A stretch of DNA of 64,000 nt from Cinnamomum chago (Eukaryota > Streptophyta > Magnoliopsida > Laurales > Lauraceae), in contig CP142452.1 in the NCBI GenBank assembly GCA_038049695.1, positions 52,038,501-52,102,500 on the forward strand, written 5' to 3'. The notes beneath the pieces were generated by a model. It did no database searches and had not been told where the DNA came from. It saw nothing but the letters and a program-made list of their open reading frames with translations. This document shows positions 1 through 64,000 of this stretch, piece by piece; position 1 is the first letter of the stretch, and each line of letters opens with the position of its first letter. The translations under genes and the position numbers were made by a program.

Positions 1-229
1 CTACTCCTACATGCAATTTCTTGAAAAAAAAAAACTTACTTGAAGCCATGGAGGAAGAAGAAGAAAAGCTTGAAGATCTTTGAAGAAAAGAAGGTCTTGG
101 AGCTCTCTTGAAGACTTTTGCAAAAAGAAAGCAATAAGAGCAAGAGATCCCACCTCCCTTGCTTTTATAGAAGAGAGCAAACCAAAAGAGGAATGAGGAG
201 AAAAGTAAGGAGGTAAGTGCTAAAAATTG

Positions 230-470
230 GCAACCTTCCCAAAAGAAAAGGAAACTTGGGATATTCTCTCCCAAAACAAAGATTCCTTGACAAATTCTCT
301 CCAAAAAGAAAGGGAATGATAGATATTCTCTCCCAAAGAAAGATATTTTGAGAGAATCTCTCCCAAAATCAAGGAAACTTGAGAAAATCTCTCAAAGTAA
401 GGATATTTTTAGATATTCTCCACCCAAAGGAGATATTTTTAGATATTCTCTACAAAAACGACACCATGTG
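230..470. repeat. A-rich imperfect short repeats
   Basis: Diverged copies of a unit containing GATATTCTCTCCCAAA recur several times, alternating with AAGGAAACTTGAG-like spacers. No credible reading frame runs through it. The flanking bases 1-229 are purine-rich (GAAGAAGAAG) and show no gene. It looks like low-complexity DNA inside an old retroelement, but no terminal structure ties it to a family. Confidence 0.5.
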
Positions 471-799
471 AGATCTAAGCCATCTTTCAAAGCTTAAGGT
501 CCCATGGGTTAGCCCATATGAGCCAGGTTTGACCACCTAGGCACTAATAGTGGCTTTTAGTCAAAATTCCTCTTACCAAGAGCATACAAAAAAAAAAAAA
601 AGAAAAGGTTCCATGCCTCTTTTGAGTTGATTGGGCCATACAAAAATTTCAAGCCTCATGAGCTTCCAAAATCCAAACCATTCCACCTCATGAACCAAAT
701 TAAGCCAAAACCTTGAAATTGACATTCTTCAAAAAATCCAAAACCACTCCAATGGACTCAAAAAAAAATTGTCCCAAAGAGTAACCAAAAAACCAAACC

Positions 800-1040
800 A
801 TGGTCCCCTAACTTGCCACATACAGCTTGTTAGGTCAGAAGGCCAACCAAAAACCCACTTTCGGTCCCCTAACTTGTCACATACAGCTTGTTAGGTCACA
901 AGGCCAAAATCAAAAAACCAAAAACCCGACCCCCTAACCTGCCACATACAGCTTGTTAGGTCACAAGGTCAAAAACAAAAAAAAAATCCTACTTGACCGC
1001 CTGATGCGCCACATAAAGCCTTTAGGTTCACAAGGTCAAA
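800..1040. repeat. Four tandem copies of a ~63-bp repeat
   Basis: The core CCTAACTTGCCACATACAGC followed by TTGTTAGGTCACAAGGCCAA appears at about 806, 868, 930 and, more diverged, 990. Spacing is about 60-63 bp. Tandem blocks of this kind are often found near the 3' end of Tat-lineage Ty3/gypsy elements, but no coding domain is present to confirm that. Bases 471-799 and 1041-1449 hold related A/C-rich sequence without a gene. Confidence 0.6.
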
Positions 1041-1449
1041 AGGGAAAATCCAAAACCCAAAAAAAAATCCAAAACCCAAAATCCAAATCCCAAATGTCAA
1101 TTCTCAAAACTTTGCCTTGAAATGGTACGTGATCCCTCCCACTACCATAAAATCCCCTGGAAGCTCAAAAGGCTACTCTATAAAAATAAAAAAAAATGCT
1201 CAAAGACTCTTGGTCAAATCAGAAGCACTTCTTCAAGATTCTCTTCGAGGCACATCGACTGCAAAAGCCATCGTCGTTGTACCTCGATGGGGCATTTGTT
1301 GACACAAAAAATGTCACTTTGCCTCTTCACACCAAAAGCTACATGGAGCCGCATCCTACCCCAAATAGGCAGGCGCCACTTCAAGCATCAGATCTTGTCA
1401 GAATCAAACAAAAACTGCAAGGTCATTCAAAACAGCCAAAAGAGAGGTG

Positions 1450-2110
1450 CATATGAAGTTTCGGGCCATTCCGACATCATTTGGCCTAGCTTCACTTCTC
1501 CAACAGCTAAGCAGCAGCTCCCGGCGGCGACAGTGTCGAAGACCCCAAATCTTCAATCAGAGCCTACGGATGGTCTCAAAATACCTCCGAAAGGCTACAT
1601 GTCAAGTTTCAAGTCAAACCGACACCGTTTGACCCTCCATCAACTCTCGAGCAGCAAAATCAAGCCCTTAGGTAGCGAGAATTACTGAGGTCGTCACTCA
1701 TCAAACAGAGCACATGGGCGGCTTCTACATACCTCCAAAGGGCTGCACATCAAATTTCAGGACATTCCGATGACGTTTGACCCAGTTTCGATGCTCGGAA
1801 ACAAAATCAACCCTACCAGCGGTGGAGCACCCCGGGACCATGGCACCCAATTCGGAACTTGTGGATCATCTCAAAATGACTCCAATAGGCTCCCCGTCGA
1901 ATTTCAGGTCAATCGGACATCGTTTGACCAGAAGTCAAAGCTCGGCATTTCCCTCGTGGTGAAATCAAAGTCAAGCATTTGCAGGACCCCAAGCGGCTTC
2001 AAAACCTGAACAAAAGCCTATGGTTGGTCTCGTCTACTGTTCAAGAAGCTACACGTCGAATTTCAGGTCATTCCGACATCGTTTGACCTAGTTTCGACGC
2101 TTGACAAAAA
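1450..2110 (+). repeat. Five diverged ~150-bp tandem repeats
   Basis: A block resembling TTTCAGGTCATTCCGACATC followed by GTTTGACC recurs near 1460, 1605, 1755, 1905 and 2060, i.e. every 145-158 bp. Copies differ by many substitutions, so the array is old. The short open frames here are by-products of the repeat. The block precedes an LTR-like stretch, which is the order known for Tat-type Ty3 elements (tandem repeats before the 3' LTR); that link is inference. Confidence 0.55.
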
Positions 2111-3960
2111 ATCGGGAGTTCTCCACAGCAAAGTCTTCGGCTTTTTAGAAAATGGGAAAGTTTGCAATCCGATTTGCACGGCTTCCCGTCAGTTTCTCTT
2201 GAGGGAAATTCAGCCAATAAAAGAGAGGAAATTCCAAGAAAAATGCAGGAGAAAACAGAAGCGAAAAACGACGAAAAACGAAGAAGAAAAGGCGACCGGA
2301 AGGCGGCCGACCATGGGGCACAAACCCCATGGTCGCCGGCGACCATGCACCCATGGAGGTCCGGGCCGCCGGACCTCGCCCAAAAACCCCGTTTTTCGGG
2401 TATCTTTCGCGTCCCGAGTTTATTGGCCCCTGTGATTTTTCCAAATTCTGATTTTTTGAGCATGAAATACGTCGATCTTCGTCGACATCGTGGATCCGCC
2501 GCCGGAATCATGGAATCATCATCCGACACCTCAAAATTGTCAACCGACCGATCAAGAAAATACACTTTCTGCCCGACCGATCGAGAAATCGACTGGACAG
2601 ATATCGTCGGCTTGTTGATATTAATCGAAGTCTGAAATTGCATGATCATCCGATGTCGATCAACATGAAGATCCATCGATGATCATCGCCAAAAGAATTC
2701 CAAAGGACGCGGCGCGGCCCGTGACTCTTCAAGCGACCGGGAGACCATTTAATGTTGTTAATTGACTTGTTTATGGCAACTTATTACAGTCATTAACTCA
2801 TTATCTTGGACGGCCCAATCAAAAGCAAGCGAAGGGGAGTTACAAATCCAAGTATTCATGGCATTAAAACCATGAAACTCCCCTCATTATGGAGATTAAA
2901 GGCAACTAAATGCCCATTATCCTCCACCGGCCAATCAAATTCAAGGAAAAAGGAGTTACCAAATCAAGAAATTAAAAACTTGTAACTCCTCCCATCATGA
3001 GCATTAATACCATAAATGCTCATAAACTCTCCTAAATGGCTACCAAATGCCTATAAATAGGAGGCCATTCCAAGGAAAAGGGGCCAGGGAAAAATTATCC
3101 AAAAACTCTCCGAAAAATCCAAGAAAAATCCAGAACCTCTGCAACAAACTCTCCTCTATTGAAGAAAACTCTGCTGCAACAAGCACTACAAGGTGATCAA
3201 AGCCCCTTGGGGGGGCCACCCCCCCCCCCCCCAAGGCCACCTCTCCTTCTATCCAACATGGCTAGATGCGGCTTTTCAGCCCGTCTACTCAGCTTTTTAC
3301 CGGATAAAGGACCTTACCTTGGTCCTTATCCTCTAAAAATCTGAGGTTGGAGCCAAGCCAAGAAATCAAGCATCAAAGTTCTCATCTGAAGGACGATGGC
3401 GGAGTCCATACATGACTCGCGACCGTCGATCTGAACGGGTCCCCCCACAATCGCATGAAAAGTTAGATTCCATTTCTTTCTTTTCTATTGTATTGTATTT
3501 TTTCTTAAAGAGGCACAAAATTCACATTTCTTGTCTTTTCATTATTGATGAGATTTGTAAACCGCCTTTCACGGCAAACAAAGAAAATCGCCTCTCACGG
3601 CATTCAAAACAAACTTGTCTCTTTTCTTTAAAATATGTATGCAATGGAAAGTTAGGAAAAAGTTGATTTCCTTTCTACTTGTGAAGGTGAATCTCCGGAT
3701 CACTACTCTAAATTCCAAGTAGAAAAGAAAATCTGGCATACCCACAAAATGTTGATACCCGCCTTTCTTTCTTCCCTCTCCCTCCTTCCGGACCCCGACA
3801 GACCCGGGGCGGATGGCAGCGGAGGAGGAACGGAGGGGCGCGGTCCATCAATGAACCCACCCTAGCTTCGTACAATGGCAAGTATAGACCTAAGGTTTCA
3901 ATATCAATGCTCCAAAGACCCATTTTGGTTGCAAACCTCCATGGATTCACCAAATAGATC
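2111..3960 (+). mobile_element. LTR-like stretch, unclassified
   Basis: No protein domain is seen. A good TATA box (CTATAAATAG, 3051-3060) is preceded by AT-rich sequence and followed by a leader-like stretch that includes a C-run hairpin. Two direct near-repeats with CATTAA...CTCCC (about 2820-2890 and 2930-3010) lie upstream. This arrangement resembles an LTR U3/R region, and the tandem repeats just before it support that. I could not find both ends, a TSD or a primer site, so the limits are approximate and the family is unknown. Confidence 0.3.
3203..3237. repeat. G-run/C-run inverted repeat
   Basis: CCTTGGGGGGG is followed after two bases by a run of 14 C and AAGG, forming a near-perfect hairpin with a long G:C stem just downstream of the TATA-like site at 3051. 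Homopolymer length may be unreliable. Confidence 0.6.
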
Positions 3961-4655
3961 GCGTGGGTTTAGATTTGGGCATAACCTATCTTGAGGGCGT
4001 AGATTATCTTAGATCTAAACTTCACATACATTTAAGCACCATTACATGAACAATAGTCAAAACTACAAGGATTAAATACCAAAGCTAAATATAGCATTAA
4101 TTGACAAATCTAAAAAATGGATAGCATTCACATCATGTAATCAAAGCATTTAATATAAAACCCTAGAATCTATACATCACCAAAAGCACATGACTAGGGC
4201 TTCGTCATAACCCTTAGATAAAGAGTTAGTTACTCAAGGAGAGAGATCAATGAAGAACCCTCAATAAAATCTCCATTGAAGCTCCTTCAAATACCTCCAA
4301 AACCTAGCATCCGGTTGCCTCTCTCAAGTCTGAATACCCTAAAACAAGTTCTTGGGTTACTTAAATAGTTTTTTCTTCAAATCGTGGAAAGAAAAAAAAG
4401 TCACCCCGTAACTGGTGTCCAAACGCTAGAAGGCAGCAGCGTTGATATGTCTTATAGGAATTGGCATCCGGACGCTAGCGACCAAAATTCCCAGTCTACT
4501 CTATGTTAAGGCCATCTCCCTCCAATTAGCTCAAACTTCACTCCCTTCACCTAAAACACATGCAAACATGAAAATATCACAAATAAGGTCACATAACATC
4601 ATCCAAGGCATAACAAAGTCATCATTGAGGGGCCTAAATGGTACATCTCATCACA
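3961..4655 (-). mobile_element. Probable 3' LTR of a minus-strand Ty3 element
   Basis: Read on the minus strand, a polypurine tract (GTTAGGGGGTG) is followed by TGTGATGAGATGTACC, a plausible LTR start. Before the tract, across the inserted LTR, minus-strand sequence at 10951-10980 reads TTTGCTCGAGGAGTAGCAAA, a motif I recall at the 3' end of Athila/Tat-type Ty3 elements. The other end of this LTR is not located; 3961 is only a working limit. A short GC-rich palindromic pair (CCAAACGCTAG, CCGGACGCTAGCG) sits at 4416-4486. No coding domain is visible. Confidence 0.35.
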
Positions 4656-4668
4656 CCCCCTAACTCAT
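4653..4668 (-). other. Polypurine tract (minus strand)
   Basis: Minus-strand TATGAGTTAGGGGGTG directly precedes a TG start. It fits a plus-strand priming site for the element whose internal part continues at 10951-11660. Confidence 0.45.
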
Positions 4669-5071
4669 ACTGTAAGACCTCGTCCCGAGTGACCTCGATT
4701 AGTATTTAGTAAGCGGTGTTTTAGTTCTAAGCGTGTTTAGTGTGTTTTGGGTAAGTTGGGAATAAAATAACTTATGTTATAGCTTTGGGGAATTTTGATT
4801 GCCTTTGTGACTAGTGGGCCCTTTGGGGGTTCCTTTTATGACTTTGTGTTTACTTGAGGGATTATCTGAAATTCTTGTGTTTTATTGTTTTAATCCCATT
4901 TTATTTATCTCATTAGTCCCTACAACTTTTATGTTGATCCAGTGCCCGTTCGAGTCTCCAAAACCTGACTTTCCTAGCATGGAGGCAAAACAATCATTGT
5001 ACACTAAATCTGTACCCAAAATTTGATATCACCGAAACCCGTGAAACATATACTTTTTGGAAACTATATAT

Positions 5072-5102
5072 TTCGATGATCACTTTTCTCTTCTTCATCA
5101 AA
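5072..5102 (+). repeat. U3 inverted repeat, family A1
   Basis: TTCGATGA pairs with TCATCAAA across a 15-base loop. The same place in other copies carries TTCGACGA/TCGTCGAA, so both arms changed together. Confidence 0.6.
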
Positions 5103-6022
5103 TTCATCTAAAGTCCCGAAAACAATGATTTCAGCCCACAAAGGATTCTAGTGGTGGGACCCAACTCCATCTTCTATAAAAAAAGAACTCTCTTCTCCCT
5201 TTCCCCTTTTCTAGCTCAACTCCAATCTTCACCTAAGGTTTCCTTTTCTTCATTCTTCTCTTGCTTTCCATCACCAAATCCACTACTAACCTTGCACAAA
5301 TTGAGAAATAGATATCCCCATCTTCTTCCTCAACACCATAGCTCTCCATTGATACCATTTTTGGAAAAGACCTCCCATTCCAAGACTCTCTTTGAGCTCT
5401 CCTTGCCTATTTGGAGAACCTTCAAGTAAGCAATCCTCCCCATTTCTTAGATTTGTGTTCCTATGGCCTTGAAGAGGCTCCATTTTCATTATTGTAAGGT
5501 TTCCCTTTATATTTCTTGTTTTGACCCATTTAGGGTTTGTTTTTGGGGATTTTGGCTCATAGCTTGGATTCTAGGCTTGGAGGAGTGTTCGAGCTTGTTA
5601 TTGATTAGCTTGGACCCAAGGTAAGTGGATGACTTGATTTTTATGAGTTTTCAATGGTTTTATAAGAAATGTAGTTGATTTTATTGTGTTTCCCATACAT
5701 GCTCATTTATTGCTTTGACTCGAAATGAATACTCATATAGAGCCTTGAGAGTGCATTTATTGTCATAGAAATGTATTGGTTCATGTCATTCAATTTTCTC
5801 TTATTTTATCTCAAATGTGCTCTTGTGTGTAGTGGTTTCCTTCCCTTATTTCTTTGTATTTGTATGTGATATTGTTGGAGGAAGATGGAATGGATGCTGT
5901 AGGAGATTTGATGTTGATTTGGATGGAGTTTTGGAACTCCTCATTTGGTGTTTAAAGGAGGTTGTAGAAGGAAGAGAAAGAGAGGAGAAGAACTGTCCTG
6001 GAACCAGTTTCTGGATAGTTCG

Positions 6023-9000
6023 TGTCGCGACCCCGGACCGGGCCCCCATGAAGAAACTGATCCGGAGTCGGGACATTGGTTGTGATGATGATCATGATGA
6101 TGAATAACCACAACATCACCTAAAAATGATAACTTACATACATTTAATTTCCGACAGGTGTCCGCGGTGAGGATATCACAACCATAAATGAACATTTCTA
6201 TAAAGTGCGGAAGCATGTAGCAAATCAAATAGTCAGACTATCTATAGACGTGAAAGCATAATCATCAAGTATCAAAACTGTATCAGAAAGAGCAATGATC
6301 TAAAGCATGTTACCCAAAGTGAGTTGAAGTTTATACAAATATCACTTATTTACATTCTCCAAAATTAGAGGCCAACAAAGGCCAATATAAACAAAACAAT
6401 AACCCAATGAATGTTTAAATAGTTCCCCTCAAAATGTTACGCCTCTCTTAGCAACCCGATGTCTACATGACATCGTCAGCGCGCCACTCGACTAGAAGTT
6501 GCGGCTCACCTACCGCCTCCTCTGGCTCCTCCTCAAGGAAACCGGCAACGGGACTTGAGTACCAAAGCAAATGGGTCAGACACGACGGTCTGGGAAGAGA
6601 ATGAGAAGATACAACAACATATAATAATAAAGGGAATACCTTGAAAAGCATAGAAATCTGTTTAAACAAGAACTCTCATAGAGTAGATAAATCACTTGTT
6701 AGAAAACAGGTAAATAAGGTAAAACCATAAAGGTAACCAAGGAATCGGGAACTAACAAGATGGCAATCACATAAAGCTAAGTCCTCTATCACTAAAGTGA
6801 CAACAGTATAACGGGACGTTGATCTCAGTCACTCAAGGTGAGGAGATTCAACGCAAATCATATATACAATAAAAATATACGGGACGGGACCACGGTAGCT
6901 AACCGGGTATCGGGACGGGACCACGGTAATAGACCGGGTATCGGGATCCAAACTGTAGCTGGCGGGACAAGAGAGGGATCTCCAAGTCGGTGGATCAAAC
7001 CGACAAGGTATCCAAGCTTAGTGATGCCAACTCATAGGTCAAATAACAAATCGAGACATATGCAAGTAAATCAAGTACAAATACATAAACAAACGGGCAA
7101 GACGGGGGTGCTCAAGGGCACACTGTCATATCATGTGGTGCAATGCACTTCAAGACAAGTAACTATTTTAAGTGTAATTCAATACTTTCGGGAAAACAAG
7201 GCATGTAGTATAAATCTAGGGAACAATGAAATACTATAGAGCTTTTGAAATCTCAAGACAAGTATTGGGGTTCAAAACTAGTTCATGGTGAATAGGGACC
7301 CCCCCCGTATGTCGATTTGATAAAAATTTGGTACTCTTTGAGTTTGGGGACATTCCGGGCTCCTTATACACTTGAATTTTCAAAACTTCGAATGACATCT
7401 TCGTGATATGGTTTCTTTCTCAAATGGCCTCATACAATGCCTAGTGAATCTCCTTTGACTGACAAAGCTCAGCGCTCGAGCGAACCGGAGAGTTCGCTCG
7501 AGCGAGGAGCTCTCTGAAACCTGGAAAATTTCGGTCACCTGGCGGTCGGCCGCCGCTGGGATGGTCGGCTAGCCACTGGCTGACCGCGCAGCTGACCGCG
7601 GCAGGCTGCAAAAATACAGCTTACTGGAAAGCTAACCGCCAAGGTGCGGTTAGCTGGCGGTTAGCCGCCGCTGGGATGGGCGGCTAGCCGCTGGCTAACC
7701 GTGGGTTAACTGTGTTTTCAGGTGGAGAAGTGTGCTCTCTGAAAAAGCAACCGTGACATTTCGGCTAGCTGGCGGTTAGCCGCCAGTCACCAGACGGCTA
7801 GCCGCCGGGTGACCGCTGGCTGATCGCCAGGTGTGGGAAACACCCACTGTGTTCAGATTTGAGCCCTTTCTCCTCCTCAAAACCATTCTCCCCACTTCCA
7901 CTTAGTCCCTGCAATTAAACTGAGCTAGGAGCTCTTCCAATGCCTCTATCTCTACTTCTCCAAAACCCCCGCGTGTGTTCATTCATCACCTCATTCTCCC
8001 ACATCAAGTCCAATACAAAGGAAGGAGGAAGGAAACCATTTCACAACATTCATTTAGGATATAACCAAAAGACAATAAATACTAAACCAACATGTTTACA
8101 AAACATTAAATGACTTAGCCAAGATGCATTCATTTCAACAATCAATGCAAGCCCATAAATATGAGTGAAATGACAAGTCAACCACATTCCTCATGAAATC
8201 CATTGAAAGCTCATAAAAACCAAATCATCCACTTGCCTTGTGTCTTCAATTCAAGAAATCAAACTCCTACACTCTTCCAAGCCAAAGATCCAAGCTATAA
8301 CAAAAACCCCAAATCAAACCCTAAAATGGGTCAAAACAAGAAATAGGTAGGGAAACCTTACAATAATGGAAATGAAGCTTCTCTAAGGCTAGAAGAATGC
8401 AAATCTAGAAGAAGGGAAGGATTACATACTTGTAAGGTCCTCTAATGGCAAGAGTAAACTCAATGAAGATCTTGGAATGGAGGGTTTTCTTCACAAATGG
8501 TATCAATAGAGAGCCACGTGAAGAGGAAGAAGAAGATGATCTCCATTTCTCGATTGATGCAAGTTTGGTGTGGATTGGAGGTGGAGAGAGCAAGAGGAAG
8601 AAGAAAAGTTGCCAAAAGCAAACCCTAGGTTCTTTTTGTGCTGGAAAAAGGGAATGGGAAGAGAAAGGTTCACCTTAAAAACAAGTAGGGAGTGGGCTCC
8701 ACCACCAACAAATCTAATTGGGCTGAAATCATCTCTTTCGGGACTTCTAATGAATTCGACGAAGAAGAAAGAAATGATCGCCGAAATATCTAGTTTCCAA
8801 AAAGTATATGTTTCACGGGTTTCGGGAATATCAAGTTTTGGGTACAGATTTAGTGTAAAAAAATTGTTTTGCCCCTCAAGGCTATGAAATCGGGTCTCAA
8901 GATCTCAAATGGACACGGGTCCAACAAGAAAGTTGTATGTAATAACAATACCAATAAAACGAGATTAAAACCATGAATGCAAAAATCTCCGATAAATCCC

Positions 9001-9187
9001 CAAACATGTGCAATGTCATGAAAAGGAACCCCCAAAGGGCCCTACTAGTTACCAAAGCATTCAAAGTAACCCAAAACTAGAATCAAAGCTATTCCAAGCC
9101 CAACTTAGCCAAAATCACTAATCAAGTTTAGCACTAACACGCAACTTAATTAGCACTAATCGGGTTCACTCGGGTCGGGGTCTTACA
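6023..9187 (-). mobile_element. Solo LTR, family A (copy A2)
   Basis: On the minus strand it runs from TGTAAGACCCCGACCCGAGT (9187) to GGTCGCGACA (6023), 3165 bp. The TSD GTTCG is present at 6018-6022 and 9188-9192. It lies inside copy A1 in the opposite direction, at the edge of A1's own palindromic array. It has no internal coding region. Donor-like ACAAG|GCAAGTGG is at 8237|8236 on the minus strand; the acceptor region lies near 6555. After the acceptor a minus-strand frame to 6463 encodes an acidic tail ending VEWRADDVM. A second small frame, 8405-8593 minus, is shared with other copies. It is an old, non-functional copy. Confidence 0.88.
7470..7835 (-). repeat. Palindromic short-repeat array in A2
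   Basis: CGCTCGAGCGAA units (7472-7508) are followed by many GCGGTTAGCCGCC / GGCTAGCCGC units. These are self-complementary and GC/CpG-rich in an otherwise AT-rich LTR. The array is about 1.35-1.72 kb from the LTR's 5' end. Confidence 0.75.
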
Positions 9188-9192
9188 GTTCG

Positions 9193-9476
9193 CTCGAGCA
9201 AACTTGAAAGGTCGCTCGAGCGAGGTGTACAGAAAAGGGTTCGTGCCATTCCAGTGGACAATTCGCTCGAGCGGACCCCTTTGTCGTTCGAGCGAACCCT
9301 CCCGAAACTCGTTCCAGAGAGTGGTTAGTTCGAGCGAACCGAACTTTCGTTCGAGCCAACCTGATGCTGGTTGAGTTCGCTCAGTGACCTCAATTTCGCT
9401 CGAGCAAACCCACCCAGAAGACCATTCCAGAGACCACCTCGCTCGAGCGAACTCTCCGGTTCGCTCGAGCGATGTG
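9193..9476 (+). repeat. Palindromic short-repeat array in A1
   Basis: At least eight units match the perfect 16-base palindrome GTTCGCTCGAGCGAAC or near variants, spaced by unrelated 15-40 bp. The first unit forms the target site of copy A2. Offset in the LTR, ignoring A2, is about 1.35-1.64 kb. Confidence 0.8.
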
Positions 9477-10950
9477 CTCTGTCGGTCAAGGGCTATGTTT
9501 GGGACAATGATGAATTGTTTAAACATTTTGGGAATATTCATTGAGAACCCCTTTATGTCAGGGAGATTTACTAGGCAATGTATGAGGCCATTTGAGAAAG
9601 AAACCACATCACGAAGATTTCATTTGAAGTTTTGAGAATCCTAAGGTCCATAAGGAGCCCGGAATGTCCCCAAACTCAAAGGGTACCAAGTTGTTATTAA
9701 ATCGACATACGAGACCCCTATTCACCTTAAACAAATCTTGAACCCCGATACTTGTCTTGAGGTTTCGAAAGTTCATCTGTATTTCATTATTCCCGAATTT
9801 CTTATGCATTCCCGAAAATATTGAAATTGAAATTGTAGCATTTTGCTAATCCCGACAAGCTTTCCTCGATTGATATAACAGTTGTGCCTTTGAGCACGCC
9901 TGTCCCGCCTGTTTATTTACTTGCACTTGATGTATTTTACACATGTCTTGATTTTTTGTTATTTGACCTATGCGTTGGCACCACTAAGCTTGGATAACCT
10001 TGCAGTTTGATCCACTGACTTGGAGATCCCCCTCTTGTCCCGCCAGTTGCAGTTTGGTTCTCGCTACCCGGTTATTTCCGTGGTCTTGTCCCGATACCCC
10101 GGATTGCTACCGTGGTTCCCGATGCCCGGCTCGCTACCGTGGTCATGTCCTGTATATTATATGTATATGTATATATATTTCGTTGTTTCTCCTCACATTG
10201 TGTGACTGAGATCAACGCCTTGATATTGCTCTGGTTGCCATCTTGCTTGTTTCCCGATTCCTTGGTTACCTTTACATGTTTTACAACGCATACTTGTATT
10301 TGAATAAATGATTTATCTCTTTTATGGAAATTGTTATTTAAACAGGTTTTAAATGCTTTTGAAGGTAAATTCATTTATTATTATATTGTTATGTCTCTTC
10401 ACCCATTTGCCAAACAGTCATGTTTGACCCACTCTTTGGTACTCAGGTCCGGACATTGTCTATCCTGAGGCGGAGCTTGAGGACGCGGTCGGTGAACAGC
10501 AACGCCTAGTTGAGTGACATGCTAATGATGTCGTTTAGACATTTGATTGCTTTGAGAGACGTAACATTTTGGGAACATTTAACCATTCTTTTGGGGATTG
10601 GTATTTTGTTTATATTGACCTTTGTTGGCCTCTATTTTTGGGAATGTAACTAAATGATCTTTTGTGTAAACTTTAATCTTTCTTTTGGGAAAGCACTTAT
10701 GATCATTGCTCATTCTGATACTTGGTTTATATAAATGTGTTTTTATCTTGTAATTAGAATTGAATTGTGAATGTTTGATTTGCTACACGCGTCCACACTT
10801 AACAGAAATATTTATGTTATTGTGATATCCTCACTGCGGACACATGTGGGAAATTAAATAAATGTACGGTATTAAACTAAATATGTACACACATATTATG
10901 AGTCCCGATCCCAGATTAGGACCTTGGTAACCCGGTTCGGGGTCGCAACA

Positions 10951-11660
10951 CATACTTTGCTACTCCTCGAGCAAAGCTAAAAAAAAGGATTAAACTAAGG
11001 TCATTTCCATAGGGATCACGGCTGCACTAAGCATGTACAACAAGCTTTTAAATCCCTAGAGAATGAGTTATAGTCTCATGAGGGGTTTGCAATGAATTTA
11101 CCGACAAAACTACTTTGAAAAAAAAAAACTAAAGAAAAACACACAAAATCAAGGGAGGCTTTTCCAAAAGAATATTTACAACCACCAGATATTCTTGATT
11201 ATCGAAATTTTCACCGACAAGTCTCAATTTTGATTCACAAAGCCCATTTGTTGGTCAGAAATCCTTGAAATCATGTTGAATTGATTGTGCACGGTCAAAA
11301 ATGTGTATACATAGAAACATGTGAGCATCAAATGATCCACTAAATTTTTTTGTGAAAACGAATCTCTTTATTTTTTTTCTCAAAATTCTAGGCAACCTAA
11401 CCTCAGTAAAGAAGAACAATCTTCCTCTCAAGGCAACTCTGACGACTGTCAACAGAAAATCTAAAGCGATATTGGAGATTGTGGATAGATAAAGAAGAAA
11501 TGTGTGTGCGTATGGAAATTCTATTTCAACAACCCGAGATCCCGGGCTTTACACTAAGCTTCTGGTCTGTCTAGCCTTTAGACTACCAATACCCCTATTT
11601 ACAGAGAAATCACAGAACATGATCCTTTCTGGAGGGGAAGAAGATGATCAATAGCATCCT
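10951..11660 (-). other. Internal remnant of a minus-strand retroelement
   Basis: After the TSD of A1, the minus-strand motif TTTGCTCGAGGAGTAGCAAA links this stretch to the polypurine tract at 4653-4668. The remaining 600 bp are AT-rich with short open frames only (for example 11255-11452 minus). I recognise no protein domain. Confidence 0.35.
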
Positions 11661-13410
11661 TGAAAGTCCTTGGGATCCTAACCCTAGAGGGGGGGGTGAA
11701 TGGGGTGTGCTACAAGTATGACCAATTTAGACCAATTTAACTTCTTTAAAACAAACTAGTCAAATGTGATGATTTAGTCAAACAATATGCGGAAGCTAAA
11801 CAAAAACAATCACCACATAGCAATCACCACAACACAATATTTATAGTGGTTCGGCCAACGTGCCTACATCCACTACCGGCTTGTGCATCCAACACCCCAC
11901 CGAATTTCCACTATGTATGCTTTTTACTAGGCTAAGCAATAACCCTTACAATGTTGTTTTTCTAGGCTAAACAACAACCTCTCAATGTGCTTTTATAGGC
12001 TTAGCAATAACCTTTACAAGATGCTTTTCAAGGCTAAGCAATAACCTTTACACAATGCTTTTCTTAGGCTAAGCAATAACCTTACGAGATAAAGATTTCT
12101 CTAAGAAAGTGTCTTCTCAAAAGATCACTCTAAGGGATTACAATTTAAGCTCAAATTAATTTGCCTCTAAATAGGCGGATATGAAAATGAAAACTAACTC
12201 ACACAAACACTCAAAGAAATGCAAAGATGTATGCTTATGAAGTGTGTATGTGAAAACTTCAATCAAGTTTAAAAGTAAGCTCAATCAATTTATGCTTAAT
12301 GCAATTTGAAAGTTTAAGGCACAAAAAGATATGATTGAAGTTCTATGCAAATCACTTGAACAATTACACACTTGTGAATGATATGAAAATCTAAAGATCA
12401 CAAGTTGTATGAAAGTGTTTAAGCCTAATCAAGTGATGCATGTGCAACGTTGTTTAAAAACTAATTTGACTAAAGATTAAATGAATGAAAACAACAAGAG
12501 AAGTTTCAACCAAGTGAAATAATCATGCAATAAAAGAAATCAAAGATTTACGCTAAGCATGATTAAGAAGGTGTAAAACAAAACTTAGGTTGAAATCAAA
12601 GTGATGAATCCAATCTTGAATATCAAAGATGAAGGGAAGAATGGATTCAACACATCATTGTTATCATGCTTGAAATCATTTTCCAAAGTTTCAAATAAAG
12701 CACATAACAAATGATTAATTAAAAGTAAAACTTACTTGGAGATTTAACTTAGTTGATCCAAGCTTAAGCTTCACTTAATGACCCCTTTGGTCTCTCTTAG
12801 TTCATCCCCTTTGTCTTGTCTCAAAGCTCCTCAAGGAAGGCTTAAAAATCTCCAACTTTGGACAAAGGAAAGAACTCATTTTTATAGCCAAAAATGCCCA
12901 ACGGCTAGTCCTCGGTCGACCTAGACACAGGTCTCGGTCAACCCAGAACACACAACGGTAAAAAAAGTGACCGTTTGAAAAACTGCTTTTAGCGGCGGAC
13001 ACAGAAACCGCCGGTAAAAGTGGTTTTTCCGCCACTAAAGGTCCTGTTTTCCCAAAAATGTATTTTTTAAAGTAATTTTGGTTGGGAATTTTTTGGGCCA
13101 ATAAATCAAGCTTGAAAACATGTTTTAAATCATTCTAAGGGTTTTTAAAACATGAACCACACAAAGCCTAAAAAGATTTGAAAACTTTAGAAACAAAGGC
13201 TAGCTTGATTTCTTAAAATTCTTTTCTAAAAACCAATGCATCCAAGATTGAAAACAAAACATGCATAAATCAAAACTTTTACAACTCTTAAAAACCATGC
13301 ATGTATAAAACAAGATTTCAAGATTTCTTTAAATCAAAGCAAGTGAGTAAATCAAATGATGCTTAAATGATTATGCATCCATCAAATTGCAATCTACAAA
13401 ATTCCTAACA
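11661..13410 (-). mobile_element. Solo LTR of SIRE-like Ty1/copia family
   Basis: Plus-strand ends are TGAAAGTCC...CCTAACA. The TSD ATCCT is at 11656-11660 and 13411-13415. It aligns along its length with the LTRs of the complete element at 53355-61913, including the G-run (11689-11696), the TTTATAGTGGTTCGGCC block and the GGTCGACC-rich segment (about 12905-13030). Direction follows the complete element, whose genes read on the minus strand. At 1750 bp it is a little longer than the 1.62-kb LTRs of the intact copy. No internal region remains. Confidence 0.9.
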
Positions 13411-14864
13411 ATCCTTTCCTCCTCTAGATGGGGTTTTTGTACATGACATTTGTCATTCCTTTTTTATCTTTTTTATTCGGCCCCTTGTCTTGGGATCAGT
13501 GCCCCTCTTTTATAGGCTTCTTCGCACATACCGTCCCCCCCTTTTCATCCATCTTGTTTTCCTCCCTCTACCTTTGTCCATAGATGAAGGTAGAGCTCTT
13601 GGGGTAAGGACGTTTTAAGTCCCCTTTTTTTTCTTCCACCTTGCCTCCGCTCCTCTGCCTTTGTTGATAAATGGAGGCAAGGCTCCCAAGGTCGGGCTAC
13701 ATCGTCCCTCTGCTACTCTTCCAGCCTTCCTCCCCTTGCCTTTGGCAATTTGGCGGAAGCGGGACCCGCTTGGCGAGGGATGCCTTTTTTAATTCTCTTC
13801 CCTCGCTATGGGCATTCCTTCTTTATTTTCAACTATTATAGCCGATCCGAGTGTGGGCCCTATGGCAGTTTCAGCCCTTGTTTGGGCGTGCCTACATATT
13901 GCCTCCCCTCAAGCAGTCACGAAAGGCGTTATTCTTCCGGTGAGGAACTCCGTGACTGGTTGAGGTTTCGCGCGTTGTCATACAGTCGTTCCTACGATGT
14001 CCTCTACTGCCCCAGCTTCTGGCAGGGTCCCTCTGTCTTCCTGAGCCATAGTTCCCGATATTGGGCGGAATCTCCCGAGGCCGAGCACTCCTTCCTCTAG
14101 TGCCTCTACCTAGATGGCGTGAGGCTAATATTTTCCTTACAATGGACCTATGGTGGAAAACCATGATGATTTCTAAATATAAATGCCCTGCTCCCATTTA
14201 ATATTTTAGAATTGGGAATTTCCTTATAGGTATATGGGCCCACAAATATAGACATCAAATCATCTCATGATATGACCAATGATTGGTTCCAAGTCAAGTT
14301 ATTTTAAGGAAAGTCCAGTTTCTAATACTAGTGTTGCCAATGTATCCATCTCATCGGTCCACCAACACTAATTAGAACTCTTTCCAAAAATTAATTTGAT
14401 TTGACCAATTTTGGGAATTGCTATGTTTGGATCAGATTTGGAAACTTTCTAAAACAAGCATTCATCCATAAATAGAAAGTGCTAAAATTAGAAATTAGTC
14501 ATCTCCTCCATATGACCCAAATGGAGTAGACTTCTTGAACTTCTAGACTTTCTAAAACTTTGGAAATCCTCAAACTCTTTGGGCATATCCAAAATGCTTT
14601 TGATAATCTTCAAACTCATTGATTAGGAGTCGAACACCACTTTCCTTTTTCGTCTCGGACATCGCCAGAATTTACAAATTTAGAAAAATTACATAAATTC
14701 CTATGCCCTGATAATGAGACTTACATGTTAATCTAAACATGAAAATAAAAGGGCTATAGGGAAATTCACCATGCCTTGCCCTTTCACGGAAACCAAGAAA
14801 ACCATGATACCCTTTACACTTAGCCTCAAATAAACCAACAACCATAAAAGGAAAGTAAAAGACT
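13411..14864. other. No gene recognised
   Basis: Pyrimidine-rich sequence (CCTTTGTCCATAGATGAAGG and a similar CCTTTGTTGATAAATGGAGG about 100 bp later) passes into AT-rich DNA. The open frames at 13750-14100 (+) and 13892-14197 (-) overlap each other and resemble nothing I know. It is probably old transposon-derived or spacer DNA. Confidence 0.4.
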
Positions 14865-15190
14865 CACTACAAGAATTTGCATTTTTGCAGGTGTTTTTTG
14901 CCGGCGAAATAATTAAACGCAGGGAAATGTGTAACTTTTGCCGGTGAAAAAGCTTATTTCGGCAGGAAAAGTTATACTTTTACAGGCGAAATTAAAGGTT
15001 CAACTTTGCTCGGCAAACTTATTTTTTTCGCCGGCAAAGGTTATGTTTTACCGACAAAATATTTGTTTCGCCAGCAAAAGCTATATTTTTTGCCGGCGAA
15101 ATACCTATATCGCCGGCAAATGTTAATTTGCCAAGTTTTTGACCATTTATTTAAAATTTGCCAAAAAATTATATTTTCATTAGTTAACTG
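14865..15190. mobile_element. CACTA (CMC/EnSpm) transposon left end
   Basis: CACTACAAGAA, the usual CACTA terminal motif, is at 14865-14875, preceded by a possible 3-bp target duplication ACT. About 300 bp of subterminal repeats follow: TTTGCCGGCGAAA and variants in both directions at roughly 20-40 bp spacing, as expected for transposase-binding sites. The matching right end (TTCTTGTAGTG) is not seen before the nested retroelements; it may lie beyond base 64000 or be lost. No transposase domain is visible, so this copy is non-autonomous or incomplete. Confidence 0.7.
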
Positions 15191-18870
<3,680 letters not shown>

Positions 18871-19111
18871 GTTAGTTTGGCAATAAACCCTGATTCCTTT
18901 TATGTTTTTCTCTCTTGTAGAAATCTTGCCAGATGTTTGAAGAGTTTCTTCTCTTTTTGCAAAGGAACTGATAGGAGAGAAAGCTTTGTCGTCTCAGGTC
19001 AGATGTCTTTCTTAGGGTTTCCATTCCTTGTAATTTTTTCTATGTTTGTTTGCTTGAATTTGCCTTTGATTGGGAGTTTTTAGTTTTCTTATCGTACTTG
19101 TAGGAGATGCA
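18871..19111. other. Intron-like remainder of the LACS fragment
   Basis: A donor-like GTTAGTTTGG opens T-rich sequence. A short piece near 18964 (AACTGATAGGAGAGAAAGC) may be a diverged exon but I cannot place it. A retroelement begins at 19112. Confidence 0.4.
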
Positions 19112-19497
19112 TGAAAGTCCGTCATACCCTGGGGGGGGGGGGGTTGAATATGGTGAGTTACAAATTAGTGACCAATTTTGACCAATTTTAACTTCTTTAA
19201 AAGAAACTAGTCACAAGTGGTGATTAAGTAAATAAATGCGGAAGCTTACAAAAACAATCACCGCAAAGCATGCACCATCACACAAGGATTTATAGTGGTT
19301 TGGCCTGAAAGCCTACATCCACTACTGGCTTGTGACCCAACACCCCACCGGATTTCCATTATTTGTGCTTTTCAATAGGCTAAGCAATAACCTTTACAAT
19401 ATGCTTTTCAAGGCTAAGCAATAACTTCTACATTATGCTTTTCTTAGGCTAAGCAATAACCTCTACAACCAAAAGGTTGACTATCTCTCTAAGTAGT
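19112..19497 (-). mobile_element. SIRE-like LTR, left part only
   Basis: The first 386 bp of a SIRE-like LTR as read on the plus strand: TGAAAGTCC start, a run of 13 G (19131-19143), TTTATAGTGGTTTGGCC and repeated GCTTTTC...AGGCTAAGCAATAACC. It stops where a second copy of the same family starts. The simplest reading is that the second copy inserted here (5-bp target GTAGT, 19493-19497), leaving the rest to the right of all nested DNA, beyond the window. Confidence 0.75.
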
Positions 19498-22287
19498 TGA
19501 AAGTCCTGGATCGGAACCCTAGAGGGGGGGGGGGGGGTGAATAGGGTGAGCTATAATATGTGACCAATTATGACAAATTTTAACTTCTTAAAATAAACTA
19601 GTCACAAGTGATGATTTATCAAACAAGATGCGGAAGCTAATAAAAACAATCACCACAAGCATTCACCACCACACAATGATTTATAGTGGTTCGGCCTCAA
19701 TGCCTACATCCATTACCGGCTTGTGATCCAATCACCCCACCGGATTTCCACTATTTATGCTTTTCAATTGGCTAAACAATAACCTTTACACTATGCTTTT
19801 CTTAGGCTAAGCAATAACCTTTACAAGAAAAAGATTTCTCTTAAAGAAGTGTCTACACAAACACTCAAAGAGATACAATTTAAGCTCAATATATTTGCCT
19901 CTAAATAGGTGGTTATAAAAGTGAAAAACTAACTCACACAAACACTAAATGAATGCAAAGATGTATGCTCATGATGGGTGTGTGTGATAACTTCAATCAA
20001 GTTTAAAAAGTAAGCTCAATCAATATATGCTCAAAGCAATTAAAAGTTTAAGACACATAAAAGATTTTGATTGAAGTGAAATGCAAATCACATGTATGGA
20101 TACAAACTTGTTAATGATATGAAAATCAAAGGCTCACAAGTTGTATGAAATTAATTAGCTCTAAACATGTGATGCATGTGCAATGTTGTTTTCAAAACCA
20201 AATTAATTTAACTAGAGTTCAAATGAATGAAAAAAAAACAAATAAAGACTCAACCAAGAAAATGAATCATGCTATAAAAGAAAACAAAGATTTTCGCTAA
20301 GCGTGATTAATGAAGATTTTAAAACAACTTGGTTTGAAATCAAGGGTGAAGAATCCAATCCAACTTAGATCAAAGATTAAATGAAGAATGGATTCAACAC
20401 ATCATAGTTATCATGCTAAAAATCATTTACCAATAATTTAAACAAAGCATATAACATATGATTAATAAAAAGTAAAGCTTACTTAGAGATTTAACTTCAT
20501 TGATCCAAGCTTTAGCTTCACTAATGACCCCTTGGTCTCTCTTAGTTCATCCCCTTTTCTCTGTCTCAAAACACCTCAAGAGTGGCTCTTGGTTCATCTC
20601 TTTTTCAACAACTTTTCCAAAGGAATGAACTTGTATTTATACTCAAAAATTGAGTTCCTACGTCTCCCCGGTCGACCTGGCCTTTCCCCGGTCGACCTGG
20701 CCTTTAACGGTCATAAATCTGACCGTTTGAAAAGGGAGCCAACGGCTCTTTCCCGGTCGACCCGCAGTGGGCTCGGTCGACCGGCCACACTGCAGGTTGA
20801 CCCAGGCCTGGGACCAAAATTCCCTAAAAGTGCATATTTCAAAGTGATTTCTTGTGGGAACTTTTGGGCCACTGAATCAAGCTTGGAATCATGTTTTAAA
20901 TCAAACTAATAGGTTTAAAAACATGAAACATAAAAAGCCTAAAATGATTTGAAAGATTTAAAACTCATAGGCTTGCTTGATTCATAAAACTTATTTTTAA
21001 AATAAATTGCATCCAGGTTTAAAATCAAAACATGCATAGATCAATATTTCTACAAGTCTAAAAACCAATGCATGTGTAAATCAAGATTTCAAGATTTTCT
21101 AAATCAATGGATGTGTGAAAATTCAAATGATGCTAGAATGATAATGCATCCATCAAATTGCAATACACAAAATCCCTAACAATCTCCCCTTTGCAATTTG
21201 ATGGCAACTTACTCAACATTGAATTAACACACTAAGTCTTCAACTCCCCGTAAGCTGGACAAGTCTTGAAATCTCTTGGATGCTTTTTCTCTTAGCTTGG
21301 GCTCTTGGACTTTTTCTTCATTCTTCATTCTTCTTGATGCTTGGAGATTAATCATTCTTCAAGCTTTCTTTTCATCTTTCTCTCTTTAGCCAAGCATCTT
21401 CTTTAGCTCCCAAGCTTTCTTTCTTCTTTCAGCTCTCCCCCTTTGACCATGCCTCTCTCCCTTTGGTAAGATATTCATTCTCTCCCCCTGTAGAAGATCA
21501 TACAATATCTCCGCTTAGGAAGCGTGGACATTTTCTTCCCTTGTAGAGAACTTGAATGCTCTCTCCCCCTTTGACATTAAATTGCAAAGGTACATACACA
21601 CATGAAATAAGGAAAATACCATTTAGTAGCACCTGTTAACAAAAGAAATCGAAATGAAAAAAATAACAGGTTATCATGTATGGAAATAATCTCTAAGGGT
21701 TCAAAGCCAATGCAAGGGTCAATTTGATCAAAACTAATACTTCCTATGAAGGTTTACACTCCCCCTCAATCCATTCTCTTCTTTTGTCAAACTATTGACA
21801 AAAATATAACTATTTAGTGCAAGAAGAAGATGGTTTTACCAATTGAGGGTCAACTTCAAGGAAAGGATTAGACACGTTTAACTATAGAGCTCAATATGAT
21901 CAAATTACCAAATGAGAGCAAGGTTAAGGCGATCATGGATACCAATTGGAAAAACAAAGAATACCAATTGAGATTCAATGATAAGACTATAAAATCAATC
22001 ACTCTAAAATGGAGTTATAAAGAATATAACTATTAAGATAAATCCAAATTAGAGCTATCCATGATGAAATGAGGTTTACTAAACATAGCATCAATCAATT
22101 TAACTATGAAAATCATATGCTATGAAAGTTTTGAAATCATTTCATTAAAAAAAAAATATGACTATCATGTGCAAGATGAGTGAAATGAAATTCAAACATG
22201 AAGCCAACCTCAACTAATAACCAACTAAGATTATGAATACATAAACATGATAATCATGAGATTTACCTAAATGAGTAAGAGAGGTGG
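19498..22287 (-). mobile_element. SIRE-like element, 3' LTR plus 3' internal part
   Basis: The LTR is 19498-21181 (TGAAAGTCC...CCCTAACA). It is followed at once by minus-strand polypurine tract sequence (21182-21196) and an internal stretch with several further polypurine tracts (about 21433, 21480, 21560, 21758), a feature known for Sireviruses. The segment up to about 21670 matches the untranslated 3' part of the complete element at 54975-55370, including the GTAGCACCTG block. The AT-rich rest to 22287 shows no pol that I recognise. The element is interrupted at 22288 by a family A LTR; the remainder should lie right of base 64000. Confidence 0.75.
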
Positions 22288-23123
22288 TGTCGCGACCCCG
22301 GACCAGGGATCCGAAGGACTAATCCGGGACCGGGACATTAAAGATGGTGATGAGAACCACACATCTGTTTAATAATAACATACGTTTATTTAATTTCCCA
22401 CAGGTGTCCGCGGTGAGGTTATCACAACCATAAATGAACATTTCGATTAAGTGCGGAAGCGTGTAGCAAATCAAATAGTCAAACCATCCTTGGTCATCAA
22501 GACAATAACACAAGTCTAAAATACTGTATCAGAATGAGCAATGATCATTAGCATATTACCCAAAGTAAATTAAAGTTTATACAAATATCATTTAATTACA
22601 TTTCCCAAAAATAGAGGCCAACAAAGGCCAATATAACAAAGTACCAATTCAAAGAATGGTTAAAAAGTTTCCCAAAATATGAAGTCTCTTATAGCAACCA
22701 AACGTCTAAATGACGTCATCAACACGCCACTCAACTAACTGCTGCGGTTCTACGACCACCTCCTCAAGCTCCTCCTTGGGATAACTGACAACGGGACCTG
22801 AGTACCAAAGAGTAGATCAAACTCGACGGTTTGACAAATGGAGGAAAATACAATGACAATACGATAAATACATGAATTTACCTTCAAAACTTGTAAACCT
22901 GTTTGAATAACAATTTCTATGAACGAGATAAAACATTTATTCAATTACAAGGATGCAATGTAAAATATGTAAGGTGACCAAGGAAACGGGAAACAAGCAA
23001 GATGGCGACCACACGAAGCTAAGTCCTCTATCACTAAAGCGATAGAGCAATAACTAGGCACTGATCTCAGTCACTCGAGGTGAGGAGAAACAGTGGATCT
23101 CATATAAATACATATACATATAC
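22288..23123 (-). mobile_element. Family A LTR (copy A4), left part only
   Basis: Plus-strand start TGTCGCGACCCCGGACC and strong similarity to 47031-47850 identify the 3' part of a family A LTR on the minus strand. The expected target duplication is GGTGG (22283-22287). It carries the acceptor-like block and the acidic frame near 22700-22805 (minus), ending VEWRVDDVI. It is cut at 23123 by the large copia element, so its other part should begin just beyond that element's 3' LTR. Confidence 0.8.
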
Positions 23124-23538
23124 TGTTGGGATTGGTGTATGTTAGACCCCGACCCAGACCTAGTCGATTAGTGTGCGATTAGTATGTGTTTAGTTCTAAG
23201 TGGGTTTAGTCGTGGTTGGGTTAGAAGTGATTAGTTAGTTTGGACATAGCTTTGGGAATTTGAGAACGTCTAGTATTAGTCAGACACACTCAGGAAGGCC
23301 TGAGTGCACGTGTAAGCTTGGGAAGATCGTATTGATTTTCGGGTGAGTGTGATTTTGATTTCATGTGAATGATCTCGTTATGTGTTACAACTTTCTTTTT
23401 AAGCCCATTCGTGTTTGAAGCCCAAAAACCCATGTTTTGGCCCAAAGAGGGTAAAATTGTCTTTCTTGCATAAATCTGGACACAATTTTCGAGATCTCAA
23501 AACCATGTCAAAAATATACTTTTTGGAAACTAGATATT

Positions 23539-23570
23539 TCGACGATCATTTTATCCTTCTTCGTCGAAGT
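23539..23570 (+). repeat. U3 inverted repeat, family A5
   Basis: TTCGACGA and TCGTCGAA flank a short loop of about 15 bases. The same structure is present in A1-A3 and in both family B LTRs. Confidence 0.65.
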
Positions 23571-24329
23571 CATCCAAGGCCCACAAGACCATGTTTTAGT
23601 CACTTCAAGTTCAAGCCAAATGGGGCCCATGAGTCATCACTTAATCCCCTTTCCCCTCCCTTTTCATTCATTTCCCAATCTCTGCAACTTTTGAGTCTAG
23701 GGCAAGAGAGAAAACCTCTTTTCTCCTTCATCTTCCTCACTTGGTTTGATCTAGCTAGAGAGCTCCAAAGGGAATTCTAAGACTACCATTTTCTTCATCT
23801 CCTTGCAAGCTTTCCATTGATACAAGTTTCTCGAGTTTTCAAGTTGGGCAAGAGCTCCATTTCTCTCCCTCCCTCTTGTGTGGCCATTTCTAGGTAAGGG
23901 TTTCCACTCATACTTTCCATTGAGTCATTTTAGTTCCTTAAGATCATGTTTTTCATGTTTTCAAACCCTATTTGGAAAATGGGTTTCTTGTTTCCATTTT
24001 TTTGAGTAAGTTTTGTGTGTTTTCTTGGTTTGGCTTGTAGTGTGGGATTAGCTTGTGTGAAGAGCTTGAAGTGGAGTGTTTAGCATTTGGGCAAGGCAAG
24101 TAATCTCTATAGGATCATTGTGCATGTTATTTTAAGCTACATTATTGTTTTGGAAACTTTGCATATGGATATGTTTACAAGCTTTATGATTGTGTTTTCA
24201 TGAGTTTTGGATGTGTGCTTTGTCCCTTGGAGAGTATGTAGACTCAGGGAATATAAGTGGAATGAGAATGAATGGAAGGGAAGAAGAGAAATGTGAAAAA
24301 TCTGTGCTGAAACGCATTCCCGTGCACTG

Positions 24330-24650
24330 GCGGTCAGCACAGCGGTCAGCTCGCGGCTAGCCGCCTGTGTCCACTTCGGCTAACCGCATGCTGACCGAAC
24401 TCGGCGGTTACCTTTCCAGAAGCTAGCATTTTCACCTGGGACCAGCGGTCAGCTCCGCGGTCAGCTCACGGCTAACCGCCAGTCCTACTCGCGGTTAACC
24501 GCAAGCCAACCGCGCAATGCGGTTCCATTTCCCGAGAGCTAAGTTCAAAATTGGTATTTCAGCGGTCAGCCTGGCGGTCACCTTGCGGCTAGCCGCCGGA
24601 CCCCAGTTCGGCTAGCCGCCACCTGACCGCGAGGTGACCGAAATTCACTG
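24330..24650 (+). repeat. Palindromic short-repeat array in A5
   Basis: Units resembling GCGGTCAGCTCGCGGCTAGC and CGGCTAGCCGCC recur about ten times with unrelated spacers. They are GC-rich and partly self-complementary. The array starts about 1.19 kb into the LTR. Confidence 0.75.
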
Positions 24651-26373
24651 TTTGTGTATTTTGACGAGTTTAGCAAGAATAAAAAACTAGAACATGTTAA
24701 GTGACCTTTAGCTTGATATTGTACACTCGAGACCCGAGATGTCCTTGAACTTCTGGGGCACCAATTCTATTTTTAACTCCGCATCTGGGCTTCGATTGTA
24801 CAACAACCATCCAAAGGTCCTTGTATGTGCTTGATAGACTTTGTGTTTGAACCTTGATTTTTGGGTATGATGAATACCATTGTGAACTCATTTTGAAGTG
24901 TTAGTACAACCGTGTTTTGAAGTTTTGTTAAGAAAAAGGGGATCACTTCCTAAGCGTGTTTTGCATAAATATTATGCCTCGTGCTAGTCGTGCTCGTCGT
25001 GTTGTGATAAGTGATTTCCCCCTTTTTTTTATCTCGACGTGTTTGATCGTGCTTCGCGTGTTTTGTGCATTCATGAACTAAGTAAACACCACTGAGCTTA
25101 GACTGCCCTTTCGGTTTGATCCACTGTCTGGGGGTCTTTAAACATGTGGACTGTCTGCAGACTGGTCGTGTATTTATTACACATCGTGCGTGTCCGGTTC
25201 CGCGGCCGGAATTCCCGTCTTTGTGGGAAATCGTGTCGTGCTTATATTATGTATATCGTGCTTGTCGTGCGTGCTTGCTCTTTTCATTATATAAATGATA
25301 GAGAAAGGATGGGCTCTTTGTGGATTGTAACTTTTCATGATATATTTAGTACTCATGCTAGTTTGTTTTGATACCTCAGCTATTGTGACAGTTCAAATCA
25401 AGTATTCGATTTCAAGTGCTTTTCCAAAGTATTATTGTCATGTTCATGCCTATATTGATTACCTGCCAAACCGTCGTGTTTGACCCTTGCTTGTTGGTGC
25501 CCAGGTGCAGGTGACGTTGCCTTTGAGGAGGAGCGTCAGGAGGAGGCTTGTGAGCCAACTCCCGTGAGAGAGTGGCAGCCCGACGATGTCATCTAGATGT
25601 CGGTCTGGTTCCTGAGTTTCGTCACATTTTGTCTTAGGGTCCTTTTCGTTTATGTTGGAGTTGTGTATTGGCCTCTGTTGGCCTCTCTTGGGAATTGTAA
25701 CAAAACTTAATTTACTTTCTTGTTAGACTTGTAACTTGAATAATGTTGGGAATGCCTTGTTAACTTATTCCTTTGATACTTTGTCTTGTATATTATTGTG
25801 ATAGCACCTAAATATTTTACTGGTGCTTATCTAGTTGTGTTTTGCTACACGCTTCCGCAAATCGTGTACGTGTGAGCCAGATTCCGCGTGTCTTTGGGAA
25901 TCCTCACCGCGGGAACCTGTGGGAAAATAATGAACCATTGAGCATAAACATCATCACCAACGTCGCGGGCCCGGGAATCCGTTCCGGGGTCGCGACAGTG
26001 TATGCCCTAAAGCCCACTGACTGCACTCACATCTCTGTTACTGGATATTTATTGGTTATTTAATAGAATGACATTTTTCTCTTATTACTTGTGTATATGT
26101 ATGGTTGTGTAAGGCCCATTGTTTTCTAGTAAATGACTTGGGTGTGTAGTGGCTACACACAGAAAGGTCTGAGTCATGGACACTTGAAACAATAAACTTG
26201 TTCATAATTGAGAGATGGAGTTGGGCACTTCATCTTGGTATAAGTTATAGTGAGAAACTCTCCTGTGTTCAGGGTGACTTACCTTAGTCACGGGAGGTCT
26301 TTCCCGGATATATCTCACTAGTGCATGTGTGAGGTCCCACCCTTGGTGGGCCCTCTAAATACTACTTTATAGA

Positions 26374-26513
26374 CTAATTTATGCTAATCTATGTTAATTA
26401 TTGGTTAATTATTGCTAATTACTACTAATCTCTACTAATCTTTGCTAATCTTCGCTAATTATTGCTAATTATGGCTAATCATTGTTAATTACTGATTTAT
26501 TTGGGCTAATTAG
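26374..26513 (+). promoter_or_regulatory. 10-bp-phased CTAATY array in U3
   Basis: Eight to twelve consecutive decamers of the form NNNCTAATT/C (for example ATTGCTAATT, ACTACTAATC) repeat exactly every 10 bp. The same array is in the 3' LTR (32964-33093), one decamer shorter. TAATT/TAATC is the core recognised by many plant homeodomain proteins, and 10-bp phasing would place sites on one face of the helix. Binding is inference. Confidence 0.7.
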
Positions 26514-26700
26514 GGGCTAATTAGATTGACTAGTTAGATCTCCTAAGATTTTTGGTTAGACTAGGTTAGTTGGGTGTATGAGTTAATCCTAGGCTATTAG
26601 TGTAGGTGGGTCCTTAGTTAAGTTTAATTAAGTTAATTAAGTGGTTTAGTGCTAATTGTGCATCTCTAGAAGCTTCCTACCAAAGGACCAAACTAGCCCC

Positions 26701-26774
26701 AACCCTAACCCTAACCACATAAAAACCCTAGGGCTAATCTTGTCCTTAATCTCTTCCCTAGACCTATATAATGG
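26701..26774 (+). promoter_or_regulatory. Chromovirus LTR promoter: telo-boxes and TATA
   Basis: AACCCTAACCCTAACC (26701-26716) and AAAAACCCTAG (26722) precede a TATA box, CTATATAATGG (26764-26774). Another AAAACCCTAAG follows at 26797. The 3' LTR repeats this, with TATA at 33344-33354. Transcription should start near 26795. Confidence 0.65.
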
Positions 26775-27595
26775 CTCTAATCCCCATTCCAAACCCAAAA
26801 CCCTAAGCCAGCCCCTTTCCCAAGAAAACCTCCAGCAACTGTTTTCCCATTTCCTCTTCTCCTCTCCCTCATTCCTCTCCTACGTATGAGCTGAGAAATT
26901 GCAACAGTCACTGTTGCTGGGATTTCCCTCTTGAGACTACTACAGCTGCTCCTTCATTCTCTCTTCTCCCTTTCCCATTTCATTTCCTCCAAGCCACTGC
27001 TATATCATCTTCTCATTTCCCTCATTTCTTCCCTCATTCTGAGCTACTGCTGTTTGTGCTGGGAGCATTGTTCCTTGGAGCAACAGCGGCTACTTCACAT
27101 TCTTCTCCCTCATTTCTTCACCTGGGAGCTTTTGTAGCTGATTCTGCTGCTGCTGGGATTTGCATCAAGGAGTTGCAGTTACTGTTACAACTGCTGCATC
27201 ATCATCTTCTTCTTCTTCTCTGGTTCAGCTGGGACTCTCTTCTCTCTTTTATTGCTCAAATCATTTCTCTTGATTTCTAAAGGCTAGTGCACCTACTGTT
27301 AACTTAGAATGTATGTGTTTTCCTTTGATTTATGTGTTTCATTTCATGTTTGTAATTAATTGAGTCTTAGAAATTACCTGGAGCCTCTGTTGTTTGTTTG
27401 GATGGATTTGGGCATTGATGGATGGGGTTTCACCCCCCCCCCCCCATTTGGAAGATCAATGGGCCACAAGGTTGTCAATTAATGGGCATTAGAGTTGTTT
27501 GATGTTTGGAGATGATTTGGTGAAGTTTGGGACTGATTGGAAGTGATTTGGTGGAAAAACGGGTTGAAATGGAGAAAACCTGAAAACTGGTCTCA

Positions 27596-27990
27596 GTGCA
27601 TGGCCGAGACCAGTGTATGGCCGAGATCAGTGTATGGCCGAGCTCAGTGCATGCTGAGACCAGTGCAGGACCGAGCTCAGTACATGGCCGAGACCAGTGC
27701 AGTACATGGCCGAAACCAGTGCAGTGCAGTATATGGCCGAGACCAGTACAGTGCAGTGCATGGCCGAGACCAGTGCAGGACCGAGCTCAGTACATGGCCG
27801 AAACCAGTGCAGTGCAGTGCATGGCCGAAACCAGTGCAGTGCAGTGCAGTGCATGGCCGAGACCAGTGCAGTGCAGTGCATGGCCGAGACCAGTGCAGTA
27901 CATGGCCGAAACCAGTGCAGTGCAGTGCATGGCCGAGACCAGTGCAGTGCAGTGCATGGCCGAGACCAGTGCAGGACCGAGCTCAGTGAC
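27596..27990 (+). repeat. Minisatellite in the 5' chromovirus LTR
   Basis: About 18 units built on CATGGCCGAGACCAGTGCAG, extended by zero to three extra GTGCA steps, plus an occasional CAGGACCGAGCTCAGTA spacer. Frames stay open in several phases on both strands, which is a by-product of the repeat. It lies about 1.27-1.66 kb into the LTR. Confidence 0.9.
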
Positions 27991-29993
27991 TGAAATTTCA
28001 TGGAAAAGATGACCTGATACTTGGGATTTACAGTAGAAAATGTTTAAAGCTGGGACATCCATCTTTCTAGGGTTTTTGGTGTATGCGGTCAATCACCCAG
28101 GCCAGGTGTTTGACCGGACACGCTGGAAACCTTTAGAAATGAATTAAGTCTTCCAGGAGGCCTGACTTAGGTTAGTCAGTGCACTCGGTTGGTCCTCCCG
28201 GCCAGGAGATCAACCGAGCTCACAACACATCAGGTTCACCTGGAAAAAAAAACCCTGATTGTTCCAGTTTTCAACATTTAGGAGTTATGATCAGTTGTGG
28301 GGCCCATTGACCATCCAAATGAGCATTTATCAGTGATCTAAGCCCGAGTCAACGGTGTGGCTCAACCTTGACTCGCGGGGACCATAATTTAGGGTTTAGG
28401 TTATTAATCTAAGATGATTCGACCTCTAAGAGTTGTCAACAATGCCCTTAACCAACTAAGCACCAAATATAGTATTTTATGGCATTAATGACACCGTTTA
28501 GAGATCGAATTACCGGCGATAGACCTGGATCTAAAGTGGCCCATTACCTAGGATTGGACCGTTGCTTTTCCCGTTGATTCTCTGATTGAAGTTATACTTC
28601 ACTGTTATTATTATTCTGTCATTCTTAGATCTTTAGAATAGCTGTTTACTATTAATTGAACATAAATGGAAGACCTGAACCTAGGGTATCTAGAGGTGAC
28701 CCGATAGTGTGGTTTCGGAGATCATTGACCCGTGTCTGTGTCTAGGCGGGCCCTTAATGGGCCTAAGTGTGGAGATGTGAACCCTTTAGCTTGGAAAGGT
28801 AGTTTCTATTGGACTGTTAAGTAATATGGATTGCAATGGAACTGTTTATCAGTAGTAGATGGATTAGTTGCCTCGTTTGGACGGTTTTAGACCAGGCCAT
28901 GTATTGATGGGCCTTGGTATGGATCCAACGAGTGGGCCTGGACCTTGAATGAGATCCAGAGACTGTATTGGGATGTGTAGACCTCTTAGAGATATTGTTA
29001 GGACCTTGTTCACGCAAGGCAAAGCCTAGACAGACACAGACCTTAGAGTTATTCTCGAGTCGGCATGAACATTCACTCGGTTGATTTAAGCTCAGCCTGT
29101 GGACTGATCATCCCCGGTAGGAGCTAGTTGAGTATGGTGAAGCTATCATGATGAGCTGTGTGGTTAAGACGGCAAGGTGTCATACCGTGCCGATCTGGAG
29201 TGATGAGATGATGAGTTGATGAGTGATATTCGGAATTAGTTATTCCCTGGTGAGATTCCCCACCGCGACTGTGTTCAGTATGGGAGGGCCGCGGCATAAT
29301 ATCCCGCGGTATTGCAGCTCGTGTGAATGTGCCACATTGTTTATAGTAGTTTAGATGTTTCTATTTATACTGATTCCTTATGATTTAAATGCACAACTGC
29401 CTAGTTCATTTCCCTTGCTATTCATTTAATTTATGTACTCGTCTTTACTTCCTTTGATATATATGTTCTATGTTAGTAGTATGCTGTAACTTGCCAGATC
29501 GTTTAGATCTGACCCATTCATTGGTGCTTAGGCCTTGACCCAGAGATCCCTGACGACGCACTAGCTGTAGTGGAGGCACCCGTTGCTGGAGAGTACGCGT
29601 GGGGCCCGGCCGACACGGATGTCGAGCCGGAGGGCGAGGAGTTTATACACGGGTTTTGAGGGACTCCATTTATTTTGGGTTTGAGCGAAACTTTGTAGTG
29701 AGTTGGGTAGACTCAAAATGTATTAACTTTGATTAATATTGAATCATTTTAATTAGACTGATGTTCCGCTCATACTTAATATATATATACATCGATACCT
29801 ATTGCTTCCGCTTTGTTTAAATCGTTATGCTTCCGCAATTTAAATGTTATAACTATGTTGGTCAAAAAGTTTTAAATTGGACCTCACTGCGGCCTACGAT
29901 CTTGGAAGTTCTCGGATTTTCCGGGAAGTAGCGCGCCAATTTCGGGTAATCGAACGAGTATATCGGTATCCGGAATTGGGGCGTTACATTTTA

Positions 29994-30005
29994 TGGTATC
30001 AGAGC
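29994..30005 (+). other. Primer binding site, tRNA-iMet type
   Basis: TGGTATCAGAGC begins five bases after the 5' LTR and is complementary to the 3' end of initiator-Met tRNA. Confidence 0.85.
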
Positions 30006-30229
30006 GAGCTGGTCTCTAGGAAATAAAATACACTAGAAACCATAGGACGTAGTGAGGATTCGAGTGATGGGATACGTTTGAGGACGATGGATTGGGTAGA
30101 GTCAGTGTAGTCTTAGGTTTTGGACTTACCGCCCCAGATGCCGAGTGCAAATCGGGGAGTGCATTTTGCTTTCAGATCTGATCGTGCTACCCATGCATGA
30201 CTTCGACGTCATTTTAGAAGGACGGATCG

Positions 30230-32917
30230 ATGAGGATGTGCATCGACTACCGGCAGCTGAACCAGGCAACAGTGAAGAACAAGTATCCTCTTCCCCGGAT
30301 TGACGAGCTCTTCGACCAGCTTCAGGGTGCGCAGTTCTTTTCGAAGATAGACTTGAGATCGGGATACCATCAGCTTCGAGTCAGAGATCAGGATGTGCAG
30401 AAGACAGCGTTCCGATCCCGCTATGGCCATTATGAGTTTCTTATGATGCCGTTCGGGTTGACGAATGCACCAGCGGTGTTCATGTCCCTGATGAACAAGA
30501 TCTTCGCCCCATACCTCGACAGCTTCACAGTGGTCTTCATCGACGATGTTTTGGTATACTCCAAGTCCAGAGAGGAGCACGAGCAGCATTTGAGGACATC
30601 TCTCCAGTTGTTGCGTGACAACCAGTTGTACGCGAAGCTCAGCAAGTGCGAGTTTTGGTTGGAGCAGGTAGTCTTCCTTGGACACATCATCTCCAAGGAT
30701 GGACTAGCAGTGGACCCAGCAAAGATAGAGGCAGTGACGAACTGGGCGAGACCGAAGAACGCCACAGAGATCAGGAGTTTTCTCGGTTTAGCAGGCTACT
30801 ACCGCAGATTCGTCAAGAGTTTCTCCACGATCTCAGCACCGTTGACCAAGCTAACACGAAAGGATGTACCGTTCGTTTGGTCCGATGCTTGCGAGAACAG
30901 CTTTCAAGAGCTGAAGGAGAGATTGACGACAGCACCGATCTTGTCTTTACCTTCCGGCAGTGGTGGAATCGTAGTCTTCACCGACGCTTCAGGGACCGGT
31001 CTTGGATGTGTTCTGATGCAAGAGGGCAAGGTTATTGCCTATGGATCGCGGCAGTTGAAGGAGCACGAGAAGAAGTACGCCACTCACGACTTGGAGCTTG
31101 CAGCAGTCGTTTTTGCCTTGAAGTTGTGGCGGCACTACCTCTACGGTGAGAAGTTCGAGGTGCACTCAGATCATCGTAGTTTGCAGTACCTGTTCACGCA
31201 GAGCGACCTCAACAACCGGCAGAGGAGGTGGATGGAGTACATCAAGGACTACGACTTCCCTATCAAATACCATCCTGGTAAGGCGAACGTCGTAGCAGAC
31301 GCTTTGAGCAGGAAGACCGCCCTCGTCAGTTTTCTAGCAGCAGAGGGTGTGTGGACCGACGTCTTCAGTAGCTTAGACGTTCAGTTTCAGCCGCTTAGCG
31401 AGAGAGTCTTGCTTGCTACCATGTCAGCGTGGGAACCAGAGTTGCTAGGCAAGGTCAAGGACAGTCAACGCAACGATCCGAAGCTTGTCAGAGTGATCGA
31501 GCAGATCGACCAGAGGCCAGAGTTCAGACTGATTGGAGGAGTGCTCTACTATCAGGACAGATTGTGCGTGCCAGACATCCAGGAGCTGAAGGACGAGATC
31601 TTAGCAGATGCACACCATAGCAGATACTCGATTCACCCCGGCAGCACCAAGATGTACCAGAACCTGCGGAGCTACTACTGGTGGAACAACATGAAGAAGG
31701 AGATAGCTCGCTATGTCTCCAGGTGTTTGACGTGCCAGCAGATCAAGGTCGAACACCAGAAGCCGCCAGGACTACTTCATCAGCTTGAGATTCCTCAGTG
31801 GAAGTGGGAGCACATCACCATGGACTTCATCGCAGGACTTCCAGCCACCAGGAGGCGCCACGACGGCATTTGGGTGATCGTGGATCGGCTGACTAAGTCA
31901 GCTCATTTCTTGCCAGTGTCGATGAGAGCAGGACTCGACGTCCTTGCTAAGCTGTACGTCGACAGGATTGTTTCTTTGTACAGAGTTCCAACTTCGATTG
32001 TTTCGGACAGAGACCCGCGTTTCACTTCGCACTTCTGGGAGAGTCTTTAGCAGGCCTTGGGCACCAAGTTGAGCTTCAGCACAGCCTATCATCCTCAGAC
32101 AGACGGCCAGATAGAGCGCACCAACCAGACACTAGAGGACATGTTGAGAGCCTGTGTCTTGGACTTGAAGGAGAACTGGGAGGATTCCTTGCCACTTTGC
32201 GAGTTCGCCTACAACAACAGCTACCATGCGAGTATCAAGATGGCACCGTACGAGGCTTTGTACGGGAGGAGATGCAAGACCCCAGTTTGCTGGGAAGAAG
32301 TTGGTGTCAGGAGTTTCCATGGTCCATCCATAGTCAGCGACACCAGCGAGAAGGTTCGGCAGATAGTTAAGAACCTGAAGGTCAGCCGCAGCCGACAGAA
32401 GAGCTATGCAGACAACAGGCGCAGACCTCTCGAGTTCGAGAAGGGAGACAGAGTTTTCCTGAAGGTTTCTCCGGCTAGAGGTACCCTGAGGTTTGGTGAG
32501 AAGGGTAAGCTAGCGCGGAGATATGTTGGACCCTTCGAGATCAGATCGAGAGTTGGAGATGTCGCCTACAAGCTTCAGCTACCGCCAGAGCTTTCAGGAG
32601 TGCACGACGTGTTCCATGTCTCCATGCTGAAGAAGTACGTAGAGGACCCGACCCACATTCTTTATCACGAGCCACTCGACATCCAGCCAGATGCTTCGTA
32701 CGTCGCCAGGCCGGTTGCGATCATCGACACCAAGGAGCAGGTGCTCCGAACCCGAACCATTCATTGGGTGAAGGTTCAGTGGGAGCATCACACTCCGGAG
32801 GAGGCTACGTGGGAGTTACGCGACCAGGTGGAGCAGGACTATCCACATCTTCTACCTCAGGTATGTTCTAATCTTGTTTTACATTTGGGGACAAATGTTT
32901 TTAAAAGGAGGGAATGA
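30230..32917 (+). mobile_element. Chromovirus pol region: RT, RNase H, integrase, chromodomain
   Basis: Reverse transcriptase opens at CIDYRQLNQ and continues through [11 protein letters not shown] and the active-site block FIDDVLVYS. RNase H shows [11 protein letters not shown] and the histidine-rich [16 protein letters not shown]. Integrase shows the H2C2 zinc finger ([18 protein letters not shown]), the catalytic core from WEHITMDFI and [16 protein letters not shown], and a [10 protein letters not shown] segment. A chromodomain closes it ([20 protein letters not shown]), which in this family can direct insertion to particular chromatin. This order is Ty3/gypsy. The first part of RT, protease and gag are not found upstream, where bases 30006-30229 appear non-coding. 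It is treated as a fossil. Confidence 0.93.
32903..32917 (+). other. Polypurine tract of the chromovirus
   Basis: AAAAGGAGGGAATGA lies immediately before the 3' LTR and is the expected plus-strand primer. Confidence 0.88.
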
Positions 32918-35900
32918 TGTGAGGTCCCACCCTTGGTGGGCCCTCTAAATACTACTTTATAGACTAATTTATGCTAATCTATGTTAATTATTGGTTAATT
33001 ATTGCTAATTACTACTAATCTTTGCTAATCTTCGCTAATTATTGCTAATTATGGCTAATCATTGTTAATTACTGATTTATTTGGGCTAATTAGGGGCTAA
33101 TTAGATTGACTAGTTAGATCTCCTAAGATTTTTGGTTAGACTAGGTTAGTTGGGTGTATGAGTTAATCCTAGGCTATTAGTGTAGGTGGGTCCTTAGTTA
33201 AGTTTAATTAAGTTAATTAAGTGGTTTAGTGCTAATTGTGCATCTCTAGAAGCTTCCTACCAAAGGACCAAACTAGCCCCAACCCTAACCCTAACCACAT
33301 AAAAACCCTAGGGCTAATCTTGTCCTTAATCTCTTCCCTAGACCTATATAATGGCTCTAATCCCCATTCCAAACCCAAAACCCTAAGCCAGCCCCTTTCC
33401 CAAGAAAACCTCCAGCAACTGTTTTCCCATTTCCTCTTCTCCTCTCCCTCATTCCTCTCCTACGTATGAGCTGAGAAATTGCAACAGTCACTGTTGCTGG
33501 GATTTCCCTCTTGAGACTACTACAGCTGCTCCTTCATTCTCTCTTCTCCCTTTCCCATTTCATTTCCTCCAAGCCACTGCTATATCATCTTCTCATTTCC
33601 CTCATTTCTTCCCTCATTCTGAGCTACTGCTGTTTGTTCTGGGAGCATTGTTCCTTGGAGCAACAGCTGCTACTTCACATTCTTCTCCCTCATTTCTTCA
33701 CCTGGGAGCTTTTGTAGCTGATTCTGTTGCTGCTGGGATTTGCATCAAGGAGTTGCAGTTACTGTTACAACTACTGCATCATCTTCTTCTTCTTCTTCTC
33801 TGGTTCAGCTGGGACTCTCTTCTCTCTTTTATTGCTCAAATCATTTCTCTTGATTTCTAAAGGCAAGTGCACCTACTGTTAACTTAGAATGTATGTGTTT
33901 TCCTTTGATTTCTGTGTTTCATTTCATGTTTGTAATTAATTGAGTCTTAGAAATTACCTGGAGCCTCTGTTGTTGGTTTGGATGGATTTGGGCATTGATG
34001 GATGGGGGTTTCACCCCCCCCCATTTGGAAGATCAATGGGCCACAAGGTTGTCAATTAATGGGCATTAGAGTTGTTTGATGTTTGGAGATGATTTGGTGA
34101 AGTTTGGGACTGATTGGAAGTGATTTGGTGGAAAAACGGGTTGAAATGGAGAAAACCTGAAAACTGGTCTCAGTGCATGGCCGAGACCAGTGTATGGCCG
34201 AGATCAGTGTATGGCCGAGCTCAGTGCATGCCGAGACCAGTGCAGGACCGAGCTCAGTACATGGCCGAGACCAGTGCAGTACATGGCCGAAACCAGTGCA
34301 GTGCAGTGCATGGCCGAGACCAGTGCAGTGCAGTACATGGCCGAGACCAGTACAGTGCAGTGCATGGCCGAGACCAGTGCAGGACCGAGCTCAGTACATG
34401 GCCGAAACCAGTGCAGTGCAGTCCATGGCCGAAACCAGTGCAGTGCAGTGCATGGCCGAGACCAGTGCAGTGTAGTGCATGGCCGAGACCAGTGCAGTAC
34501 ATGGCCGAAACCAGTGCAGTGCAGTGCATGGCCGAGACCAGTGCAGTGCAGTGCATGGCCGAGACCAGTGCAGTGCAGTGCATGGCCGAGACCAGTGCAG
34601 GACCGAGCTCAGTACATGGCCGAGACCAGTGCATGGCCGAGACCAGTGCAGTGCAGTGCATGGCCGAGACCAGTGCAGGACCGAGCTCAGTGACTGAAAT
34701 TTCATGGAAAAGATGACCTGATACTTGGGATTTACAGTAGAAAATGTTTAAAGCTGGGACATCCATCTTTCTAGGGTTTTTGGTGTATGCGGTCAATCAC
34801 CCAGGCCAGGTGTTTGACCGGACACGCTGGAAACCTTTAGAAATGAATTAAGTCTTCCAGGAGGCCTGACTTAGGTTAGTCAGTGCACTCGGTTGGTCCT
34901 CCCGGCCAGGAGATCAACCGAGCTCACAACACATCAGGTTCACCTGGAAAAAAAAACCCTGATTGTTCCAGTTTTCAACATTTAGGAGTTATGATCAGTT
35001 GTGGGGCCCATTGACCATCCAAATGAGCATTTATCAGTGATCTAAGCCCGAGTCAACGGTGTGGCTCAACCTTGACTCGCGGGGACCACAATTTAGGGTT
35101 TAGGTTATTAATCTAAGATGATTCGACCTCTAAGAGTTGTCAACAATGCCCTTAACCAACTAAGCACCAAATATAGTATTTTATGGCATTAATGACACCG
35201 TTTAGAGATCGAATTACCGGAGATAGACCTGGATCTAAAGTGGCCCATTACCTAGGATTGGACCGTTGCTTTTCCCGTTGATTCTCTGATTGAAGTTATA
35301 CTTCACTGTTATTATTATTCTGTCATTCTTAGATCTTTAGAATAGCTGTTTACTATTAATTGAACATAAATGGAAGACCTGAACCTAGGGTATCTAGAGG
35401 TGACCCGATAGTGTGGTTTCGGAGATCATTGACCCGTGTCTGTGTCTAGGCGGGCCCTTAATGGGCCTAAGTGTGGAGATGTGAACCCTTTAGCTTGGAA
35501 AGGTAGTTTCTATTGGACTGTTAAGTAATATGGATTGCAATGGAACTGTTTATCAGTAGTAGATGGATTAGTTGCCTCGTTTGGACGGTTTTAGACCAGG
35601 CCATGTACTGATGGGCCTTGGTATGGATCCAACGAGTGGGCCTGGACCTTGAATGAGATCCAGAGACTGTATTGGGATGTGTAGACCTCTTAGAGATATT
35701 GTTAGGACCTTGTTCACGCAAGGCAAAGCCTAGACAGGCACAGACCTTAGAGTTATTCTCGAGTCGGCATGAACATTCACTCGGTTGATTTAAGCTCAGC
35801 CTGTGGACTGATCATCCCCGGTAGGAGCTAGTTGAGTATGGTGAAGCTATCATGATGAGCTGTGTGGTTAAGACGGCAAGGTGTCATACCGTGCCGATCT

Positions 35901-36692
35901 GGAGTGATGAGATGATGAGTTGATGAGTGATATTCGGGATTAGTTATTCCCTGGTGAGATTCCCCACCGCGACTGTGTTCAGTATGGGAGGGCCGCGGCA
36001 TAATATCCCGCGGTATTCCAGCTCGTGTGAATGTGCCACATTGTTTATAGTAGTTTAGATGTTTCTATTTATACTGATTCCTTATGATTTAAATGCACAA
36101 CTGCCTAGTTCATTTCCCTTGCTATTCATTTAATTTATGTACTCGTCTTTACTTCCTTTGATATATATGTTCTATGTTAGTAGTATGCTGTAACTTGCCA
36201 GATCGTTTAGATCTGACCCATTCATTGGTGCTTAGGCCTTGACCCAGAGATCCCTGACGACGCACTAGCTGTAGTGGAGGCACCCGTTGCTGGAGAGTAC
36301 GCGTGGGGCCCGGCCGACACGGATGTCGAGCCGGAGGGCGAGGAGTTTATACACGGGTTTTGAGGGACTCCATTTATTTTGGGTTTGAGCGAAACTTTGT
36401 AGTGAGTTGGGTAGACTCAAAATGTATTAACTTTGATTAATATTGAATCATTTTAATTAGACTGATGTTCCGCTCATACTTAATATATATATACATCGAT
36501 ACCTATTGCTTCCGCTTTGTTTAAATCGTTATGCTTCCGCAATTTAAATGTTATAACTATGTTGGTCAAAAAGTTTTAAATTGGACCTCACTGCGGCCTA
36601 CGATCTTGGAAGTTCTCGGATTTTCCGGAAAGTAGCGCGCCAATTTCGGGTAATCGAACGAGTATATCGGTATCCGGAATTGGGGCGTTACA
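32918..36692 (+). repeat. 3' LTR of the chromovirus
   Basis: Almost identical to 26328-29988. It is 114 bp longer, mainly because the minisatellite has about five more units, partly offset by one fewer U3 decamer. Donor-like AAAG|GCAAGTGC is at 33862|33863, acceptor-like CTTAG|G at 36235|36236. Confidence 0.93.
34173..34692 (+). repeat. Minisatellite in the 3' chromovirus LTR
   Basis: The same unit as at 27596-27990 but in about 23 copies. Since both LTRs were identical at insertion, the difference arose afterwards. Confidence 0.9.
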
Positions 36693-38364
36693 GCATGTGT
36701 CATGCATTGAACATGACCATTAAAGGTGTGATCTCCAAAATAGTACTATCACAGAGAGAGATCAAGTCACCTCATGCTACTGAGTGACCAGTGCTCTTAA
36801 TCTTGAGTATTTGTGGATGAACTGACAAAGTCGAGTTCTTGTACTTTAATTCACTATGGGTGAGATCCTGTTCATGGGTCAACAGCTCTGTGTTTTGGGT
36901 ACTCGGGCTTGATTAGTTGGGACGTGCAAATGCAATATGGAATCTATGCCATCGTGTGATGGAATGATCGTCCCCTTAGAATTATCCGATTAATCATCAG
37001 AATCTAAGATCTTAGTATATGGATGTTCCATATGGATATTGAACTTGTGGGTCGCTCCCTGGATCAAGAGAATGATATCCGGATGATGATTAAGTCAAGG
37101 GTATGAAGTTCTAAGGATGAGATGTAATCAAGAAGGTAGATAGTACATCGGTTAACCTACTTGATTATGGATGTTACATAGAGGGGCATTGTGGTCATTG
37201 TACTTGGTAGGTCAAAGACAATCGTCAGTTTATGATGAGCTTAATTTGCAATTTAATATTTGTCCCTGGAGTGCAACCATAACTCTTTAGTGGAATGAGT
37301 TAGGGTTAAAATGATCTTAATGTTGCTATGGGGTTAGCATGGACATTTTGGTCATTTTGGGAGCCAAGGGCAAATATGTCTTTTGGTCCCTCTTCTAGCC
37401 ATCTTCCTATATTGGCATGGTTTCCTAATTTAATTAAATGATATGTGGTTGAATTAATTTTGTGGAAGAATAATTTTGAGTTTAAATTCAAATAGGCTTT
37501 TGATGGCATACATGAATTTAACTCTAGCTAAATTATTAACTTGTGGGCCATCGTGTGTTTATCTATCTTGTGGGCCAGCCATAAGGGGAGCCCCTCGTGT
37601 GAGGTTTCCAAGTTTAACTAGGTATCTTTACTTGGAAGGAAGAACTCCTCTTTGGGTAAGAATTCCTATAATTAAAGTTTACTAATTTTTAGTATCTTTA
37701 ATTAGAAAGTGTTGCACAACTAAGGTGGCTGGTTGCTTATTTTATGGGATTGTCATTCCTATTAGAGATAGGAATCTTAAAGGAATGTGAACTTTATAAA
37801 TATACGAGACACTACCCTGGGCGTGCAACACATGAAACAAAGTGAGATAGAAAAAACCCTTGGCGTGAGACAATTGGGAGCTCCATTGGCCGCCCAAGTC
37901 AAGAAGAAAAACTCACGCCCAGCCCATTGCTCTCTTCTTCTTCATTGGAGAGAGGAGATCAGGTCCTGGTCAGGTCCTGGACTTTTTCCACAAAGTGTAG
38001 TTCAGAAAACCCTTCTTGGAATCCATATTTTGATCCCACAATCAGAGCCAATCAGATTGGGTTGTGGAATAGAAGAGAAGATCAAAGGAAAAATCTGCTG
38101 CAGAAATTCCTGCAACTTACATTGCTGATTGCAGGCTGAGATCAGACCTTTGTAGCTTTCTTTTCAGAGATTTGAGGCATTCATATCATCAAGGTATTAG
38201 TCCTCTATCATCTCCTTGCATTATACACATGTTGATCATGATTTCATAGAGTTTTTATGCATGTTTCATGGCTGAATAATCAGATTTGGTTTTGTTTTAA
38301 AAACAAGAAAAACCATATCAGCCATGGACGTCCAAGTTTAGATCTATATAGCATGAACTTTCAG

Positions 38365-38377
38365 TGGTATCAGAGCC
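38365..38377 (+). other. Primer binding site of the copia element
   Basis: TGGTATCAGAGCC follows the 5' LTR by one base and matches initiator-Met tRNA. Confidence 0.9.
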
Positions 38378-40218
38378 TCTCCATGTGAAATCATGACCCC
38401 ATGATGTGTTAATATTAATCCTAACTTAGTTAAGGGCATGGTGGCACCCTTCTAGATACAGTTTACTGCATGTTTGGAGTGCAGGAATTTTTCCAGGTTG
38501 CTGGAATTTTTCCAGAACACTGTTTAGTGCATGTTTGGAGTGCAGGAATTTTTCCAGATTGCTGGAATATTTTCAGAATACTATATAGTGCTGTACAAAG
38601 CACAATGAATGCACTAATCTTTTTGGTTGCAGCCATATAATTGCATCCTTGATGGTTCGCATGTATGAGTGTGGATTTGGATGTTTTTAATTAGTTGGAA
38701 AGTGTACGATTGCGCGTTTAGCAATCATAGGAGGTTGTAATTTTTCCTTATTTTTATTTCAACTAGTCTTGATGTAAGCTTTCGTGAAAAGCATAGGTAT
38801 ATCCAATGTAATTTTGGTTTTGTTTTTCATGGGTTTGCTTGTATAAAATTTATTTTTTGTAACAAGCAGGGAGAAGAAAGCTTCAAAGATTGCATGGTTG
38901 CAAGTAGAAGCGGATTCCATGGTGGTGGAGGCAACGAAGGTGTCCTAGTGCGAAAAGGACTCTTAACCAAGTATCCTAGTTGGATTAGGATTCCTAGTCG
39001 GATAAGGTTTCCTAGTTGGATAAGGATTTGAAGTCCGAAGAGCAGGGAGCCATCAAGGATTGCATTATATTTATTGCTTTATATAATTACTATTATTGCT
39101 ATGTTTATCACCTAGTAACATGGCCACCACTAGGTTCTTAAAATTGGCATCTTTCTATATTGGATTGTTTTTAGTTTGGCAAATTGTTTTTAAACGGATC
39201 TTAGACCAGCACCTTCTATTTGTCTAAGGTTTAAAAAATTGGATAGGGTTTAGTTTATCTTGGTACCCTAAGTTTCCAAAAGAGGCCAAACTAAAATCTA
39301 ATATGTTGCTACCTTAGTGGGCCCATAACCCACTGGTCCCAAGTTAGAAAATTTGACCCTTTAAAGTGATTTGCTCAAATATTTTAAAGCAAAAGTTATT
39401 TATGTTCAAGATGACTTAAGTCATTGAGTCATGAATTTAATTAACTAAGTTTGCTAGATTTAAAAAGATTTTTTGAGTAACCAATGTAAAGGTCAAAAGA
39501 GTTTTTCAAAACCCTAGTGTTAAATAATCAAGTGGGAGAGGGGTTTGGAAAAACCCCACGGCCTTCCATTTTCGGTTCATGCTATCTCAATGGAGTATTA
39601 GGGGGAGCGGCCACCCCTTCGGTGGAGTTCTTTACTAAAGATCGCTTCGATGGGTTAGTGGGTGAACTAATGTGAATATTCGTAATGAGGTGTTAGTGGG
39701 AGCGGCCATCCCTTCGGTGGAGTTCTTTACTAAAGATCACTTCTATAGAATGTCAATGAAGTGTTGGTGGGAGCGGCCATCCCTTCGGTGGAGCTCTTTA
39801 TTAAAGTTCACTTCAAGATTGGATTAAAGTCACTTCCCTTCGGAGGACTTGAGTCATAGACATTCTGGGAACGTTCATAAGAGATGGTAATACACTTGAC
39901 ATAAGACGGTAATAACCTCTCCCTAGGAGTTAGTGTTATTTGTCATATGAGGCCAAACCAATCAGTGATTGGACTGTCGCTGGATATGCTAAATTCAGAT
40001 AGTGATAATCCAAATAAGCGAGGCTTTACTCAACGCGACTATAGATTCGGCCATCCCTTCGATGGAGGGTCTATGAGGAGGTTGAGACACTGATACATTA
40101 TAATTAGGGTTAAATAATGTAAAAAGTCTTGTGCATGTTTTTCCTTTTATTACAAGCACCATATACATGTTACATATATACTGCCTGTCTAATTATAACC
40201 TGTTATATATCCAGAGAG
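38378..40218 (+). other. Long leader of the copia element with tandem repeats
   Basis: About 1.8 kb without a protein frame. It has two copies of TGCATGTTTGGAGTGCAGGA plus TTTTTCCAGRTTGCTGGAA (38468-38585), a short repeat built on CCTAGTYGGATAAGG (38960-39030), and a block of hairpin repeats (39600-40070). Such leaders usually carry packaging and dimerisation signals. Confidence 0.7.
39600..40070 (+). repeat. Four covarying hairpins before copia gag
   Basis: Hairpins at 39611-39625 (CCACC-CCTTC-GGTGG), 39716-39730 and 39777-39791 (CCATC-CCTTC-GGTGG) and 40051-40065 (CCATC-CCTTC-GATGG) share the loop and flank GGAG. The middle base pair appears as C:G, T:G and T:A. Longer flanking similarity (AGTTCTTTACTAAAGATC) shows a tandem duplication origin for the first three. 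Confidence 0.8.
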
Positions 40219-40853
40219 ATGGGGAAGGATTCTTTTAGCCCGTTGATGGGTATTCTGCGTGAGAACAAATTGACTGGCCCAAATTACGTAGACTGGAAAA
40301 GAAACCTTAACATAGTACTCACCGCTGAAGAGTACAAGTATGTTTTGTCGGAACCTTGTCCTACCATTGATGATTATTCTACAGATGACCAGCTAGAGGC
40401 TGAAAGGAAATGGAAAAAGGCGAATAGCATGGCCAAATGCTACATGCTTGCTTCCATGTCCAACGTGTTGCAAACGCAGCATGAGCAAATGGACACAGCT
40501 TCAGATATTATGTTGTCCTTGTCTGAGATGTTCGCAGACAGAAGCAGGCCAGCTAGGCAAGCTGCTTTAAGGACAATCATGAATTCTAGGATGGCTGAGG
40601 GAACACCTGTCAGAGAGCACATGCTCAAAATGATGGATTGTTTCAATGAAGCTGAGATCCTAGGGGCTGAGATTGATGCAAGGAGTCAGACTGATATGAT
40701 TCTCGAAACTCTGCCGGAGTCTTTCAACCAGTTCAAGCTCAACTTCAACATGAGCAAGATGGACATGACTCTCTCTGAGTTAATGAAAGAACTCCAGGCG
40801 GCAGAGGCCATCATGAAGCCTAAAGGCCAAGTTCACTTTTCCCAGTCTTCCTC
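40219..40853 (+). mobile_element. Copia gag, first part
   Basis: The frame from MGKDSFSPLMGIL contains the plant copia gag pattern LTGPNYVDWKRNLNIVL and a DUF4219/UBN2-type helical region (residues about 80-210, DMILETLPESFNQFKLNFNM). Gag forms the virus-like particle that packages the element RNA. An upstream in-frame ATG (40129) exists, but the start at 40219 matches the family. The coding region is cut at 40853 by a family B LTR and resumes at 44938. Confidence 0.88.
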
Positions 40854-42224
40854 TGTGAGAACCCGACCCCTAATCTCTTGGATTAGTGTTGTTTTATTTG
40901 TGGATTAGTTCTTTTAGTGGGATTAGTAGTTGTTGGGTTGAGTTTGTGAGCTAGAATGGTTTTTCTTCTAGTTTTGGGCTTTTGAGTGCTTTGGTAGCTT
41001 GTGGGGCCCTTTGGGGGTTCCCTTTTCGGCTTTGCATTTTCTTGTGAGATTTTTCCGATTGGTTTCATATTGTGTTTTTGGCCCGTTGCATTCATCTTGA
41101 GGAATCCTACAACTTTCATGTTGATCTCGTATCCATTTGAGAACCCGAAACCCGATTTCTTGGCCTTGAGGGCAAAACAGTCATTGCACACCAAATCTGT
41201 ACCCAAAACTTGATATTCTCGAAATTCGTGAAACATACACTTTTTGGAAACTAGATATTTCGACGATCATTTCTTCCTTCTTCGTCGAATCCATCTGAGG
41301 TCCCGAATTAGATGATTTCAGCCACCCAAGTTCTTTAAGTTGTGGGACCCATTCTCACTTGCTTATAAAAGGAGACCCTTCCCCTTCCTCTTCCATTTTT
41401 CATTGTTCCAGCACAACCCTTTTGAGTCTAGGGTTTTCTTGCTTTCTCCTCTTCTTCTTGCTTCTCCATCTTCAAGCCACACCTAGAGGTCATCAATCAA
41501 GCAATAGAGATCATCATCTCCTTCCTCATCTTACAAGCTTTCCATTGGTATCATTTGTGAAGAGAACCCTCCATCACAAGGCTTCCCTTGAGCTCACCTT
41601 GTCCATTAGAGGACCTTCCAAGTAAGTGATTCTTCCCATCTTCTAGATTTGTAATCTTCTAGCCTTAGAGAAGCTCCACCTTGATTATTGGAAAGTTTCA
41701 TTGTCATTTCATTGTTTAACCCACTTTTGGGTTGTTTTGGGGGTTTTTGTAGAGATTGTGGATCTTGAGCCTAAGAGGTGATTAGGAGCTTGATTTGCTT
41801 GATTAGAGTCAAAGGCAAGTGGATGAATGGATTGTTTTGATTATTAACATGTTTTGTGAGAAAATCTTGATTCATTAATGGTTTTGGTGATTTTAATAGT
41901 TGTCTTTAATATGATTAATATTGATTTCAAGATGTGCTTATTGATGAGTTATTTCTCCCTTATTAATCTCTTGGAAATGTATGTATCATAGTATCAAGAT
42001 TTCAAATGGTTTCACATGAATGAGTTTTCTCCACTTTTGAGATTTATTGTGAATGGAAAGGATGGAAATGGAGGAACTTGAAATGAGGAGCTCTTTAGCT
42101 CATTTTAATGTCTTGGAAACATGTGTTTAAGTCTCCTTATGTATAATTCTATCTGATTGATTATATGTTGGAAGGAAAGGAAACAAAAAGGAAAAAAATC
42201 AAGTTCCCGGACCTGCACTGCGCC

Positions 42225-42390
42225 CAGGCCCGATCGATCGGACGTTCAAACCGATCGATCGGGCTGACTTTTAACTGTAAGGCTTTTTCAGCCGATCGAT
42301 CGACCGATCGATCGGACCCTGTACATTTCTGGTACAGAAATTTCGACAGATCGATCGGCCCTTTGGACCGATCGATCGGAGGACTCAGTT
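42225..42390 (+). repeat. CGATCGATCG palindromic array in B1
   Basis: Six or so units of CCGATCGATCGG, a perfect palindrome, alternate with unrelated spacers. Offset in the LTR is about 1.37-1.54 kb. Copy B2 has a shorter version at 51597-51682. Confidence 0.85.
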
Positions 42391-43639
42391 TGAGTCCAGT
42401 GAAATTTGATATTGTGTTTTTTTGGAAACCTTTGGGCCTTCTATGAGTCCTAGGGGTATATACCTTAGTGTTAAGACCAATTGTACCCTAATCTAAGGTC
42501 TCTAAGACTAGAGAACTAAAAGAAAAGAATGGTGTTGATTAGACACTAATTCTTGGTTTCAGGTGGGACCCTGGCTACCCTTTTTGGACTGTTTGGACCA
42601 TGTGTGAGAATGTCTTGAGCCGACGCGCCTCACGGTTGGTTCGGTGGCATCGAAGTCCAATTCATTTCAATCTTGAACGGGATGGAACGACGCGATATCT
42701 TCTTTATATCTAAACACAAGTCTTTCCCTTGGTTATCGCGAATTCCATTCCTTTCGGTGACTGAATAGGTTGCTCGATGTTTCCGGATTAATGTCATGCC
42801 TAGGATGGACCGTTGATAATCTTGATTCTTGCTATTGTAACATCTAGAACTACCCATAAGCTCAAGTTAAGATTTTAAAATAGTAAAAGTGCATAAGGAG
42901 CCCGGAATGTCTTTAAACTCAAGGAGTACCAAGTAATTGTTAGAATCGACATACGGGACCCCTATTCACTTAAATAGATCTTGAAATCGATATTTTTACC
43001 CGAGATTGTTATAGTTCATTGTTTCACCTCTTTTCCCGAGATTTGCATTACATGACTTGTTTTCCCGAAAGCATTGAAGTTACTTTAGTAACAGTTATTT
43101 GTCCCGAGATGTATTCCCGATATGAAGTGACAGTGTGCCCTTGAGCACCCCCGGTTTACCCGTTTATTTACTGTACTTGATTTACTTGCATATGTCTCGA
43201 TTGGTTTTGACCTATGAGTCGGCATCACTAAGCTTGGATACCTTGTCGGTTTGATCCACCGACTTGGAAATCCCTCTCCCGTCCCGCTAGCTGCAGTTTG
43301 GATCCCGATACCCGGTTATTGCCGTGGTCCCGTCCCGATACCCGGTTCGCTACCGTGGTCCCGTTCCCGTATATTTATATTGTATATATGATTTGCGTTG
43401 AGTCTCCTCACCTCGTGTGACTGAGACCAACATCCTGTTATACTCTTGTCACTTCGGTGATAGAGGACATAGCTTCTTGTGATTGCCATCTTGCCAGTTC
43501 CCGATTCCTTGGATACCCGACATGTTTTATATTGTTTACTTGCTTTCCGATAAATGATTCGTTTCCTTTATGAAAGTTGTTATTTAAACAAGTGCTAATA
43601 TTCTCCAATGTAAATTCAGTTATTATTATATGGTTTTCT

Positions 43640-44330
43640 GTCCTTTGTACCCGCACATGTTTTAAATGAATGCCGGCTGGGTGAATAACCATGCTTTTAC
43701 ATATGTTTCAAACGATCAATGATTTTGCTAGATTTATATGATTATACATGTTTTAAAAGAACACCCGAATTGTTAAATATCCGTGCTTTGTTGTAAATGA
43801 CATTTGGTTTGTCAGATATCTATGTTTATACCTGTTTTTAAATGAATACCCGAATTGTTAAATATCCCTGCTTTGAGATATGTTTTAAATGAACACTAGT
43901 TTTGACAGATTGCTTTGGTTTCACCGGTTTCAAATGAATATCCGATTTGTTAAATATCCCTGCTTTGAGATATGTTATAAATGAACACTAGTGTTGACAG
44001 ATTTCTTTGGTTACACCGGTTTTAAATGAATACCCGGTTTTGTTAAATATCTGTATTTTCACATATCTTTCAAATGGACTTCGGTTTTGCCTGGCTGTTA
44101 TGGATACCTGATTTGTTGTATACTTGTGTTTTACTTAAGTTTCAGATGAACGTTTGTTTTGTCAAACCACTATATTTATACATGTTTTAGATGAATACCC
44201 GATTGTCAAATATCTATGATTATAGATGATGTAAATGAATACATGTTTTATTAGATGTTCATGTTTTACCCATGCTTGAAATGAATACAGGTTTTCCCCG
44301 AGATTCCCGACTTTGCACCCGTTTAATTAT
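43640..44330 (+). repeat. Tandem ~60-130 bp repeats in family B LTR
   Basis: Diverged copies of TTTTAAATGAATACCCGA followed by TTGTTAAATATC and GCTTTGAGATATGTT recur about nine times. Copy B2 carries the same block at 46560-47030. It is missing from family A and explains most of the extra length of family B. Confidence 0.75.
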
Positions 44331-44937
44331 ATGCAGCATTTGATCGATTAGCATGATTTATCATATGTTTTATTCTTCAGTATATTTGTGATCTTTTCAT
44401 CCACCTGCTAGACCGTCGTGTCTGACCCACTACTTTTGGTACTCAGGTTCAGATTTCTTCGCTCCGAGTTGAGTGCTTTTGTTGGCTGTAGAGCCATGCT
44501 TTGCAGGTTAGTTTGTCGGCTATGTCATGTAGACATTGAGCTTGACATCGGAGCTACGTCACATTTGGGTAGTAGTTTATAGCTTATTGTTGTATGGCTT
44601 TTATTAGCCTTTTCTTGGGATTCTTAATTAATGTACATTGATAATTGTAACTTGAATATATTTGGGAATGTAATATCCTGTTACTGTCAGCTCTGTAATT
44701 TATTGTGTTGGTTACTCCAGTCTGATATGACTCCTGATATAATAGCAATATGCTAAAGGTTGAGTGCGACGCGGAATCCGATGGCCACGGACTTCGGGTC
44801 GCAACGCCACAAATGCTTCCGCAAAATATTCAGAATGTGTTGTCTTCACACACGCGGATCCTGGGAGAAGTAAAATACATTTATGCTTAACCCCATTTCC
44901 CGCCCCCGAGGTTCTGGTTCGGGGGCGTGACATCCTC

Positions 44938-45933
44938 TAAACTGAACCCGAAAGGGAAAAAGTTCAAGAAGAAGCAGGGTAAGGGAAAAGGACAGAAAAA
45001 GGGCAATGCTGGGAAGAAGGACAAAGGTACAGGTGAAAAGCCCAAAGGGAAATGCTTCAAGTGCGGCCTCAAAGGTCACTGGAAGAAAGATTGTCCCAAG
45101 CTCCTAGGCTCAGATAAGAAAGGTATATCTCTTTCCTACTACATTGAAACCTGTCATGTGGTTGATTCTATTGATTCATGGATAGTAGACTCTGGAGCCA
45201 CTAATCATATTTGCAATTCATTGCAGGGGTTTCAGATAATGAAAAAGCTTGAGAAAGGGGAGTTTGACCTTAGAGTTGGAAATGGAGCAAAGATTTGGGT
45301 TGTTGCAGTGGGAGCTGTTACTTTACATTTTCCGCATGATAGGATATTAGTTTTAAATAATGTTATCTATGTTCCGGACATAAGGAAGAATTTAATTTCA
45401 GTTTCCAGACTTATTGAATTTCATTATTCAGTTTCTTTCCATTCTGGTGTTGATGTCAGTAGAAATGGAAATATTATATGTTCCGGTAGAATGCATGACA
45501 ACTTATTTTATATATATCCTATTGCTCCCACACTGCATAATGTACAACTAGAAAGCTCATCTTCCCTTAAGAGGAAGGTTTCTTCGACCAATGACACTTA
45601 TCTTTGGCACTTACGTTTGGGTCATATTAACCTAAAACGAATTCAGAGGTTGGTAGAGGATGGGTTTTTGAGCTCATTAGATCTCGAACCTTTACCTCAG
45701 TGTGAATCTTGTCTCATGGGAAAGATGACCAAAAGGTCATTCTCTGGAAAGGGACTGAGGTCAAAGGAGTTGTTAGAATTGGTTCACACTGATGTGTGTG
45801 GTCCTATGAACAAACTAGCTCGAGGAGGTTATGAGTATTTCATCACCTTCACTGATAATTACTCTAGGTATGGATATGTGTACCTAATGCGACGCAAGTC
45901 TGAAGCGTTTGATAAGTTCAAACAATTCAAGGC
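44938..45933 (+). mobile_element. Copia zinc knuckle, protease and integrase start
   Basis: After a Lys-rich stretch comes a CCHC knuckle, CFKCGLKGHWKKDC (45053-45094), then the aspartic protease motif WIVDSGATNHI (about 45178), the GAG-pre-integrase segment with LWHLRLGHINLKRIQRL, and the start of the integrase core (LVHTDVCGPM, TFTDNYSRYGYVYLM). The block is bounded on both sides by inserted family B LTRs. Knuckle and protease would process and package gag; integrase would join element DNA to the host. It is a fossil part of the element starting at 23124. Confidence 0.92.
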
Positions 45934-47030
45934 TGTCACGCCCCCGAACCGAAACCTCGGGGGCGGGAATGGGGGATTAAGCATAAATGTATTTTACTTC
46001 TCCCAGGATCCGCGTGTGTGAAGACAACACATTCCAACACATTCTGAATATTTTGCGGAAGCATTTGTGGCGTTGCGACCCGAAGTCCGTGGCCATCGGA
46101 TTCCGCGTCGCACTCAACCTTTAGCACATAGCTATTATATCAAGAATCATATTAGACTGGAGTAACCATCACAACAAATTACAGAGCTGACAGTAACAGG
46201 ATATTACATTCCCAAATATGTTCAAGTTACAATTATCAATGTACATTAATTAAGAACCCCCAAGAAAAAGGCTAATAGAAGCCATACAACAATAAGCTAT
46301 AAACTACTACCCAAATGTGACGTAGCTCCGATGTCAAGCTCAATGTCTACATGACATAGCCGACAAACCAACCTGCAAGGCATGGCTCCACAGCCAAAAA
46401 CAACACTCAACTCGGGGCGAAGAAATCTGAACCTGAGTACCAAAAGTAGTGGGTCAGACACGACGGTCTGGCAGGTGGATGAAAAGATAACAAATATACT
46501 GAAGAATTAAAACATAAGATAAATCATGCTATTCGAATCAAATGCTGTATATAATTAGACGGTTGCAAAAATCGGGAATCATGGGGAAAACCTGTATTCA
46601 TTTCAAGCATGGGTAAAACATGAATATCTAATAAAACATGTGTTCATTTACATCATCTATAAACATAGATATTTGACAATCGGGTGTTCGTCTAAACATG
46701 TATACATATAATGGTATGGCAAAACAACGTTCATTTGAAACCTATGTAGAAATGCGGATATTTAACAAACCGGATATCGTTTAAAACAGGTATAAACGTA
46801 GGGATCTGGCAAACAAGTGTCATTTGAAACATATTTCAAAGCATGGATATTTAACGAATCGGGTAATCATTTAAAACAGGTATAAACATAGATATCTGAC
46901 AAACCAAATGTCCTTTAAAACAAGCTCGGATATTTAACAATTCGGGTATTCCTTTAAAACATGTGTAATCATATAAATCTAGCAAAATCATCAATCGTGT
47001 GAAACTTATGTAAAAGCATGGGTATTCGCC

Positions 47031-50000
47031 TGTCGCGACTCCGGACCGAGAGATCCAGGATCGGGACTAATATTGATGTTAGGATGATCCACAACTGCTT
47101 AATAATACCATATGATTTATTTAATTTCCCACAGGTGTCCGCGGTGAGGATGTCATAACCATAATTGAATATTTCTGTCAAATGCGGAAGCATGTAGCAA
47201 ATCAAATAGTCAAACCATCCTTGGTCATAAAAACAATAACACCAGACTAAAATACTGTATCAGAATGAGCAATGATTTATAGCATGTTTCCCAAAGGTTG
47301 TTAAAGTTAGACAAAATATCATTTAATTACATTCCCAAAAATAGAGGCCAACAAAGGCCAATGTACACAAAACAACAACCCAAAAGAATGGTTAAATAGT
47401 TCCCCTCAAAATGTTACGCTTCTCAAAGCAATCTGATGTCTACATGACATCGTCAGCACGCCACTCGACTAGAGGTTGCGGCGCGCCTACCGCCTCCTCC
47501 GGCTCCTCCTCAAGGAAGCCGACAACGGGACCTGAGTACCAAAGCAAAGGGTCAGACACGACGGTCTGGCAAGAGAAAGCAATGATACAACAATATCTAA
47601 TACAAGAAAATCTCTGGTAAAGCGTATAAATCTGAGTTAAGCAAGAACTCTCATAAAATAGATAAATCATTTGTGATGAACAAGTAAACAATATAAAACA
47701 TATCAGGTATCCAAGGATTCGGGAACTAACAAGGTGGCAATCACATAAAGCTAAGTCCTCTGTCACTAAAGTGATAACAGTATCACGGGACGTTGATCTC
47801 TGTCACACAAGGTGAGGAGAAACAACGTATACATATATACAATATAATTATACGGGAACGGGACCACGGTAGCGAACCGGGTATCGGGACGGGACCACGG
47901 TATTAGACCGGGTATCGGGATCCAAACTGCAGCTGGCGGGACGGGAGAGGGATTTCCAAGTCAGTGGATCAGACCGACAAGGTATCCAAGCTTAGTGATG
48001 CCGACACATAGGATAAAACCAATCGAGGCATATCAAGTATTCAAGTACAGTAAATAAATGGTAAAACGGGGGTGCTCAAGGGCACACTGTCTTTCCATAT
48101 CGGGCAATACATTTCGGGGCAATTCACTGTTACTATTGTAGCTCCAAAGCTTTCGAGAGAACAAGTCATGCGATGAAATTCCTGGGAATGAGGTGAAACA
48201 ATACACTATAATGAAATTCAGGTAAAATATCAATTTAGAAATCCAATTAAGTGAATAGGGGTCCCGTATGTCTATTATAGCCCTTACTTGGTACTCTTTG
48301 AGTTTTGAGACATTCCGGGCTCCTTATGCACTCCTACGATTTTTCCAAAATTTCGAATGACATATTTGTGATATGGTTTCTTTCTCGAATGGCCTCATAC
48401 AATGCCTAGTGAATCTCCTTTGATCGACAAAGCTCAACGCTCGAACGAACCGGAGAGTTCGTTCGAGCGGGGAGCTTTTCGAAATCTGGAGAATTTCGGT
48501 TACCTTGCGGTTAGCTGGCGGTTAGCCGCCGATGCATTCGGCGGTTAGCCGCTGGGTAACCGTGGAGCTGACCGAATTTCAGGTGAGAATTCTGATGCTC
48601 TCGGGAAAAGGAACCGTGATTGTGCGGTTGTCTGGCGGTTAGCCGCCGATGGGTTCGGCGGTTAGCCGCTGGCTAACCGTGAGGCTGACCGCGTTTTCAG
48701 GTGGAAAATGATGCTCTCTGGAAAAGTCACCGCTAGCTGGCGGTTAGCCGCCGATGCATTCGGCGGTTAGCCGCTGGCTAACCGTGAGCTGACCGCCAGT
48801 TATGAAAATGCTCACTGAGTTCAGTTTTGAGTCCTTTTCCTCCTCAAAACCATCTTCCTCACATCCACAAAGTCCTTACAATAACATTGAGCTAATAGTT
48901 CCTCCAATGCATCTCCTTATACTTCTCCAAATCCTCATTAAGAGTTCTCTCCATCACTTCTTCCATGTCAAGTCCAATGCAAATAAAAGAGAAGTAAACC
49001 ATTTCACAAACATTCATCTAAGCTATCACAAGAACAATAAATGCTCTACCAACATGTTTATAAAACATTGAATGAAACTATCAAGATACATTATGAGCAT
49101 TTATTTCAAACAAACCTCATTAAATGAAAGTATGGAAAATCCATAAATACTTCACCAACCCATTTCAAACTTAAAAACATCCAAACATTCACTTGCCTCT
49201 AGTCCAAGCTAGTTGAAATCAAGCCTTTTATCACCTCTATTGCTCAAAGCCAAGCTACAAATCAAAAATCCCAAAACAACCCTAAAATGGGTTACACAAG
49301 GAATGACAATGAACAAACCAACAATAATGCAAATGTAGCTTCTCAAAGGCTAGAGGAACACTAATCTAGGAGATGGGAATGATCACTTACCTTGAAGGTC
49401 CTCTAATGGCAATAGCAAACTCAATGAAGGTCTTGGAATGGAGGGTTCTCTTCACAAATGGTACCAATGGAAAGCTTGAGAGATGAGGGAGTGATTGGTG
49501 ACTTCCATTGCTTGGTTGATGAGCTCTAGGTATGGCTTGGAGATGAAGAAGTAAGAAGAAGAAAAGAAGAGTCACAAGAAACCCTAGGTTCAGTTGTGCT
49601 GGAGCAATGGAGAGTGAATGAGAAGGAAAAGATGGGTTCTCTTTTGTTAACAAAGGGAGCTTGGGTCCCACAACTTAAGGAACTATATTAGCTGAAATCA
49701 TCTACTTCGGGACCTCGGATGGGTTCGACGAAGAAGGAAGAAATGATCGTCGAAATATCTAGTTTCCAAAAAGCACATGTTTCGCGGGTTTCAGGGATAT
49801 CGAGTTTTGGGTACAGACTTGGTGTGCAATGACTGTTTTGCCCTTTAGGCTATGAAAATCGGGTTTCGGGATCTCGAATGAATACGGGATTAACATGAAA
49901 GTTGTTGAGGTCTACAAGATGCATGCAACGGGCCAAAAACATAATCCACAATAAATCGGGAAATTCCTCGAGAAAATACAAAGCCGAAAAGGGAACCCCC

Positions 50001-50165
50001 AAAGGGCCCCACAAGCTACCAAAGCAAATCAAGACAATCGAATTAGCCCGAAACCATAATCAAAGCTAATCCAAACCCAACTTAACCAGAAATCACTAAT
50101 CAAGCTTAGCACTAACACACAACTTAATTAGCACTAATCGGGTTCACTCGGGTCGGGGTCTTACA
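47031..50165 (-). mobile_element. Solo LTR, family A (copy A3)
   Basis: On the minus strand it starts TGTAAGACCCCGACCCGAGT (50165) and ends GAGTCGCGACA (47031), 3135 bp. The TSD TCGCC is at 47026-47030 and 50166-50170, inside B2. U3 inverted repeat 49724-49754; donor-like AGAG|GCAAGTGAATG at 49197|49196; acceptor-like TACTCAG|G at 47532|47531. The minus-strand frame after the acceptor is acidic and ends VEWRADDVM at 47440. Another small frame spans 49387-49671. It is the clearest family A copy in the window. Confidence 0.9.
48437..48805 (-). repeat. Palindromic short-repeat array in A3
   Basis: A CGTTCGAGCG pair is followed by six or more GGCGGTTAGCCGCC / GCGGTTAGCCGCTGG units. Offset from the LTR 5' end is about 1.36-1.73 kb. 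Confidence 0.78.
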
Positions 50166-51596
50166 TCGCCCAACCGGCATTCATTTAAAACATGTGCGGG
50201 TACAAAGAACAGAAGGCAATATAATAATAACTGAATTTACATTGGAGAATATTAACACTTGTTTAAATAACAACTTTCATAAAGGAAACAAATCATTTAT
50301 CGGAAAGCAAGTAAGCAATATAAAACATGTCGGGTATCCAAGGAATCGGGAACTGGCAAGATGGCAATCACAAGAAGCTAAGTCCTCTATCACCGAAGTG
50401 ACAAGAGTATAACGGGGCGTTGGCCTCAGTCACACAAGGTGAGGAGACTCAACGTAAATCATATATACAATATAAATATACGGGAACGGGACCACGGTAG
50501 TGAACCGAGTATCGGGACGGGACCACGGCAATAATCGGGTATCGGGATCCAAACTGCAGCTGGCGGGACGGGAGAGGGATTTCCAAGTCGGTGGATCAAA
50601 CCGACAAGGTATCCAAGCTTAGTGATGCCGACTCATAGGTCAAAACCAATCGAGACATATGCAAGTAAATCAAGTACAGTAAATAAACGGGTAAAACGGG
50701 CGTGCTCAAGGGCACACTGTCACTTCATATCGGGCAATACATTCGGGACAAATAACTGTTACTAGTGTAACTTCAATGCTTTCGGGGAAACAAGTAAATC
50801 AAGTACAATAAATAAACGGGTAAAACGGAGTGCTCAAGGGCACACTATCATATCATGTGATGCAATGCACTTCGGGACAAATGACTGTTACTAGAGTAAC
50901 TCCAATGCTTTCGGGAAAACAAGTCATGTAATGCAAATCTCGGGAAAAGAGGTGAAACAATGAACTATAACAATTTCGGGTAAAAATATCGGTTTCAAGA
51001 TCTATTTAAGTGAATAGGGGTCCCGTATGTCGATTATAACAATTACTTGGTACTCCTTGAGTTTGAAGACATTCCGGGCTCCTTATGCACTTTTACTACT
51101 TTCAAAACTTAAAATGAGCTTATGGGTAGTACTAGATGTTACAATAGCAAGAATCAAGATTATAAACGGTCCATCCTAGGCATGACATTAATCCAGAAAC
51201 ATCGAGCAACTTACTCAGTCATCGAAAGGAATAGAATTAGTGATAACCAAGGAAATAGACTTGTGTTTAGATATAAAGAAGATATCGCGTCGTTCCATCC
51301 CGTTCAAGATTGAAATGGATCAACTCCGATGCCACCGAACCAACCGTGAGGCGTGTCGGCTCAAGACATTCTCACACATGGTCCAAACAGTCCAAAGAGG
51401 GTAGCCAGGGTCCCACCTAAAACCAAGAATTAATATCTAGATCATCACCATTCTTTCCTTTTAGTTCCCTAGTCTTAGAGACCTTAGATTAGGGTATAAT
51501 TGGTCTTAACACTAAGGTATATACCCCTAGGACTCATAGAAAGCCCAAAGGTTTCAAAAAAAAATAACAATATCAAATTTCTCTGGACTCAAACTG

Positions 51597-51682
51597 AGTC
51601 CGATCGATCGGCTCAAAAAGCCTTACAGTTAAAGACAGGCCGATCGATCGGCCTATAGGTCCGATCGATCGGACCTGGGCGA
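51597..51682 (-). repeat. CGATCGATCG palindromic array in B2
   Basis: Three CCGATCGATCGG-type units remain, against about six in B1. Confidence 0.8.
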
Positions 51683-53085
51683 GCAGCAGGTCCGGGACAC
51701 TGATTTTTCCTTCCTTTTTCCTTTCCTTTCCAACACTTAAACCGCTAGCATTTCTCTTCCATAATCACTTCAAATCCTCATTAGAACTCCAAGGAACAAT
51801 TAAATTCAAACACCTCTTTAAATGAGTATCATTTCAAGTCAATGTAACTTATAACATAACCATGAATAGCCAATCCAACCTCATTCCTTATAAAACCATA
51901 TGAACAAACTTGACCAAATAAATGCATACATTCCCAAGAGTTCCAAGAGATTTAACAAGAGAGAAAAACCCATTTATATGCATTTCGAAATCAATAGAAA
52001 TGTGACAAGAAGCATATGTGCAAACATGCATCCAATGATCAAGAACAAGTAATAAAACTTAGGATTTTTTTCATAAAACTTAATAACATTCAAACCATCC
52101 ATTCATCCACTTGCCTTTGACTCTAATCAAGCAAATCAAACTCCTAATCACCTCTCAAGCTCAAGATCCACAATCTCTACAAAAACCCCCAAAACAAACC
52201 CTAAAATGGGTTAAACAATGAAATGACAAGGAAACCATTCAATAATCAAGGTGGAGCTTCTCTAAGGCTAGAAGATTACAAATCTAGAAGATGAAGAAGA
52301 ACACTTCCTTGGATGACCCTCAAATGAGAAGAACAAGCTCAAGGGAGGTCTCTAGGTTGGGAGATTTCTCCAAAAAATGGTATCAATAGGGAGCCATGGT
52401 GAAGAGGAAGAAGAAGATGGTCTCCATTTCTTGATTGATGAACTCTTGGTGTGGCTTGGAGATGAAGAAGCAAGCAAGAAGAAGAAGTTGTAAGAAAATC
52501 CCTAGGCTCAATAGTTGTGCTGGAACAATGGAGAATGGGATGCAATGAAGGGGATGGGTTCCTCTTATAAGCAAGTGAGGTTTGTGTCCCATAACTTAAA
52601 GAACTTGGGTGGCAGAAATCATCTCTTTCGGGACCTCGGATGAATTCGACGAAGAAGGAAGAAATGATCGTCGAAATTTCTAGTTTCCAAAAAGTATATG
52701 TTTCACGAATTTCGAGAATATCGAGTTTTGGGTACAGATTTGGTGTGCAATGACTGTTTTGCCCTCAAGGCCAAGAAATCGGGTTTTGGGTTCTCAAATG
52801 GATACGGGATCAACATGAAAGTTGTAGGATTCCTCAAGATGAATGCAACGGGCCAAAAACACAATACGAAACAAATCGGAAAAATCCCACAAGTAAAAGC
52901 AAAGCCGAAAAGGGAACCCCCAAAGGGCCCCACTAGCTACTAAAGCACTCAAAAGCCCAAAACTAGAAGAAAAACCATTCTAGCTCACAAACACAACCCA
53001 ACAACTACTAATCCCACTAAAAGAACTAATCCACAAATAAAACAACATTAATCCAAGAGATTAGGGGTCGGGTTCTCACAAAGGC

Positions 53086-53349
53086 TGAGGCGGAGTTACA
53101 ACTAGGGAAACATATCAAAGCTCTTCGATCTGATCGAGGTGGCGAGTACCTCCTGGGTGAGTTCAAGGAGTACCTCACACAACATGGGATTGTGTCTCAG
53201 TTGTCTGCACCGGGTACACCCCGGCAAAATGGTGTAGCAGAAAGAAGAAACCGTTCCCTTCTTGATATGATAAGGTCCATGATGAGTCATGCAACCCTAC
53301 CCATATCTTTTTGGGGATATGCCCTAGAAGCAGCAGCATACATTTTGAA
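53086..53349 (+). mobile_element. Copia integrase, middle part
   Basis: Recognised by [32 protein letters not shown] and the following MSHATLPISFWGYALE segment, which hold two of the acidic catalytic residues of the integrase core. The block starts at the right TSD of B2 and is cut by the SIRE-like element at 53355. It continues at 61919. Confidence 0.9.
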
Positions 53350-53354
53350 TCTGG

Positions 53355-54974
53355 TGAAAGTCCAAGACCGAATCCTAGAAGGGGGGGGGGGGGGGGGGGG
53401 GGGGTGAATAGGATGAGCTCTAAAAACCTAGGCCAATTTGAATTCTTTTAACTTTTAAGTCAATTAAGGTTTGATGAAGATTAATTATCTTGTGATAGAT
53501 ATGAATCTCTAAGATAAGCATACACAAGGAATCATCAACTACAAACTTCATACAACCAAAAGTAAATCATTCAAGCAAAGAGAGTAAAAGATCAATCACC
53601 ATGACAAGCTCATTTATAGTGGTTCGGCCAACTTGCCTACATCCACTCCCGATACCCTTATCGGTATTCACTAACTTCAAATAAGGTTTAGGATCACATC
53701 AAACCTTACAATCAACACTATGCTTTTCAAGGCTTAGCATAAACCTTTACAACATATGCTTTTCAAGGCTAAGCATGAACCTTTACAACAAAGAACTTTT
53801 CTCTTAAGAAATATGCCTAAGAATGCATGGACTAAGAGAACTATTTGAGTGCAAAAGAGTGCCTCTAAATAGGCTCAATAGAAAGTGAAAATCTCAAGTT
53901 CTAGAAAAATGCATGTGAATGACAAAGTTTATGTAAAATGCATTTTCTAGAAATTACTCTTTCTCTTTTTGAAAAGATACAATCTTAAATGATTCAAAGA
54001 TGATAAACATAAGTTTGAGAAAGAGTGATTTGTCTAACACATGAATTTAACAAAGTAAACTAACTTGATTTCAAAGAAAACAAATTCAAGTCTAACATGT
54101 TTATATTGAAACAAGAAAACAACTTCATGTGAAACAATGACAAAATGTTGTATTCATAGCATATGAGATTTCTAAGATATTAGGCATGTTATGAAAGACA
54201 ACATTCTAAAAGAAAAGCAACTTGTTAATCATGTTTAGAAAGAGATCAAAGATTTGAAACAAAACATGATTTCAAAAAGACTAGGATTAAAGAAAGCACA
54301 CCCATTTGAAGATCAAAGGTTGGTTTAATGAAATGGCTTCATAATCCCTTTGAAAATGCTCTTGAGAAGTTGCTTAGCCTTGGCCTCAAAGGTCTCTCAA
54401 ATCTCAGCAACTTTCTTCAACCAAAAAGCCACTTTTTATAAAGTTAAAGTTGCCAACGGCTAGTCCTCGGTCGACCAGGAAACAGGCCTCAGTCGACCGA
54501 GAAAGCACAACGGTCATATTTCTGACCGTTGGCAAGTTACAGTTCAAAAACTGCTGACTCGACCGACAGTGGTCCCGGTCGACCGGCGACACTGGCAAAA
54601 ACAGCCCAGATTTTAGAAACTTGAACTTTTGAGGGCACCTTCAAGGGGGACTTTGAGACACATATCCAAGCATTAAATCATGACTGAAAGAAGATGAAAA
54701 CTGAGATTTTAAAACCATGAAAACTCCAAATCAAAATAATGATTTTAAAGATAGAAACTTTGGAAAGCTTGGATGGATTTTGAAATAAAAAACTCTATGG
54801 TCTTAAGAGATAAAACTGAAATGAAAAGCATGCATATCAAATGATACAAACAAAGATTCAAGAAGTAGAAATATGCATGATGATCTTATGATTACAACCA
54901 TGAAAGAATGAGAGGACAAGCTTTAAGAAAGTGAATGCATCCTATCAAATTGCAACAAAACAAAAACTCTAACA
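53355..54974 (-). repeat. 3' LTR of the SIRE-like element
   Basis: Plus-strand ends TGAAAGTCC...CTCTAACA. It contains a run of 24 G (53381-53404), the TTTATAGTGGTTCGGCC block, a TATA box on the minus strand (CTTTATAAAA, 54434-54443) and, just upstream of that in LTR direction, a GGTCGACC-rich palindromic array (54460-54595). Confidence 0.93.
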
Positions 54975-55262
54975 ATCTCCCCCTTTGCAATTTGATGGCA
55001 ACTCTTTGAAGCTTGAACTCTCTCTCAATCTCCTCTTAAACTGAACAGCAACAACTTTGGATATTTAAGGAGCTTTGGATATTAAGGAGCTTTGGATATT
55101 TGGGAGCATTTGGATCTTTTGGAGCTTTGGATTTTCCTTGCGGGAGCGACGACAAAAGACGACCAACCTAGAAGCTAACACTCTAGCCAAAGCTACTCCC
55201 CCTCAAACAAAGCAACCCTTGAAATCTTCTCCCCCTCAATTGGAGAACTCTCCCCCCCTTTG
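54975..55262 (-). other. Cluster of polypurine tracts
   Basis: Minus-strand purine runs lie at 54975-54990 (adjoining the LTR), about 55193-55204, 55226-55237 and 55248-55262, each like AAAGGGGGAGAG. One is enough for plus-strand priming; several are a Sirevirus hallmark. Bases 55263-55379 are untranslated and include GTAGCACCTG, conserved in the related element at 21182. Confidence 0.85.
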
Positions 55263-55379
55263 ACATCTAATTGCAAAGGAGCCTGCCCATCAAAGATAAA
55301 ACACATAACCTTGTTAGTAGCACCTGCTTATAAGAGATATAAAAATAAGATATGGAACAGGTGATTAGCCAACAAGAAT

Positions 55380-58358
55380 TTAAAATTCAGGGCAAGGGCC
55401 AATGCCCAATTGATGTCTCAATTTAATGAAACGATCATTTCCAAGGGGTTTAGTGAACAAATCATCCAATTGGGTATCTGTAGGAACAAATAATAGCTCA
55501 ATAGTGCCTTGGTCAGCATGATCACGCAAGAAATGATAGCGAATGTCAATGTGCTTGGTACGTGAGTGCTGAACAAGATTTTTTGAGGTACTGATGGCAC
55601 TAGAGTTATCACACATGATAGGCATGCATTGTTGTGGAACACTATAATCTAATAAAGTTTGTTTCATCCACAACAGCTGGGCACAGCAGCTACCTGCAGC
55701 AATATATTCAGCTTCTGCAGTAGACAAGGATACAGAATTTTGCTTTTTACTATGCCAGGCTACTAAGCAGTTTCCTAGGAAATAGCAGCAGCCACTAGTG
55801 CTTTTCCTGTCATCTATTGATCCTGCCCAATCTGCATCACTATATCCAATTAATTGCAGAGTTGAGTCATGAGGATACCAGATACCATAGTGAGAAGTCC
55901 CATTAATATATTTTATGATACGTTTAACAGCTTTAATGTGAGACTCTCGGGGGTCAGATTGATATCTAGCACATATACCAACGCTAAAAGAGATATCAGG
56001 GCGGCTAGCAGTGAGGTAGAGAAGGCTTCCTATCATGCTCCTATAGAGTTTCTGGTCAGCTTTCTTACCCTTAAGGTCACTAGATATTTTAGTAGTAGAG
56101 CCCATGGGATTGCAACTAGTCTTAGATTCTCCTAAGCCAAACTTTTTCACTATTTCTAGGGCAAACTTGGATTGACTAAGGAAGATACCATGGTCAGTTT
56201 GACTAACTTGTAATCCTAGAAAGAATTGCAGGGGACCGACTAGACTCATCTCAAAAGTGGATCTCATTAATTCTGAAAATCCTTGAGCTAACTTCTCTGA
56301 AGTAGATCCAAAAACGATATCATCAACATAGATTTGAGCTACAAGAATGTTTTGATCAATCTTCTTGATAAACAAGGTTTTATCAACTTTCCCACATTCA
56401 AAATCATTTTCAATCAGATGATTCGTAAGCTTTTCATACCAAGCCCGAGGTGCTTGTTTTAATCCATAGAGAACTTTCTTGAGCTTATAAACATACTCAG
56501 GATGATGAGGGTCTTCAAAGCCTCCAGGTTGAGTAACATAGACATCTTCTTCAATTTCTCCATTTAAGAAGGCACTTTTGACATCCATCTGAAAAAGTTT
56601 GATCCTCATGCTACTAGCATAACTCAATAGAATTCTTATGGACTCCAAACGGGCTACAGGAGCAAAAGTTTCTTCAAAATCAATTCCTTCTATTTGAGCA
56701 TATCCTTTTGCTACAAGTCTAGCTTTGTTTCTTACAACATTTCCAGATTCATCTGACTTGTTCTTGAAAATGCATTTAGTGCCTATGGGATTTTTCTCTG
56801 CAGGCAATGGGACAAGATCCCAAACATCATTTTTCTTAAATTGATTCAATTCTTCCTGCATAGCTTCCATCCATTCAGATTTTGATTCAGCTTCAGTAAA
56901 GTTCTTAGGCTCGATTTGAGAAACAAAGGAGTAATGAGCACATAGATTTTGAACTTGTCTCCGGGTCATAACCCCACTGTTGATATTTCCAATAACATTA
57001 TCCAAGGTGTGATTTTTCATTAATTTTGTTGGGACAATGGCTTTACAAGGATTGCTCACATCACTATCTTTTGGATTAGATTGGTCAATATCCACTTCAA
57101 TTTCATCATCATCTTGAAGGATTCTTCCAACTTGATTCGCGTCATCAATGACAACATGAGCTGACTCCATTATAGTCATGGTTCTATGATTAAAAACTCT
57201 ATAAGCTTTGCTCCTTTCAGAATAGCCTAGGAAAATTCCTTCATCAGATTTAGGCTCAAATTTTTCTAACTGCTCCCTATCTCTTAGAATGTAACATTTG
57301 CTTCCAAACACTTTCAAATACCCCAAATTTGGTTTTCTTTCAAAATAAAGTTCGTAAGGGGTTTTGTTGGTATTCTTAGTGAGATAGACTCTGTTGATGA
57401 GATAACAAGCAGTATTCACAGCTTCAGCCCATAGATTACGAGAAAGATTCTTTTCATTAAGCATGATCCTAGCCATTTCTTGAATAACTCTATTTCTCCT
57501 TTCAGCTACTCCATTCTGTTGAGGAGTTTTAGGAGCTGAGTATTGATGATTAATTCCATGACTCTCACAAAATCTAGCAAACTTTTCATTTTCAAATTCT
57601 CCCCCATGATCACTTCTGATCTTCTGAATTTTACAGTCCCTTTCTACTTGAATCTTATTGCAAATCCTTATGATATTGTCTACAGCATCCGATTTGGCAT
57701 GAAGAAAGGCAACCCATCCAAAACGAGAATAATCATCGACCATAACCAGGATAAATTTCTTTCCTCCAATGCTTTGCACTGGTGCAGGTCCAATTAAGTC
57801 CATATGGATTAATTCAAGAGGACGCGAAGACGATATATCCTTTAAACCTTTAAAGCTCTTCTTGATTTGTTTTCCCAGTTGACAAGCCTTACAAAGTTCA
57901 GATTTTTCATCACTTAACTTGGGAATCCCTTTCACAATTTCATTCTTTGACAAGGTTTTCATCAATTTGAAATTTATGTGACCCATCCTTTGGTGCCATA
58001 AGTAATTCTCTTGATCTTTAGTTATCAAGCACCTAGATTCATTCTCATCACATTCTTCTATAATGTAGATATTTCCTTTAGTTTTTGATCCAGTAAGAAT
58101 AACTTGATGGGTTTTATCATTTACCACTTTACAAGATTGACTATAAAAAACAACCTTGTTTCCTTTGTCACATAGTTGGCTAATGCTAAGAAGATTATGT
58201 TTCAATCCTTCCACAAGGAATACATCATTTAAAGTTGGTATTTGATCTCCTTTCACACTTCCCTTGCCAATGATTTGAGCTTTACTATTGTCTCCAAACG
58301 AAACATTTCCTCCATCATATTCCACTATAGAGCTGAATCTAGATCGGTCTCCCGTCAT
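55380..58358 (-). CDS. SIRE-like pol: integrase, reverse transcriptase, RNase H
   Basis: A 992-residue open frame. The protease catalytic motif lies just upstream of the first Met shown here; the frame begins near its MTGDRSRF end. Next are GAG-pre-integrase ([15 protein letters not shown], about 118), the integrase core ([39 protein letters not shown]; about 185-310), reverse transcriptase ([28 protein letters not shown]; about 540-720) and RNase H ([26 protein letters not shown]; about 850-960). The order is Ty1/copia. The enzyme set would copy the RNA and insert the DNA. It is long and well conserved, consistent with recent insertion. It is an element gene, not a host gene. Confidence 0.93.
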
Positions 58359-58407
58359 GTGTTTAGAACAACCACTATCTAAGAACCAAGTAGGGTTTTC
58401 CTTTGCT

Positions 58408-60204
58408 TTACAAAGCGGTTTGAACTAGGAGGCTCTCAAAGTTTGTTCCTTTTACCATCCAAGTGGATAAAGGAGATTTATAGGGAATGGTTTTGGGGAC
58501 AAATTTGAAGGGTAATCTAGAGGGATTTTTGAGAGACAACCTAATTTTGTATGGGCAATTAGGGACCAAATGTCCACTACGATTGCAAAAGTGACAAGTC
58601 CATCTAGGTGTATAGTTTCTCTCAACTATAGGTTTGTGGGAACTCTTAGTAGAGGTTTGAGAACTATTCTTCATGTTACTAGGGGAACCTTCAAAACCTA
58701 TTCCACTCTTGTCACCATAAATTTTATGCATGCCCAACATTTGATAAAATTTGTCATTTCCCAAGGTGAATTTGTCAACAATGAATTTTCCTTTATTAAG
58801 TTTTATTTGAAGAGAGCTTGATTCAAGTTGACTAGATTCAAGTTTGGATTGTAAATTATGAATTTGTTTTTGAGCATGAGTTAATTCTTCATTAAGAGTG
58901 GTGACTTGATGTTCCAAGTTGTTTTTCTCATTGATTGTTAATTTCAATTCATCTTTTATGATACTCACTTCATTTACAAGCTTTTTGGAATCTTCTTTTA
59001 AAATTTTATTTTTCTTAAGTAAGATTTCACAATTTTCATATAGTTCATTATAAGCTTGTTGGATTCCATTATCCTCATCTTCTTCATTAGTTTCTTCTTG
59101 CCCTAATGTGTCATCTAATAATGCATTATGCTCATTAGGATCTTCAATAGAAGAGAGTAAAAGCCAATTAGGGTAATTTTCATCTTCATCATTAGAGGAT
59201 TCATTTTTGTCACACTCTTCATCTTCCTCATCCCAAGTTATGTTTAGAGCCTTCTTTCCTTTCTTGTCTCCTTTTTCAAATTCTTTAGGGGTGGAGCAAT
59301 TTTGGGCAATGTGTCCAGACCCCTTGCAATTGTAGCATTGCACATCCTTTTTAATAAATGATCCTTTGTGATTTCTTTGGAATCTAGGACTTTTACTTTC
59401 ATCAAGCTTTCTATTGATATTGTTGTTCTTAAAGAAACTTTTAAATTTCTTAACAAATAAAGCATTGTCCTCATCACTATCAACATCACTTTCATTTTCT
59501 TTAGAATGAGAGGAAAAAGCTACTCCTTTCTTTTTGTCTTGAACTTCAAAGTCTAATTCATATGTAAGGAGATTTCCTCTTAGTTCTTCAATTTTGATTT
59601 TATCAACATCCTTGCTTTCTGTTATTGCAACAATTTTAGGTTTGAATCTTTTTGGGAGAGATCTTAAAATTTTCCTAACAGCTTTAGATTCATCCATCTT
59701 TTCTCCTAGACCTATAAGAGAATTGACAATTTCCATGAATTTAGAGTAGAATTCATCAAATGTTTCTTCTTCAAGCATCTTAATGTCTTCTAATTTAGAG
59801 GTTAACATTTGAATTTTGGCTATCTTGACTTGATCCGTGCCTTCATGGGTGATCTCTAGGGTATCCCAAATTTCCTTAGCAGTGTTGCAATTAACTACTC
59901 TATTAAACTCTTCTTGAGATAGAGCACAATATAGAGAATTTTTAGCCTTAGCATTTAAGTTAGCTCTATCCTTTTCTCCTTGAGTCCAAGTATTTTTGGG
60001 TTTGGTTTTTATGGATATAACATTCCCTTCAGAGTCTTTTTCTATGGAAGTGGGAGGATGATAGCCATCTTCAATGATGTTCCACACATCTACGTTTTGG
60101 GACTCTAAGAACACTTGCATTCTAATTTTCCAATAGCGATAGTGTGTTCCATTAAATAGAGGAGGTCTATTGGTGGCATTTCCTTCACCCAATTGAGATT
60201 GCAT
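58408..60204 (-). CDS. SIRE-like gag with two zinc knuckles
   Basis: A 598-residue frame from [19 protein letters not shown]. The N-terminal half has the copia gag (DUF4219/UBN2) pattern: [15 protein letters not shown], then [16 protein letters not shown] and [24 protein letters not shown] knuckle, [14 protein letters not shown], sits near residue 288. An acidic segment (about 330-390) and a Lys/Leu/Glu-rich coiled coil (about 390-470) follow, then a second knuckle, [14 protein letters not shown], near 550. Large gag with a coiled coil is usual in Sireviruses. The start is 86 bp from the LTR. Gag and pol frames lie next to each other, and known copia elements make them as one polyprotein or by a ribosomal switch. 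Confidence 0.92.
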
Positions 60205-60275
60205 GGTGGCAACAAAAGAAAAACCCTCACTAGGATTCTAACTCTAGGTGGTTAAACCAAAACAAGAGCAACCTT

Positions 60276-60287
60276 GCTCTGATACCA
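60276..60287 (-). other. Primer binding site of the SIRE-like element
   Basis: Minus-strand TGGTATCAGAGC starts two bases inside the 5' LTR border and matches initiator-Met tRNA. Confidence 0.9.
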
Positions 60288-60289
60288 AT

Positions 60290-61913
60290 TGAAAGTCCAA
60301 GACCGAATCCTAGAGGGGGGGTGAATAGGATGAGCTCTAAAAACCTAGGCCAATTTGAATTCTTTTAACTTTTAAGTCAATTAAGGTTTGATGAAGATTA
60401 ATTATCTTGTGATAGATATGAATCTCTAAGATAAGCATACACAAGGAATCATCAACTACAAACTTCATACAACCAAAAGTAAATCATTCAAGCAAAGAGA
60501 GTAAAAGATCAATCACCATGACAAGCTCATTTATAGTGGTTCGGCCAACTTGCCTACATCCACTCCCGATACCCTTATCGGTATTCACTAACTTCAAATA
60601 AGGTTTAGGATCACCTCAAACCTTACAATCAACACTATGCTTTTCAAGGCTTAGCATAAACCTTTACAACATATGCTTTTCAAGGCTAAGCATGAACCTT
60701 TACAACAAAGAACTTTTCTCTTAAGAAATATGCCTAAGAATGCATGGACTAAGAGAACTATTTGAGTGCAAAAGAGTGCCTCTAAATAGGCTCAATAGAA
60801 AGTGAAAATCTCAAGTTCTAGAAAAATGCATGTGAATGACAAAGTTTATGTAAAATGCATTTTCTAGAAATTACTCTTTCTCTTTTTGAAAAGATACAAT
60901 CTTAAATGATTCAAAGATGATAAACATAAGTTTGAGAAAGAGTGATTTGTCTAACACATGAATTTAACAAAGTAAACTAACTTGATTTCAAAGAAAACAA
61001 ATTCAAGTCTAACATGTTTATATTGAAACAAGAAAACAACTTCATGTGAAACAATGACAAAATGTTGTATTCATAGCATATGAGATTTCTAAGATATTAG
61101 GCATGTTATGAAAGACAACATTCTAAAAGAAAAGCAACTTGTTAATCATGTTTAGAAAGAGATCAAAGATTTGAAACAAAACATGATTTCAAAAAGACTA
61201 GGATTAAAGAAAGCACACCCATTTGAAGATCAAAGGTTGGTTTAATGAAATGGCTTCATAATCCCTTTGAAAATGCTCTTGAGAAGTTGCTTAGCCTTGG
61301 CCTCAAAGGTCTCTCAAATCTCAGCAACTTTCTTCAACCAAAAAGCCACTTTTTATAAAGTTAAAGTTGCCAACGGCTAGTCGTCGGTCGACCAGGAAAC
61401 AGGCCTCGGTCGAACGAGAAAGCACAACGGTCATATTTCTGACCGTTGGCAAGTTACAGTTCAAAAACTGCTGACTCGACCGACAGTTGTCCCGGTCGAC
61501 CGGGAAGCTGGTCTCGGTCGACCGGCGACACTGGCAAAAACAGCCCAGATTTTAGAAACTTGAACTTTTGAGGGCACCTTCAAGGGGGACTTTGAGACAC
61601 ATATCCAAGCATTAAATCATGACTGAAAGAAGATGAAAACTGAGATTTTAAAACCATGAAAACTCCAAATCAAAATAATGATTTTAAAGATAGAAACTTT
61701 GGAAAGCTTGGATGGATTTTGAAATCAAAAACTCTATGGTCTTAAGAGATAAAACTGAAATGAAAACCATGCATATCAAATGATAAAAACAAAGATTCAA
61801 GAAGTAGAAATATGCTTGATGATCTTATGATTACAACCATGAAAGAATGAGAGGACAAGCTTTAAGAAAGTGAATGCATCCTATCAAATTGCAACAAAAC
61901 AAAAACTCTAACA
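60290..61913 (-). repeat. 5' LTR of the SIRE-like element
   Basis: Same sequence as 53355-54974, with only 7 G in the G-run (60315-60321) and one extra palindromic unit (about 22 bp, near 61500). TATA on the minus strand is at 61351-61360; the palindromic array is at 61375-61530. Confidence 0.93.
61375..61530 (-). repeat. GGTCGACC palindromic array in SIRE-like U3
   Basis: Units such as TCGGTCGACC and CCGGTCGACCGG recur five to six times directly upstream of the TATA box. Related arrays are at 12905-13030, 20660-20800 and 54460-54595, each with a different unit order and number. Confidence 0.8.
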
Positions 61914-61918
61914 TCTGG

Positions 61919-63816
61919 TACCTTCTAAATCAGTACCTAGGACACCTCAAGAAATGTGGACAGGTCGAAAACCCAGTTTAAGACATATCCACATTTGGGC
62001 TTGTCCAGCCTATGTACTGAATGATAAAGCTACCAAGCTAGAACCCAGATCGGAAATGTGCTACTTCATTGGGTATCCTAAGGGAACGAGAGGAGGCATC
62101 TTTTATCATCCAAAGGAGCAAAAGGTGCTTATCAGCACTCATGCTAGATACTTGGAGGATGATTGCATAATGCACCAAGAGCTTGGTTGTAAAGAAACAC
62201 TTGAGGAGATTCTTTTAGAAACTCCTGCAACATCTGTGCCAGATCCTGAGACTGTAGATAATCAAAACATTCCTTTTAACACTCCGGAGCCTCGTCGTAG
62301 TGGGAGAATTTCTAGACCACCAGATAGATATCTAGGAGTGTCCTTTATGACAGACTCCGAGGATCTGGTTGAGGATCCTACTAGTTACAATGAAGCAGTA
62401 ACGGATATAGATGCTGACATGTGGCAGCAAGCGATGAAATCTGAATTGGATTCTCTGTATTCCAATCAAGTCTGGGAACTTGTGGATGCACCTGAAGGGA
62501 TCAAACCCATAGGGTGCAAGTGGATCTACAAGAGAAAGAGAGGAGTGGATGGGAAGGTTGAAACCTTCAAAGCAAGACTGGTGGCGAAAGGATATACTCA
62601 GAAAGAGGGTATCGATTATGAGGAAACCTTTTCACCAGTGGCTATGCTTAAATCCATTAGAATTCTCTTAGCCATCGCATGTCATTATGACTACGAGATA
62701 TGGCAGATGGATGTCAAGACAGCTTTTCTAAATGGAAGTCTTGACGAATGCATCTATATGATGCAACCAGAGGGATTCATTGCTGGTGGCCAAGAGAACA
62801 TGGTCTGTAAACTTAAAAAGTCCATTTATGGACTTAAGCAAGCATCTAGGGCATGGAACATCAAGTTTAATCAGGCAGTCAAATCCTTTGGCTTTGATCA
62901 AAACATTGATGAACCATGTGTGTATAAGAAAGGGAGTGGAAACGCAGTTGCATTTTTAGTCCTATATGTGGATGACATATTACTCATTGGAAATGATGTT
63001 GGCATGTTGTCGTCTGCTAAGGTTTGGTTATCATCTCAATTTCAGATGAAGGATTTGGGTGAGGCGAGCTATGTCTTAGGGATCAAGCTTTTGCGAGATC
63101 GCAAGAACAAGATGTTAGCCTTATCCCAATCTTCGTATATTGAGAAGATATTGGTCAAGTATAACATGCATGACTCCAAGAAGGGCTTGCTACCTTCTAG
63201 ACATGGAGTACCACTATCTCGGAATCAATGTCCGAAAACACCTGAGGAGATAGACAGCATGAGGAGAGTACCATATGCATCAGCTGTTGGAAGCCTCATG
63301 TATGCAATGTTGTGTACTAGACCAGATATCTGCTTTGCCGTTGGCATGGTTAGTAGATATCAATCAAACCCTGGACCTATGCACTGGACAACTGTTAAGC
63401 ATATATTCAAGTATCTTCGGAGAACGAAAGATTATATGCTAACCTACCGAGCAGATGATCTAACGCCACTGGCGTATACAGACTCTGATTTCCAGTCGGA
63501 TGTAGATGGCAGAAAGTCTACCTCGGGGTACTTCTTTACTCTATCAGGAGGGGCTATATTATGGAGAAGTGTCAAGCAAGATTGTACTGCTGATTCTACC
63601 CTGGAAGCAGAGAATGTGGCGGCATCGGAAGCTGCGAAGGAAGTAGTATGGCTCAGAAAATTCCTATTGGAATTGGGAGTAGTTCTTGCAGTGCAAAAAC
63701 CGATTGTCATGTACTACGACAATACTGGTGTAGTAGCTAACTGCAAAGAGCCCAGGAATCACAAAAAAGGCAAGCATATTCAGAGAAAGTACCACTTGAT
63801 CCGGGAATTCATCTAG
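61919..63816 (+). mobile_element. Copia integrase end, reverse transcriptase and RNase H
   Basis: Opens with the integrase C-terminal segment (PRTPQEMWTGRKPSLRHIHI, FIGYPKGTRGG). Reverse transcriptase shows [56 protein letters not shown] and the active site YVDDILLIGND. RNase H shows YTDSDFQSDVDGRKSTSGYF and the closing HIQRKYHLIREFI. It belongs to the element starting at 23124 and begins right after the TSD of the SIRE-like insertion. Treated as fossil; the coding part is long and well conserved despite the upstream insertions. Confidence 0.93.
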
Positions 63817-63954
63817 GATGGAGAAATAGTGGTAGAGCAGATTGCCTCAGCAAATAACTTAGCTGACCCATTTACTAAGACTCTCACTGAGAAAGTGTTT
63901 ACTTCACATGTTGAGTCTATGGGAGTTAGGTTAGGTCGTAGTGATCTTTAGTGC

Positions 63955-63965
63955 AAGTGGGAGAT
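63955..63965 (+). other. Polypurine tract of the copia element
   Basis: AAGTGGGAGAT adjoins the 3' LTR start and is the usual copia plus-strand primer form. Confidence 0.9.
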
Positions 63966-64000
63966 TGTTGGGATTGGTGTATGCCCTAAAGCCCACTGAC
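63966..64000 (+). repeat. 3' LTR of the copia element, first 35 bp
   Basis: TGTTGGGATTGGTGTATGCC and the next 15 bases match the 5' LTR pieces 23124-23139 and 26003-26021 across the site of copy A5. The window ends here; about 2 kb of LTR should follow. Confidence 0.95.

What the first reader, a model, noticed from the sequence alone, without database searches (positions are those of the whole stretch)
4671..53080. Conserved candidate intron inside Ty3-type LTRs of three families
Eight LTR copies (A1, A2, A3, A5, B1, B2 and both chromovirus LTRs) carry a donor-like (C/A)AAG|G(C/T)AAGT at 945-969 bp from the LTR start: 5620, 8237(-), 49197(-), 24095, 41814, 52115(-), 27282, 33862. Most use GC, an accepted minor donor. 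Seven also carry an acceptor-like TGGT(A/G)CTCAG|G or TGCTTAG|G; the eighth, A2, has the block in weakened form. It lies 457-532 bp before the LTR end: 10446, ~6555(-), 47532(-), 25504, 44446, 46433(-), 29531, 36235. The DNA between varies in length from about 1.4 to 2.6 kb and in content, but the two edges hold their places. Splicing it out would remove most of a 2.5-3.5 kb leader and bring the primer site and gag close to the cap. I know of no description of an LTR-borne intron of this form.
Basis: partly seen in the sequence, partly recalled or inferred. Interest (0 to 1): 0.9.

Follow-up and report, generated by a model that had tools for sequence, protein, structure and literature searches.

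The report
Intron-like splice sites in retrotransposon LTRs
Long end repeats of related plant-type jumping-gene families carry matching splice-site motifs at fixed places, kept in dozens of separate insertions, and the cell likely cuts an intron there, which would set the RNA used to make protein apart from the RNA copied into new insertions.

Summary
The window lies in a 1.06 Gb assembly with thousands of candidate relatives. In 30 A-type LTR copies (the window's A3 included) the donor is intact in 30 and the acceptor AG in 29; in seven B-type copies each is intact in 6. First, a short open frame starts exactly at the acceptor, with some sign of protein selection, so the exon may be coding. 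Second, elements with an internal region have an acceptor directly before the gag start codon (21 A leaders, one C, one other plant), so the LTR donor may splice there and remove the primer-binding site. Two other-plant relatives have their best donor after a TATA-like box in the LTR. No RNA evidence was available; no genomic copy of a spliced junction was found. Real and conserved; splicing likely, unproven; site pairing unsettled.

The parts
4671..10950 (+). solo LTR A1 (TSD CATAC), interrupted by A2
6023..9187 (-). solo LTR A2 (TSD CGAAC), nested in A1
47031..50165 (-). solo LTR A3 (TSD GGCGA), nested in B2
23140..25997 (+). solo LTR A5 (TSD GTGTA)
40854..44932 (+). solo LTR B1 (TSD TCCTC)
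45934..53080 (-). solo LTR B2 (TSD GCCTT), interrupted by A3
26328..29988 (+). 5' LTR of element C (C1)
   Evidence: primer-binding-site-like TGGTATCAGAGC follows at 29994-30005
32918..36692 (+). 3' LTR of element C (C2)
5621..10446 (+). candidate intron in A1 (GT-AG; contains nested A2)
6555..8236 (-). candidate intron in A2 (GC donor; acceptor AA, so probably dead)
47532..49196 (-). candidate intron in A3 (GC-AG)
24096..25504 (+). candidate intron in A5 (GC-AG)
41815..44446 (+). candidate intron in B1 (GC-AG)
46433..52114 (-). candidate intron in B2 (GC-AG; contains nested A3)
27283..29531 (+). candidate intron in C1 (GC-AG; donor decayed to GCTAGT)
33863..36235 (+). candidate intron in C2 (GC-AG)
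29495..29511 (+). hairpin CAGATC-GTTTA-GATCTG whose 3' arm runs into the branch-point-like CTGAC in C1 (same in C2 at 36199-36215)
29532..29659 (+). exon 2 open frame in C1 (41 codons in phase 1, then stop; same in C2 from 36236)
47440..47531 (-). exon 2 open frame in A3 (29 codons in phase 1, then TAG)
26763..26774 (+). TATA-like box of C1 (C2: 33343-33354; A1: 5174-5185; B1: 41362-41374; B2: 52561-52571, minus); none clear in A2, A3, A5
   Evidence: promoter use is inferred
49385..49393 (-). second donor-like site AAG|GTAAGT in A3 (LTR offset 775); variants at 754-767 in A1, A2, A5, B1
30230..32917 (+). two pol frames of the gag-less element C (RT, RNase H, integrase zinc part; SH3; weak chromodomain)

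Best explanation
These Ty3-type LTRs carry a conserved donor-like site about 950 nt in and a conserved hairpin/branch-point/acceptor-like block about 500 nt before the end, and the element's RNA is likely spliced from that donor in part of the transcripts. Proposed working: transcription would start after the TATA-like box at LTR about 425-510 (inferred), giving a first exon of some 400-500 nt. A share of transcripts would be spliced at the mostly GC-type donor, either to the LTR acceptor or to the acceptor that sits 0-4 nt before the gag ATG. The second route would remove U5 and the primer-binding site, so spliced RNA could be translated but not reverse-transcribed. Unspliced RNA would stay the genome, which would explain how an intron in an LTR survives replication. 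The weak GC donor and a hairpin next to the branch point could keep splicing incomplete. Shown: the sites, their places, their conservation, the gag acceptor sequence, the open frame after the LTR acceptor. Inferred: transcription start, splicing, site pairing, and the role in replication.
For: Donor intact in 30 of 30 A-type copies (window A3 included) at offset 958-976, acceptor AG in 29 of 30; by my count, 24 of the 30 have an exact 5-bp duplication on both sides, so they are separate insertions. B-type: 6 of 7 for each site. C-type: the 5 exon-1 matches and 31 of 35 exon-2 matches scored run 2 nt past the junction, as an intact GC donor and AG acceptor would give; the other 4 are one tandem array, whose one copy read has the AG but lacks a C after it. 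Branch-point-like CTGAC, TTGAC or TTGAT about 20 nt before the AG in the nine window copies; CTGAC or CTGAT in the 30 loci. Hairpin: 32 of 32 cells paired, G-C to A-U on both sides in 3 of 8 distinct rows; 8 of 500 shuffles reach the score. G+C rises across the acceptor in 9 of 9 copies and falls across the donor in 8 of 8, barely in A2. Per-site variation in 30 copies: 0.59 at hairpin plus acceptor, 0.62 in the last 58 nt before the donor, 1.70 overall. Gag-ATG acceptor CTAAC..TTTTG(C/T)AG before the ATG: branch point and AG in 21 of 21 A-type leaders read, exact TTTTGCAGCATCATG in 18; TTCTTTTTCATGACAG|ATG in the one C copy with gag read; CTCTTTCAACCTATAG|GAGAATG in another plant's element, L007. 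Other plants' LTRs: best donor CAG|GTAAGT in L002 and AAG|GTAAGG in L003 after TATA-like boxes, T rising 0.10 to 0.42 and 0.23 to 0.38; an acceptor of score 11.9 in the LTR of L004, about 560 nt before its end.
Against: No transcript data. No junction-spanning genomic copy among the 40 scored of 2126 (C) and 40 of 4078 (A) candidates. On a recalled plant matrix the GC donors rank only 6th-32nd in their LTRs or LTR pieces; A1's GT donor ranks first. A second donor-like site near 754-775 scores higher than the GC donor in A2, A3, A5 and B1. The donor window is not exceptional by identity (250 of 883 against A3). T does not rise clearly across the donor. If the LTR acceptor only closed a leader intron, the open frame after it would have no use. 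The gag acceptor is no better conserved than the rest of its leader in the 21 copies (0.375 against 0.263); in L007 it ranks sixth in the first 2 kb, in C fourth of 5 kb, and in L003 and L004 none of the six best acceptors lies at the gag start. A2, A3 and A5 have no clear TATA-like box.
Confidence: 0.5

Rival explanations
1. The LTR acceptor is real but its partner is a coding donor inside the element: it would start a C-terminal exon in the 3' LTR, giving Gag or Pol a short tail; the LTR donor is unrelated or feeds the gag acceptor.
For: The frame from the acceptor has no premature stop in 28 of 28 A-type copies read (2 of 30 loci missed by the script's pattern; one copy has lost the final stop); pooled N/S ratio 0.45 against 1.10 and 0.62 in the other frames, column-shuffle fraction 0.003 of 1000; the coding-signal scan marks it from the G codon in C1, C2 and A5; same phase in A and C while the spacing upstream of the AG varies by single bases. 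Pol ends with a donor-like PHLLP(E/Q)|GTA(A/T)GT in C and L001 and GCGAGT in an A-type copy.
Against: The pol-end donor is phase 0, the exon phase 1. Comparing by eye the 16 best donors of each, I saw no phase-1 donor shared by A and C in gag-pol. A and C peptides are not similar by HMM. The scan does not mark the frame in A1, A2, A3 or B. A1 has an internal stop and B1 and B2 a stop after 7 codons; 2 of the 7 fetched B copies lack that stop. With B and other rows included the ratio is 0.59, and other 90-nt stretches, one on the minus strand at 0.14, score lower.
Confidence: 0.2
2. The two blocks are conserved DNA or RNA signals of another kind (promoter, polyadenylation or reverse-transcription elements of U3/R/U5) that merely resemble splice sites.
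For: The hairpin is more conserved than a branch point needs; a stretch inside the interval is more conserved between A2 or A3 and B1 than their 5' LTR parts; no spliced copies among those scored.
Against: Donor, branch point, AG, base composition, reading phase and other-plant parallels fit splicing at once.
Confidence: 0.2
3. Conservation is only common descent of recent copies; the edges are no more than neutral LTR sequence.
For: The 29 other A-type copies fetched are 90-98% identical to A3 over the matched LTR; the donor window is ordinary by identity.
Against: A/B and C LTRs give no BLAST match to each other, yet share the acceptor block and a donor motif at the same offset; hairpin covariation.
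Confidence: 0.1

Closest known systems
Ogre (Ty3/gypsy, pea and Medicago) intron
   Same: plant Ty3 element, partly spliced RNA (passages of PMC6317226 and PMC12786077)
   Different: the Ogre intron lies between protein ORFs in the internal region; here the sites are in the LTR
BARE1 (Copia, barley) and EVD/EVADE (Copia, Arabidopsis) Gag splicing
   Same: a spliced RNA serves translation beside the full-length RNA (passages of PMC3735527 and PMC12786077)
   Different: their introns lie at the gag end or over the protease, not in the LTR; BARE also uses two promoters
Bagy2 env splicing and CRR splicing
   Same: plant Gypsy elements with spliced RNA (named in passages of PMC3735527)
   Different: they make env or remove rt; no LTR intron is described in the passages seen
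Retroviruses with an LTR splice donor (HTLV-1 and others)
   Same: donor in the transcribed part of the 5' LTR (recalled; one search lists PMC11599126 for 'LTR splice donor', paper not read)
   Different: animal retroviruses; acceptors lie in internal genes (recalled)
MIKKI (rice) and Echinococcus TRIM solo-LTR transcripts
   Same: splicing that involves LTR sequence (passages of PMC5599236 and PMC4558846)
   Different: a single domesticated locus, or donors that may be there by chance, not a feature kept across families

Membership tests
Tekay-type chromovirus | Ty3-type pol with RT, RNase H and integrase | tested here: met
   In C, Pfam above cut-off for RVT_1, RT_RNaseH, Integrase_H2C2 and SH3_Tf2-1; A-type pol known only by tblastn (L001) and translation, not scanned with Pfam
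Tekay-type chromovirus | chromodomain at the integrase end | tested here: inconclusive
   PF00385 at 19.5 bits in C, below the 25.1 cut-off; A not scanned
Tekay-type chromovirus | place in an RT tree | not tested
   no tree built; the clade name is inferred and partly recalled
U2-type GC-AG intron | donor near consensus with GC | tested here: met
   AAG|GCAAGT or GAG|GCAAGT in 6 of 8 window LTRs (A1 has GT; C1 GCTAGT)
U2-type GC-AG intron | branch point, pyrimidine stretch and AG | tested here: met
   A2 has AA instead of AG; the pyrimidine stretch is short, and the acceptor ranks 1st to 27th in its LTR or LTR piece on a recalled matrix, A2's 155th
U2-type GC-AG intron | spliced RNA | not testable with these tools
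   no transcript collection
Ogre/BARE/EVD-type retrotransposon intron | intron at the gag/pol border | tested here: not met
   the sites lie in the LTRs

The most novel reading that the evidence does not exclude
Tekay-type chromoviruses across plants keep an LTR-borne 5' splice donor that joins the cap-proximal exon straight to the gag start codon, deleting U5 and the primer-binding site, so that splicing alone decides whether an RNA is messenger or genome; the same LTR also carries an acceptor that adds a protein-coding last exon when read in the 3' LTR.
Probability: 0.3. Interest if true: 0.85.

Novelty: new variant of a known kind. Interest (0 to 1): 0.6.

Why it matters
How one retrotransposon RNA serves both as messenger and as genome is an open question in plants. 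A donor in the LTR and an acceptor at the gag start would give a simple switch: splicing removes the primer site. It would also give solo LTRs, common among the copies fetched here, a ready-made promoter, first exon and donor, so they could start spliced transcripts of nearby genes. In the listings and passages I saw from searches no paper describes an LTR-borne intron in plant Ty3 elements; two searches listed only 20 of 806 and 20 of 49 papers, and the library lacks most subscription journals and all preprints.

Tried and rejected
Tried without result: relatives in viral contigs; tRNA and Rfam scans of the window; A-C peptide homology of exon 2, which I had thought I saw by eye and hmmsearch does not support; other coding signal in the LTRs, where the scan listed chiefly tandem repeats and antisense of CT-rich stretches, plus one short A3 segment; codon-pattern scans of the A3 LTR, which found no convincing further exon; a phase-matching donor in gag or pol; genomic copies of a spliced junction. 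Rejected: reading exon 1 as coding (stops close to the donor in phase 1 in A1, A2 and A3); reading the frame upstream through the acceptor (spacing before TTGG varies between 5, 6 and 7 nt; TGA just upstream in A1 and C). Corrected: my impression that L018 is an A/B recombinant; its own acceptor is A-type.

The splice-site matrices are recalled approximations of plant consensus, not from a call; ranks from them are rough.
Full report
What is there. The window holds six solo LTRs of two related families (A1, A2, A3, A5; B1, B2), a partial copy (A4) and one Ty3-type element, C, with both LTRs. C has pol frames beginning about 240 nt after the 5' LTR and no gag. Boundaries set by target-site duplications give 945-969 nt before the donor and 457-532 nt after the acceptor, as reported.

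Family identity. A contaminant plant contig in a bacterial assembly (L001) carries pol 73% identical to C's, followed by an LTR start of type A. In the window's own assembly an A-type element with two LTRs spans C12:55000247-55016916 (LTRs L015 and L014); its gag (with a stop at codon 208) and pol end are of the same kind, and its internal region of 10.4 kb is longer than expected. So A and C are related, probably Tekay-type chromoviruses; no tree was built, and the chromodomain match of C is below the Pfam cut-off. That the genome is a plant's is inferred from the relatives.

Conservation. The A3 LTR search found 58 matches, with 15,973 first-look candidates of which 40 were scored; 30 loci were fetched. 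The donor core is intact in 30 of 30 and the acceptor AG in 29 of 30, L010 being the window's own A3. By my count, 24 of 30 are solo LTRs with an exact 5-bp duplication; L014/L015 and L023 belong to longer elements; L013, L021 and L030 are less clear. Of the B-type search (79 matches, 36 of 14,655 candidates scored) I fetched windows of 7 copies: donor 6 of 7, acceptor 6 of 7. Variation per site in 30 copies is lowest in the 100 nt up to the acceptor (0.30 and 0.59) and low in the 58 nt before the donor (0.62), against 1.70 overall. The donor alone is not exceptional by identity: 250 of 883 windows match it against A3, 96 of 1218 in the five-LTR alignment. The strongest argument is the comparison with C: A/B and C give no BLAST match, and the profile match in the 3' region is the hairpin-acceptor block at E 2.8e-5, with a second weak one at 0.037. 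In the 5' region no significant match was found, yet the donor motif sits at the same offset.

The acceptor block. All nine window copies have a short hairpin whose 3' arm runs into CTGAC, TTGAC or TTGAT, then a spacer of 5-7 nt before TTGGTRCYYA. The four pairs are kept in all 32 cells, with a double change G-C to A-U in three of eight distinct rows; 8 of 500 shuffles reach that score. Two of the four pairs never vary, so the covariation evidence is real but small.

An open frame at the acceptor. Read in phase 1, A copies give 29 codons ending ...DDV(I/M)* (A1: NDVV*, with an internal stop) and C gives 41 codons. In the A-type loci 28 of 28 read are free of premature stops (one has lost the final stop; L018 and L023 were missed by that script's pattern). 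Substitutions favour synonymous sites: pooled ratio 0.45 against 1.10 and 0.62 in the shifted frames, reached by 0.003 of 1000 column shuffles. Against this: adding B and other rows raises the ratio to 0.59, other stretches score lower, B1 and B2 have a stop after seven codons, the coding-signal scan marks the frame only in C1, C2 and A5, and A and C peptides show no significant similarity. I take coding as probable but not shown, and no partner exon was found.

The gag acceptor. In A-type elements gag starts CTAACCATTTGTTTTGCAG|CATCATG; branch point and AG are present in 21 of 21 leaders read: L040 plus 20 fetched of the 40 listed. It is the best-scoring acceptor in the 3.5 kb of L040; in the 5 kb C stretch the gag acceptor ranks fourth, in the first 2 kb of L007 sixth, and in L003 and L004 none of the six best lies at the gag start. 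C reads TTCTTTTTCATGACAG|ATG in the one copy read and L007 CTCTTTCAACCTATAG|GAGAATG. Splicing from the LTR donor to this site would remove U5 and the primer-binding site. A messenger without primer site cannot be that template.

Other plants. L002's 1.7 kb of LTR has CAG|GTAAGT as its best donor (score 12.2; next 7.7), 141 nt after a TATTTAAG box; L003 has AAG|GTAAGG (10.4; next 8.6) 160 nt after CTATAAATA. A donor of 11 or more is expected 0.06 times in a shuffled L002 LTR, but one of 9 or more 0.7 times in L003, so L003 alone is weak. L004 has an acceptor of score 11.9 about 560 nt before its LTR end and another about 285 nt before it.

What is missing. No RNA. Junction probes found no spliced genomic copy: all 40 scored matches of each probe stop within 2 nt of the junction (40 of 2126 candidates for C; 40 of 4078 for A). 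That fits unspliced genomes, and equally fits no splicing; a diverged junction copy could have been missed. The LTR-gag junction could not be searched because the server stayed busy.

Literature. Passages seen: PMC12786077 says plant LTR elements generally lack introns, with Ogre and EVADE as exceptions; PMC6317226 on Ogre; PMC3735527 on BARE1, Bagy2, CRR and U-richness of plant introns; PMC4558846 and PMC5599236 on LTR-involving splicing elsewhere; PMC7730604 on spliced sunflower Copia elements, noting that Tekay members were absent from its expressed set; PMC2832683 and PMC11963269 held nothing on LTR introns in the passages shown. Listings only.

Verdict.

Noticed in passing
window 26328-36692; L057, L058; pairs listed: C elements without gag look multi-copy: L057 and L058 join the leader to protease or RT sequence by different deletions, and exon-2 spacings of about 6.6-7.8 kb recur.
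   Followed up: partly
G000:C3:43707054-43733218 and G000:C1:66234382-66251381: C-type exon-2 matches recur at 8.67 kb spacing (4 units) and A-type gag leaders at 8.2 kb spacing (3 units), suggesting LTR-internal-LTR tandem arrays.
   Followed up: no
window 6618-7373, 42887-43632, 47637-48343: A stretch of about 700 nt inside the candidate intron is 81-85% identical between A2 or A3 and B1, more than their 5' LTR parts; function unknown.
   Followed up: partly
window 49385-49393 (A3), 41621 (B1): A second donor-like site at LTR offset about 754-775, and acceptor-like sites some 54-59 nt before the main donor in C and A3 (by eye in others), suggest an extra small leader exon.
   Followed up: partly
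window 32855-32866; L001:3304; L041 end: Pol ends with a donor-like PHLLP(E/Q)|GTATGT, GTAAGT or GCGAGT shortly before the 3' LTR.
   Followed up: partly
C1 LTR 3500-3565 and the A-type U5: A second motif shared by A/B and C in U5, TGCTTCCGCA...CCTCAC(C/T)GCGG (nhmmer E 0.037).
   Followed up: no
window 53355-61913: A Copia element with 97% identical LTRs of about 1.6 kb and long gag and pol frames on the minus strand.
   Followed up: no
L001-L007 (Streptomyces, Mycobacterium, Solirubrobacter and other assemblies): Public bacterial assemblies contain contigs that encode plant-type Ty3 pol, evidently contamination.
   Followed up: partly
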